From contig JAPDRO010000004.1 in NCBI GenBank assembly GCA_030247885.1, positions 248,001-312,000 of the forward strand: a stretch of 64,000 nucleotides of DNA. Reading direction: 5' to 3'. This document shows positions 1-64,000 of this stretch, in pieces. Numbering within the stretch: the stretch's first letter is position 1; the number at the start of each line of letters is the position of its first letter. The notes beneath the pieces were generated by a model, which was not told the origin of the DNA, did not search any database, and saw nothing but the letters and a program-made list of their open reading frames with translations. A program made the translations under genes and the position numbers. The DNA comes from Taxawa tesnikishii (nom. ined.) (Eukaryota > Ascomycota > Dothideomycetes > Dothideales).

Positions 1-1685
1 CTTCAAACGGGCCACGAATGGAATGCCGTTGCCGGACGCGATCTCTTCTTGTGTCCTCGATCGTGAAGTGGGAGCGGTGTTACTCAATCACGGCGACGAG
101 CTATGCTTGACTGAGACCATCGTGATCAAATTCGAGTCCTTCAGTTTTCATCAAATCCTTCCGGACCCATTCGCCTTTGTTCAGAAGCAGGAGATGAAGG
201 TGATCGATTGTTTTGATCTTTTGACGTTCTCGTACTGAAATCAGCAGGTATTCAGGGATCGATATCATGTAATGCGCCGCTTGATTGGTGCTGGTGGCCA
301 TGGCAGTGTTTACGTAGCTCTGGAAAACATGACAGGGCGTCAACTCGCATGCAAGATCCTGTCCATTGATGAACACCTGAGGAGGGATCTACAAGATCTC
401 TCACGGTTCCGTTCAGCTGAAATGCATGCACTTTCCGATAAGGCCAGTGTACAAGGGAACGAAGCTTTGCAACGATATTCCCAAGCAATTGTGGCCAGAA
501 GACTGAACAAGCTCGAGAGAGAATACGATGTTCTGGACGGCTTGAGCCATGCAAGTCGAAACTGAACTGGTTGCTTCGTATGTACTGACATAGGACAGCC
601 CAACATCATCACCGTTGAACAAGTTTTCTTCACGACGCACAATATGTAAGCTCAGTCCTATCATACCATTCGGCCTAGCTTTGACTCTCCTCAGCTACAT
701 CATGCAAGAGCTCATCACTGGTGGAGATCTTTTCTCCTTCCTCAACTACAAGCGCGGCCGTCTCGAGGACGTCGAAGCTGCCGTTGTTGTTCGGCAATTG
801 CTCAAGGCTGTTGAATACTTACATGACATGGGCGTTGTCCACCGTGATATCAAGCCCGACAATGTTCTGATGACATCCTGGCGTGATGGTGCTCGAATTG
901 TGCTCACGGATTTCGGCCATGCAACTAGGATTGAGCTGGATGGCGGGTCAAAGCACGCCGACTACAGCAAGCATCGGATGCATTCGACAGTCGGAACATA
1001 CGAGTTTACCGCTCCGTTTGTTTGCATGCATCATTAACCCCACAATCGATCGCTAACATTACTCTGCAGGGAAGTTCACGGGAGAAATCGGACAATTCCA
1101 AAGGACCGAGGCTACAGCAATGCCATTGACATGTGGTCCGTCGGCGCTATCGCCGCTACCCTTCTCTCGGGAGATGTAATTTTCGTGGATCGAAAAGATG
1201 AGGCATTTGAAAACGACCCGCTCAATGCGATTATGACACTCGCTGAACGTTGTGATCTTTCGATTGTTGACTGCGGTTCGGTTTGGAAGTCAGTTGGGCA
1301 CCGTCCAAAGGCATTCGTGAAATCGTTACTGGTTCTGGAGGAAGATCGCCGCCTGACCGCGAAGCAGGCCTTACAACATCCATGGTTCACCAACCATCGT
1401 CACGCTGCAGAGTTCGAGGGCGTCTACCAAAGGGCGATCAGTGACTGGAAGCCTCGTACACCCAATAAAATCCTGGTGGAAAGCGTCGATACTAGTCGTC
1501 TGGGACCGGTATCGTTCCCGACCAACCACCGCCAGGTTCCTCAGACATCAGAAATATCCCATTACTTCAACACGCCCTTCAAGCCGCCAGTACCACGCTC
1601 CCAGGACGTCTCTCCGCTCTCGAAGAAGACCAACCACACATCTTTACCCCCTTTCCACGAGGGTGTTTGCTCGCCCGACCGCTGA
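1..1685 (+). CDS. FHA-domain Ser/Thr protein kinase, CHK2/Mek1 type (5' partial)
   Basis: The visible part starts inside an FHA domain (TNG and LLNHGDEL motifs). A full kinase domain follows: glycine loop GAGGHGSVY, ACKIL lysine, HRDIKPDN catalytic loop, TDFG, and TAPE formed across a splice site. FHA plus kinase is the arrangement of the CHK2/Cds1/Mek1 checkpoint kinases, which act in the nucleus in DNA-damage or meiotic-recombination signalling. Exons are <1-199, 248-550, 599-645, 695-1015 and 1070-1685. All phases agree, and intron 551-598 is GC-AG. About 495 residues are visible. The tail of about 100 residues after the kinase domain has no second FHA domain, which argues against a Rad53 layout. 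I cannot tell a Mek1 from a Cds1/PRD-4 orthologue without the missing 5' end. Confidence 0.85.
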
Positions 1686-2594
1686 GAAGGGCTTTGCTGT
1701 ATGCTCACTAACCCCGCAGGGACTCAATCACTCAGCAAAGTGGGCATTTAATCTAGCTTTACCATTTACATGCCGCCGGCACGAAGTAATTTACGCAACC
1801 TGCTGTTGCGAAGAAATCTTGCGGTTGTGTTCGGGGTCTTTGATTCTGTCGCAGTGTGATGGTTCATACTTTGCTTTGTATACCCCACCTGTACAATAGC
1901 CTTCTTTTGTTTTCTCCTCTTTGATACCGCTGAAAACTAGATACTGGCAACATTTTCATCTCCTGTATCGTGCTCAATGCCCGAAAGGAAGCTGTCTCCG
2001 CAAATGGTCGGGCATGTAAGTTTTCGCTTGCATCCGCTTCTGTGGTAAGTTTGAGCATCTACATCTCATCCAAATATGTACACATCATCTTGGCTGACCG
2101 ACTCGTGCAAGCATCCTCGCAGTTTTCGGCTCCTTTCAAACTTGATCAGCCTAAACGAGAAGAAAAGAAAACCCATCTTGTAATGACTGGCTGAAAACAT
2201 CGCAAACTCGCTCAAGTATACATTGCGAACTTTATCAACTCCACCGTGCCATATGCGTCACGCAAGGCCGTCCTTTACACCATACGAATCGGGAATTTAG
2301 CGATGCAACCGCCCGCGTCATTAGACCCAGTTGGCCACAAATCACAAACGTGAAAGAGCTTACCTCCGTTGTTCGTACAATCTCTGTCCTACTGCCGCTA
2401 AATGTGCAGATCTTGCGCAAACAGCCGAATCCTGCAGACAATAGTCATATTCGAGTATGCAGAGTGACAGGGCAGGCAAACCCACACAGAAATAAATACA
2501 CCTTCTTTCAAACACTCTCCTAATCAAGCTTCTGCATATCTGTTTCACCTCACCTTCGACTCTTCAAAGCAAGCACTCACTCACCGACCTCAAG
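1686..2594. other. Intergenic, 3' flank of kinase and promoter of small secreted protein
   Basis: I see no convincing coding sequence, RNA gene or repeat. The last 60 bases before the next start are pyrimidine-rich, as is common for fungal 5' leaders. Confidence 0.6.
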
Positions 2595-3214
2595 ATGCTG
2601 TTCTCTTTCACAGCCGTGGGCTCCGCCACCCTTCTCTTCCTGCAGTCTGTTGCCGCAGCACCAAAGGGCCTACAAGCCAGCGCCTCCGTTTCCGCGTCCG
2701 CGAGCGCGAGTGAGCCCGTAAGTCTAGATTTTGCTATAGTGGCCTTTGGCCCACCCTCCCCTATCTTTGTCTCTTCCTCTCTCATCTTTGACACCCTCCG
2801 CCCTTGAAAGATGGAGCAGCAAATAATAATGATGTACCGTAGGTCAACCCGGACGACCTCTGCTACGCCAATGACGACATGTTCTACACTGGTCAAATCT
2901 TCTCCGACGTCAACGGTGTCGTATACAACGTTAGCTGCAATCACGACAATACGGCTCCCGGCTTGACTTACTACGACGCCGGCCACGAGGGCTTCACCAA
3001 TTGCTTCGCTCAGTGCGACATCGAGCCCGGATGCATCGGGTTCTCTTACATCGGCGGCGACACGGGCCGCTGCTACCTCAAGACTGAAAAAGGGAACAAC
3101 TTCTTCTCTGATGGCCTGGTTACAGGGTTCATGGTTGGCCGGAGGCCGGATATTGTGCTCGTGCCTGTGAAGGCCAGTGCCAGTGCCAGCGCTTGTGCTA
3201 GCGCTCACGCATGA
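2595..3214 (+). CDS. Small secreted cysteine-containing protein with one PAN/Apple-like module
   Basis: Exons 2595-2717 and 2843-3214 join in phase 0 (intron 2718-2842, GTAAGT...TAG) to give 164 residues. The first 22 or so residues are a signal peptide ending near AAAP. An Ala-Ser-rich stretch (ASASVSASASAS) follows, and the protein ends in a second one. Between them lies a cysteine-patterned module (VSCNHDN ... CFAQC ... C ... GRCYLK). It matches, cysteine for cysteine, two modules at the C terminus of the esterase at 8822-10823. PAN/Apple-like folds bind proteins or carbohydrates. The role here is unknown; a cell-wall or apoplastic protein is an inference. The antisense strand is also open across this gene because of the biased repeat composition. 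Confidence 0.75.
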
Positions 3215-4015
3215 GTATACGAGACTGCAAAGGGCTTGAGGTAAGTGGCAAGCCCAGAGCTGAAATGACGAGTGGAATGAGTGAGGAATATTGCGTTAAT
3301 CTGGTGGATGTGGTGGGTGTGATTGTACAATAACGCATAGAAGATGAAAGCATACAGTGTCTGTACTTCTTGTAAATGTTTACATCAGATGACCTATTGA
3401 ACATTGCTTCAAGCCCTGCTCCTTGGTAGGGCCAAAAGTCTAAGAGAATAATGGCTCCTATCATATGTTGTGTCCTTTGAACCTCCAGATCTGAAGCGGG
3501 AGCGCCCCTTATTAGATCAGCCTGTGGCTGATGCGAACATCGAGATCGACGAGTCGATGCCAGCGAGTCCAGATGCTGGAAGGCATCTCAAGGTGGGGTT
3601 GCGAATCAACCCCACCCAGCCTGTCCCTGTCCAAGGAAGTGTGAGAAGACAGACATGTACATATGCCCTCAACAACCACGCTAGTAAGGGCGGTAAGGCT
3701 AGCGCGTGGCCAGGAAGTTTGTGCCATGACGGAAGCTACGCGGAGGCCAGTTCAGTCCTGATGCCCCGTTCACCACTGCCACTACTTGCGACGCTTTCGT
3801 TAAGCAAGTAACTTTTCCGTCGATACATGTATCAACTATCATTTATACTATAACGACAAGCAGGTCGCCCTGCCCTCTTAGCCGCCAATCTCAACCTGAC
3901 ACATACATCCCACAACAGCGCGTCGACCATCAACCACCCCACTCACGCGTCACATTCCCCTTCCGCCCGACCATGGTTAGACCGTCAGGTCGTCAGTGCC
4001 AATCCTACCCCAACC
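3215..4015. other. Intergenic between convergent secreted-protein genes
   Basis: Only short open frames without ATG starts or splice support. It holds the 3' flanks of both neighbours. Confidence 0.6.
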
Positions 4016-4879
4016 CTATTTTCCCGGGCTGCTCGCATCCGTGCTCCCCACCGCAGCATCAATGTGCAACTGATCAGCCGAGTCGACCGCCATCTGCAAG
4101 GATGGAATAGCCGACTGCAGCGCCGCAGTACTCGTGTTGCGGTAGATCTCGTAAAAATCTTCTACTGGGCCGGCGGAGCGCTCGACGGCTATGACGACGT
4201 AGAGCAATGCCCAGTCCAGGGCTTCGGACTGGTATGGGGATAGGATGAAGGTTGCTGTTAGGGGTCTTGTTAGTGAATGAGTTGATGGATGGGAGATAGG
4301 GAAGCGGGGTGAGGGATTGAGGGATTTAAGTTTGACTGAATATAGGGTTCGAAGGGTAGGGAGTGGTGTGGGAGAAGACGGGAAGACTTACAGGTACGCA
4401 TGGCGGCGGTGAGGAGGTTGAGGGCGTCGTAGACATCGCGGATGATATCGGCTTGCAAATTGACACCCTCGGCGAGCACTTCGGACGTCTCACTCGCGTC
4501 CAGCGTACTGTATTCTCTCATGATGTTGCAGATATCGCTGGCGCTGCGGAACGCGGCGTGGTAGAAGTGCAGGGCGATTCTGTTGATCTGCTGCGATACT
4601 TCGAGCACGCTCTCGTCGGTGATGTTGGTTCCCGGAAAATATCGGATTTGTCCATAACCCATCGACAAGGGTGTTCGAGGCTGTTTCGCGCATCCATCCA
4701 TGCCCAGGTGTAGTCTTCGGCATGGTCCTCGATGTATGGTCCTGTAGTGATACTGGACGCTGCAAGCTGTCAGTGAAGACAACAGTAATGGACGCGTGCC
4801 GCTCACACGTAGTTGATGCCATCGGCGCTGCTGTCACGTATCCGACCAGAGCCAGTTGGAGCACTCCGTTGAGCTTCAT
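4016..4879 (-). CDS. Secreted protein of unknown function (one frame break)
   Basis: The start at 4879 gives a signal peptide (MKLNGVLQLALVGYVTAAP). Exons in transcript order are 4879-4807, 4759-4392 and 4254-4016. Introns 4806-4760 (GTGAGC...CAG) and 4391-4255 (GTAAGT...CAG) are clean. The protein would be 226 residues, helical in character, with an N-glycosylation site (NITD). Within exon 2 the reading frame changes at the A run 4636-4639 (TTTT on the coding strand). One extra base there restores continuity from KSDIF into PGTNIT and makes the total length divisible by three. I recognise no family; small secreted effector-like proteins look like this, but that is only a resemblance. Confidence 0.6.
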
Positions 4880-5465
4880 ATTGCTGGTAGTAGAACGCCG
4901 GTCAAGTATAGCAGGGGCAGACTTATGGTTACTTGACGGCACACCGGGGGTCGACGGGCAGTATATGGAGTGGACTGTTTATCCCCGTCTTGTGTATCCC
5001 GGCATCAACATGCGGGCAACAAACTTTTGATAGAGTCATATTCTCAATGCGAAACTCTGCAGGAACCCAAAATCCGTCTATTGACTGCTTCTGATCATGA
5101 CGTTCCCAAGCGGAAAGAAACCCCGCAAGGTAACGAGCTACCGACAGACGCATGTCAAAGTAGAGAGGCGCGCTTGACCTTGGTATATCTGTTTGAGCTT
5201 GCCGGGCAAGCGTACCCATAACGCGTTGCGTAGTATTTGCCCTACTCATCGCATTGAGTTTAGGCTATCACATGTTTAAGGGAAGTAGATTGCTTTTTTT
5301 GAGAAATGTCGATATGCACGCTCCTTTTTCCGGTGGGTCCATTGAGTTTGTTGTTTGTTGAAAGTAAAAAGACGTTGGGCTGCGCAGAACCCTTCATCGC
5401 GACTGCGAAGCTTCTGGTATCCAAGAGTTTACTGTACCACAGCAGAACGAATATTGGCTGATCGG
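4880..5465. other. Intergenic, promoter of secreted protein and 3' flank of BMT2
   Basis: No supported feature beyond flanking regulatory sequence. Confidence 0.6.
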
Positions 5466-6335
5466 TTACTTAAATGTTATAGAAAAGTTGTTCCTGGTTG
5501 GTCCGGGATTGACTTCGCGCTTTGGAAATGATAATCGCTTTGCAGCTGCTGCATGGTCAAAACGCCACAGATAGTAAATGAGCTTCGACGTCAACTTCCT
5601 CTGGATACTCGTATAGCCCAACGCGTTCATGACGTCTGTGAGAAGCGCTTCGTCCACGTATCGAGAGTTGGTAACGCACGGGGCCGGTAAGACAAGGAAT
5701 AGACTAGGAGCAAACTTGCTGGCATCCTGGAGGTCCATGGCAACTCGCCGCAAAAACTGACAAGTCCTTTGCAACATCTGACCCCTGCCCGGCGCATCTG
5801 GAACGTAGTTGACCACGAGAGACAGAGAGATGATGTCGAATGCTTCGTCCCTAGATCTGGGCAAAGGGCGCATCATGAAGTCCTGCTGTTCAATACCCTC
5901 TGACTGCGAGTTCAGATCGATGCGGGCCACGTCGAAGAAGCCGGATTTGGAGCAGGCGTTGGACACGGATAGAGACCCAACCTCCAACATTCGCAGTTTG
6001 AATCCTTGGTTCTTCAATGCAGATAGTGGTTCCCGGAGCCAGTCGAGCAAGACCCTCGAAGTGTCGCCGCCTCGCTCGTCGGACTGACCTTGAATGCTGG
6101 CTTGCTGATAGCTTTTCAACCCACCACGTTCTTCGATTTGTTTCCTTAAAGAGGCAGCAACCTCTTCATCGCCAGCACGAACAGCGCTTGCGAGAGCTTT
6201 ATTGAGCTGATGATGTCCACGGATCAACGTTCTTGTGGCCTTGGATGACAGGGAAGCGGCAGGTTTGTGGACTGCTGGCGGTCTGCCATGGGACAGGCTC
6301 GTTGACTTCTGCCGCTTCTTCTTGGACGTAGCCAT
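5466..6335 (-). CDS. BMT2: 25S rRNA adenine-N1 methyltransferase Bmt2
   Basis: Single-exon gene of 289 residues. The lysine-rich N terminus (ATSKKKRQKS) fits nucleolar targeting. A Rossmann-like SAM-binding segment (MLEVGSLS) is followed by ARIDLNSQ and the family-typical DFMMRPLP, then a SLSLVVNYVP strand. The C terminus is the conserved YLWRFD region followed by a basic tail. Yeast Bmt2 (337 aa) makes m1A2142 in 25S rRNA. The protein is shorter than yeast but contains the whole catalytic core. It is divergent from ribosomal protein uL23, with only 273 bp between the start codons. No frame break. Confidence 0.9.
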   Translation of the reverse strand: MATSKKKRQKSTSLSHGRPPAVHKPAASLSSKATRTLIRGHHQLNKALASAVRAGDEEVAASLRKQIEERGGLKSYQQASIQGQSDERGGDTSRVLLDWLREPLSALKNQGFKLRMLEVGSLSVSNACSKSGFFDVARIDLNSQSEGIEQQDFMMRPLPRSRDEAFDIISLSLVVNYVPDAPGRGQMLQRTCQFLRRVAMDLQDASKFAPSLFLVLPAPCVTNSRYVDEALLTDVMNALGYTSIQRKLTSKLIYYLWRFDHAAAAKRLSFPKREVNPGPTRNNFSITFK

Positions 6336-6608
6336 ATCATCTCCTCCTCCACAATCACCCTACCAGCAGCATTCAGTAGATAGATCTTCAGATAATTATC
6401 TTGCTTCCTGCTCGAGTAATGTTCGTGCAAGAATTCGGATGTTCGAACTCTTGGCGCCGGCAGATCCGCGCTAGCCGTTCCTGACGTTAGCGTTGCCCAC
6501 AGTTGGTCCTCCATCTTCGAAAAGCCCTCTCAAGACTTTTCCACCCTGCGACAAGCGAGCGACCTTCGACAACGACCAGTCTTTCGACACACCCAACGAC
6601 AACCGCAA
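6336..6608. promoter_or_regulatory. Shared bidirectional promoter, BMT2 / uL23
   Basis: This 273-bp interval separates the divergent start codons of BMT2 (minus) and uL23 (plus), so both promoters must lie in it or overlap the genes. Shared control of two large-subunit ribosome genes is an inference from the arrangement. Confidence 0.6.
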
Positions 6609-7300
6609 ATGGCACCAAAGAACACCACTGCCGCCAAGGGTACGATTCGAATATCTGCGCCTGATCAGAATGCGCAACATTGCGTTGCATGACCAGCACT
6701 CAGAGAAGCCCCTTCTTTACATAGCGAAGGAATCACTAACACATCAACAGGCAAAGGCTCCAAGCCCTCTGCTAAGGCCTCTGCTGCGGCCAAGGCCACC
6801 CTCCGCGGTGTAAGGACACAATAGTGGCGTGTCAGCACTCCCATCGCTGACGGCCTTTTCAGGTCAACTCGCACAAGGTCCGCAAGGTTCGCCTGTCGAC
6901 CACCTTCCACCGCCCGAAGACCCTTCAGCTCTCCCGCGCACCAAAGTACCCGCGCAAGAGCATCCCCACGAGACCCGCCTCGACCAGCACAAGGTCATCA
7001 TCCACCCAGTCAACACTGAGTCCGCCATGAAGAAAATCGAGGAGAACAACACCCTCGTCTTCATCGTCGATGTCAAGGCGAACAAGAGGCAGATCAAGGA
7101 GGCTCTGAAGAAGCTCTACGATGTGGACACCATCAAGATCAACACCCTGATCAGGTATGATTTTGCGAAAAATATTCAAGCGAAGGAGCACCGGCTAATA
7201 CGTGATTGACAGGCCCGACGGCTCCAAGAAGGCCTACGCCCGCCTGACTCCAGACGTTGACGCTCTTGATATTGCTGCCACCAAGCTCGCCATTGTTTAG
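6609..7300 (+). CDS. RPL25: 60S ribosomal protein uL23 (L25), one frame break
   Basis: Exons 6609-6639, 6751-6809, 6863-7154 and 7213-7300. The short first exon is typical of ribosomal protein genes. Family landmarks are [47 protein letters not shown] and a C terminus in KLAIV. uL23 sits at the peptide exit tunnel and docks SRP and nascent-chain factors. Within exon 3 the frame changes at the C run 6964-6967. The conserved sequence runs [12 protein letters not shown] only if one C is restored; the length is then 156 residues. Because this gene should be essential and single-copy, the break is almost certainly a sequence error. Confidence 0.95.
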
Positions 7301-7765
7301 ATTAGTTTCGAAAATGGTAGTTTTGGTATGCAGTTCTTCAAAATATATCCAATTGCTGTGCATGGGATGGGATTCATAGCCGGCGTTTGGAAAGCGCAGA
7401 TGCAAGCGCTGCACGCGCTAGAATGAAAAGTTTCATGATCCCAACCTTCCGTCAATTGTGTTCTTGTTGTTCATATATATATATGACACAGTGATGTTGT
7501 ACATGTTTGCCCGACCCGGAGCTGAGTATTGTACGCACTCCCTCATCGCATCTATCGGCCGTTACATTCAAGCATGGCCGACCTCCCTTCTTCAACTTCC
7601 CGTAATCCCCAACTCCAACAATTCACCCTGTTGCCTCTGCAATGGACTCAGCCTGGGTTGCGGGACAAACGCAGGTCGATGCCACACATGTCTACGCCTC
7701 CGTATCTCTTGTGGACCGTCCTCAAATCCCAGAGTCCTACGTAGCAGCCCCGAACCCGCGCGCCC
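7301..7765. other. Intergenic between convergent uL23 and TIM8
   Basis: Contains a short TA run near 7477-7487. The open frame on the plus strand that begins here continues across TIM8 and is a shadow of it. Confidence 0.55.
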
Positions 7766-8181
7766 CTACATGCCAGTCGTGCGCATCTGCTCCAAATGCT
7801 TCAACACTGTCATGTTCGCGTCCATGAACCTGTCCACGCAGTTCTGCATGCACGGCTCTTCTGATCGGTCGAGTTTGCCCGAGGACATTTTGCCTGTGAT
7901 GCACTTGCGGAAACAGATGTCGGTTAGGGAGTGGATTGCTGTGGGCGTGCGTTAGCTTGGGCATTCGCTTTGTGCCTTGGGATCTGGGCTGCCGTGGGAG
8001 TGGAAGGTGGGGACGTAAGGGAACAAAGAGATGGATATGCAGAGGCGGTGAGGGATGGCTACTGACATTGCTGGATGCGCGCCTTTTGCGACTCGTTGAC
8101 GACGAATTGTTGCAGGTCCTGCTTTTCGCGATCCGAGAGCTTGGAGAGATCTACGTTGGAGCCGCCGCCGAGAGAGTCCAT
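7766..8181 (-). CDS. TIM8: Mitochondrial intermembrane-space chaperone Tim8
   Basis: Exons 8181-8067 and 7938-7766 join in phase 1 (intron 8066-7939, donor GTCAGT, acceptor CAG) to give 95 residues. The twin CX3C motifs of small Tim proteins are present (CFRKC and CMQNC). The N-terminal LSDREKQDLQQF and the tail CVDRFMDAN are Tim8-like. The protein forms the Tim8-Tim13 hexamer that carries hydrophobic precursors such as Tim23 across the intermembrane space. An upstream in-frame ATG exists, but the start at 8181 gives the usual length. Confidence 0.9.
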
Positions 8182-8821
8182 CTTGATAGTCGTGACTTGG
8201 TAGTGTTTGATGAATGTGTAGTTGTGTTTCTTATTGCTGGTCTGGTGCTGGCCTTTGTCCTGGTATCGAGCTTTCAAGAAGTTCATGCGTTCATCAAGTC
8301 GGAGGTGAGACAACTTCGTGACGGGCTTGGCATGCGCTTCTACAGGGGTTACCTATCAATCACCTCTTGCACTCGACTTTTCTCTTCTCTCTCCATCTAC
8401 ATGACAAAACCCTTTCCTCTTCGAGACCCGCACGTAGCCGTCCACTTCTGGAAACGACTCAAAGGCTCATTCCCAGCCTTTCCCAACGGGCGCCCTTAAG
8501 CCATATGTAAGCCTTGACGGAAGCCCTCCCCGGACCAGACAAGGTTCACAGTATCCGTATTGTGGTAGCCGCATCCTAGATTGATATACGCGTTATCCGC
8601 AAACATGCCGTGGCTTCTTAACCATCAGATAAGTGGCCCGATGGTGTCCGATGAAACGGTTCAAAGCAGGCGAGATGACAGTTGCCTTTGTTTCCCACTT
8701 CTTTATACGCCAAGGGCTGTTGATATGAGTCCTGCTACGACTCGGGCTCCCTTCGTACCTATAATTCGTAAGGTTCTTCCAGAAGCTAGAATCATTCATT
8801 CCGCAGCTCGGGATCGTCAAG
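8182..8821. other. Intergenic, divergent promoters of TIM8 and esterase
   Basis: Nothing coding is supported. A TTTATA-like element lies near 8700, about 120 bp upstream of the esterase start. Confidence 0.5.
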
Positions 8822-10823
8822 ATGTTGAACTCTATTTTCTCTTTCTCCACTATCGCAGTGGCCCTCTCCGCTCTGCCCAACGTCCAAGCAGCTGTATCGA
8901 GCTCGGGATGCGGAAAGGTCCTCGATGCTTCGCTGAAGAAAGGCGATGGCGCCGGAACCAGCAATTCCTTGATCTTTACTACCTTCAACGGCACGCAGCG
9001 CACTTACCTGCTCCACATCCCGACCACCTACAGCACCAACACTCCGCTTCCTCTTCTGTTCGCATTCCACGGTCGTAGTGAGAGTGGTGCTCAGATGGAG
9101 CAGGAGTCTAAGCTGTCTGGACAATATGCTAACCCTGGCGTAATCGTGGTCTATCCTGACGGCATTGACAAGCAGTGGCAGGGTGACCCAGCCGCTAGTG
9201 GCTACAACGATGTCGGATTTGTGCTGGAGCTGATCGGTCAACTGGAGACGGAATTCTGCATTGACACCTCGAGGATCTACTCCAGTGGTCACTCAAATGG
9301 TGGTGGTTTCAGCATCAATGTGCTGGCCTGCGACCCCGTTGCTTCCACGAAGATCGCCGCTTTCCATGGTAACTCCGCGGCCTGCTACCAGGGCACCACA
9401 GATGCGAACTGCAACGGAGATACTGTACCCATCACCTGCAACGCCGGCCGCAAGAACATCCCCATCTTGGAGACCCACGGTACCGCTGATGGCACGATCG
9501 ACTACAATGGCGGTCCTCGCCGTTCGAGATGTCTGCCCAGTATGCCGCACTACATGACGGAATATGCCAAGCGTGATATTGTGGGTGACACTTCCGGCGC
9601 CAACGACACCTCGTACATGTACGGAGGGAATGTCACAGTCTACCAATGGGGTGCTGCTGCGGGTCTCAAGGGCATCGTAACCCATTACAGGATCAACGGT
9701 ATGGGACACAACTGGCCATCCATCACCGGAGGCAACTACTTTGATGGCGCTACACTAGTACACAACTTCCTCACTCAATACTCTCTCGGTGATGCTGCAT
9801 CAAACTCTGCTACTGCATCAAGCATAGCCTCAGGCGCATCAATGAGTGGACCACCGGTAGCAACCATTTCGAAATCGTCAAGCGCTTCGTCGGCACCCGG
9901 CACTTCGGGCTCGAAAGCATCTAGCAGCACATCATCATCACCCACTTCCAAGGCGTCAAGTGCCACGGCAACCCTCAGCAGCTCTCAAGCAAGCAGCACC
10001 AAAGCCTCGAGCACCTTCACTCCCTCTGCATCCTGTCCATCCGGCCAAATCGCTTGCCCCACCCCTGGCGCCGTGATCTGCATAGGCAGCTCGCAGTATG
10101 GTATCTGCAACACGGACAATTGCGCCATCCCCCAGCCTCTCGCCGATGGCACCCAATGTACCTCCGACCACATCGTCTGGAGCGTCTCAGGCTCGAGCAG
10201 CACCGGTGTGTCCACCACCAGAGCCGACAACACCAAAGCCGCAAGCACCAAGCCCCCAAGCTCGTATTCCAGCATCGTCTCCTCCTCCTCCGCCGCCGCC
10301 GCCGCCACCAGCTCCCTCTGCCCGGCCAAGAACGGAACCTCGTTCACGTCCTCGAGCGGACACACCTACACCATCCTGTGCGGCGTCGATAGCGCCGGTT
10401 CCTATTTCGCACCCGGCGGTTATAAGACCTTCGAGGCCTGCATCTCGCTCTGCAGCACGACGGCAAACTGCACCAGTGTCGCATACAACGGCCAATGCTA
10501 CCTCAAATCCGCCGCCAAGGGCCTCGTCGCGGATCGGCCCGGCATCGCCATCGCGCTGCTGCAGCCGAGCTGCCCGCGCGACGACGGGACTACGTATATG
10601 GATGCGCGGGGGTCAATTGGAAGGTGAGCTGTGGTGCGGATACCACGGGTGCTCTGCTGAAGGGGCGGGCGTCAAGTACACGAGCCTGGCGGGGTGTGTG
10701 GAGTTGTGCGGGCGGACGGAGGGGTGTGGACATGTCACGTATACGGGGGCTTGTTACTTGAAGGGTGCGGTGGGGAAGATGGGGAAGAGCGAGATTGCTA
10801 GTGTTGCGGTCAGGCTGGAGTGA
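8822..10823 (+). CDS. Secreted CE1-type feruloyl esterase with CBM-like and two PAN-like modules (two frame breaks)
   Basis: Signal peptide 1-23 (ends NVQA). The alpha/beta-hydrolase domain has the FHGRSES oxyanion region, the GHSNGG nucleophile (Ser158), Asp223 in GTADGT and His296 in GMGHNW. This is the family of fungal feruloyl esterases related to PHB depolymerases, which cut ferulate esters from plant xylan. A long Ser/Thr linker follows, then a cysteine-rich unit (CPSGQIAC ... YGICNTDNC ... GTQC) resembling CBM52-type carbohydrate-binding sequences, then two PAN-like repeats each ending in CYLK. The second repeat is readable only across two frame breaks, at the G runs 10608-10612 and 10662-10665. 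One base added at each gives 667 residues ending at 10823. Without them the protein would stop at 10627. Confidence 0.85.
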
Positions 10824-10871
10824 TGGCGGGATAAAAGGGTAATTGATGATGGATGGGCGGGTTGCGGACAG

Positions 10872-10890
10872 CCCCCCCCCCCCCCCCCCC
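10872..10890. repeat. Poly-C tract
   Basis: Nineteen consecutive C bases just 3' of the esterase gene. The exact length is doubtful given the homopolymer errors elsewhere in this sequence. Confidence 0.9.
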
Positions 10891-12629
10891 TCCCTCTTCT
10901 CTGGGATTGGTTTAGGTTGGGGTTTGTTGCTTTGTGCCTTGTTGGAACACAGCTATCTGTATCGTATTTCCCTGGTCGTGGTTCTCGCGTGCTCACCAGC
11001 GGCCACAGCACTTGTGAACCGTGCCGAGCAGCCGAATTTCGGTCTGGCGGGGGCTCCGTTGATAACATCCATATCCCCAGACTGGCTTTCAAAAGGGGGT
11101 GGGGGGAATTGTTCCGTTGTTGACGTACAGAAGTATACCACAGATAGCGTTTTACCACCGTAAAGAACTCAGTTGGAACATCATGTTGAGATGGATGTTG
11201 TACTCAGGTACCGCCTCTTGCAGAAACCTTCTTTGTCCTGGTTCGTGATCCAGGCATTCTTACCTTCTCATGATGAAGTTCTGTATCCCCTTTGTCCAAA
11301 CTCCCTTTCATCTTATCCCTGCAGTCTCCGCATCAGATCTTCAGCCCGCCCTATACGTCGACTTTTCTCCTATTCCGTATTGCAAGCAGACAGTCTCCCC
11401 TTTCATGCTACGATCACGACGGCCAGTTTGGAGGATCAGGTCACGGGTCACGCCTGCGCTGCCTCCGATCCAGGCAATTCGAGACTTGTTTTCGTTTCGG
11501 AGAAAAAGAAAACCACGATGCTCGCGCTTCTGTTCCCGGGGTTCGATCGGAGGTTGATGGTGCTCCCTCTGGCATCCTTTTACCTGTACGCAATGGGAAT
11601 CGTGGAGTTGACAGACTTTCTTCTGCTATGCAAGTACGTATCGGCCGTGGTATGCGTCGCTGAAGTTGTTGGTTGGGTTCTGGATCGAAACGAATGACTG
11701 GAGAGCTACTAGCCAACTGCGTGAGAGGAACGACGGTTGTGTTGGGTTGAGAGAAGGACCATACCATAGCTGGAATCGCCACTGAGTGCGAGCGAGGATG
11801 GGTTGAGAACTAGGAAAATGATGGAGACGAGGGAAGGGAGTTCTGAGTGCAGGACGAGGCGTTCGGTCACAAGAAGGGGCGCCACCCGCACCCTCTACCG
11901 TGGTGCAGCCGCCATTCTTCACCACACTGGCTGTGTTCTGCGATCTTGAGAGGACAGTGAGAAGAGAATTCACATTGTCGCCGGAAGGATTTGGCACTGC
12001 GCGACGCTGAACACAACGGATCTGGTTGATGCAAGATTGTATGCCATGGATTGTTTTCTGAATAATTTCTTTTTTCAACAAGACCAGGAATATCTTCAGT
12101 GCGAACGAGACAGGGCAGAAGAGACAATGACCTGCCTTTTCATATTGGTGGTGCGACGCGTGAACAGAACAACCCCCTCAATGGTGGCTAACAACGTTGA
12201 ACTGAGCACCGGCTTGCTGCATCGCCTTTGCGATGCGGTGGAACGCGTCGTAGCACCTCTGGGATGTTCCTCGACGGTGGCTGGCGGCGTTCAAACGTAG
12301 GCACGTCTTTGCCCATTGTAGCTGTTCATTCTCGCGCCGCGCGCGTGTGGCGGTCAGACGATCGAGGCGGTGCTTGCCGCACAGAGGCGTTGACGTGCAG
12401 AGAATACGGGATTCCGTCTGAGATTGATTGGGTGGTGTAAAGACGCGCAAGCGGTGTATAGAGCGCGTGACTTTCAGGTGCTTTTGGAGGGCGGTACAGT
12501 AAATGTGTTGCTTTGATTAGTTTGGCTGCCACCGCCGGTTGCGCAAGTGGTGAGTAGCCAGGCACGGGCAGCGAAGCGATCGAATTGGGCTGGTTCAATT
12601 GCTTCATGTGCAGGACAAGAGAGTGGCTC

Positions 12630-12670
12630 CGGCTGCGGCTGCGGCTGCGGCTGCGGCTTCGGCTTCGGCT
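12630..12670. repeat. CGGCTG/CGGCTT hexamer repeat
   Basis: About seven tandem copies of a GGCTGC-type hexamer, changing to GGCTTC at the 3' side. It is not inside a supported gene. Confidence 0.85.
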
Positions 12671-13124
12671 CGCTGCTGCTACTGTTGACCTTGACGACGG
12701 CATGCATATGGGGTTGGAATGAAAGTCGAGCGGCGGGAAGAATGCATGATGCTGCTTACGGGCGGCGCTTACCACCCTCAGTTAACATGACATGTGCTGA
12801 CGAGCTGTCTTTCGCATGCGAGGCGGCGGTGAGGGGTGGATATATATGCAATAGGACAGGCTATAACAGAGCCGGTAGGGTATATCCAGCATGAAGTAAT
12901 GTTGCAGGGGTTGTTGATGTGAAACATGGCACTTCCAGTAATAATCTTCGCCCTCCGTCTTTGCCGCGAACGTAACCACTGAAAGGCCGCAACTCCGCAG
13001 CTCGAGCAGGCAGTGTTGCTTCTCCGACCGAAGTCTAACCCAAGACAAAGACAGACACAAGCACACTCTCGTCTCATCGACATTCCCCTTGTTCAAAGAC
13101 GCTCCTTCCTCGCCGACAAAAGCG

Positions 13125-13151
13125 TCACAGTCACAGTCACAGTCAAAGTCA
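13125..13151. repeat. TCACAG hexamer repeat in SMI1 leader
   Basis: Four imperfect TCACAG units lie about 330 bp upstream of the SMI1 start. A CACCACGCAC-rich stretch follows at about 13305-13363, so the whole leader is C/A-rich. Confidence 0.75.
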
Positions 13152-13465
13152 CGATCCGCAACGCTTGCATTACCGTCACTCTGTGCATTGGGAGAAGTCG
13201 TGCTCCTCTCGCGTCGAACGTTGCGCGTCCCCGCAGACTTTGGCTGGACTTTCCCGTCCCCTTTTGCGATTCGTGTCGAGTGTGTCTCGGTTCAAGAAAC
13301 AAACAACACCACGCACCACGCACCACACACTCCACACCGCACACCACACACCACCCGCACTCCTGACTCTCTCTCAATCAGACAAACAACACAACGACAA
13401 CACTCGCATTCTGCTCCGTCACCCGAATTCGCAAGTCGTAACCCGGTACACCAACTCCGCCGAAG

Positions 13466-15182
13466 ATGGCGAATTCGTAAGTGTCCGCAATCCGAGAAGC
13501 CACAACAACACTAACAAGTGTTGCTTCTCCAACCCTCTCCGAATACTCTGTTGACAGTGTATACAGTCTTGCGTCGGCATGGTCTAATTTCTGGCATGCC
13601 ATGACCTCCAACGACCGCCATGCCTCCCCGAACTCCCCTACAGAACCGGTCAACACGTTCCACTGTCCCAGAGCCGCCATGCGCCCCTCACCCACGTTGC
13701 GACCAGCGGCATCGAGTCGCGGACCGACCTCAGCTACAACGGACAAGAAATCGATTCTGCACACGGCTTTCTGCCCAGCAACGGACCCCTGTCGCCCGCT
13801 TCACCATACTCTCCCGGCATGAGGTCATCCATGCAGCGCCAGCGGAGTTCCAACGACGGTGCCTTCAAAGCCAACGCCGGCATTTCTGGAGACGTTCAGA
13901 TGCAGAGCTTCAGCGAAGGCCTTCCCCCACCTCCGCCTGTCTCCCACACCTGGAAACGCATCGATCGCTGGCTCGAGGACAACTATGAAGAGCTCCAGGA
14001 GAACCTCTGCGAAGGCTGCACACAAAACGATCTCAACGAGCTTGAGCATGAGCTGGATTGTACACTGCCGCAGGATGTGCGCGAGTCGTTGCAAATACAC
14101 GATGGCCAAGAGCGTGGTGGCAGGCCGACTGGTGTGGTCTTCGGATGTATGCTTCTGGACTGCGAGGAGATCGTGCAAGAGTGGCACAACTGGCGGAAGG
14201 TCAATGAAGAGTACCTTCGCGAGCAGCGGAACTACCTGAGCCCTCAAGTGCCACTCAAAGCATTTGCTGGCGCTTCTTCATCTTCAGCGGCCGCACAACC
14301 CGTACAACAGCCCCCAAACCCGAATTGGCGCCAAGATCTTGCGGCCAAGCAGGACTCGCAACCTCCGAACGCCATCCAAAAGCCTATGTACACCCTGCCT
14401 GGATCCCTCTTGCACGCGACTGGGGCGGAAACAACATCTGCGTCGACCTCGCGCCCGGTCCCACCGGAAAATGGGGTCAAGTCATCATTTTCGGTCGTGA
14501 CTACGACTGCAAATACGTCGTTTCGCGGTCCTGGGCCGCATTCCTCGCACAAGTCGCTGACGACATGAGCACCGACAGATGGTGGATCGAAGAGGAGACC
14601 CACGAGCTCAAGCTGCGCGAGTTCAAGCAGCCGGGTGTCGAGCCCGCGTACCTTGACATTCTCCGCTGGCGCGCCGACCAAAAGTACGGTCGCAAGCAAG
14701 GACCGAAGAGACGGCCAGGACAGGGATTGAGAATCAACTCGAACGTGTCAGCGCAGATGAACGGCTTCTCGCCATACGGCAGCCCGAACGTCGGCAACGA
14801 CGAGCGTGGCCGCTCTCCCTCGCGCTTCAACGGCAAGCAGCCCGTGACATCGAGCCCACGCATGAACGTCAGCAGCCCGCTCGCCAGAGTGACCGAGGAG
14901 CTCCCATCTAGCGTCAAGGTGCACGACTACGCCAACGCTCGGAGCCACGCCGCCAAGCTGGAGAAACTCGTCAGCATCGACTCGCCCTTGCCACCCGACA
15001 ACACCATGGACTCTGTGCTGGAGCACGAGGACCCGCGGAAGAAGACGAGCCTGGACGGCTCCGCCAGCAGCGAGCAGAGCTCAGCCAAGGACTCGAAAAT
15101 GGACGCGTCGCCCGCTGGTGGGAACGACAAGGACGGACCGAACGCGGCGGGCGCCGGAGAGATGAAGACGGTGGAGATATAG
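13466..15182 (+). CDS. SMI1: Cell-wall regulator Smi1/Knr4 (two frame breaks)
   Basis: An 11-nt first exon (13466-13476) is joined to 13558-15182 through an 81-nt intron. The N terminus FWHAMTSNDRHASPNSP, the GLPPPPPVSHTWKRID segment, the SMI1/KNR4 domain (DCTLPQDVRESLQIHDGQ, MLLDCEEIVQEW) and the second half (GGNNICVDLAPGPTGKWGQ, LRWRADQKYGR) are typical of the filamentous family. In yeast Knr4 couples beta-glucan and chitin synthesis to the cell-integrity MAP kinase pathway. Breaks lie at the C run 13635-13638 and the A run 14378-14381. One base restored at each gives 545 continuous residues. The C-terminal third is a disordered Ser/Asp/Lys-rich tail. Confidence 0.9.
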
Positions 15183-16145
15183 TGTGCTCTGCAGGATACG
15201 CTCGCTCTCCCGGTGGCTGCGGCCATCTAATGTCTTGAATTCCCCCTTCCTGCAATACCTCGACACCGAAGAGAAAGAGACGAGAACATTGGAAGAGCAA
15301 GGGAGGAAATTGGGTAGATTAATAGGGCTTTTGTTGGGGGCTTTTGGGTTTGGAGGTTGGAGGGTTGTTGCGTGTGCTGTCGATGTCCCCTCTCTCTCTA
15401 CAGGCGAGGCGTTCAAGGCGTCGTGAATATGCGTCTGACACGACCGATTCTTCTCTCTGTCTCACACTGCAGTTTTGTTGTCGTTTTCTTCTTTTTCCCT
15501 TCTTCCTCTCCTTGCCTGCAAAAGCGGGATGATGGCTGGATGGCGGGATTGGTGTGATTTTCGTTTGGCAACGAATTGGAGCTGCATGCGGGATTATACA
15601 CAGCGAGTCGACAACCAGATGTAATCCTTTCTTTCCAGCTTGCATCACTGGCGGCACTTTTTTTTTTGACACGTGTACGAGAGAGCAAGTAGCGAATCTA
15701 TGTCTACTGCTATACTATACCTTATCAGGATCCTTCCGTTGATGAACGTGGATATATGTATGCAGGGCGTCGTCTCTAGAACAGGCTCCCCGCTGAAGGA
15801 CAGAAACCTTTGAAAAGCTCGCAGTCGCTAACTTGCCATCCAATTCGGGACTCGTGTCTTCCTTTGCTGCAAGCTATGATCCTTCCGGGCCAGCTGCCAC
15901 TGTAACCAAACAGCTGTATTGTCGACAAGCATGGACTCCACTCTGGCTCCCGCGGTGACCGAAAAACAATCGTACGAGTTTAGAAAACACAGATAGTCAA
16001 GTTCCCAGAGCGACTCCACCGCTCGTCAAACCCATCCAACCACATCCGAGAGGCGTAAGACTCACAGGCCCTTCCCACCGAGCACCGGATCTCCATCAGC
16101 GTCTCCTACTACAAAACGACAACCACACCACCCGCACCAGCACAA
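15183..16145. other. Intergenic between SMI1 and RidA-like gene
   Basis: No supported gene. A run of ten T bases ends near 15667. Confidence 0.55.
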
Positions 16146-16735
16146 ATGGCCGAAAACCTAAACGCAAGACCGTCGCTAGTCCACACGCTCAACCCGCGCA
16201 CCCTCCGCGACGTCTCCCCCATTTACTCACACATCACACACGCACGCACGCGGAGCCCATGCCGCCTCATCTTCACCGCCGGCCAAGTCGGCGCCCACCC
16301 CGACGGCACCGTCCCACCCAACCGCCAAGACCAGATCGACCTCGCGTTCGCAAACCTGCGCGCCTGCCTCGCCGCCGCCGGCGCCTCCCCAAGGACGTCC
16401 TCCACGTGCGATACTACCACGTCGACTACGACCACGCGCGGAAACTGCACCTGCGACCCCTGCTGGCGTTCCTGGACGGGCACAGACCGTGCGTCACGGG
16501 CGTCGGGGTGGCGAAGCTGGCGCGGCCGGAGTACGTGTTCGAGGTCGAGGTCGTGGCTGTGGTTCCGGAGGAGGGTGCGGGAGGCTGTGGGAGTGAGGGG
16601 GAGGGCGGTGGTGGTGGTGGTGGTGGTGGTGGTGGTGGTGCGAGGTGGTTCGATTCTTTGCTTTCAGGGTGCTTTGTGGAGGTGCTGCCGCCTATGCTGT
16701 GCTGGCCGGAGCCGCTAGGTTGCATTACGCTGTGA
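16146..16735 (+). CDS. RidA/YjgF-family protein with polyglycine C terminus (one frame break)
   Basis: The RidA-like core is clear: LIFTAGQVGAHPDGTVP, QIDLAFANLRACLAAAGASPKDVLHV, then GVGVAKLARPEYVFEVEVVAVV. RidA proteins hydrolyse reactive enamines and imines formed by PLP enzymes; some fungal relatives have other or unknown roles. The frame changes at the C run 16387-16390. One C restored joins AAGASP to KDVLHV and gives 196 residues. After the normal end of the fold (VVPEE) the frame continues through about a dozen glycines encoded by a GGT microsatellite plus about 40 further residues. That tail may be an artefact of the reading frame or a missed intron. Confidence 0.75.
16606..16639. repeat. 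GGT trinucleotide microsatellite
   Basis: About eleven GGT units within the 3' part of the RidA-like frame, encoding polyglycine. Confidence 0.9.
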
Positions 16736-17132
16736 AGGACTGATGATGCTGCGGAGAGGAGGCGGCATTGGGAGATTTTGGTCCGGCTTTTTCTGGTCCT
16801 TTTGGTTTCGGCGTGGAGGAAATGGAATATCAGCCATGTGGCCGCTCCGGCGGCGAAGATCGTGGTGAGAGCTGCTGAGTCACAGTGAGTTCAGGACACC
16901 CTTATGGGCAGGGGCGTGTGTGTGTCAGTAATGAAGCTGTCGCTGATACTGCCGAGAGCATAGCTATCGAGTGGAAGCTGCATGAAACACTGTCTATAGT
17001 CCCGGATAGGCACTTATAGTTCCCTGATTCCAAGCAACAAGCGGATTACGACAATGTAGAGCGACAAGAATAGTTAAGAAGGACCTTTTTCTTTATTCTA
17101 GTATCATCAATCATCTACACCACTCGAGCGAG

Positions 17133-17140
17133 CGTCTAGT
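17133..17140. repeat. Left target-site duplication of MITE
   Basis: CGTCTAGT, matching six of eight positions of the right copy at 17272-17279. Confidence 0.55.
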
Positions 17141-17271
17141 CAGGGTGGGCAATGACTGAATATTCATCATTATAAAGCACTGGATAACAACTGAACATTC
17201 AGTGTATTCAGTGTAACTAGTTGTTATTCACTTCTTTATAATGTATAAACATCCGTGCATTGCCCACCCTG
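17141..17271. mobile_element. hAT-like MITE, 131 bp
   Basis: The ends are perfect 14-bp inverted repeats: CAGGGTGGGCAATG at 17141-17154 and its complement at 17258-17271. They are flanked by an imperfect 8-bp duplication (CGTCTAGT at 17133-17140, AGCCTAGT at 17272-17279; 6 of 8 match). The CAGGG end and 8-bp target with a central TA are hAT features. The interior is AT-rich, unlike its surroundings, and forms a near-complete palindrome (ATTATAAAG against CTTTATAAT, GGATAACAACT against AGTTGTTATT). There is no coding capacity, so it would need a transposase in trans. Confidence 0.75.
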
Positions 17272-18396
17272 AGCCTAGTCGAGGTCTTCCCACGGCGGTG
17301 GACGTGAGCCAAGCTCCCGCTGGACATCTCCCACTTGGTACGGCACCACTTCCAGCTCTCCATCGTCCTCTCAGTCCTTGGGTGCGGCCGTATCCAGAGG
17401 GGAGATCAGGGCTGGACTGGCGACTGCAGCGTCCGAAGGACGCTCTTGTTCGCTGCATGTTGGATGTCGGCGTCGCACGCAAAAGGAAACGCAAAAATGG
17501 CGAGGGAGATGCATCAGCACCGCACCAATACATATGCCTGGGGTGTGATTCCCGGTCGTGTTGGCGCTAAGAAAGCCCACGAGCAGCAACTGGCCTGCTA
17601 GTTCGAATGGACTGGAGTGTCAGGATACTGGTCGAGTTACGGGTTTTGTCTTATGAATCTACTTCGCCGTTTGAATTCTCATCCAATTTTTCAGCTGAAT
17701 CTCCGCTCCCAGGCTCCCCGTAGAAAGCCACCAAGCGTGGAAGGCTCCAGGGCTACGACTGCCCCGGCGCATGGCGGAAGGAGTGCGTGTGCGGTTGACG
17801 AGCGAGTATGTGTCCCGCTGTCCGACAAGGGGCGAAGCGGCGTGCAGGTTGTAAAGGGTACTTGTAAAAGAGTGGAAATGTATTGGAGAGTAGCTGAAGG
17901 TGGAACGGATCAAGTTGAGTGCGCTCTGCTGACTTCCAGCTCATGACAGAAGATACGAGATCGAGGGGCTGACGTGCTGGCTGATGATACCAAAATCGCA
18001 GAGTCATAGGCCTTGTCATACTGGTCTGGAACCGTGGGAGTTGAGCCGGGAGAATTCTTGTCGCAACGCCGTAGTTTGCACAGGATGAAGACGGAAGAAC
18101 GAAACGAAGAGCAAACGTATACGTACCCACCGACCCACCTTCTAGAGTATGCAGACCCTGCTAGACAGCCAATCGACGAACAAAGAACCCTAGCGGTCGT
18201 AGCTCATGCATGCAATCTCGCGAACATCCACCTGCAGTCCAGACAATACCTTGCTGGTGTCCAGGCGCAATCATCACTATACTCTCAGAAAGAAGGCCAT
18301 CGCACGAATGCACGGCCAAAGGGTGTGGAGAGGTGTACGTCTCTCTCTATCATTATTCGGTATCTTTTCATTACCCTACGCGAGCATCCCATGTCC

Positions 18397-19056
18397 TCAC
18401 AGCTGCGCGAACCCGACAAGCGCGAAGGTGGCTCCAAACGAGAGCTTGAAGGCGGCGTTGTCCTGAATTGCTGATCGCAGATCGATGCTGGTGAAATATT
18501 GCTGCAGGCGGCCGTAGGGGATGATGTGGATGCCTCGCGATTCTAGTGCCTGGAACGCCGTTAGTGCACTGATCAAGGGTGGAGGGTTGTGACATGCGTG
18601 TCGAAGGAATACTGCACTCACCTGCACACCAAAGATCATCAAGCCGAGAAGCAACGCAAGAGGTTTTGAGAATGCTGCTACCGCGAGACCGCCAATGACA
18701 CCTGAATAGGGGCAGCATCAGCACGAGCGGTCCCATGGATATCTACCCGCACACATTCCGTGCTCGCTTGCCAGATCTGAGACCGACATACCGCATATAC
18801 TTCCACTGCTTATCTGCCTGATGGCTCCGGGATTCGGCTTGCCATTCTTGACAATGGGTGTTCGCGCCTGCTTTTGGTACTGCGTGAAGCTCCAATCGGC
18901 CGGGTTGCTCCCTGCAATGGCAGTGTCACAATACAACAGGCGCTTGTTCTGGTATGGAGACAGCAAGGACGGGAACAGGATGGCTGTGGATAAGCTCAGG
19001 CCGATGATCTGAGGAACGCGGTAGGATATGGGGTTGAAGAGGATGCGGGACGCCAT
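18397..19056 (-). CDS. FUN14-domain mitochondrial outer-membrane protein
   Basis: Exons 19056-18792, 18701-18622 and 18549-18397 give 165 residues with all phases agreeing. The FUN14 core is visible: QISSGSICGVIGG, then FSKPLALLLGLMIFGVQ, and a final amphipathic/TM segment ending LVGFAQL. FUN14 proteins are mitochondrial membrane proteins. The mammalian FUNDC1 member is a mitophagy receptor, while the function of the fungal members is poorly known. The N-terminal hydrophobic stretch (IIGLSLSTAILFPSLL) is an additional membrane segment or signal anchor. It is divergent from PDX1 with 430 bp between starts. Confidence 0.85.
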
Positions 19057-19486
19057 CGTTATTGCTGGGAGGACTGTAAGGTTCAGGGAGAGATGTTGAG
19101 GATGTTTCTCTCTCAAGGAGTGGTATACAGGAAGTTGTAGCAACAAGCCGCATAAGTTGACAGCTGCTGATGATTCGATGACGCGCTGGACCTCATCGCG
19201 ACAGCCTTCCTAATGCGGCAAGCTTCTCGATCTCTTGGCAGCGCCTTCCAGATCCGCGAGAAGTTGTGAGAAGCTGAGAACCCCTCGGTAGGTGCGTTCC
19301 GCACCCTACGCCGCATCGCCCCCGCTGTCCCACTATGGGATCTTTTCGCCTCTTTGCATTGACTCATCTTCCTACATCTTCCGCTTATACACATATCTCT
19401 TAACGCTCGCTGAACGATCCTTTCACTTTTACTTTCACCTTCACCTTCACCTTCACTCCAAACACATCAACTCATCTGCACGCACA
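19057..19486. promoter_or_regulatory. Divergent promoter region FUN14 / PDX1
   Basis: 430 bp between divergent start codons. It contains a TTTCAC/CTTCAC hexamer repeat (19421-19456) just upstream of the PDX1 start, which is a CT-rich fungal leader. Confidence 0.55.
19421..19456. repeat. CTTCAC-type hexamer repeat in PDX1 leader
   Basis: Six consecutive units of TTTCAC, TTTTAC or CTTCAC about 30 bp upstream of the PDX1 start. Confidence 0.8.
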
Positions 19487-20518
19487 ATGGCTACCGAACT
19501 CCCAACCACCAACGGCACCCACGACACCAAGGCCAACGGCGCCAATGGCGAGCAATCCTCCTTCGCCGTAAAGGCCGGTCTGGCACGCATGCTCAAGGGC
19601 GGCGTGATCATGGACGTCGTCAATGCTGAGCAGGTACTTACCTCTCTTTCCAATTCAACTCCCCACCATCCATACCACATCCCACCTTCCACCCAGTCTA
19701 CGACCGCTAACAAACCACTCCAGGCCCGCATAGCCGAAGAAGCCGGCGCCTGCGCCGTCATGGCCCTCGAACGCGTGCCCGCCGACATCCGCGCCCAGGG
19801 CGGCGTAGCCCGCATGTCCGACCCGGCCATGATCCAGGAAATCATGGACGCCGTCACCATCCCCGTCATGGCCAAGGCGCGCATCGGACACGTTGTCGAG
19901 TGCCAGATCCTGCAAGCCATCGGGGTCGACTACATCGACGAGTCCGAAGTCCTCACACCCGCCGACCCTACCTACCACGTCGAGAAGCACCAGTTCGGCA
20001 CACCCTTCGTCTGCGGCTGCAGGGGTCTCGGCGAGGCATTGAGACGCATTGCCGAGGGCGCCGCTATGATCCGGACAAAGGGCGAAGCGGGCACCGGAGA
20101 TGTGGTCGAGGCGGTCAGGCACATGCAGACCGTGAACGCCGAGATCGCGCGCGCGGCCGGCATGTCGGAGCCCGAACTGCGCGCCTACGCCCGCGAGCTC
20201 GGTGTCAGCTTCGAGCTTCTCAAGGAGACGGCACAGCTCAGGAGACTGCCCGTGGTCAACTTCGCGGCTGGAGGAATCGCGACACCCGCTGATGCCGCAC
20301 TCATGATGCAGCTGGGCTGCGACGGCGTCTTCGTTGGATCTGGAATCTTCAAGAGCGGGGACGCAGCCAAGAGGGCCAAGGCCATCGTGCAGGCTACTAC
20401 ACACTACAAGGACCCCAAGGTCCTCGCTGAAGTCAGCGAGGGTCTGGGTGAGGCCATGGTCGGCATACACGTGGGCAAGATGGACGAGAGTGAGAAGCTG
20501 GCCAAGCGTGGCTGGTAG
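19487..20518 (+). CDS. PDX1: Pyridoxal 5'-phosphate synthase lyase subunit Pdx1 (Snz)
   Basis: Exons 19487-19633 and 19724-20518 give 313 residues. The 90-nt intron is a multiple of three and open, so unspliced reading would add 30 false residues after NAEQ. The TIM-barrel enzyme makes PLP from ribose 5-phosphate, glyceraldehyde 3-phosphate and ammonia supplied by Pdx2. Key lysines are Lys100 (VMAKARIGH) and Lys168 ([10 protein letters not shown]), spaced 68 residues apart like K81 and K149 of Bacillus Pdx[30 protein letters not shown] and [16 protein letters not shown] are invariant blocks. The Pdx2 partner is not in this window. No frame break. Confidence 0.95.
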
Positions 20519-20716
20519 ACGTACGTTTGTTTCGGGTGTACAAAAAGTATGACTTTACGCATTGTGTATGGCGCTGGACAAAACGGGAAGGGACAGGGTA
20601 TTTTCAACACCAAAAAGCAGGTTGTTGCTCACGAGCGTTCACGCTGCTGTGAATCGAATGAATTCTCACAAGCCTCTTAAGGACTCCCAGGCATGCTGTT
20701 ACGGTTATCAGTGCCG

Positions 20717-22839
20717 CTAGTACGGCGCACACTCCCTCTCCAACCAACTCATCGTCCTTTCATCCTTGGTGAAGAAACCCTTTGTCTTCTCCAAAACCTC
20801 GGCGTGGTACTCATTCAGCCACTTCTTCTCGGCCCCGCTCAGCAGCTCCACGTCGATCAATTTCCGGCAATAGGGCACCATGGTGACGTGCTCAAAGCCC
20901 AAATAAGGCTTGTCGCCGAACTGGTGCTTCGTCTTGTTTTCCCGGACCATGATGATATCTGTCGATCCGTTAGCCTCGTCTCTCCACTCTCTCCCCTCCC
21001 ACAGGCGCCGCCCTCCCCATCTGGAAACTCATCTTGGGGAAAACAACTCACTTTCTGTACGAATGCCGAAGTTCCCATCCTCGTAGTATCCAGGCTCATT
21101 ACTGATGACGTTTCCGACACTCAACGGAACCTCGGAATACTGGACCCGAGTCCCGATTCCAATCGGTCCCTCGTGCACGTTCAGGTAACTGCCCACGCCG
21201 TGTCCCGTCCCGTGTCTGTAATCTAACCCCTCGGCCCAGAGGTACTGCCGCGCCAGGCTGTCGAGCGCGTAACCCGTTGTGCCTTTGGGGAACACGGCGC
21301 GGTCGAGGGCGATGTGTCCTTGGAGAACGAGCGTGAATGTTTCCCTCTCCATGGCAGTGGGAGATCCGAAGTGCAAGGTGCGTGTCGTGTCGGTCGTGCC
21401 GTCAAGGTACTGCGCACCGGAGTCGCAGAGGTAGATGGCCGAGGGATCGATGGTGCTGCAAGCGCCGCGCTCGGGCTTGTAGTGAATCACGGCCGCATTC
21501 GGACCTGTTGACGATATCGTATCGAAGGATAGTCCGACATAGTGATCGTGTTTGGATCGAATCTGCTCGAGCTTATCCGCCGCTTCGACCTCGTCAATCT
21601 TGACGGATTGGGCAACAAGCTGGTCTTCGAGCCAGGCGAAGTATTCGATCAGTGCAGCGCCGTCGCGGATGTGGCAGTTACGCATGCCCTTGAGCTCCAC
21701 TTCATTCTTGATGGCTTTGGCGTCGCCGATCGGACTGCGAACTTCGTCGACGTTTTTCTCGCCGCCGAGGGCGACGGAGAGGGCCCAGGATGCTTTGTTA
21801 GAGATCAGGTATTTCCGCTTTTCCGTGTCGTCCAGCCCAGACTGTGATGAGGCTGAAGATTCGATATCGGAGAAGATACTCTCATAGGGACGTATAGTGA
21901 TCTCGGAAAGATGTGATTTCGCGTCCGAAGTGAGCTTTGAATCATCAATGTAGAGCGTGCTGGAAGTCGGCGTGATGACAGCGTAGGAGAAGAAGACCGG
22001 GTTGTAGGGGATGTCGTTTCCGCGGAGGTTGAACAACCAAGCAATCTCGTCCAGCATTGAGACCACAAAACCCGCGCTCTTCTTCTTGTCCAGCTCTTTC
22101 TTCAGATCTTCGATCTTCTCCTGGAACTTCTTACCGGAATACTCATGCCCAAGAACTTTGACCTTCTCGTTCGGCCGCGCCGGCTTGTCTTTGCCCCAAA
22201 CTGCGTCTGCCAGGTTCTCCTTGACGGCTACGAGGTCTTTCCCACCCTTCTTCTTGATCTTGTCTGCGAGCTTCCGGGCATCTGGGGCAGTGATTGTAGT
22301 CGGATCCACACCAACGACTTTGCCTCCCTCTGATTGCTCAGCAGTCCACTCTTGCCAGGTTGGAACGTCCTGCAGTCCCTGCTTCAGTAAAGTCCAGTTG
22401 TCGTCCAGCTGTTTCTCCGCCTGGTTGAAGTACCGTCCATCCGTAGCCAAGGACGCCTTATCCAGAGTGACGACTGCGGTGCCGGCAGACCCAGAGAAAC
22501 CGCAAATGAACTCTGCTTTTCGTCAGGATGCGTTCGCAGCATTGACACGGTCAGACTGGCCTCTTCTAGCATCAGTTGGAGCTATGTATTCAGACTGGTG
22601 GCTGTCCTCACTCGGCACAACTGCATCACATCTTGTCAGTCAGTATTTCTGCCCACACAAAGCACATGTATCGTACTGTAGATGTCTACCTTGTGCTGCT
22701 TCATCAACTCGCGCAGTCTGCCCAGACGCTCGCTCGTATGTACCGTGTCCATCTCGATTGGCGATCTGCGAACGACGGATGTGTGGAAGGATCGGATAGT
22801 TCGAAGGTCTCTCGACAGGCGGGTGAAGGTCCTGAGCAT
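20717..22839 (-). CDS. Xaa-Pro aminopeptidase P
   Basis: Exons 22839-22677, 22620-22561, 22512-21052 and 20958-20717 give 641 residues. Introns are 22676-22621, 22560-22513 (GC donor GCCAGT) and 21051-20959. This is a creatinase-fold dinuclear Mn peptidase that removes residues before proline. Ligands are the Asp pair in [17 protein letters not shown], His in [17 protein letters not shown], and Glu in [17 protein letters not shown]. Two starts are possible. The first ATG adds an Arg-rich segment ([18 protein letters not shown]) like a mitochondrial presequence. The second (22752) gives 612 residues, the usual cytosolic length. No frame break. Confidence 0.92.
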
Positions 22840-23885
22840 GGAGAGTTCGATGACAAAAGTCTAAAGAACAGGATAGGTTAGAGGCATGTGACTCCAACAA
22901 GGGCAATCCGAACAGGAAGGTACATCATTGTCACGCCAAGCATTCGGAGAAACGATGATCATCCTCCGAGATGCACCCTGTCGTGTCCTGCATTCACCCT
23001 TGTACACGATAATGAGACATGATTACACTGCTTGATTGTCAAGCGTGTTGTCTGATGCTGTTTCGTGTTGAACATCTCTACGCAGCGAGACAGCCATCAG
23101 CACTACGCCCTTTCCCATTACATTCTTCCATACTACCAATCATGGAAGAAAGAGTATGAGAGCAGGTATGACAGCGGATGAGAAACCATGGAAGCCACGA
23201 CTATGCCAATGGACGCATACTCGAAATACAGGGCTTAGGTTTTTTCCGAAAGGAAGCTTAGGAATTGCACTCGCAGCGTCTTCTGTGTAGACATCGCTGC
23301 AGAATGTAGATCCAGTGTTGTGTTCCTGGCGTGGATAGTGACCATCACTATATACCTGCCAATCCTTGGCGTCATTTAAGTGCCCGACGCGACGTTCACG
23401 CGTTCTCAGGGCGGCCAATGGCAGGGTGTCGCAGCCTAGTTTCCCTCGAAGTGAAGGTTCGAGTGTTGTTCAGAATGTCTGCCTCAACTTCTCAGCTTGT
23501 TGCTGCATCTGGTTCTCGCCCAACACAACAACGTCCCCCGGTCAGTGCTGCGACAGAGTGGCAAATCTGTACGACTGGACATCGTTTCATCGTCTTTTCA
23601 ACGCCTCAAACGCGGCCCACGCGTTCCAGGGCTCGGCTATCTATCTAATCGTCCATTTAGCGGCGATCTTCTGCCTAGACGCTCTCACAGCTAGTCCGTG
23701 CCCCTGGGGGTGGCCAAAAGGTAATCGACATTCCAGCAGTGAGTACGAATGTTCTTTCCTTCAGCTTGCTTCCAATCGCTCTTTCGTCTCAATTCCCTGT
23801 GTTTCTCAGCATCAGTCCATCGCTGTGTTCAGGAGAGAGTCTCACAAATCTGCGACCTGAGCTCAGCACGTGAAACACTCCTGCA
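22840..23885. other. Intergenic, divergent promoters of aminopeptidase P and RAD16
   Basis: About 1 kb with only unsupported short frames. Confidence 0.5.
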
Positions 23886-26800
23886 ATGGCCCGGCGAACC
23901 AGTACTCGCAACTGTATGCCTTTTTCCGACACCCATCGCTAGAACAACATATCACCTAGCCTCTGGACCATTCACTGACAATTCACGACAGTAGCCTCAC
24001 AGGGCCAGCCCCTTTCCGAGCAGTTACCTCCGCGAGCAACGAGACGCCAATCTTCCAGAGTATCCGGCACCATTCCTGCAACAACAGACAAGGCGTCATC
24101 TTCAGAATCAGACATTGACGACGGAATTGCGACACCCCCAGTCAAACCACGACTGTTGAAAGAGGTTTCCATACCAGCCATGGCTCTCGGCGTCAAGCAC
24201 ACCAGATCCGGACGCTACTCTGCAGCCAGCCCGATGTCCATCTCGGACGAAGACACACCGATGGAGTACGACACGCCAGCCACCAGCATCACCGTCACCC
24301 CAGAAGCCTCCTTGAACGGCAAAATCTCCACAAAGCGCAAGAGAAGCCGTCTGAGCGAAGAATCTCGTATGGACGACATTTCAGATGACTTTGCGTTGGC
24401 TCAGGCCTTACAAGAGGAAGAATATGCGCAAGCAGACCAGTCGGGCAAGCGCGTGAAGAAGAGTAAGGCGTCGAGCAAGACATTTGAAGTTGAGGACTCA
24501 GATGCGGAGGAGGGTGTGGAGGACTTGGAGTCGGATGACCTTTCTTCTGCCATGTCGCTGGACGGTGACGACTTCTCCATCCCGTTCAAGAAGCCAGCCG
24601 TGAAGTCTGGAAGGAAGAGCGCACCTATTTCCGTGCCGGAGACCGACGACGACGAGGATTACGAAGTCGGCTTGTCCAAGGCAAGAGCTGGGAAGAAGGC
24701 TGTCCCGGCTCGAGCGACCAACTCCCGCAAGACTGGCAAGACTGCTGGCACTCTCGAACCCACCATTTTAGACTCGGAGAGCGAGATGTCGGAGTTCATC
24801 GAGGTGGACTCTGGGGACGACTTCGCTCCAGAAGACGCATCGGTCGACCAAGATGAAGAAGATTCGGAGGATGACGCGCCATTGGCCAATCGTAGAGTGA
24901 GCGCCGTGGCAGCTGCAGATGTAATATCCATCTCTTCGGGTACGGCTGGCTCGAGCGCAGCAACACCACGCAACCCTCGATCGAAAGGATTCAGACGCCG
25001 CAGGGGCCAGCAAAATCTCCAGGACATCGACCTGGAAGAGATCATCAACGGCCAACTCCACGGGAGGAAGTACAGGGAGCGCAAGAAGCTTGAAAGAGCG
25101 CATCCGTCAATCAAGACCATGTGGGATGATCTCAAGGAGATCCCCATCATCAAGCCCGTTCAGGCCCAGCAACCTGCGTACATCAATCGGAAGCTGAAAT
25201 CGTTCCAGCTTGAAGGGCTCGATTGGATGACCAGGCAAGAAAAGACACAGTACAAGGGCGGCTTGCTGGGTGATGAGATGGGTATGGGCAAGACCATCCA
25301 GGCCGTGTCCCTCATCATGTCGGACTACCCACAGAAGCAGCCTACCCTTGTCTGCGTTCCACCTGTGGCGCTGATGCAATGGTCGAACGAGATCAATGAG
25401 TACACAGACGGAAGGTTAAATGTGCTTGTCTATCACGGTCAGAATTCTAAGGTCAAGAAGATGACCGTAAAGGATCTGAAGAAGTACGACGTCATCATGG
25501 TCTCTTACAACGGCCTAGAATCGTTGTATCGCAAAGAGACCAAGGGCTGGTCTCGTGGGGAGGACATCATCAAGGAGGACTCGCCGCTTCACGCTATCCA
25601 TTTCCACAGACTGATCCTCGACGAGGCCCACAGCATCAAGTCGCGCACAACCGGTGTTGCACGTGCTTGTTTCGCGCTCAAGGGTACCTACAAGTGGTGC
25701 TTGTCTGGTACCCCCGTCCAGAACCGCATTGGCGAGTTTTCTCTCTCCTCAGGTTCCTGGAAGTCCGACCATTCGCAGATTATTTTTGCAAGAGATGCCC
25801 TTGTTCAATGCTTCACTGGTCGCTCGACGACAAGCACATGTGTCATGCCTGCGGTCATGCTGGTATGGAGCACGTGTCTGTCTTCAATCAGGAGCTGCTC
25901 AACCCGCTTACTCAGTCGGACGACAAGAAGCAGCGCGAGAAAGCCATGGACAAGCTTCACATGATCACTGCTCGTATCATGCTGCGTCGCATGAAGCGCG
26001 ACCACACCAGCTCAATGGAACTGCCGCCCAAGGAAGTCATCGTTCACAACGAGTTCTTCGGAGAGATTGAGCGCGACTTCTCCTCCAGCATCATGACCAA
26101 CACTACCCGGCAGTTCGACACATATGTCTCACGTGGTGTCATGCTCAACAACTACGCCAACATCTTCGGTCTGATCATGCAGATGCGGCAGGTCGCCAAC
26201 CACCCTGACCTGCTTCTCAAGAAGCACGCACAAGAAGGTCAGAACGTGCTTGTCTGCAACATCTGCGACGAGCCTGCAGAAGAGGCGATCCGTTCTAAGT
26301 GCAAGCACGACTTCTGCCGCTCATGTGTCAAGAGTTATGTGCAAACTTACGAGTCGTCCGGTGGTGAAGCCGATTGTCCCCGCTGCCATATCGTAATCCA
26401 TCCCTTCCCTCTAGTTCGTCTGCATGCTAATGAACTTTCAGCCTTTGTCTATCGACTTTGATCAGCCCGATATTGAGCAAGATGAAGATGTGGTCAAGAA
26501 GAGCTCCATCATCAACCGCATCAAGATGGAGAACTGGACTTCGTCTACGAAGATCGAGATGCTGATCTATGATCTGTACAAGCTTCGTAGCAAGAAGCAG
26601 ACCCTGAAGTCTATCGTCTTCTCTCAGTTCACTTCGATGTTGCAGCTCATCGAGTGGCGTCTCCGTCGCGCGGGCTTCAACACAGTCATGCTGGATGGCA
26701 GTATGACGCCGATACAGCGTCAGCGCTCCATCGAGTACTTCATGAACAACCCCGATGTCGAAGTGTTCCTGGTGTCCCTCAAAGCTGGCGGTGTGGCGCT

Positions 26801-27118
26801 GAACCTTACTGAGGCCTCCAGAGTCTTCATCGTTGATCCGTAAGTTTACTCTTCCCCCAATGATCGCAAGACCCTGCTGACAAGCGCAGGTGGTGGAACC
26901 CAGCTGCTGAGTGGCAGAGTGCCGATCGCTGCCACCGTATCGGCCAGAAGCGTCCTTGTGTCATCACTCGGCTTTGCATTGAAGACTCTGTGGAGTCGCG
27001 TATGGTCATGCTTCAGGAGAAGAAGGCAAACATGATCAGCGGAACCATCAACAACGACAAGGTCGCCATGGAGAAGCTAACTCCTGAGGACATGCAGTTT
27101 CTCTTCCGTGGTTCCTAG
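23886..27118 (+). CDS. RAD16: DNA repair ATPase Rad16 (SNF2 family with RING), one frame break
   Basis: Exons 23886-23913, 23992-26392, 26442-26839 and 26890-27118. I chose the start from the small first exon (MARRTSTRN), because the reading frame is protein-like well before the first ATG of the long exon. The acidic, Ser-rich N terminus is followed by Walker [10 protein letters not shown] (about residue 435), LDEAHS, an inserted C3HC4 RING ([10 protein letters not shown] ... CKHDFC ... CPRCH), and motifs V-VI ([20 protein letters not shown]). Rad16 with Rad7 scans silent DNA in global-genome nucleotide excision repair and has ubiquitin-ligase function. One break, at the T run 25737-25740 inside [12 protein letters not shown]. 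One T restored gives 1018 residues. Confidence 0.93.
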
Positions 27119-27856
27119 TGCCACAGCAACCGTCTCCGCTGAGGACATCGTTGCCTTCTGCTATCACGCCAACCACATTCAGGATAATGGCGCAACCAAA
27201 CGCAACCGCAACGAAGCGGCTACACTTACCGTGGTTGCACAGCCTACCCAGGTCGCTGTTCTTTGGTCTTCGGGCATTGTCGCTATTCATCCTCCCCTGT
27301 CGTTGTCCCTCAGCAAGCTCAGAGCAACGCAGCCTTTCTGCTGTACCTTTCTTGCCTTTGCTTTTCCATAGCTTTGGCGTTGCGGGCTATCGTGTCGCTA
27401 CGTTTCTCCACCTTTTACTGTGATTACTTTGCATGATATCCCAGCATCTTAGGGCGGAAATGGCTGGTTGCATAGGAGGACATAATGAGTCAGAACGAAC
27501 GGATGCTTCGTGGTCTCTATAGAGGCTCAAAACCATAACCTTTGTCATCTCCTCATGATCGTGTGTATAGCAAATCTGTATGGATCTGTGACATGTGAAC
27601 GGACTCAACGGAACGCGTGAAGAGGCGCTTTCCCCGCTATCGGTGCTCTTTTGACTTTACCGCTTCCGATGAGCAGCTCTTCCAATCAAGTCCGAGGCTC
27701 ACGATGTGACTGTATCCGGAACTTGAGAAGACTAGCTCATCTTCCCACTACAATCCCTAATGGACACCTGAACAAAGCAGAGGCTCCTCGAAAGCTCGAT
27801 CTAGACCTATTGTCGCCAATCGACAACCGGACCAGCAAGCCTCCACCGTCCTCGCA
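27119..27856. other. Intergenic between RAD16 and CDF transporter
   Basis: 3' flank of RAD16 and promoter of the next gene. No supported feature. Confidence 0.55.
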
Positions 27857-29575
27857 ATGGACGGCGCGTCCGAATCCACCCCACCCAACTACCGCGTCGG
27901 AGGTCTGAAAGGTTTCCTACCGCTGTCAGACGAGGCTTCCATTTCAACGCGTGGTCAACATTTGCCGGCACTCATTAAGAATCGGTCTTCGACGAACATC
28001 GTTGGCTTGCAGCGGACCTACAGTGGAATTCAAAGAAGGCGGTCTTCACTTGATGGCAGCTTCACAAGGCCAAGAAGGAGCGAGGACAGCGACAGCGAAC
28101 AAGATGTCGAAGCACAGAGACCTTCGTTGGAGAGCGCGAGACAAGAGTATGATGGTGAACCACTGGATAGGCGAGTGAGCGTTCTCATGACGCCTCAAAT
28201 GCGGTCGCAGAGGTTGATTGGTAACTCAAACCCGAGGTATCGCTGGGAACAGTACTACAAGACGGAGGAACAACTCAAGAAGATGAGGAAGCCAATCAGG
28301 GAATACTATGAGCGCAACAACTATCTGATCCAGCAATATCTCTATATCGACCGCTTGCTGGACTCTTCTCTTCCGCACAACCTGATCCAGGAGTACAGCC
28401 ATCATCATGATCACCCTCAACCGCATGTTCCTCCTACCATCTGTGAAGAGCAGCCCACGCCATCGTCGTCGACTCCACCATCCCCAGAAATTCACGCCAG
28501 AACTACAGAGGAAGTCCAAGCCCTTACGGAGAACGGTAACCTAGCGAATAAGAAGATCAAGCGCACGCCTCAGGACTTGTACAGGGTGCAGGATGAGAAC
28601 ACTCCGTTACTGACCAACAAAGGGGAAGATGAGGATGATGTGCAGCCGATCATGCCCCCATATGAGCCCGAAGAAGAGACGGATAGCCAGCACGGTATTG
28701 TCACCGTAGCGATCTATATCAACATGGCGGCAAACACGGTACTACTGATCATGAAGATTATTGTCACACTCCTCACTTCCTCCGTTTCCGTTCTTGCAAG
28801 TCTGGTCGATGCGGCCCTGGACTTTCTCAGCACCGCCATCATCTGGACCACTACACGCCTGATCTCTCGCAACGACCAATACGCCTACCCCGTCGGCCGG
28901 CGGCGCCTGGAACCCCTCGGCGTGCTAGTTTTCTCCGTAATCATGATCACTTCCTTCGTGCAAGTCGCACTGGAGGGTCTGCAGAAGCTCACCGGACCCG
29001 ATCACGACCTTGTAAAACTCACCATCCCGGCGATCGCCATCATGGGCGCAACCGTTGTCATCAAACTCCTCTGCTGGTTCTGGTGTCGCCTGATCAACAA
29101 CTCCTCCGTCCAGGCATTAGCGCAAGACGCTATGACCGACGTCGTTTTCAACACCTTCTCCATCATCTTTCCCCTGATCGGCTATTACGCGCGCGTCTGG
29201 TGGCTCGATCCCCTTGGCGGTATCCTGCTTTCCCTCTACGTCATCGTCAACTGGTCTCGCACCTCGGCCTCCCACATCCGCAACTTGACCGGCGCCGCGG
29301 CATCCGCCGACGAGCGCAACGTCCTGCTCTACCTCACCATGCGCTTCGCCAAGACGATCAAGCAGATTCAGGGCCTGCAGGCGTATCATGCGGGCGATAA
29401 GCTGAATGTAGAAGTGGATATTGTGCTTGATGAGAACACGAGTCTGAGGGACTCGCATGATTTGGGTGAGAGCTTGCAGTATGTGCTTGAGAGTGTGCCG
29501 ACGGTGGATCGCGCGTTTGTGCATCAAGATTATGCGAGCTGGAATTTGCCCAGTCATATGCAGCAGCAGGTTTAG
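27857..29575 (+). CDS. Cation diffusion facilitator, Mn-type
   Basis: Single-exon gene of 572 residues. The N-terminal half is a long hydrophilic cytosolic region with Ser/Arg-rich segments and a His cluster (HHHDHPQPH). Six membrane spans follow. The metal-site motifs are DxxxD in both TM2 (VDAALDFLST, near residue 317) and TM5 (AQDAMTDVVFN, near 423), the pattern of manganese-type CDF proteins; Zn-type members carry HxxxD. A cytosolic ferredoxin-like C-terminal domain ends the protein. The likely role is proton-coupled Mn2+ export or Golgi/vacuolar loading. Metal specificity is inferred from the motif only. No frame break. Confidence 0.88.
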   Translation: MDGASESTPPNYRVGGLKGFLPLSDEASISTRGQHLPALIKNRSSTNIVGLQRTYSGIQRRRSSLDGSFTRPRRSEDSDSEQDVEAQRPSLESARQEYDGEPLDRRVSVLMTPQMRSQRLIGNSNPRYRWEQYYKTEEQLKKMRKPIREYYERNNYLIQQYLYIDRLLDSSLPHNLIQEYSHHHDHPQPHVPPTICEEQPTPSSSTPPSPEIHARTTEEVQALTENGNLANKKIKRTPQDLYRVQDENTPLLTNKGEDEDDVQPIMPPYEPEEETDSQHGIVTVAIYINMAANTVLLIMKIIVTLLTSSVSVLASLVDAALDFLSTAIIWTTTRLISRNDQYAYPVGRRRLEPLGVLVFSVIMITSFVQVALEGLQKLTGPDHDLVKLTIPAIAIMGATVVIKLLCWFWCRLINNSSVQALAQDAMTDVVFNTFSIIFPLIGYYARVWWLDPLGGILLSLYVIVNWSRTSASHIRNLTGAAASADERNVLLYLTMRFAKTIKQIQGLQAYHAGDKLNVEVDIVLDENTSLRDSHDLGESLQYVLESVPTVDRAFVHQDYASWNLPSHMQQQV

Positions 29576-30999
29576 ATGAGGTGGTAGATGGTTGAGCAGG
29601 GTGTGTAAGAAGAAGTGTGTTAGAGGGCGTTTGGCGTGTATGGTTCTGGTGATGGATGGGTGTTGGTGGGGATAACGTATGTGGATGATACCATTTGTAT
29701 TGGGCTATTGTGGTATGTTTAATTCTCACGTATTACCTATCAACCCTCTTCTCATATCCGCATCAATTGCTCTGTTCTCGTTCTGCACGAGGTGGCCATA
29801 CAGTAGGATGTCGTTATGAATGCCCGAAACTAGGGCTTGAGACTGTCCTCAACGGTCGGTTGAGCTAACTGACTGCTATCGCAACGGAACCGTATCGTCA
29901 TCTCATTTGTGGACTCGCGACGGCATCCGGAGCTCGAGCAGCGCTGAGGCCGCTTCTTCGTTGATACAACCGCTAATGCAGTGCCATGCAGGTACGTGCA
30001 CTCTCACTGTTGCTTACGTCTGGCAAAACAAGAGTGGGGTTGGCCTCCTAGACAGCCACACGGTTCCAATGACGGTATTGGCATCAGACCATCGGAGAGC
30101 ACTGTTAGACTGATTGATCAGGACAGCAATCACACTTTCGGATCTCCGATGTAGCGCGTATTTGATCGATACCCTCCCATCTTCATCCTCTTACACAATC
30201 AGTACCACTTTGCCAGCACATGTAACACCGCACGATAAACAGTTCCCTCTGAGTACATAAACTCTGTTGCAATCCGCCAACGCCAACGATCAACATAGCA
30301 TGAGCTCTCATGTATATCAAGGCCCCATCTACGAGCTTTAGTCCATCGTTTCCGGTCTGGCCATATATCGCTTACCGACATCCGCTTCGCCGGCCTTCAT
30401 GACATCCTGATAACGATCTCACCCTCTTTGGCTGTACCTACGGCGGCTTTAACCGTTCTTTCCGTTCACCGTGGGATGGACCATGGCTGTCGGGACCGTG
30501 ACGCATCCCATGAGATGTATTCATATCAAGGCGAAGGATAGAGCTCCTCTGGTATTCCCGGCAGCCTGCGCCATGGTCTGGGCTGCTTCCGCGCGTTGAT
30601 CCTCAGCAACATCCTCCTCTACTCCCATACTACTGCAGCTAACAACTTCTAAACTGTCACACTGCACATGCAATCTACCGTCACCATGAACACGAACAAG
30701 AACACTGGTCCATGCCACAAGCTGCTCTCGACAGCAATCAGTGGCCCTCCACGTGCCCATCATCGCCTTGGGAGAGCACGATGTGCTGTTGATCGGCGTC
30801 ACATATGCGCATGCGTATGATGCAAGTTCGAGGGCCTTGGCGCCTAACAACGACTACTTAAACTTCCCCCATGCGCTCCCTGGGGTTCCTTCCTGCAACC
30901 ACGTCCATATTCATAATCACACACCAAACTTCCCGAAAACGTACTATACCAACACTACATACAATTCACCACAAACATCATATCAAACACGCCATCAAC
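29576..30999. other. Intergenic, CDF 3' flank and glycine-rich gene promoter
   Basis: 1.4 kb without a supported gene. The promoter block conserved with the next paralogue lies at 30855-30894. Confidence 0.55.
30855..30894 (+). promoter_or_regulatory. Conserved promoter block of glycine-rich gene 1
   Basis: TACTTAA followed by TCCC, CTCCCT and GTTCCTTCCT. The same elements in the same order and near-identical spacing recur at 32269-32307 before glycine-rich gene 2. The TACTTAA may be the TATA-like element. Confidence 0.65.
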
Positions 31000-31793
31000 A
31001 TGGACCCAGACGACGACCGCTATTACGATCCCGACTACCGTTCAATGACCCACGGGCTGAGAGCGGGCCAGAACCCCTGGAAGGCCTCAACGGCGCAGAT
31101 CCCTTGGGCCGACGCAGCAACCGGCCAGGTCGCCAAGAACCTGCCCAGCGCGCTTTTGAGCGGCTTTATAACGACGTGGGCGGGGACCTCGACATCTTTC
31201 AACAGTACGGCGGCGCCCGTGAAGGCGGCAGGGGTATACGCCACACGGGGCCTGGGCAGGACTGGCACGGCGCCTTTGGAGGCGGCTGGAGAGATGGCCA
31301 ACGTGTGGGCGAGATGCAACGTCGACGCGGACGTGGCGATCGTGATGGTTTTGGTGCGCGCCGCGGGATGGACGACCACGGCGGCAACTTCGGTGGTGAT
31401 TACGACGGACTCGGCCACCGCGTGGGTGCACTGTACCAAGGCGGGCGTGATCGCCGCCGAGGTGGTATGGAAGGCGGCTTTGGGGAGATGGGCGGACGGT
31501 CTGGCGGCGGCGGCGGCGGCGGCTACGGTGGCGGTTTCAGCGACCTTGACGTTATGGACCTTCTCATCCGTGATGCGCAACGTGGTGACGGCGACGACGA
31601 CTATATCGTACGCTCGTCACTCCCGTGGTACAATGAGATACGTGGCAGGCTTGAAGGATTCGGCAGCGGCCGCGGAGGACGACGTGGAGAACATGGCATG
31701 GGCCATCACGGTGGTGGTGTGAGAACCCGTGAGGGAGCGTTCGGAGGTCCAGATGCCAGAGACGATGATGGCTGGTGGGATGATGCGTATTGA
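31000..31793 (+). CDS. Glycine/arginine-rich protein of unknown function, gene 1 (one frame break)
   Basis: I chose the ATG at 31000 for its good context and its distance from the promoter block. The reading frame moves early, near the C run 31030-31032, so that MDPDDDRYYDP continues as RLPFNDPRAESG; one base restored gives 264 residues. The rest is a low-complexity Gly/Arg/Asp protein with ERLYNDVGGDLDIFQQYGG, GGDYDGLGHR and a short folded-looking island (DLDVMDLLIRDA, SSLPWYNEIRGRL). RGG-like composition suggests RNA binding, but there is no RRM or other domain. The alternative frame that stays in register with the ATG lacks this composition. It lies next to a similar gene at 32496. Confidence 0.6.
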
Positions 31794-32495
31794 CGTCTGA
31801 GGTCTGAGAAAGTCTCGAATGGATGGGGGTTGTTTCTGATACGGGCGTCCGACTGATTTTTAGTCTGCCAGCATGTATACCATGCCTGATCAGCTAATCG
31901 AAATGACACCATGATCTTACTGCAAGCCTGCGCCACCGTCGTAAAGGCTCTTTTGTTGTAAGATCGAATGGCGTTGGTCTAATGACGGCACCTGCTGACA
32001 TTGCATGTAGGCACATCTTGTATAAAACCTTCGTCTCCTTTCACTTTCCGCATGTGCATCCAACCAACGCAGTGCGTGATCCGACCCAAGGTAGCTATGG
32101 CGGGGCGTGCCGAATGGCTGACACAATGCGGTTCTGTGTCAAGCAAATGCTCATGCATTGAGGAGCGGAGATCCAGTGACTTGACAACGATGCTTCTGGC
32201 AACCCACGTCAATGGGTCTGGCAGCACGCGGTCACAGCCAGGCAGCAAACGCAAGGCCTCGTCGTGGGTACTTAAGCCTCCCTTTCTCCTCCCTAGAGTT
32301 CCTTCCTACATCAACATCCCCTCCATCTCACATCCACCACTATAACCTCAACATAAAAGACTCTTCCTCTTCCTTGCACAGACACCTACGTCCCCGATCA
32401 CACGGTCACGGACGCGGACACGGACAACAATCAGACAACCCACCTCGAACCAAGTTCAACTACAACGAGGAACACTTGCACGAAATATACCAACA
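31794..32495. other. Intergenic between glycine-rich genes 1 and 2
   Basis: Contains the gene 1 3' flank with CTGCCAGCATGT at 31865-31876, also present 3' of gene 2 at 33203-33214, and the gene 2 promoter block. Confidence 0.6.
32269..32307 (+). promoter_or_regulatory. Conserved promoter block of glycine-rich gene 2
   Basis: TACTTAA, CTCCCT and GTTCCTTCCT arranged as in the gene 1 promoter (30855-30894). It lies about 190 bp upstream of the ATG. Confidence 0.65.
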
Positions 32496-33108
32496 ATGAA
32501 CTACGGCGGCGGCAACCCTTACGGAGGCGGTCTCAGAGGCGGCATGGCGGGCGGGATGGGCGGTGACCCACGCCTAGCAATGCTGATGGCTATGTCCGGC
32601 CAAGCCAGAGGCGGCAGCAGCATAGGCGGCATGGGCGGTATGAGCGCCATGAGCGGCTTGGGAGGCGTGGCAGGCGTGGGGGCGACCCGCGCTCTGGTAC
32701 GATGGCTGTAGTGGTGGGTCCAGGCGGAGATCCACGCGCCGCTCTATATCTCGGAGGAGGAGATCCACGCGCTGCCCTATATACCGGAGGCGGAGATCCA
32801 CGCGCCTCCCTATATCCCGGAGGCGGCATGGGCGGAGGTCTTGGAGGGCTCGGCGCTGCTTACGGAGGAGCAATGGGTGGTATGGGTGGCATGGGGACCG
32901 GTATGGGGGCGGTATGGGAGGCGACCCGCGCTTAGCAATGCTCGGCCAAGGTGCAGGTGGCATTGGAGGCGGTATGGGAGGCAGTATGAGAGGTGGCATG
33001 GGTGGAGGTATGGGTGGAGGTATGGGTGGAAGCCTCGGAGCATGGCGTGGTGGAGGATTTGGTGGCTTGGGATCTGGTATAGGAGGCGGCTACGGTGGAT
33101 ACTTCTAA
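32496..33108 (+). CDS. Gly/Met-rich repeat protein with GGDPR units, gene 2 (two frame breaks)
   Basis: Starts MNYGGGNPYGGG and ends GGYGGYF. GGDPR repeats appear in succession: GGDPRLAMLMAM, then three copies of GGDPRA(A/S)LY at 18-residue or shorter spacing, then GGDPRLAMLGQG. They are embedded in GGM-rich sequence. The repeats are spread over three frames that join if one G is restored at each of two G runs (32678-32682, 32905-32909). The total is then 204 residues. There is no signal peptide and no known domain. The composition resembles low-complexity structural or phase-separating proteins, but that is only an impression. Confidence 0.6.
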
Positions 33109-33608
33109 TCTCTCGAGCACCTGGTATTGGGGGTAGTGGCTGGCAGTCAACTGGGAAGGGCGTTTTTCAAGCTTGGGTTTTCTGCCGTATAGTTTTTGCA
33201 TCCTGCCAGCATGTGACATGCGTAGCCAGGCAATCGAGATACTTGGACGACTTCCTATGACATGACATCCACAACAAGCATACTTTCGAGACGCACCCAC
33301 ACTAACGGTACAAGTACTCTGGTATCCACAACCACACCGGATCAACCTATACCACCCGGTTCGAGAAGATGGCTCGGTTGGTTGTGAACCAAAACGAATC
33401 TCTCTTCTATCAAATGGCACAACATTAAGCGCCCTTCATACCTTCGGGCCAGCCTCTATTCCACAACCCGCACCAACAGGTGATAACATTGGCGGTAATG
33501 ACTTTCTCGACGGCGGCCTTGGCGGAGGTGCTGCAGGCGCTGAAGGTGCTGGCCAACATTCTGGAGTAGAGCAACTGCAGGATCACATGAATCGGACGGG
33601 GTTGGGGG
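33109..33608. other. Intergenic, gene 2 3' flank
   Basis: Holds the CTGCCAGCATGT motif (33203-33214) shared with the gene 1 3' flank. No supported gene. Confidence 0.5.
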
Positions 33609-33896
33609 CTAAGCAATGCACGGCGACGACCAGGATATCTGCTGAGATGCATAGCGCGGCCAGTTGAACAAATGACTCCTGACAATGCCATGTGTTAGGT
33701 CTTCTGCTCGTTTCAGCGTTAAGCTCGTGACTTACGATGATGACGGCGTTGACGACGTTCCTGCCTGCTGATTCTTCTTGCAAGTATCCTGGACGTACTC
33801 AAGCGTCCCCACGATCCTCCCAATCCTATACTTCCGCAACAACGCCTTCCACACCTCCGACTTCTTCACACTAGGCCAACCTTTAGCACAACCCAT
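33609..33896 (-). CDS. Possible small gene, unknown function
   Basis: The ATG at 33896 opens a basic frame (MGCAKGWPSVKKSEVWKALL...). It is followed by a clean 57-nt intron candidate (33735-33679: GTAAGT, an internal CTTAAC/CCTAAC branch site, TGTCAG). Joining in phase 2 gives 76 residues. Another frame over the second exon is hydrophobic (VQLAALCISADILVVAV), so a frame break could hide the true product. The well-formed intron is the main reason to list it. The start lies only 39 bp from the divergent start of the next gene. Confidence 0.3.
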
Positions 33897-33934
33897 CTGC
33901 CAAAAACCCACACACACACACAGTTTCGCCACCC

Positions 33935-34597
33935 ATGCCTCGCAGAAAAGACCCTCTTGAGCGCGCCATGACTCGACCATGGGCAATAACCGGCCCCAAC
34001 GTCCCGGGCGGCCTATTCACAATTTTCCCAGGCAACCACAGACCGGACGATCCCCGACTGTGGCCCAGCGAGCAATACCGCCTCGATCCTCGACTCAGGA
34101 GATATCCATATGCTTGGACGTTTCCAGGGGCCAAAGAGGCACGATTGAGAGAGTTCAGGCGTTGGGGACTTGGAACGAATCCTGGAGGAGGGCCGCCGTT
34201 CGTGTCCGGGACCGGCCCAGAACTCGACGAAGCTTGTGCTGCATACGGTATGCCGGGTTATGCGAGTTATCTCAGGAGCATCGCTTGGGGTGCCGGCAGC
34301 GCCATGAATGCTGCTGCTGGGAACGGTGCTGGTAGCATGAACGGCTCTGGCGGAAACCGTACGGAGCAGCTGCTGGAGCAACTCTCGGGCCGACTAGGGC
34401 GACTGGAGCGTCAACTAGGAATTCAGGACCAGGGCGCTGAAGGTGGTGGACAAGGAGAGCAGCTGCAGAATCCCATGAACCAACTGCAGAACCCAATGAA
34501 CCAGCTGCAAGACCCGATGAATCAGATGGGGCTTGCAGGCCCAGGCCTTCAAGGCGGAGTTCCAGGGATTGGTGGCGGCGGCCAAGGCTTTCAATGA
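33935..34597 (+). CDS. Hypothetical protein with glutamine-rich PMNQ repeats
   Basis: Single exon, 220 residues, no signal peptide. The N-terminal half looks folded, with many aromatic and proline residues (DDPRLWPSEQYRLDPRLRRYPYAW, written here as two parts DDPRLWPSEQYR and LDPRLRRYPYAW). A short heptad helix (LLEQLSGRLGRLERQL) could form a coiled coil. Three tandem copies of a QLQ(N/D)PMNQ unit and a Gly-rich end follow. I recognise no family. It sits directly after the two glycine-rich genes and shares their low-complexity tail and DPR motifs, but not their promoter block. Confidence 0.6.
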   Translation: MPRRKDPLERAMTRPWAITGPNVPGGLFTIFPGNHRPDDPRLWPSEQYRLDPRLRRYPYAWTFPGAKEARLREFRRWGLGTNPGGGPPFVSGTGPELDEACAAYGMPGYASYLRSIAWGAGSAMNAAAGNGAGSMNGSGGNRTEQLLEQLSGRLGRLERQLGIQDQGAEGGGQGEQLQNPMNQLQNPMNQLQDPMNQMGLAGPGLQGGVPGIGGGGQGFQ

Positions 34598-35750
34598 GCA
34601 TTTTGATATTTGTCACAGACCGCGTTCAATGGATTATGGCAGTATGAGGTGATACGCCCTTCCATCAATGGCCGTAGGAGGAAGTCGCTCGTTACATATG
34701 AGCTCAGAATGCGAGGTGATTCCTTCAAACTGTACAGCCTGTGATCATCCCTTGTACATAACCCGGTTTAATACGATACCTAGACGGAGATGTGCAGAAA
34801 GGATGGACAGGGTTTCCACATGCGCTTTCTACATGTCCGAAGACAAGTACCTCCTCGGCGGTGGTTGATAATCCGGATCCAGCGCCTGTAGGAACCGGCG
34901 CACTTGAGCATTTCCTGCCATGACCGTGTGACCATGTCTGACTCCGCAGGATGAAAGCACGCTGTCTTTCACCGCTTTCAGCAGCTGTGTGTGAGAGATA
35001 GAGAGAGAGAGAGAGAGGTATTAAGAGAGGGTCCTCTCGCCTTGTGCAGCCTGCAGGCTACATGTGAGGTCTCGATCCCCTTTCGAAGGCCAGCTGGAGC
35101 AGGTTCTATCCAACTGGGAGCGTGGAATTGCTCGGCTTGAAGGGGCAGACAATGTGGGAGACCATCCAGCGCTTCGGAGGCCCCAATGCGCGACTTTCGC
35201 GTGTAAACGTCGACGAAGAGCGAACCGATGGTCGTATACATCCACTCTCAAACCACGCTGGCGCGGGGACGGTGGAGGTCTAGCGTGATCGAATGGTTCT
35301 GCCATCATCGTTTATACCCTCGCTGGACTATGCTTTTTCGGGCGCAGTCATCAAAGTTCAAACTGATGATAGCATAGAAGAGAAACAACGACACAGACGT
35401 GTAACTGTAAGCCGGACAAAAATGAAAGAGAAGACGACTTTGCAGAAGTAAAGTAAAAAAACATTAACGCAAATCTGTGCGCTTTTGAATTCGTAAAACC
35501 CTAGTCTACTTTTGTGATGAAGAAGGGATATCGGCCCAAAGGCCGTGAGCACAAAGGGTAGTTGATCCGTCCCCAGGACGTTTCTGAGGAGGAGCGTCAA
35601 CGTGGGAGGAACGAAAGAGGTCATGAAATCAGCCATCCCAAAAGAGAGATTCAATACTGAATTGCTCCGGTCCATCAGGAAACGCCAATCGCCATGCAAA
35701 GAGGTATCAAATATTCCAAAAGAAAGCAGGAAACGTGAGATCTCTCAGAT
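34598..35750. other. Intergenic, ERG3 3' flank
   Basis: No supported gene. A GA dinucleotide run lies at 35001-35018. Confidence 0.55.
35001..35018. repeat. GA dinucleotide microsatellite
   Basis: About nine GA or AG units in intergenic DNA. Confidence 0.85.
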
Positions 35751-36896
35751 CTACTGCACCTTCTTCGCGTCGTTGGGGCCATAACTCCTGTCGTCTTTTC
35801 CCTCAACCTCCTTGACCATCTTCTCCATCTCCTTGGCTTGTCTGTTCCACTCGTCGGCACACATCTTGGTATCGCGTCTGAACAGCTCGTCGTTGGGCTT
35901 CCGGTAGCTGCCACCGAGACGGTCCCACAGTGTGGTGAACTGTCCATAATTGTAGTTGAAGTAGAGGTGGTGCATCGTGTGGCAAGCAGCCCCGTTGATG
36001 ATCGGGCTGTTGGCAACATATTCTCCGTCGTGAATCATTACCGTCCAGATCTGGATGAAGGTGAAGAGGGCGATGTAGGCGAACTTCTGCAGAGGGAAGA
36101 GGAATGGGAAGATGTGGTAGGGGAGGGATTGCGCGTAGCCGTCGAGAGGGTGGAAGGCATGCGACGCGAAGGGGCTAGGCATAATCCACTTGTGATGGGG
36201 CTTGTGGAGGTGCTTGTAGACGAGAGAGTGGTGGAGACCACGGTGGATCCAGTAAATGAAGAAGTCGGTGAAGGCTACGAAGAAGGGGAACTGGAGGTAG
36301 GTGTACCAGCCACCAAGGTTCCAGGCAGAGCCCTCAGGCAATGTGTCGTAGATCTTGCCGTAGCCGCGCACCTCGAGAAGGAACCAGGGGACTGTCATGG
36401 CGGCCATGACAGGGATAGCGCGAAGTGTCTGCTTAATCTCCATGCGCATCTGGTTCTTTAGGTACTTCGGGTGTTGAAAGGTGGTCTTGTCGAAGACGAA
36501 GATGTAGGAGAGGCCGGCGAAAAGAAGTAGGTAACGAGGCCAAAGATCCTGCGTTCCGCGTCAGTCGCATATCCACGTTGAGAGCTTCTCGAGGACCGGC
36601 GCATACCATGTGGTAAGGTACAGACTGACGGCTTGTCTGTAGATGTTGTCTCGAGGCCACCTGCTCATGAAAGCATAGCTGCTTGGCTGGACGGAGAAGT
36701 ACTGGCTGGCTGGCTCAAACTTGTACACGGCGGGCGTGCCCAATTCGCGCATGCTTGACCACGTCGCGTTGTGTTCAGCGACGCCTGCGAAGTCGCTGAC
36801 GCTGCTGAAGGCCAGCTGCTTGGGTGTGAGAGGGAGGACATTGGCGTAAAGTGCATCGTACACGTAAGTGTCGAGGAGCTCGAGTACGACGTCCAT
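35751..36896 (-). CDS. ERG3: Sterol C-5 desaturase Erg3 (one frame break)
   Basis: Exons 36896-36607 and 36548-35751 (intron 36606-36549). The N terminus is [16 protein letters not shown] and [12 protein letters not shown] marks the family. Three histidine boxes coordinate the di-iron centre: HRGLHH, HKPHHK and HTMHH. Erg3 is an ER membrane enzyme that introduces the C5-C6 double bond in ergosterol synthesis; its loss changes azole response. Just after the splice the frame shifts at the A run 36520-36523 (TTTT on the coding strand). One base restored gives [21 protein letters not shown] split across the site and 362 residues in all, aligning without gaps with my recollection of the Aspergillus protein. 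Confidence 0.93.
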
Positions 36897-38310
36897 GGCG
36901 GACGGATGTGTTGGATCAAAGGGGCAAGCTGCGGTGTGTCTTTCCTAAATCAGATTTTCAGGAATGTCTCGTGTGAGACGGCTGGAGCTGTTTCACGGTG
37001 CAGAGAGGGCGGGGAAGCGGTGTGGATGCAGTGCAAAAGAGCGACTCGAGTGGGAGCAGATTGAGCGGGCATTTTGACTTTGATAAAAGAGGCACGCCTT
37101 CGTCCTGGTGGCAGCAGAAATGGTCTGACTTTCTCGAATGCCTCCCCACTTCATCAAAGCATCGGGCGCGCTAAGCTCGCTCGTTGGCCCCTGAAGCCCC
37201 GCGACCTGCATTAGGCCCAGACCCTGGCCAGAGCTGCTGTTTTGTGCAGCTCCCGTGGCTCCATCGTCGCCGGTTTGCCTACCCGAGTCATTGACAATCC
37301 CGGAGGGAAACTCCAAAAACGTGCCACCACATCAGAGCCTTCTGCGATTCACTATACGGCATGGCATGATGGCTGTTCCTGTGCTCACGATTGTCGCATG
37401 ATACGAAGTCCAACGCAGTCGCCCTTCGCCCGGCACCGGAACAGCACCGAGTTGCCGTGCTGCCGTGCTACGAGGGCGCTAGAACGCCTGTCATATTTTC
37501 GTGCGCGACGGATCAAGGGTCGTCCTTTATCCGACATCGCAACGGCGAACAACGCGCATTTGAGGCGACACACTCCCGTGGCATTTACGTGAAGCCGTCC
37601 GTGCATGCTATGTTTATCATCATGAGCGAACTCTGTCCGAACAATACCATTGCCGTTAAGGCTGCCGTCCCGTTCCGTTTCGCTCACAGCGACGGTAGAT
37701 CACGTTCGCAAGCCGCGAATTGATCATCGAACGATCATCTACTATCATAAGACCCCAAGAACCCACACGACCGCTGCGTGGATTGGGATAATCCTTGCTC
37801 TACTGCTCTCCATCTGGAGAGTTCCTCCAAAGCGGGCATAACAAAGTTTGGCAATCAAGCAGCATCAACCTTACAGAAAACCGAATTCGACCTGTAATAG
37901 TCACTTGCGATCATCATCATCATCATCATCATCATCAACAACGCTGCCACCATCAGACCATGACGCGTTGTTGGAAGGATTCATGTGCATTCGATACCGT
38001 CTGCTCGCCTGGCGTCGACTTGTCAAAGAGCTGCTGGCTGAATCCCGCGCACTGTTGTCGCCAACGTTGCAGAAAAAGTGAAAGAGCAAATCCTCCGAAA
38101 TACATCCATGAGGTATCATCCCACCACGCACGCCATGTATTCCCATATTGAGCAAAATCAGAAGCACTCCTTGCCGTTTTGCTCATGCACGCCATGAGAA
38201 TGCTCCCTACGCCTCGCTCGTTGATCGCTGTTTTCCGCCCAGAACGCCAGATCTCCATGTGCTCAAATCGTAAAATCCGTAGTTGTATCTACACTCGCTA
38301 GTCGGCCACC
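36897..38310. other. Intergenic between ERG3 promoter and SIZ1 3' flank
   Basis: 1.4 kb without a supported gene. An ATC microsatellite lies at 37910-37937. Confidence 0.55.
37910..37937. repeat. ATC trinucleotide microsatellite
   Basis: Nine tandem ATC units in intergenic DNA. Confidence 0.9.
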
Positions 38311-40364
38311 TCATCCAGGACTGTCGCTAAACCCTCGCGGAGGGTCTCTATAGTTTCCGTAAGGCGGTGGACCGCCCACCCATGGTAGCTGTATTGGCTG
38401 AGGTGTCTGTCGGTTCGCATTGTTGGCATTCAGCAGAATTGGCGCTAAGGTGAAATTGTTTGTATTTGGGAACGCTGGGAGGCTTGGCCTAGGGACACTC
38501 GGCTGCCTGGGAACCACGTCAGCATTCCTACCATCGGGCAAACTCGATGGGGTATTGTAGGAATTATTCTGACTCGTGTTCGTACGCTTGGCTGGCCGAG
38601 GTGGCTCGTCGTCATCCGAGAGTGTGAGATCGATCACGGCTGACTGGCGCTTGTTTCCACCGGGTCGAGCGGCCGAAGATGTTACCGTCGACGCTTCACG
38701 CGATGAGAGCGGCGGGGTTTGCTGATTTAACGCAGGTGTCATCGAGTTTGCCTCCGTCTTGACCTTGTTTATTCTGCTGTCTTGGATTTCAACGATATCG
38801 TCGTCGCTGTCCTCGTCGTAAGCCGCTCGTGGCTGGCTCTTGCCTCTGTTGCCCTCCGCATCGTCTTTCTGCGTCACAGGCCGCCACTCGCCCTTCGGTT
38901 CAATTGTCACCTGCTCCGTCGAACTCGACGTCTTGCGCAGGATGTCAAGAACGTACTGGTCAACGCAGAGACCCTCGTATGAGATTGCCTTGTTGCACAC
39001 AGGACATGTCCAAGTCGGCGCTTGTTCCTGCAGCATCAAGAAGTATGATCCATCGAAGCACTGGTTGTGTGTGCACACCGTAGATCTGCAAGGAAGCGTT
39101 ATGCGCGTTGTAGAGATCGGATCCTTCAAGGACATGACCGTGGATGTGGCTTCGATATCCGGATCGTTTGCCTTGTTCACCACTGATCCACGTTAGCAAT
39201 CAAAAGCTTGAGAAAGCCTAACCACTTACTCTCTTGAATCACTCTCTCCTTGGAGATAATCTTGCCGTTTTTGACGCGTTCAGAAAGCTCCTCCGGAGTG
39301 CTCTTTCGTACCAAGTTTACGACGAACGAGTATTTCTGAGAAGATTTAAGCAACTCAAGCATAGCACAAGGAAGGCGCGCTGTGTAGCGTACTCACCTTC
39401 GCTGTGAGCGCGTAAGTAACCATGACGATATTGTTATATCCGGCAATCTTGCGTATGAACTCTGTGACGTCCGCAGGCTTGGTCGTGCCGGTTTTGTTCT
39501 TAAGCCCCTTGAAGTTGTGTTTTACCTCATCTCCATTAATTCGAACTTCGAGCTGGTTAGGGAACGCTATGTCTAGGAAGCCGTATTGCGATATGCCGGA
39601 AGTTGCAGCGCAGTACAGCATCACGCGAAGGCTTGGGTCGGCCTTTAAGCGGTCGGCTACCGTGTGGTCGAGAGAGACGGAATGGGTGACGGTATGCCGA
39701 TTTTGTGGCATTTCTGCCCCTATTGTATCAGCCTCGCGTGAGTTCTCTCAAAAGGTAAAAATGAAAAACTGTAGCTACCCGGGAGGTCTTGAGCGTCCAG
39801 TAGTGTCCCTTCCACATGATAGAAAGGACTGTTCTTGAATTGAAGTCGAGCTGCTCGCAGTCAGTAAACGAGCAAGAAGGGCCGTTCACACACACGCACA
39901 GAAAGCGCCAAAAGTACGATGGTTTTGGTATTGGTTTGTCGAAGGCCTGCTGTATGCATTCGCCGCTGGACGGTTCGGGACTGGAGAAATTGGGGTGCTG
40001 CGGTCCACTTGTACGTTGCCTGCGACTGCGCGATCTTGAAGAGCATGAGGAGGCGGTGATCGGCCGTGATCCCTCACTCGATATGCCATTCGCTCTAAGT
40101 CCACCGCACTCAAAGTGTTGAGGTCTGCGAGAACGTAAGCGTTCTTGTTCAGCGGAGACACGACTGCGGCCGCCCGCATCCAAATTGGGCGCGAAACTTA
40201 CGCTCAATAATGCGCTTCTGCAGCTGGGCCTTGACACCGGAAATGGGAAGATGCTCCCTCCGACATATCTCCTTAAGATCGTTATTGATCAGTGTCTTGA
40301 CTTGGCGCTCGATGCCGGCCTTCTGCTGCTGCAAGCTTGACGCTTGTCCATATTGAGTTGCCAT
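38311..40364 (-). CDS. SIZ1: SIZ/PIAS-type E3 SUMO ligase
   Basis: Six exons: 40364-40202, 40124-39900, 39850-39779, 39713-39397, 39335-39230 and 39182-38311. All phases agree, giving 584 residues. In order: SAP-type DNA-binding helix-turn (KTLINNDLKEICRRE ... LQKRII), PINIT domain (SPFYHVEGTLL, LRVMLYCAA, PADVTEFIRK), SP-RING (PCRSTVCTHNQCFDGSYF ... TWTCPVCNKAI), and a SUMO-interacting motif AVIDLTLSDDDE. These ligases promote Ubc9-dependent SUMO transfer to nuclear targets such as PCNA and septins. The proline-rich C terminus is disordered. It is divergent from the DUF2423 gene. No frame break. Confidence 0.92.
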
Positions 40365-41002
40365 CTCTTTGCGCGCGTGCGCCCAAAATCGCAGGATGGG
40401 ATGTGCCTCGGAGGCAGCACTGCAGTTACGGTGCTAGAATTGGTAGAGGAAGTGATCGAAAGCGTCGCCGGATTGTGGGAAGATTCGCAGAGGGTAATGG
40501 ACAGGTCCGGCGTGAAGACAAGGGAAGGGACAGGTGAAGATGTCGCGAGGCAGGGAAACGACCTCTGCAGCACATCGCCGGAAAGGCAGCGATGTTGTTC
40601 ACTACAGCTTTGCTTTGCTTTGCTTCGCTTTGACTATGTGCGTGTCAGCCGACAGTGCGTTGGCTGTACAAAGGCGAAGGGCGGCACTGTATGCGAAGTG
40701 AAAGTGACGGCATTGTCAAGCACAAAAAGGTACTGGAGACCAAGGACGTCTCATGCATCATACCTTCTATCGCTGATTCGAAGAGGTGCGTTATCGCTAT
40801 CGGGAGCGGACAGAGACACGCTAAGTTGTATACAGCAAGGTCGCCGCGGACAAGCGCCAAGCGGCATCAGAGTTCGGGTTAGTCACAAGCACCAGGCTTT
40901 CTCGACCGCCCGCTCGTGCCTCACCGCTGCGCTTGCTAATTCATCTGCACTCCAACACCACATCAGACACGACACGAACAGCTCGCACACACCGAAAACG
41001 AA
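40365..41002. promoter_or_regulatory. Divergent promoter region SIZ1 / DUF2423 gene
   Basis: 638 bp between divergent start codons. No further element recognised. Confidence 0.45.
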
Positions 41003-41807
41003 ATGGCGAAAAGCGCACGCTCGAGCGTCAGGAAGACGAACAACAAGAAACTCAAGTCGAGAGTCTTTGGCCCTGCCGAAGATGCTCGCACGCAGCGCCT
41101 GTCCGCAAAGCTACTCGAGCTAGCGTCGCAGCCAAAATCACCGAAGGCGGAGATGGAAGTTGAAGAGGACGGTACGTCTGGCACGACACCTGCGCTGTGC
41201 GACCATTGGAGCAGCGCTGACATGCCGCTTGTAGCCGACAAGAATGAACAGGTCGAAGAGAAGGAGGCAGAACACGCAGATGGTGCGTCGTCGCACTCTC
41301 TTTCTATTCCGATCCCAGCTTCGCTTCAGAGCATTGCGCCCGCAAGCATGCTCCCCACGCCACCACCCACACCACCCCTCGACAGCGCCTTCGACTGCGA
41401 CTACACCACCTTCCGACCACAATCCTCAGCCGAGAACAAACGCGCTGCAAGAGAACAGTTGTTCTTTCATTTGCTCGGCGTCTCTGGCGATATACAAGGA
41501 TTCGATTACGACGGACACCTAATCCTGGGCTTTGGATCTGACGCAGAGGAGAGCACTTCTGGCACAGACACGAGCACAGGGTGAGGGCTGGTGAGAGTGT
41601 CTGGACATGGCTAACTTGTCCTTTGCAACATCAGACACTGTCATGGACGTCGACAACGCTACGAAAAAGGACGCGGCACGACCTATGAGCAACAATGCCG
41701 CCAAGAAAGCGAAGCAAGATAAGAAGGACAGGATAGCGAAGAAGAGGCATCGCAAGCCGACGAATTCGATGACGTTCAAGAACAAGGTTGGGAAGAAGAG
41801 GAAATGA
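41003..41807 (+). CDS. DUF2423-type basic nuclear/nucleolar protein
   Basis: Starts MAKSARSSVRKTNNKKLKSRVFGPAEDARTQRL in two blocks: MAKSARSSVRKTNNKKL and VFGPAEDARTQRLSAKLLEL. This is the DUF2423 N-terminal signature. Two introns are likely: 41173-41235 (GTACGT...TTGTAG, in-frame length) and one from about 41580 to 41634 (GTGAGG, GCTAAC, CATCAG). The last exon encodes a very basic tail (KKAKQDKKDRIAKKRHRKP ... KVGKKRK). The phases of the second intron do not match the downstream frame, so a base error or a different donor must exist nearby. The yeast relative is nucleolar. Ribosome biogenesis is inferred from composition and that homology. Confidence 0.7.
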
Positions 41808-43169
41808 GCAGCTCGAGGCGGATCGATCCACTGTCCCGCTGTACGATAGGAGCAAGCTGCTTGCTAGAAGCTACACTGGCTTCACACTGAGGTACGTCCA
41901 CATGTTGGGCGCTTCACGTCTTCAGGAGGAACACTTGCATAGAGGGTTCGGTGCTTTTTACGCGAACAACAGGCACGGTCCGAAGGTTATGGCCACGACC
42001 GCGGTGGGATATCAAGAGGGCACGGAATCGGAGTTTCTTATGATTGTACCCGGCACAAGGGACGCATTCTGCTGTTGACATATAACTGTTGTACAATGTA
42101 CGATATCCGGCATAGCACGGCACTGCTAGCTGCTATGCCACGGCACAATCAACCACTTACTTACTTGAACACCCTATCAAGCATTACTATCTACCCATAC
42201 TTCCGCTTCTTGGTCCTTGATCCTGCAACAGTGTTTGAGACATGGGAGAACGGAACGGAGACTCATGGCGTTACTCACCAAGACTGTTTAGCAGCGTTCT
42301 CGGTGACCAGTCTGACTTTGTGGCAGACACCATTCTCGATAACCTGATTTGGCAGAGAATCCGCTTTGTCACGACGAAAACCTTTCAATACGCCAGAGCT
42401 CACCGCCATTCTTTAGCATAGAACTGCGAGGTATCCATACCCACCTTCTCCTCCTTCCTACACTTTCTCTTCGAGTCAACGACGACAACGTGGAACATGG
42501 CTAACTCTAGGAATATAGTCTTTCGATCCTCCCTACTAAACGGACCAAGATTGACCCGTCGTTAGAGGGGTTACGAGGTTGTAGCATTTGCGCTCGTGCT
42601 GTTCGGCAGTGTCCCACTTCGATGCTGCAACCTAGCGTAGCAAGTTGCGAGGCGTGTGAATGCTTTTTGGCACCTCTTTCTGACGAAGGGCCGTCGGGCT
42701 AGAGGGGAAGTTTTGTTCGCAGGAATATTAGAAAGGAAATCGAGACGATGCGAGGGATAGAACCGCTTCGTATTGGGATGATGTGCTATCAATAATAGCC
42801 GCAATCTTGAGGACTATTTCTGGATTGCCGCTGTGCAGGCCTATATCGATAACGGCCCTCTAAAGGCGCAGTGTAACCATGTTGATGAAGGGCCAAGCGT
42901 GCTTCCTCAGCATATAAAGCGAAACATGTTGCAGAGACATGGGACGATGATGTATTCTCATGGCATAGTTTCGTTGGCCAGTATGTTGTCGTCCCCTCCG
43001 CTACGGTAATAGCACATACCAATAAGATAAAACGCCTGGGTATCACTTCAGATCTGATGTACAACAACCTCCGCCGTACTTCTTCTCTTCTTAACATCTC
43101 CTCAACATCTCCTCCTCTTACTCCCCTCTCTCACTCCTCCCATTACAGCACTGTAGCCTCCCCTTAGTC
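41808..43169. other. Intergenic between DUF2423 gene and ERF4
   Basis: 1.36 kb, convergent 3' flanks, no supported gene. The last 100 bp are strongly pyrimidine-rich. Confidence 0.55.
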
Positions 43170-43960
43170 TCATCCCTCAGCGTCGACTCCCGGATCCAGT
43201 ATCTGAATATCCAAACTCAAGTATCCCGTCCTCTTGAGCCCAATCAACCTGACCTCCCTCCCGCTCTTCTCCATCTCCCGATTCCACTCCTCAATCCACT
43301 TCTCCACACCATCCGCCTTCCTCTTCCCAACCGTCAGTCCAACATCATCCCACACACCTCCCGTCGCCACGCTCAGCACACCATCGATCCAGCTCCCCGC
43401 GCTCCAAGGCGTGTATGCTGCCTTCAGCCTCGCGTTCAACGTCTCCACCACGTTCCGGAACTCAGCCTCAGAGAGACAGTCCGAGAGCACTTCGGGATAC
43501 ACGTTCTGGTATGCCGGGTAAAGATCGCCGGACGCGAGCCAGTCCCGCTTGACCCGGATGATGCGCGTGCTGCTGTACAGAGGGGACGCGACGGGCACGT
43601 GTGGATTCGGATGCGGGAAACACGGGTGCTGTGGTCCCCACGGTAGCTCTCCGTGCCCTCCCACTCCTTCGCTCGGAGCCCGAGATGAGTCCCGTGTTGC
43701 AGTGTAGCGGTTGCCGTTAGGGCCCTGGCGCAGGACGTCGGTGAGAGAGCTGGGAGAAGCGGGGCGCATGGATTTCGAGGACGGTTTGCGGTTCATGGGG
43801 AGGGAGGCGCGCGAGGACGTGAGTGCAGAGAGTGCGCGGGTCCGGATTCGAGGTCATCCTGCGGGATCGGTGGTGGTTCGGGCCATTGTGTTGAGGGCGG
43901 TGGTTGGGAGGTCAGCTTTTGGGCGTCTTGGACGCCGGCGAGTTTGTTGAAGCTTTCCAT
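43170..43960 (-). CDS. ERF4: Ras palmitoyltransferase subunit Erf4 (Golgin A7/ERF4 family), one frame break
   Basis: The conserved block covers the second half: TRIIRVKRDWLASGDLYP, FYP-like QNVYPEVLSDCLSE, VVETLNARLKAAYTPWSAGSW and WDDVGLTVGKRK. The family binds the DHHC enzyme Erf2 to palmitoylate Ras at the ER/Golgi. The start at 43960 (MESFNKLAGVQDAQK) opens a Pro/Ser-rich N terminus that reaches the conserved part only across the G run 43797-43800 (CCCC on the coding strand). One base restored gives 263 residues. The internal ATG at 43796 would give a 208-residue protein without a break, so the longer start is an inference. Confidence 0.85.
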
Positions 43961-44787
43961 AGTGGGTAGCGGGAACTATGGTGAATGCACTGAAAGAAGG
44001 GGAAAACCAAGTGTGGTCCAGAGAGCTGGTGGAGACGGTGTTTGTAGTTGTCGAGACTTTACGCAATAGCCGAATAGAGGGGTGGACTGCTGTAGAGCCC
44101 CAAACGGAGTAAGTGACAGGAAGCACAGAGGGTGTTCTTGCTAGTCGTTACAGCTGAACGCAGCCACTCACATCGACCGCTTTCTAGACAAGCCCTTGTT
44201 AGCATTGGTTTGCCGGTATGCACATGTGGTGGCCCTCCCCGTTTTCCGAATGTAAGTCGCTGCCCGATTCAACTAGATTGCAGGCGTGGCCGTCGGACGT
44301 TGGCTCCGTTCCTTGGCCGATTTTTCGGTACTCGGCAAGCTTCAATTAGGAATTAGGCATATGAGACGGGCGTACAAATCATCTACCCACGTCATCTGAC
44401 CATTGGCCTGCTGTAAAAGCTCTTCGCATCATGACGGTTTACCATACTCTTCCCACTCTGTATTCGATGGCTGTGGGCTGATTTAACCGCCCACCAACGC
44501 TGGCGGGGCGGGTATCCCACTCGAAACAACGCCCACTCAATACGTATACGAAGGTGCCCAAAATTCACTATCTCAATGCTAAAACTTCATCAGACTCTCA
44601 TCACCCAAACGATCTGTCCTTCATTGCTCAATTTAGTCGCCCCTCCCCCACCTCCCCCCCCTGCGGGCCACAAGTCCTCCTCCTTCAACAATCTGGCACA
44701 TGACGTAAATGAACTGCTTTTGATTCAGGGTATCTTATGTTTGTCTCGTTACTCGTCATCACGTCTTTTGGACCCTCTCATGTCCGA
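43961..44787. other. Intergenic, ERF4 promoter and hydrolase 3' flank
   Basis: No supported gene. There is a short C-rich stretch near 44640-44665. Confidence 0.55.
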
Positions 44788-45801
44788 TTATTCAATGTTC
44801 TCGGCTCCTCTCAAATCACCACCCTGCTTCATCTTCTGCACCTTGTCGTGACCATCAACCAATGTCTTCTTAACGACGTTCCTCTCTTCGTCGCTGCCAA
44901 CCTCTACACCTGCACACTTTGCGATGAAGTCGATCAGCAACTCTTCGGCCTTCTTGCTGTTCCTTGTCAAAGCATGGTCGTCTCCCTCGAATAACTTCAG
45001 ATCCCTCTTTCCGCGGCTTCCGTACATCTCGTACAGATTGTGCGAGCAGCGTGGGCTCAATGTTCTGTCGCCTGTGCCGTGCAAGAGCAGCAATGGCACT
45101 GCTCTTCTCCCTACAATCCTGATGCCGTCCGTCTCGGCAGTCTGACTGGCGACAGTTGCACATCCAACAACTCTCTCGTCCTTGCCACCAACAGTGAAAA
45201 CTGGTGCACCACCGAATGACCATCCCACAAGCACGAAGCGGTTGGTGCCGTAAGTCTCCTCGAGGTAATTCATAGCAGCGATGACATCCGAAACGCAGTA
45301 CTTGTTCCGAGCGGGAAATCTGTAATCCATTCGAAGCGCTGGGATGGCCTTGTTCAAACTTGCCAGTTTGTCTCCCATACTGAGGTAGATACTGCTGGGT
45401 CCAACAACACCACCACCTGCACCACTCAAGAGAATGGCTGCGGTTTGCTGCTGTCCACGCTGAAAATTGCTTGGGATGTGAAGGAATGCTGGAACCGTGC
45501 CGTCGATGCCATCTTCGACCTTGATATCCAGCGGCTTGACCTGTGGCTTTGCGGGGAGAGAGTTTGCGGCAGGTGGATGTTCGAGGCCGGCGTATTCTGA
45601 GAGCTTCGCTGGGTGCTGATTGTTGAGCTTTTGTGTGGTAGCGGAGAGGGATGTATTGTCTGTAGCCGGCTTGCTCATGTTGGTGATGTTCTTGCGTAAG
45701 TTGGAGATGAATTGGCGGGCCAGTACAGATGTGCGAGACATGTGGTGAAATGCAGGATCAGGAGGAGGGTGGGATACTTGTGCAGCAGAGTGATCCTTCA
45801 T
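44788..45801 (-). CDS. Alpha/beta hydrolase, dienelactone-hydrolase-like
   Basis: Single exon, 337 residues. Nucleophile GWSFGG (Ser195), Asp in HGTGDRTLSP and His in EGDDHALT form a catalytic triad. AAILLSGAGGGVVGPSS is the oxyanion region. The substrate is unknown. A second ATG at 45741 begins MSRTSVLARQFISNLRKN, an Arg/hydroxylated segment that could be a mitochondrial targeting peptide. A third (MSKPATDN) gives a plain cytosolic start. The C-terminal 40 residues are charged and probably disordered. No frame break. Confidence 0.8.
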   Translation of the reverse strand: MKDHSAAQVSHPPPDPAFHHMSRTSVLARQFISNLRKNITNMSKPATDNTSLSATTQKLNNQHPAKLSEYAGLEHPPAANSLPAKPQVKPLDIKVEDGIDGTVPAFLHIPSNFQRGQQQTAAILLSGAGGGVVGPSSIYLSMGDKLASLNKAIPALRMDYRFPARNKYCVSDVIAAMNYLEETYGTNRFVLVGWSFGGAPVFTVGGKDERVVGCATVASQTAETDGIRIVGRRAVPLLLLHGTGDRTLSPRCSHNLYEMYGSRGKRDLKLFEGDDHALTRNSKKAEELLIDFIAKCAGVEVGSDEERNVVKKTLVDGHDKVQKMKQGGDLRGAENIE

Positions 45802-47412
45802 AGAGTAACGTAGAAGTATACGACGCTTTTGTCAGCATGATGTCAATTTCTGTTTACGGCAATAGGGTGGCAAATGGCACCTATTTGTCGAAGCCCAGCA
45901 AGACGAGGGCCTATATGATTGGCCCGTTCATCACCTATAACGTATTGCAAAACTGAGGAGAGTCTTCTGGGTTGGGAGCTGCTATCCGACCAAGCCCCAC
46001 AGTGCTCGGTGGGCGTCTGTGCCCTAGTATTGTGTCAAGTTTGCTTCGAAGCTGCCAAAGTATGTTTGCCCTCCTCAAACAAAAGGCAACGCCAGCTTGC
46101 CGTGCCCCTCTCTAGCGACCGGCGCCTGACAGCTCACGGTGACACGCCATGATTTGTTATGATATCCCGACTCCTACCAGGTAGAGCTGGAAGGTGGTTC
46201 AAGTACACTCATTCTATTTCCGGTAGATGGATTCTCGGGACGGAGTAATCTTCCGAGGGGCGCTGAGGACAACGTGGCAAGTGCACCGTATGGCGTACGA
46301 TCCTCGGTGCCTTATTTTTACATACCTATCAAACGCAGAAGAAAGACCCGTTGAGCACCGCTCGCTCCCTCAACGGGTGCTGGTAGACCATCGAATGTTT
46401 CCCCTGAAAGATTTGGGTGTTTGGATACATGGGTGTGTCATGCAGGAATTGCGACTGTGGCACGTCAGAGTCAGTTGAGCCGGCGCCCGTTCTCGAACTA
46501 GAAACGTGGCACCGCTGTGTCGGATGCAATAATTAAGCTGTCTGGAGATCCTTAAGCGAACCAGAAGGGATTATCCGCCGATAGACCGCGGCGCACGCGC
46601 GATCCTCCTGGTCGATCGATCTACTTACTTCCTTTTCACAGAAGTTTCTGTATTTTAGGCTGGATAGAATCGGATGTGCCCTGCCACGCCGTTCCGGCCT
46701 GTGAGCACCCGCTAGCTTCGTGTGAAGACACGTTTGATCGGGATGTCGCCCGCGGCAAATGTTGGATGGGTGATGGTTGGCGAGCTTAATTTTACTTTTG
46801 CAGCCTCTCGCCCTTCCCCACTTAGCTCCCGCTCCCGCTGCAAAGTCACTAAATAAGCGTGCATGTTGCCCAAGCCACGGAAGGATGGTTCGTGCGGGAC
46901 GACCGTTGCAGTTGAGAACAGGCAGGGAAGGTGCGCGCAGCTGAGCAGCAGGAAGAACGGCCACGCTTCTCCGCCTTCTTTCTTGCTGGTGTACTCCAGC
47001 CCAGCTTCCAATCCCGCGCTCTCCTCTTCCTCTTCCATACACAACCAACATCAATCCATCGTCACCATCAACATCACCGTCTATCCCACACTTCCACCAT
47101 CATATCCGATCGGCATACTCCGGCACGCAGGCCGATCGTCAGTGGTCGTCGCATCGCCAAACGCACGCTGCCACGCTGTAGCGCCCGTTTGACTGACACA
47201 ACTGCTACGACCCCTTCGCGTTTGCTTTCTGCGGCTCACCACACACCGCCTGCGCTTCCTTCCTGCGTGCGATATACCCGCTGTCAAACAGACCTCCGGT
47301 ATCAGCTTCCTCGACTAGTCTAGGTATCCCGTTCTCGAACGATCCACGTCGTCGCGTCTGGCAGACGACAGACGAGTAGGGCTTGGAGCACACATCACAA
47401 AAACACGTCAAA
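45802..47412. other. Long intergenic region upstream of TUP1
   Basis: 1.6 kb. The last several hundred bases are CT/CA-rich and probably the long 5' leader of TUP1. No supported gene. Confidence 0.5.
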
Positions 47413-49878
47413 ATGTACAACGCGCACAGGGGCATTCCGCCTGCGCCAGTGCAGCAGCAGGGAAATAACCGTCTGGCGGAGCTGTTGGATCAGGTACGCG
47501 CCGAGTTCGAACAACAGGGTGTGCGATCGACCGAATATGAGCACCAATGTAAGTCGACCCTAGTCTTCTTCCTCGTCTGATATCCCGCGCGCCCGACAGC
47601 GGATGCGCGCAGCAACCAGATACTGCCAATCCTCACCACGAGGGGCTGCTCGCGTGCCAGAGTCCGCATATGCCATCTTTCGTGCTCAGCGTGGACACTT
47701 GCAAGAGTCCCCGTAACCATCATGCTGAAGGGAGGAGATGTCACGCAGATCGTCTGCTGCTGCGCGGCGTAGTTTTCGCCAAACAGCACCTGTTGCTGCG
47801 CCGCCTGATACAAATCTGATAGCACCGGCTAACATGGACTTTTACAATACAGTAGCCAACCAACTTCAAGAGATGGAGTTGGTGCGTTCAAAGATCTATC
47901 AGCTCGAGCAAACGCACCTCCAGATGAAGCAAAAGTGAGTCACTCCGATACACGTCAGTCACTTACGTGTCTAACCTCACTCAGATACGACGAAGAGATC
48001 GCTCATCTACGCCGCGAACTTGAAGCCCGTGGTGGCCCAAGCCAGCAATCCCACGGTGGACCATCTCAACCCCCACCACCAGCCATCGGACATGGTCCTG
48101 CCAACCTCTTTCAGGGCATCATGGCAGGTGCAACAGCTCAAGGCGGTCCGGGTCTTGCACCACCTCCGCAAGAGCAACAACAGCCACAGGGCATGCCTGG
48201 CCATATGCCTTCCGGCCCGCCAGGCCTTAACCCCGCGCCTGGACCACCACCACATTTCGGCAACTACGGCCAGCCGACGCCTGGTGGTGTGAATGGTAAG
48301 CAACAACAGGCTATCTCGCCTGCCATCCTGATGCGGCGGCAACTGTACTATCCAGCGAGTTCGTAGGCAGGATAGCAATTCAATGTCTCTTCTCATACAG
48401 CAACAAGTAGTACCAAGCTTACCATATGTAGGATACGGCCCACAGCCACCTCAGTCTACAGCGTCACCTGGTCCTGGAAAGCCAAGGATGAACCCACGCG
48501 GTCCACCAGGTGGACCCGCAACGCCTCAGCAAAACACTGCTCACCCGTACCCTGTTCCTAACTCTCCGCAAGTCCCCCGCCCAGTTGACCAGGCTCCCCC
48601 TCAACAGCATCCTAATGTTCTTGCGACGCTGCCGAACTATGGCAACCAGCTCGTCGAATACAGGGTGGATGAAATGCCTCCAGAGCTCAAACGTGAGGGT
48701 GAAGACTGGTATGCGGTCTTCAACCCCAGGATCCGTCGTAACTTGGATGTTCACCTTGTCCACAACCTGATACACACGAGTGTGGTCTGCTGTGTACGCT
48801 TCAGCCGTGATGGTAGATTTGTTGCCACAGGTTGCAACCGTTCCGCCCAGATCTTCGACGTAGAGAGTGGTCAGCAAATCCACCACCTGCAAGACAATGC
48901 CCTAGCGCCGGACGGAGACCTTTACATCCGGAGTGTGTGCTTCAGTCCTGATGGTATCTTCTTGGCGACCGGTGCTGAGGACAAGGTTATTCGCGTAAGT
49001 ATTCGCGTTTTCACTCTTAGTCGTGTGTCGATATTGACAGATCGCCACAGATCTGGGAAATCAATACCCGCCAGATCCGGCACGAATTCCGGGGCCATGA
49101 GCAGGACATCTATTCCCTCGACTATTCCTCTGATGGACGATACATCGCCTCTGGTTCCGGAGACCGTACCGTGCGCCTTTGGGACATTCAAAACAACCAG
49201 TGTATCCAGATCTTCACTATTGAAGATGGCGTCACGACTGTCGCTATTTCTCCGGACAACCGTTTCCTGGCTGCTGGAAGTCTTGACAAGAGCGTGCGTG
49301 TCTGGGAGATGAAGACAGGCGACCTGTTGGAGAGACTTGAAGAGCAAGGCGGAAATCCAGGACACAAAGACAGTGTTTACAGTGTGGCGTTCTCCCCCAG
49401 CAGCAGAGAGCTCGTTTCTGGCAGTCTGGATCGCACAATAAGAATGTGGGAGTTGCAGACCACGCAACAATACCACATGCGCCCAAGTGGTCCAAAGGGC
49501 GGTAAATGCATCAGGACGTTCGAGGGGCACAAAGTAAGTGACTCCTGCGAGATGCTGCAACCTCCGACTAACCCGTTGCTTAGGACTTCGTCCTGAGTGT
49601 GGCACTGACTCCCGACGGACAATGGGTTCTTTCTGGATCGAAGGACAGAGGCGTTCAGTTCTGGGACCCTGTGACTGGTGATGCTCAGCTCATGCTCCAG
49701 GGCCACAAGAATTCCGGTAAGTGCAACATTGGGAGGAATCTAAACGGGATTTGCTGACTTGTTTCCAGTCATTTCTGTTGCCCCAAGCCCCGCTAGAGGC
49801 GGTCTCTTCGCTACCGGAAGTGGAGATATGCGTGCTAGGATTTGGAGGTTCACGACATACGATGGAGTACAGCCTTAG
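47413..49878 (+). CDS. TUP1: Transcriptional co-repressor Tup1/RcoA
   Basis: Seven exons: 47413-47548, 47853-47934, 47985-48295, 48432-48994, 49051-49533, 49584-49716 and 49769-49878. All phases agree, giving 605 residues with no break. The N-terminal tetramerisation helix ([42 protein letters not shown]) is followed by a Pro/Gln/Gly-rich linker, the [19 protein letters not shown]-like segment preceding the propeller, and seven WD40 repeats ([52 protein letters not shown]). Tup1 with Ssn6/Cyc8 represses many regulons by recruiting deacetylases and positioning nucleosomes. Intron 1 (304 nt) and intron 3 (136 nt) are long for this genome. Confidence 0.96.
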
Positions 49879-50612
49879 GAAAGCCCTGCCTCTGTACAAC
49901 CTCAGGAAATCCTTTCATCTGAAGAGCTTCCAGGGAAGTTCGTCGTACCGGACGCATAGGAGTGGAAGGATTGTCATACTTATGTCGACCGCAATGGCGT
50001 ATAGTCCCTCGCTAGGAACTTAGATATCACATTTTTCACCAAAATCGATACCTCGTTACATTTTCGTAACATCTGATCCTCTTTCGGTTTCCGAGCACCC
50101 GTGGCCCGTCATCCTACTTCGCTCAGTATCTCTCAAGAATAGCCGTTTCTCTGACGACGTGCCATCGCAATACAACTGAGGAGCGGTTGAGGTATGATGC
50201 CCTCCCATTCAAACATCTCTGGGATCTCTTGCATGACTATTCCGCGCTCTTGGCCCTCTACTAGCCTCTCTACCCGCATCAAACCTCCGGCTGCTCATTC
50301 CCCGTCCGACATGTTACATTTGGATGATTTCCTATTGCGATTCGATGCATACCGCTTAATAATGCTGCTAGGCATGTTTTTTCTTTTTCTTTTTTGGCGG
50401 ACCGTCTACCACTCTGTACCCTCTCAGCGATGAAGAGTGAGGAGCAAGGTTGACGAAGAGAGTCGCATGGTGGTCATAGTTTAAGAACTGTTTACTGGTG
50501 ACATCATGACATTTGGCAAACCAAAGGAACGAATTCGAATGGAACTCAGGAGGCATTCCTGTAAACGCAGTCGCATATCGCACAGTTATCGTTGTCCAAG
50601 AGTAGCAGCAAA
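49879..50612. other. Intergenic between TUP1 and carboxylesterase
   Basis: No supported gene. A T-rich stretch lies near 50375-50395. Confidence 0.55.
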
Positions 50613-52282
50613 ATGAGTAGAGTACTGAACCACCTCAAGCTCGGCCAGATCAAAGGCGTCACAGAGCCTGGATCCTCGCTCCTCAAATTTCTTGGCATAC
50701 CATACGGCAGTATCCCGCAACGATTCGCTCGATCAACTCTCCTCACATCTCTTCCTTCGCACAGTAATGTCTTCGATGCAACCAAACCTGGTCCATCCAG
50801 CATACAGCCACATGAAAGTGTCAAGTCAGACGCGTCTGGAATCCCTATCCCGACGGACAATTTGCCGGACGACGAACCTCAAGCGGAGGACTGTCTGAAT
50901 CTTTCAATCACCCTTCCTGCTTCTCATGTACCCCAAGATGGCAGCAGTTCCGCTCAATCAGCTAAGAAAAAGCTACCCGTCCTGATATTCCTACACGGCG
51001 GCGCCTTCCTCCTCGGATCCGCAAACCGGCCGTACTACTCTGCCACCAATCTACTCCACCACGCACTCAAGCGCGATACGCCCGTTCTGTACGTCGCCGT
51101 AAACTATCGTCTGGGCGCACTCGGGTTCTTTCATAGCCCCGAAGCTGCCGACCTCGTACCTCCGAACAATGGCCTGCACGATCAGCTCGTCGCACTGGAC
51201 TGGATTCGCGACAACATTGAGGGCTTTGGCGGCGATGTGAATAACGTGACGATCCTAGGTCAGAGCGCTGGCGGCGAGAGCATCTCACTACACGCTGCGA
51301 GTGGGATGGAAAAGCCACTGTACAAACGCGCAATCATGTTCAGTGGCAGTCCTGTCACCATGCCAGCCAAGACGCCTAAGGAGCACGGGGAGAACTTCTA
51401 CGCTCAGGCGGAGCAGCTTGGCATCAAGACACAGGACGGTAACAAAAGAGAGACGCTCGTACGGTGGCAGAGGAAATGATCAAGACGGACGTGGAAAAGA
51501 TAAGGAAGCTCGGCTTTGTGGGCGCACCATGCACGAAGAGCGAGATGCTGCCGTACGACAAGCCTACCATGGAGATGATGCGGCAGGGCCAAAAGGTCAA
51601 GAAAAACTGGGTGGAAGCGCAGATTGTGAGCGCAGCCACGTACGACGGCGGCATCTCATACAACATGATTTCTGGCAATGACGAGAGGAAAGAGCACGCG
51701 CAAGGCTTTGATCACATCGCACGAGAGGTCTTGGGTGACGACAAAGGGAGGGAACTGTGCGATATTTACGGCATCACTACAAGCGATGCGGACCCAGAGG
51801 CTCTGAGAAAGATATGCCAATTCGAGAGTGATATCGGTTTCTTTGCCGGAGCTCTGAGTATGGCGGTGGGAGGTACACTGCCGACGTATCTGCAGCTTTT
51901 CGATCTCGGCAACCCATTCCCTGGCCCATTGCCGCAAGGCGAATTTGCTACCCATACCTTCGATATCATCAGCTTGCTAGGCGGAGCCCATGAAGACCGT
52001 TTGCCGTCAAATTACAGGCCCGTGGTCGCAGAATGGCGCGACACCATCCTGGATTTTGTGGTCAGCGGAAAAGCTCCTTGCACGGCTTTCGACAATCAGA
52101 ACCAGTCTGCTTTGATCGTGAATCAGAAGGGCGTGCGGGAAGTTGCAGGCGATGTATACCTGCAGGTTGACGGTCGCCGACGTGCAAGGTTGTTTGAGCT
52201 TGCGGAATCCGTGGCTGGTGAGGCCGGATGGGACAAATTGTGGACAGAGGTATGCAGACGGTGGTTGATGCAGGGTAAGTGA
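50613..52282 (+). CDS. Type-B carboxylesterase (one frame break)
   Basis: Starts MSRVLNHLKLGQIKG and has no signal peptide. Family marks are FLGIPYGSIPQRF, AEDCLNLSI, the oxyanion-hole LIFLHGGAFLLGSA, YRLGALGFFHSPE and the GQSAGGES nucleophile (Ser218). The likely catalytic His is in GGAHEDRLP. The frame shifts at the A run 51444-51447; one A restored joins DGNK to ARTVAEEMIK and gives 556 residues. The substrate is unknown. The last codons before the stop contain GGTAAGTGAG, which could be a splice donor, so a further small exon is possible. Confidence 0.82.
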
Positions 52283-52531
52283 GTTTGCCGTGTCACTGCT
52301 ACAGGTGAGTTAAGTTCTGCTGCCTTGGTCAGTAGTCGGTGTATACATGCAGTGTGGCGGAAGGCTCAGCGATGCCATGGTTGGGCAAAAGGTGTAAATT
52401 TCGGTTATGAAACAATTTACATCTGCCTTTTCACTCTGACCTAATTTTTGTACTATAACGCCAATCTTCGAATCTTCCCCTCTCTTTCTCTCTTGCTGTA
52501 TTTTTCTGCACACAACAACACCGGCCTTTCG

Positions 52532-53103
52532 ATGACACCTTCACGCTCGACAACTAGCATCATGCTATCCAGCACCGATGTTCCGCTCCAAACCAACCTG
52601 TTCCTTCAGCTTCCACCGGAACTGCGCAACTCGATATACGCCATGGTGCTCGTTAATGATAGCTCATGTTTAAAGGGCATTTGCTTCGTCAAACACAATC
52701 CTCAACAACCCGCTCCCGCTCGGACATGTCGCCAAATCCGCAACGAACTCCTCCCCTCTTTCTCGACTTCGTCGGCAAAAGCTCTTCCTACGTCTGGGTT
52801 CCCTTACACGGAAACCGGCCGGATGAAGTCATCAAGCCTCCAAATCGCAATTGGATGCTTGGAGCCGGAATCGGCGTCAGACACGTTCGGCTTCTTACCC
52901 GCGCTCGGGGTCGTCAAGTCAAGGTCAACTCCGACGAAGAGAGGACGGATGAGACTGCCTCTTGGAGCGATGGATATGGAGGTACCGAAGGAATTGCGAA
53001 AGCCTCACCTATCCTCTCTGAACCCCTTTCCAAGACCAGCGCAAGGCTAGTACATACACTGGTAAGAACATCTCACCACGCTACTGCTCACTGTCCTAGT
53101 TAG
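52532..53103 (+). CDS. 2EXR/F-box-like domain protein (one frame break)
   Basis: NLFLQLPPELRNSIYAMVL and ARTCRQIRNELLPLF are the hallmark of the 2EXR/F-box-like proteins that are abundant in Pezizomycotina and mostly of unknown function. The frame shifts at the C run 52753-52756; one C restored continues into LDFVGKSSSYVWV and gives 190 residues. A second in-frame ATG is at 52562. GGTAAGAAC near 53061 could be a donor for another exon downstream, so the 3' end is uncertain. Confidence 0.65.
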
Positions 53104-53580
53104 CGTGGTTCCTCTTGGTATATGTCTGTGCCTCTTCCTCTTCATTTTCCTTCTCCGTTGTTGTTCCGACACTATCAGTTACGTTGGCCTGCCTTACGAC
53201 ACGGAGAGGCTAGGCAAGGCAAACAGAGGAACCTGCTACGGGGCCCGTCAATCGCATCAGCTAAGAAGGGAGTGTCACATCAGAACCGGTGAACAGTATG
53301 GAAATGAAACGCCTGCTCAACTGAGCGGCAACCTGGTGGTTGCAGTGACTCGAGAACCCGTTGGCTAGGGTTGCTTTGCTTCGAACATGTGCCTGCCTTC
53401 AGCCCGCTTATTGATCTTACAGTATCGATCCAAATCCCGCAGTCGACTTCAGCCATCCAGCACAGTCTACTGGAACCATAACGGTTGAATCATAGGGATA
53501 GAGGGCGAGGTTCAAGCACTGTGACCTATATAACGTAAATCGGAAAAATGGGTATCTCAAAAGGAACATACAAACAGTGC
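53104..53580. other. Intergenic between 2EXR gene and RAD14
   Basis: An open frame with hydrophobic residues (LCLFLFIFLL) lies at the left end but has no ATG. It might belong to a missed 3' exon of the 2EXR gene. Confidence 0.4.
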
Positions 53581-54772
53581 TCAAAACTCCAACTCCTCAA
53601 CCTCCATCCCGCACTCTACGCACGTCTTGACAGGTATCCCAGTCTCCGGGTTATCCACCGGCCTCCCCACTCATGCTCATGCTTGCCGCCAACTATCTTA
53701 TCACCAAAAGTGCCTCCCGCAATGCCTGCCTTACTCCTCTTGTACGCGTCCACCCTCGTCCTCTTCTTCAACTCGTTCAATTTGCTCTTGAACTTCGCCT
53801 CCTTCCGCCTTTTCGTCTCCGCCTGTCGTTTCGCGAACTCCTCATCCAGCGCTGCCGCACTACCCCACTTCTTGTCCGAGAAAGCGTATTCCTCGACCTG
53901 ATATCGCAGGAAAAGCATCATGTTGTTCCAGGTCGACTTGTGCGGATTCGGTTTCTCGAGATGCGGCAGGAGCTTCTCGTCTCTCAGTTCCGGGTCCGTG
54001 AGCAGGTAGTCTTCTTTGGCCTCCGTCTTGGTCAACAAGCTATACTTCTCCGGCACCTTCTCTTTGCAGCTATTGCACACTTGACAGCCGAAGATCTCGT
54101 CCCACTTCCAGTCAATCTCCAGACTTCCACATTCGTGACACTTCTTTGTCGCTGCTTCTGCCTTGCCCAGTGCGTTGATCCCCGGCTCGTAAGGGCCTGC
54201 TTTCTGCTCCCGTAGCTTCTTGAGCAGTTGTGTGCGCTCCCACTCCTTCAGTGTCATGTTCGCAGGCTTCTCGTCCTGGTTCGGTGTATGCAGCGCCCTG
54301 TTGAACGGATCGTCGTCTGCGGTCAAGAAACCGCCCTTCGTATCCGTCATCTTGCTGAAGTCGTACTCGACGAATTTCTGGAACTTCTTCGCCGCCTGAA
54401 TCCCGTTGTCGCGTGGCTTGCTGAGGCCATCTTTGCCCTGTGCGGCTGCACTTGGCGTGTTTCGAGCATCGCGCTGGGTCGGAGGGACTGACGACGTGGA
54501 TATAGAGCTATGTGGTCGCTTTTGTCCTGCGAGAAAGCCCGATGGTGTCCGGTTCGGTGCAGGCTCGTTGGAAGTGGCGAGTTGTTGCGCACGGAGTGCT
54601 TTGGCCTTGAGACGGGCTTCTTCCTGGAAACAGTGTCAGCATTCAAGTACCACTGCGCACTGATCGTAACACTCACCATCCTGCGAACCTGTTCCGGAGT
54701 CATGGGCGATTGAGGCATGGTGCCTGGTTGCGCCGCTCGAGGTGGCGTCGCGGGCCTTTGCGTGTCTACCAT
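53581..54772 (-). CDS. RAD14: DNA damage recognition protein Rad14/XPA (one frame break)
   Basis: Exons 54772-54677 and 54623-53581 (intron 54676-54624). XPA landmarks: zinc finger CHECGSLEIDW ... CQVCNSCKEKVPEKY, KTEAKEDYLLTDPEL, LPHLEKPNPHKSTWNNMMLFLRYQVEEYAF (three adjacent pieces) and RRKEAKFKSKL. The protein binds kinked DNA and organises the NER pre-incision complex. The frame changes near the 3' end at the C run 53665-53668 (GGGG on the coding strand). One base restored gives HEWGRPVDNPETG, then TCVECGMEVEELEF and a stop at 53581, the family C terminus. Without it the protein would end in an unrelated tail. Total 379 residues. Confidence 0.93.
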
Positions 54773-55202
54773 GATTTATTGAAGGACCAACTCAGACGGC
54801 TGTGCTTTGGCGGTGTTGTTAAGTGGAGTAATGCAGTACAAAGTGGCCTTGAGGCAATGGCGGAAGGTGGTAGTGGTGTGAGTGTTCCTGCATGCTGACC
54901 GGACCCTTGGAGATTCATCAGCAATGGAGATGACGTCGGTCAAAGAATGGCGGGGAATTATTACCAGACCCATGTGAACAAGGCCACAAGGCCATCATGT
55001 ACATGTATGTATGACCTTAGAACACGGTTGACAACTTGACGCTGAGACTAAGAAGAAAAGGACGTTCTGCGGACAATTCGCGGATGCAAGGATACGACTT
55101 TTCGTAGATGCAGTATCAAATTCTATACAAGACCAACCCCGAGACAATGCCATGCGTGTTGTGCAAAAGACACGCAATCCTCTGCTTCACCATATATGTC
55201 CT
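54773..55202. other. Intergenic, RAD14 promoter and PHO88 3' flank
   Basis: No supported feature. Confidence 0.5.
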
Positions 55203-56389
55203 TTACTCCTCCTTGACGCCACCACGGCCAGATCTCTCAGCGGCCTCAATGCTCTTCTTGTCGGTCTTGATGCCAGAGTCGGCGCCTCCCATGCCCATGA
55301 AACCGCCCTGAGCCTTCCATGGCCTCTTAAGGTCACCAGCGGCTGGCTTTCCGAAAAGGTGAACCTGTACAAGGTTGCCCTCGAATGCGCCCTTAAGTGG
55401 GAGAATAGACTGGATGAGGAGGGGNNNNNNNNNNNNNNNNNNNNNNNNNNNNNNNNNNNNNNNNNNNNNNNNNNNNNNNNNNNNNNNNNNNNNNNNNNNN
55501 NNNNNNNNNNNNNNNNNNNNNNNNNNNNNNNNNNNNNNNNNNNNNNNNNNNNNNNNNNNNNNNNNNNNNNNNNNNNNNNNNNNNNNNNNNNNNNNNNNNN
55601 NNNNNNNNNNNNNNNNNNNNNNNNNNNNNNNNNNNNNNNNNNNNNNNNNNNNNNNNNNNNNNNNNNNNNNNNNNNNNNNNNNNNNNNNNNNNNNNNNNNN
55701 NNNNNNNNNNNNNNNNNNNNNNNNNNNNNNNNNNNNNNNNNNNNNNNNNNNNNNNNNNNNNNNNNNNNNNNNNNNNNNNNNNNNNNNNNNNNNNNNNNNN
55801 NNNNNNNNNNNNNNNNNNNNNNNNNNNNNNNNNNNNNNNNNNNNNNNNNNNNNNNNNNNNNNNNNNNNNNNNNNNNNNNNNNNNNNNNNNNNNNNNNNNN
55901 NNNNNNNNNNNNNNNNNNNNNNNNGCTGGGCCTTGTAAAGACCCTTGAGTTGCTGGAGATCGTAGGCGTGGTGGGTGGTGGTGACAGCCTTGGGCTCCTC
56001 AGTTGAGCCCATGGGTGCTGGCTCGACGTACTTGAGGACGGTCATGTCTGGTTGCTATCAGCACAGGCGCTAGTTTGTCTGTTGTGCAACGTGCGCGAAC
56101 ATACCCCTCTTTTTGTTGATCTGCTGCTGTGTGTAAAGGTAGATACCCAGGATGATAAGGTTGGAGACAACATAGAGTGCGCGCACTCCGTTCAGCACAG
56201 TTGGATCCTCGAAGGGCACCTTCTTCGAGGCCTGCATCATAAACCTGGTTTGACATTAGACGAAGATTCGGTGGTCCAGAGTAGGAGTCGCATACAGGAT
56301 GATGATAAGGTTGGTTCTGCCATTGTGTTAGCCAGCAGCGTCGCATTACAAAGCATGCTGCCCACGTACACTTGAGGACTGAGCGCCAT
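55203..56389 (-). CDS. PHO88: ER protein Pho88 (SND3), interrupted by assembly gap
   Basis: Exons 56389-56370, 56316-56296 (only 21 nt), 56244-56105 and 56047-55203, the last holding the N gap. Phases agree. The N terminus reads MALSPQVTNLIIIL and FMMQASKKVPFEDPTVLNG. Then NLIILGIYLYTQQQINKK and MTVLKYVEPAPMGS precede the gap; PLLIQSILPLKGAFEGNLV, HLFGKPAAGDLKRPWKA and KTDKKSIEAAER follow it. Pho88/Snd3 is an ER membrane protein of the SRP-independent targeting pathway, first named for phosphate uptake. By the family length only about 18 residues should be missing, so the 500-N run is much longer than needed unless an intron lies in it. Confidence 0.93.
55425..55924. other. Assembly gap, 500 N
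   Basis: Exactly 500 unknown bases, all inside the last exon of PHO88. The round length suggests a fixed-size placeholder, not a measured gap. Confidence 0.99.
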
Positions 56390-57326
56390 GTTGTCGACGA
56401 GATGTCTGAGGCGGTTTGGGAGTGGGAGGGTGACGGTCGCGTGGGATGCTTCAGCAAGTTAATGTGCGGACAGCGGGGGTTATTAACTAGTAAAATATAC
56501 AGGCAACGTGGAAACGACGGGAAGTTTGCTAGACCTCTGGACCCGCCTGATTGGGGATGGCGTGCTTGGCGGATCTGGAATCAAAAAGACCCGCGTTGAC
56601 CAACCTCATGTGCTAATCTCTCCACCAACATCCAGCGATATCATTGCGCATTACACTCACTCGCATCAGGCATCGAAAAATCAGAGACTCATGATTTTTG
56701 CTTTGTTGATCATGGGTTGTGGCGGTTTTTCAATGTCGGCCGCGACCGTGACTGTATCAAGTGTCAATAGCACAGATGAGATGAAGATACTCCTGCTCCC
56801 TACCACACCGCGGGCATAACACTGTTTATACGAAAAGATGAGTGATACCCTGAAAACACCATCTTCTTCCCCAAATTTGATCCGTGGTTATCGGCAACAG
56901 AACCATGGGCCCATGCCGCTTTTGCTAAAGACCTGGTTCATACCTTCGTGTCTGCGTGTTTGAGCCAGGTCGTGGGAAGAAGTTGGTTTCAGTGACCAAG
57001 TGCGACTTTTTGAGACAGGCGCAGAATGTCTTCGCTGTAAGACATACAGCCTCCGGTTCACTTACGATGAGACAATGCAGATGGTCTCTTTATGCAGTAA
57101 TGAACCATATAAACGATGCACCTTCCAGCCCTCATCCCTTCCTATATTTCTCCAACAGTACCATCAAAGGGAACACAGCTTACCTTGTCTCGGCTTGTAT
57201 AGTCTTATCACTCTACTTCTCCGCTGACACTGGCCGCTCCGCTCGGATTCCTTCCAACCTTCTAAAGCTTCGTCATCACACCACAAGTCCAATACCAAGT
57301 ACTGGTTCACCTACTCCGACTTGAAA
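56390..57326. other. Intergenic, PHO88 promoter and orphan gene A promoter
   Basis: No supported gene. Confidence 0.5.
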
Positions 57327-58822
57327 ATGGTCAACGAAACCTCCGCTGAACAGCCGGACATGAGTACGGATGCCGGAGCCAACATCAACAAGATGACCGA
57401 CCTGCACCTTAGCAAAGCAGAAAATCAACGCGCCTCTGCTGTAACAACCAAAGCCCGGCGAGAGTCGTGGGTGAACGTCAGCTTCGTAGCCGGGCCAGAA
57501 CTGCAGCAGCGTGTATCCAAGACAGCTGCTCTGAAATACCAGCAACTCAAAGGTCAAGGAAGTGAACTGGATGATCGGAAGATCATTGACGCCATTGATG
57601 AGCTGAGGCGAGACTTTGAGCAAATGTTCTCCAGAGAGTCCATCGTCCGATTGTGTCGCGTCGCAACGACGATGAATGACTCTACACATGAGCCTGAAGC
57701 TGCTTCCCTCAGCGTAGATTCTGATGATCTCGTTGCAATGGCAATCGAAAGGTTCCGAGAGCACGTACGCCTAAAGGACTCGAAGAACTGGCCCTCAGTC
57801 AAAGCTCTGCGTTGCGTCAAGCTTGCCGACCTCTACGACTTCAGAGAGACATTGATGAGATCGGCAAGAGAAGCAGACGGACCTGTCCGGAAACGCCTAG
57901 TCGATCTCGGCTTAAGGACAAGAATGGGACAGTCGTGGGACGACGTGGCGTATAGCTACGTGACAGGTCAGCTGGAAAACAACAAAACGCTTGCCAAAGA
58001 CATGGATCATGGGCACCGGCTCAGCATTGTTCGCATCTGCTTCGGCAGCAACGGCATCTTCGCCCTAGTGAATCCAAGCAAGTGAGTACAAGCAGAATAG
58101 TGCTTTCAGTGGGCAGCTTAACTGCCTGACAGACTACTTTGGCAAAGCGGTAGCATCCCCATGCAAGCACTAGGGGCCTAAATACTAGATTCCTATGTCT
58201 GTGTGGCTGTCGCTAATGGCTTGAGGCAAGCATGGCACACCTTATATCCGCATATGTTGCATGTGTACGGATGCAACGAGGTTGTTGTTGCCTTGCAACA
58301 GCAGTCGACCAGGCAATTGGACTGATTGTTGAAAGCACTGAGCAAGGAATGGCAATTCGAGGACATCCTCTGACAGAGTCCAGGTTCCAAACCCGCCGGA
58401 TCCATGTCGTTCAGGCGGTAGCAGAGACGCTGAGCAATCACGTACCAGCCACACGCGCCCTATGCGATCTTCTCAACGAACATTTTCTGGATCCCGCACT
58501 CAAGAACGAAAAGGTCAGCTGCCCACTTCTCAACATGACCCAGTTCTCCAATCTTGACTACCCGGGTACATTGATCGCCCTGGGTGCGGATCGCGCGGTT
58601 GTCGAGAGCATCGGCACAGTGACGTGGGTCGCCAAATCGGCCTATGCCGTTGACACGGATGGTAGTGTTCCTGTCACAGATACGGCCCGCAATGCCGACG
58701 TCATGGATGAAGACGACAACAAGGATGTCATGGAGACGGACCAGGAAGATGATGCATGGGAGAAGTGGGAGAGGATCAAGAAGACAAAAGGCATGCCAGC
58801 AGCCAGTCGTGGACTTTTCTAG
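57327..58822 (+). CDS. Orphan protein, tandem family member A
   Basis: Exon 1 57327-58081 (252 residues) ends at a GTGAGT donor. The best in-phase acceptor I find is at 58383, giving 397 residues in total; other acceptors are possible because the second frame is open from 58232. No signal peptide or membrane span; helical and charged. Recognisable blocks: IDELRRDFEQMFSRESIVRL, RKRLVDLGLRTRMGQSWDDVA, LSIVRICFGSNGIFALVNPSK (split by the intron), DPALKNEKVSCPLLNM, and an acidic end (DEDDNKDVMETDQEDD). The same blocks recur in the neighbour at 59403. I recognise no domain. It is likely a nuclear or cytosolic protein, on composition alone. Confidence 0.65.
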
Positions 58823-59402
58823 ATCAAAAGGTCGTCTGGAGAATACCGTAAGTGATCGCTCAGCATTCTCATCAAGCCAGGAGGTCCGTGGAAGATTGCT
58901 TGTCTGAACGTAAGGTGGAGGTTATTTCTCTCGTCCTCACACTTGAGAGCCTGCGGAGTGCCTCTTTGGTTGGGTACCCCGACCGACGGCCAGCCTGTCG
59001 AGCGCAATGCAGGCAATGGTCGTTTACATAGATGAGTATAAGCATTTCGTTTGCCTTGCATCAGCCTATCTCTTTTCCTTCGCACAGTGTGAATCTCTTC
59101 GTGAACTTGCATCATTTCGTTACCTCTTTCAAGCGCTGCCGACGTCATTGTGTGTTTGCATATGTGGCTCGTTGCCCAGACGTTCCCCTCTCAGAACACG
59201 CTGCGCGTCGCGCGCGCTGATTCACGCCGCTTCCACGACCTTCGCCGGATTTCGCGTCGCTGCGCTGCTTGGATTCCAAATGTAAGCCTCCCAGCGCGTT
59301 CTACTCGTCTATCGTTGCTCCGCTCCCATTTTGAAAGACTTTTTGCATCTTGCATTGTTGCATACACGAGAGCGCCTGGGTTATCAGACTACCACAGCCG
59401 CA
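58823..59402. other. Intergenic between tandem orphan genes A and B
   Basis: 580 bp with no supported gene. It presumably holds the promoter of gene B. Confidence 0.5.
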
Positions 59403-60867
59403 ATGTTTGCGGGCGTGTCGTCGCGAAAGTACAGCGGTCAACGGGCACGGGTCAACAAGCATAAACACTCGCGTCTTGACAACATGTCGGACGATCACGC
59501 TGAAACCCACAACATGTCCAACGCGGAAGGCAACGGCGACAGCATGGCCCTCTCTAAGCTCATCGACCGTGGTGCCCCAGCCGCACGCAGTCACCTCGTT
59601 TTCATCGAGGAAATTCTTGCGACCTCCGACCTTGGTTCAGACCCACAACAGAAGCTCAACGAGTTCGAGAACGGCTTGAGGGAACTGCTCAAGAAGTCAC
59701 CAGCGGACCCTTTCGTTGTCTACGATCTGGCCCTAGTCACCAAAGCCGCCCGCACATACCGTGTCAGTAACTTCGGTGATTGCTAGAAACTGCCTCGTTG
59801 CTGACTGAAGCAGCATACCCACATATGGTCCTTGAAGAAAGAAGAGACCGGTCACGAGGTCCTGAGCTTCCTCACGTTGGAGGAAGACGATACCAGGTCT
59901 ATTGAAACCATCGACCTTATCAAGAGCAAGTCGCCTACACCACAAAGCGATACTGGCGACCCTACCGTCCGAACTACTGCACTCAAGAAGCTACGTCAGC
60001 TTCAGATCGGCCGCAAAATCAAAGAATCCGACAACAAGGAAGCAGTCGACAAAGCCATCCAGCTCTTTGAGAAGATATTCTCTGCAGCGAGTCTTGTCCA
60101 CGTGAAGAAGTCCGCCACCCCAAGCACCAGGGTTCAAGACAGTACCATCCAGTCAGCCAATGCGAACACCCCCAATCTGTTCGATCCCGAGCTGAAGATG
60201 GCCCTAGCCCTTGTACAACAGCGTATAGGGAGGAACAAGAAGAATGAGGCTACGCTTGACACTAAGCACGGGCTTGCTAATCTCTTTGACGCTTTGGAAA
60301 GACACAAAAGAGATGCAAATCTTCCAGGCAGTGAGGTTCGGCAGATGCTGGAGAGAGAAGGGTACACCACCAGTGTCGGAACGTCGTGGGGCGATTTAGC
60401 ACACCAGTACTTCCTCAGCGAGCTTTGCAAGCAAACAGGTGAACCAAATATAAACCTTCGCTCGGAGCGACGCCGTGGTCAACCGCTCAGCATGTTAAAG
60501 GATGCCTATGGTACCAGCATTCTTCGTTTGGTCAATTGCGTGAGCAAGTAGGTACCATTCCATATTTACAATCTTCTCAACGACATGCTAACAAGACCTG
60601 TGCAAGGCAATTCGGGAGAACATCGACGAGCCAGCTTTGAGGGGTGAGGAGGTCACCTGCCCGCTCCTCCAGATGTCTCAGAAGGACATAAAGGCTCTGG
60701 ACCGTGCTGGCATGTTGCAGGCGCTAGGACTGCCGGAAGAACAATGTACTGCCGAGCACACCGATGCCGCGGATGACACCGATGCACAGTCCGATATTAC
60801 CCTCCCAGCGACCTTGACAGGTCCAGCTCCAAAACTCTGGGTCATGCCGGAACCGATCAAGAGTTGA
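59403..60867 (+). CDS. Orphan protein, tandem family member B
   Basis: Exons 59403-59762, 59814-60547 and about 60609-60867. The first intron (donor GTCAGT) is in phase. The second (60548 to 60608) occupies the same place as the gene A intron, after LVNCVSK, but its phases differ by one base. Matches to gene A: QLFEKIFSAASLVHV, MLEREGYTTSVGTSWGDLA, LSMLKDAYGTSILRLVN and EPALRGEEVTCPLLQMSQ. Another ATG at 59484 (MSDDHAETH) may be the true start. If one A is restored in the run 60831-60834, reading continues to 61163 through an acidic tail. Function unknown. Confidence 0.65.
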
Positions 60868-61163
60868 GTCAAGTTGCCGAATCCGACGACTGCGCCACGT
60901 GCGAAGACACTACCGAGCCTGTATCGTTCCGCGGCTGGAACCCCATCAACAGCAACACGATGAGCACCACTGTCGAAGTCAACGAAGTACACACTGATGA
61001 AGAGTACGATCCTGATGGTGTGGACTCCAATGGTGGGAGAGGAGAGGAGAGCTTCCATGGACCCTATGTTGACCAAGGAAGAAAGCCCAAGGGCGCCGCT
61101 GAGGATGAGGAAGGACGGGGTGCGGATCATGATGACATGGTATTCAGCGGTTGTGAAGAATGA

Positions 61164-63196
61164 GAAACACCACAACTATGGATGCTGGGAAGAGATGAAT
61201 GGGGCGACTGTCCTGTGACGAGCACATGTGGGCGGATTTGACAGCATGGAGCATGCAGCATCGATGGTAACAAGACATAGCGTAGGGTATCTGCGCTTTA
61301 TTCGATGTACCTACTTCCTTCATTCACTCTTCTCATACCCGTGCGTCCAGTGTTGATCACTGGGAGAGGCTTGAAAACTGGTTTGAGCACCTCTTCGTTT
61401 AACCAGAAAGCTGTCACGCAAGTCAAAATCTGTGGATTGCATTTTTCTCTGTTGAAATGGATGTATACATCAAGCCGGCTACTGTGTATTTGGAGGTGGA
61501 TGATCCGTGGTGCAGCATCTCCGGCTTTGATCATCCAGTCCTGAGTTGAAGGCCAGATCGGACTCGTAGATAACTTGAGCAGATTCTCGCTGAAGAAAAC
61601 TGCAGATATTCGTCCCAAATCTAGCGACAGGTATTGGCAAGAGCAGGTTCGCCAAGGCTGTGCAGCCAGAGTCCACTCCATGGATGGCATGGAGGTTGTC
61701 CGTGATACGGGAAGAGCAGCATCGTATGGGTATTGCTGCGTAGCTCCGGTGGAAGTCTGAATAGCAGATTGGGGTCGAGTGACATGGTGCTTGCTGCCGA
61801 GCGGTTCTGAGTTGCAGGTTGGAGCAGAGAGACTTGTTGGAAGGCTGACCGACTGTGTGCAGATAGGGTACATGGTGCTGGTGTTTACCAACAGAGTAGA
61901 TGAAAGTTGAAGAGCGAAGAACAAGCAGAAGATTCATGAACTCCAACATTGATGCAAACACGTGGCTTGAATGAAACAGAAAGTCTGTTACCAAACGTCA
62001 AAATTAAACCTTCTTGCTAGGCAACGAACGGACGATAGAGACCACTCCGCTTGGCCACAACCCATAGTTCGGATATGCTCAAGCTTCTCGCTATCCGCAG
62101 GTTGAGTGCGTTAGTTCTTCTTCGTTGCCTGTGGCATCATCCAACATTCTGCACAGTTCATCCAATGAACTAGTTCCCGAGGCAGCAACAAGAGGACACA
62201 CGAAACACCCTTACCTATCTTTCCTGACCAACTTGATGCAAAGGGTACATTGACAACAATGTCACTGATTGGGAGGGTGATTTTCCGGTTCGGTCTTCTG
62301 ACAAGAGCCAGCCCATCGCTCAACATTGCCTATCTATAGAGGATAGCTGCTTACTGGCAATAAGGGCGGTCCCGACAACACCGTCCGCTATAACGTCTGC
62401 TACGTGTTGCTTCTCTTTGCAGATGCTGCTTCTGCACCTAACTGCTGGTATTGCGGCAATCGCCAAGCGGCTATCACACTGCGCTTCAGAGACCACTCTG
62501 TGGTTGTGCAATTGCTGTTCGGCAGGCTAGGTATTCTTTTGAGCACCGCATGTCTCGTGTTGTAGATGGTGCTACTCCAGCGTAAGTAGGTCTGTGTTGT
62601 CTTGGAGTAGAAAGTTGTTCTCGGGGTTCGCGCATGGTGCTGGGGAACATTTGAAAAACCTGTATTCATGAGTGGCCTCCGCTGCACCCGGCCGTCAGGG
62701 CCCGCTGGAAAGTTTCGACAGATGGAGCAAGAGATACCTCGGTGGTGTGTTCGTGCAAAACAACGTGCTGGTTGTCTTGCGAATGAGGCTGACGATGATC
62801 TCATATCGGAAACAACCGATTCTGCTCCACGACCTTGCTTCGTGGCAGTGATCGGACTCCCATACACCCAGCCATTCTGCTGCTGGCCAAGATGGTTGAC
62901 CATACGTACAAAACCTTCACTCACATCAGCGAATTTGCCAAGACAACCTCCACTCTTCCCCGCGATTCTCCACACATTTCTCTACATCGACTCCTTCGTA
63001 TTCCCTGCAAACACGCAGGATCGTCGCATTTATCCGTATTTTGTGGTCACCGATTCGCGGCTTTCGGTGTAATGTCGTCCGGCACCTCTACTATGCTTCC
63101 TCACAAATAGTAGAGCCCGCCCTGGCGTGAGAAGGAGGTAAGTGCCCTTGCCGGAGTTGCCCTTGTTCTTTCGAAGCAGTTGTTTGTCAGTATATC
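61164..63196. other. Long intergenic region
   Basis: 2 kb without a supported gene. A minus-strand frame at 61298-61871 is open for about 190 codons from an ATG but has no family, splice or composition support. Confidence 0.5.
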
Positions 63197-64000
63197 ATGC
63201 ATTTCCCTGTGTACCACAAGATAAAGCAGTCTTCGTGCCTTGTCGCACTTCTTGCAGCTCAGGCGACTCGTTCTCATCCTGTAGGAGGCAATGGCGATGC
63301 TCTTGACTTGAGCATACCGAAGACTGCTTCGGGTGCATCCATTGCCCACGAACGCTCATACGCTTCTTTTTCATTCGAGCCGGCATTCTGGGTCGAATTC
63401 TTCGGCAATGCAACAGCGCCAAATCACCTCACGTTCGACATGCTGGACCGCATTGTCGAGCACGGCGGGCAGCCTATAATTCGGCCAGGCGGAATTACAA
63501 TGGACAGTATGATCTTCGACCCGTCAGCTGGCGATCCAGTACGGACCATCAATCCGGCAGGCGGAGTCTACCGCACCACTGTCGGCCCGGCATACTATCA
63601 AAGCTGGTCAAACTTCCCTAACGGCACCAAGTTCGTCTCGACCCTCAACTTCGGCAACAACAGCCTTGACATCGCTCGAGATTTGGCAGTCGCCTCGGTC
63701 AAGTATCAGAATGACAGCATCATCTTTTTCGAACTCGGCAATGAACCAACCAACTACCCGAGCTCCAGATGGGGCAACAGTACTGCAGCCTACGTTCAGC
63801 AATGGAAGAATTGGACCTCGCAGATTGACGCCGCAGTCAATGAGACCGCACCCCAGCGTGGTAGTGAACGATGGTTCGCCTCATCTGCAACCACCGACAA
63901 CAGCGGTTTGAATGTGCGGCCTATCGACCTCATCCCCGCTGGCATCGACTCCAACGATCAAGTGGGCGAATACTCTATCCATTCTTATCCGTTTTCGACC
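63197..64000 (+). CDS. Secreted GH79 glycosidase (3' partial)
   Basis: The ATG at 63197 opens a frame that runs out of the window: 268 residues visible, no break. The N terminus has a signal sequence (CLVALLAAQATRSHP). Then come ASFSFEPAFWVEFFGN, a hallmark of fungal GH79, then LDRIVEHGGQPIIRPGGIT and FFELGNEPTNY, whose NE pair provides the acid/base Glu. Several N-glycosylation sites (NATA, NGTK, NNSL, NDSI, NSTA) fit secretion. GH79 enzymes act on glucuronic-acid-containing glycans (beta-glucuronidase or heparanase-like). The second catalytic Glu would lie beyond the window. Confidence 0.85.
   Translation, partial: MHFPVYHKIKQSSCLVALLAAQATRSHPVGGNGDALDLSIPKTASGASIAHERSYASFSFEPAFWVEFFGNATAPNHLTFDMLDRIVEHGGQPIIRPGGITMDSMIFDPSAGDPVRTINPAGGVYRTTVGPAYYQSWSNFPNGTKFVSTLNFGNNSLDIARDLAVASVKYQNDSIIFFELGNEPTNYPSSRWGNSTAAYVQQWKNWTSQIDAAVNETAPQRGSERWFASSATTDNSGLNVRPIDLIPAGIDSNDQVGEYSIHSYPFST

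What the first reader, a model, noticed from the sequence alone, without database searches (positions are those of the whole stretch)
4636..60834. Systematic one-base homopolymer undercalls break at least sixteen reading frames
Sixteen breaks, all of the one-base-missing type, all in or beside short homopolymers, nearly all of 4-5 bases: 4636-4639, 6964-6967, 10608-10612, 10662-10665, 13635-13638, 14378-14381, 16387-16390, 25737-25740, 31030-31032, 32678-32682, 32905-32909, 36520-36523, 43797-43800, 51444-51447, 52753-52756 and 53665-53668; 60831-60834 is a further candidate. In each case the conserved sequence continues in the frame predicted by one extra base, and every repaired coding length becomes a multiple of three. 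The one-sided direction and the homopolymer context point to a sequencing technology bias, not biology. Any automatic gene set from this assembly will split or truncate these genes.
Basis: partly seen in the sequence, partly recalled or inferred. Interest (0 to 1): 0.75.

Follow-up and report, generated by a model that had tools for sequence, protein, structure and literature searches.

The report
Homopolymer sequencing errors in fungal assembly
Several ordinary fungal genes in this stretch look broken most likely because the assembly lost one letter in short runs of the same base, a known kind of sequencing error rather than biology.

Summary
The pattern holds, but the 17 sites are not equally supported. 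All 17 runs are printed at the given coordinates. The window reads as intron-bearing ascomycete DNA.

Evidence on both sides of the break: 6964 (ribosomal protein uL23), 14378 (Smi1/Knr4), 16387 (RidA/L-PSP) and 25737 (SNF2 helicase) by domain matches in two frames; 32678 and 32905 by a repeat unit found in three successive frames; 10608 and 10662 by an internal repeat, where one gain instead of two losses is not excluded. 36520, 43797, 51444, 52753 and 53665 have a known domain on one side only. 4636, 13635, 31030 and 60831 rest on coding signal; 13635 may be an intron.

A codon-model parser without homopolymer information found, at penalty 8, 12 one-base losses and 5 gains; 11 of 12 losses lie within 136 bases of a listed site and 6 of 12 inside a run of four or more. 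At 99 control runs the frame mostly stays put.

Best reading: homopolymer undercalling, nanopore-like. No reads were available, so the cause is inferred and the technology is a guess. Ordinary, but it matters for annotation.

The parts
4636..4639 (-). Candidate frame change in a small orphan gene whose start looks like a signal peptide by eye
   Evidence: coding score only (-1 best at all three flank lengths, by 0.2 at the shortest); no useful Pfam match in either piece; not found by the parser at penalty 8; weak
6964..6967 (+). Frame change inside ribosomal protein uL23 (L25/L23a)
   Evidence: Pfam L23eN in one frame ends at 6967 and L23 in another begins at 6991, 23 bases between; chain 7r81_Z1 is matched by pieces in the two frames that meet here; parser loss at 6966; strong
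10608..10612 (+). First candidate frame change in the PAN-like tail of a secreted esterase-like protein
   Evidence: -1 best at all three flank lengths; the short middle piece resembles PAN repeat 1 and the gene at 2843-3211 by eye; against: a BLAST match in one frame runs from 10635 across 10662, so one gain here instead of two losses is possible; not found by the parser at penalty 8
10662..10665 (+). Second candidate frame change in the same tail
   Evidence: downstream frame matches PAN repeat 1, 38% over 45 residues; codon score -1 at two of three flank lengths, level with +1 at one; same rival reading as 10608; not found by the parser at penalty 8
13635..13638 (+). Candidate frame change near the start of the Smi1/Knr4-like gene
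   Evidence: -1 best at all flank lengths, but a 113-base GT..AG intron could bridge it and the parser at penalty 10 used an intron ending at 13643; weak
14378..14381 (+). Frame change inside the SMI1_KNR4 domain
   Evidence: profile 1-74 in one frame to 14238, 69-125 in the next from 14373, both above the cut-off; parser loss at 14411; no bridging intron at the run; strong for the change, the exact place by reading the frames
16387..16390 (+). Frame change inside a RidA / L-PSP family protein
   Evidence: profile positions 19-63 and 64-121 meet at 16391 in two frames; each half alone is below the curated cut-off (E 1.3e-4 and 0.04); parser loss at 16387 kept at all five penalties; strong together
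25737..25740 (+). Frame change inside a SNF2 / RING / helicase protein (Rad16 type by recall)
   Evidence: SNF2 profile 1-171 to 25739 in one frame, 184-290 in the next from 25868, both above the cut-off; parser loss at 25822 at penalty 8; codon score at the run prefers no change at two of three flank lengths; four candidate introns would remove matched SNF2 residues
31030..31032 (+). Candidate frame change in a Gly/Arg-rich protein; place not settled
   Evidence: parser loss at 31166 kept at penalty 15; codon score at this run prefers no change at two of three flank lengths; no Pfam match in either frame; weak
32678..32682 (+). Frame change in a GGDPR-repeat protein
   Evidence: GGDPR units lie in frame 2 at 32559 and in frame 1 from 32678; -1 best at all flank lengths; parser loss at 32680 at penalty 8, but an intron at penalty 10; two candidate introns
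32905..32909 (+). Second frame change in the GGDPR-repeat protein
   Evidence: GGDPR units in frame 1 to 32789 and in frame 0 at 32917, the last sharing GGDPRLAML with the first in frame 2; -1 best at all flank lengths; parser loss at 32907 at penalty 8, but a gain at 32895 at penalty 10; three candidate introns
36520..36523 (-). Frame change upstream of a fatty acid hydroxylase (sterol desaturase type by recall) domain
   Evidence: -1 best at all flank lengths; domain downstream in one frame; parser loss at 36523 at penalty 8; upstream piece has no Pfam match
43797..43800 (-). Candidate frame change upstream of an Erf4 domain
   Evidence: Erf4 profile 1-116 complete downstream; parser loss at 43843 at penalties 6-10; codon score mixed (+1 best at two of three flank lengths); an ATG beside the run could be a start
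51444..51447 (+). Frame change in a carboxylesterase-family protein
   Evidence: COesterase profile 6-260 upstream; parser loss at 51445 at penalties 6-12; -1 best at all flank lengths, by 0.1 at the shortest; downstream half has no Pfam match and no useful PDB match; a 32-base GT..AG stretch would also fit, shorter than the scan's minimum
52753..52756 (+). Candidate frame change in a 2EXR-like protein
   Evidence: weak 2EXR match, E 0.0094, below the curated cut-off; codon score -1 best at two of three flank lengths; not found by the parser at penalty 8
53665..53668 (-). Frame change near the end of an XPA/Rad14-like repair protein
   Evidence: XPA_C (E 6.8e-26) and XPA_N (below its cut-off) upstream in one frame; -1 best at all flank lengths; two candidate introns; not found by the parser as a loss, and at penalty 6 as a gain at 53681
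60831..60834 (+). Candidate frame change in an orphan gene
   Evidence: -1 best at all flank lengths; parser loss at 60866 at penalties 6-12; no useful Pfam match

Best explanation
The organism's genes are most likely intact and the printed sequence wrong: the base caller or consensus step shortened short homopolymers by one base, and nothing later corrected it. Each loss moves the reading frame by one, so one protein appears as two overlapping open frames. Shown: frame changes at the best sites, their prevailing direction and their homopolymer setting. Inferred: that reads would contradict the printed lengths, and that the method was nanopore-like.
For: Two-frame domain matches at 6964, 14378, 16387 and 25737. 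Repeat units in three successive frames around 32678 and 32905. More losses than gains at each of five penalties and enrichment in runs. -1 best at 14, 13 and 16 of 17 sites against 5 of 99 control runs. Slippery heptamers at 0 of 17 sites. 17 sites over 29,245 modelled coding bases is about 0.06%, the same order as the under 0.05% total errors in a MinION bacterial assembly in which most indels were false deletions and the greatest number of deletions followed runs of four to five (PMC12007338, passages). In a nanopore-only ascomycete study roughly one-fifth of genes were incorrect after long-read polishing, and most errors seen were in homopolymers (PMC7500977, passages).
Against: No reads. 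The shortage of long runs is weak: coding 26 runs of 5 or more and 0 of 6 or more, but non-coding 73 and 10; runs of 19 C, 10 T and 8 C are printed, so runs are not simply capped. The D. coniospora paper found more insertions than deletions after polishing, the opposite direction. The parser's excess of losses is modest (12 to 5 at penalty 8, 20 to 16 at 6), 6 of 17 sites were not recovered at penalty 8, and at penalty 10 it explained the GGDPR gene by an intron and a gain. Codon score does not favour -1 at every site.
Confidence: 0.92

Rival explanations
1. Part of the list is ordinary gene structure: introns or alternative starts read as breaks (can be true of some sites beside the main reading).
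For: Candidate GT..AG introns of fitting length exist at 5 of 17 sites: 13635, 25737, 32678, 32905 and 53665. At penalty 10 the parser preferred an intron at 13635 and at 32678. The Tup1-like gene at 47834-49754 is parsed at penalty 10 with introns only. At 43797 an ATG lies beside the run.
Against: 12 of 17 sites have none in that scan, which covered 45-120 bases only; at 25737 the introns would delete matched SNF2 residues; at 6964 and 16387 the matched pieces leave no room; at 32905 the candidate introns would cut into or next to a repeat unit.
Confidence: 0.15
2. The genes are true pseudogenes that lost one base each by replication slippage.
For: Slippage in short runs also gives one-base losses (general knowledge).
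Against: Many unrelated neighbours are hit, including a ribosomal protein that is essential in yeast (recall); at the four best sites the matched pieces are conserved on both sides. Substitution rates were not measured.
Confidence: 0.03
3. The printed sequence is right and the cell corrects it by programmed -1 frameshifting or transcriptional slippage.
For: The best-supported changes go one way.
Against: 0 of 17 sites have an XXXYYYZ heptamer within 9 bases; runs of four or more are common (549 in the window), so the run alone is a poor signal.
Confidence: 0.02

Closest known systems
Homopolymer deletion errors in nanopore assemblies (Kastor study, PMC12007338; passages seen)
   Same: Most indels are false deletions, the greatest number after runs of four to five bases; genes become frameshifted
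   Different: Bacterial R9.4 data checked with reads and references; here no reads, and C/G runs (11 of 17) outnumber A/T (6 of 17), while that study found more at A/T
Nanopore-only assemblies of Drechmeria coniospora (PMC7500977; passages seen)
   Same: A fungus; homopolymer indels break many conserved genes until short-read polishing
   Different: There polishing gave more insertions than deletions; here losses prevail
Nanopore assemblies of filamentous ascomycetes (PMC9453082; passages seen)
   Same: Homopolymer indels in conserved genes at low coverage
   Different: Errors fell with coverage in three genes examined; coverage here is unknown

Membership tests
Homopolymer-undercall artefact | Frame changes mainly of one direction | tested here: met
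   losses exceed gains at five of five penalties, 20:16 to 3:0; -1 best at 14, 13 and 16 of 17
Homopolymer-undercall artefact | Located in or beside homopolymers more than chance | tested here: met
   6 of 12 parser losses against 6.4% expected, gains 0 of 5
Homopolymer-undercall artefact | Spread over unrelated, otherwise conserved genes | tested here: met
   uL23, Smi1/Knr4, RidA, SNF2, XPA and others
Homopolymer-undercall artefact | Long runs depleted in the assembly | tested here: inconclusive
   coding 0 of 26 runs of five or more reach six, non-coding 10 of 73; no fungal control genome available
Homopolymer-undercall artefact | Raw reads show longer runs than the consensus | not testable with these tools
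   no reads, and no whole genome held
Programmed -1 ribosomal frameshifting | Slippery heptamer XXXYYYZ at the site | tested here: not met
   0 of 17
Pseudogene | Mixed disabling lesions and loss of constraint | tested here: inconclusive
   domain matches persist on both sides at 6964, 14378, 16387, 25737, which speaks against decay; lesion types in full and substitution rates were not measured

The most novel reading that the evidence does not exclude
The organism really carries these shortened runs and restores frame by one-base transcriptional slippage or RNA editing at short homopolymers across many nuclear genes.
Probability: 0.01. Interest if true: 0.95.

Novelty: not a real feature. Interest (0 to 1): 0.1.

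Why it matters
Automatic annotation of this assembly would split or truncate a number of genes in 64 kb and may report false losses of housekeeping genes (and of a sterol-desaturase-type gene, whose apparent loss could be over-read). Anyone using the genome for gene content, pseudogenes or phylogeny should first have it polished with accurate reads.

Tried and rejected
Considered and rejected as the general cause: introns (enough for the Tup1-like gene as parsed at penalty 10, and possible at 13635, not at the strong sites); programmed frameshifting; true decay. Considered: unmerged contig ends at the 500-N gap as a second copy for comparison; self-BLAST found no duplicate there.

Led nowhere: Pfam at E up to 10 on ten pieces gave no family for 8 and one chance-level match each for 2 (E 0.28 and 0.5); nine of the ten are frames at or near 4636, 31030, 36520, 51444 and 60831, the tenth is an open frame on the strand opposite the Erf4 gene; no such pieces were sent for 13635, 52753 or 53665. 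The PDB search with one frame of the carboxylesterase region gave one match, at E 0.96. No whole genome is held. Papers on a 500-N gap convention were seen as a listing only, so the gap is not used as evidence. Rfam at gathering thresholds found nothing, tRNA search nothing.

Full report
What the window is. It holds intron-bearing genes of ascomycete type: uL23 (best chains 7r81_Z1 and 7olc_LX; that these are Neurospora and Chaetomium is recalled), a Tup1-like repressor, XPA and Pho88, Bmt2 and Erf4, SOR/SNZ, PINIT/MIZ. The species is not identified.

The observation. I searched the three frames of each region apart, with stops read as X, against Pfam. Four genes match on both sides in frames one step apart. 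In uL23 the L23eN domain ends at 6967 in one frame and L23 begins at 6991 in another, with 23 bases between, and the same PDB chain is matched by pieces in both frames. In the L-PSP protein profile positions 63 and 64 meet at 16391, although each half alone is below the family's cut-off (E 1.3e-4 and 0.04). In Smi1/Knr4 the two matches are 134 bases apart with slightly overlapping profile positions; that the change lies at 14378 rests on reading the frames and on recalled Smi1 sequences. In the SNF2 protein 128 bases lie between the matches; they read as coding in the second frame, and that this is a Rad16-type insert is recalled.

Repeats. In the GGDPR gene the unit lies in frame 2 at 32559, frame 1 at 32678, 32723, 32756 and 32789, and frame 0 at 32917; the first and last share nine residues. 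In the esterase-like gene (its enzyme family is recalled; one search gave only weak PAN matches) the frame after 10662 matches the first PAN-like unit, 38% over 45 residues. The net change of frame in that tail is therefore shown, but the BLAST match begins at 10635, before the second run, so one gain near 10608 instead of two losses remains possible; codon score favours a loss at 10608 at all flank lengths and is level or in favour at 10662.

Five sites have a domain on one side: 36520, 43797, 51444, 52753 and 53665. The 2EXR match at 52753 and the XPA_N match are below their cut-offs. The downstream half of the carboxylesterase gave no Pfam match and no useful PDB match. Four rest on coding signal: 4636, 13635, 31030, 60831.

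The parser. A dynamic-programming parser with codon scores, introns and equal penalties for one-base loss and gain gave losses against gains of 20:16, 12:5, 7:2, 6:1 and 3:0 at penalties 6, 8, 10, 12 and 15. It had no homopolymer information, but its first codon table was trained on stretches of this window, some of which I had cut at listed sites. At penalty 8, 11 of 12 losses lie within 136 bases of a listed site and 9 of 12 within 46; the twelfth, 9798, is in what reads as a Ser/Thr-rich linker. Six of 12 are inside a run of four or more, against 6.4% of coding bases within 3 of one; none of the 5 gains is. Six listed sites were not recovered at penalty 8: 4636, 10608, 10662, 13635, 52753, 53665. 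At penalty 10 it used an intron at 32676-32723 and a gain at 32895 in the GGDPR gene, against my reading.

Site scores. With flanks of 60/60, 90/90 and 120/150 bases the -1 change wins at 14, 13 and 16 of 17; at 99 control runs with 90-base flanks it wins at 5. It does not win at 25737 at two lengths, where domain matches carry the case.

Cause. Introns fail at 6964 and 16387 for want of room and at 25737 because they would remove matched residues. Slippery heptamers are absent at 17 of 17 sites. Decay is unlikely for a ribosomal protein with both halves conserved. What remains is undercalling. Passages from papers agree in kind: in a MinION assembly the greatest number of deletion errors follow runs of four to five bases (PMC12007338); in a nanopore-only fungal study roughly one-fifth of genes were incorrect after long-read polishing (PMC7500977); homopolymer indels occur in ascomycete genes at low coverage (PMC9453082). 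Against a simple reading, the Drechmeria paper saw more insertions than deletions after polishing, and the long-run shortage in this window is weak.

Verdict. Observation partly confirmed: four sites two-sided by domains, two by repeats, two by a repeat with a rival reading, five one-sided, four weak. Interpretation supported, technology not shown. Interest low: a known kind of artefact.

Noticed in passing
window 17130-17282: Imperfect inverted repeat, 75% identical over 136 aligned bases, folding far better than shuffles (z -8.5), with CTAG near both ends by eye; may be a small MITE-type element.
   Followed up: partly
window 55425-55924: A 500-N gap at the edge of a partial Pho88 match, profile 118-183; self-BLAST shows no duplicated flanks.
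   Followed up: partly
window 10872-10890: A run of 19 C just downstream of the esterase-like gene; the window has 10 runs of six or more.
   Followed up: no
window 31000-31790 and 32496-33105: Two neighbouring Gly-rich orphan genes, the second with GGDPR repeats; no Pfam match on the + strand of the region.
   Followed up: no
window 2843-3211: A second PAN-like open frame (weak Pfam match) that weakly resembles the tail of the esterase-like gene at 8822-10820 (32% over 37 residues).
   Followed up: partly
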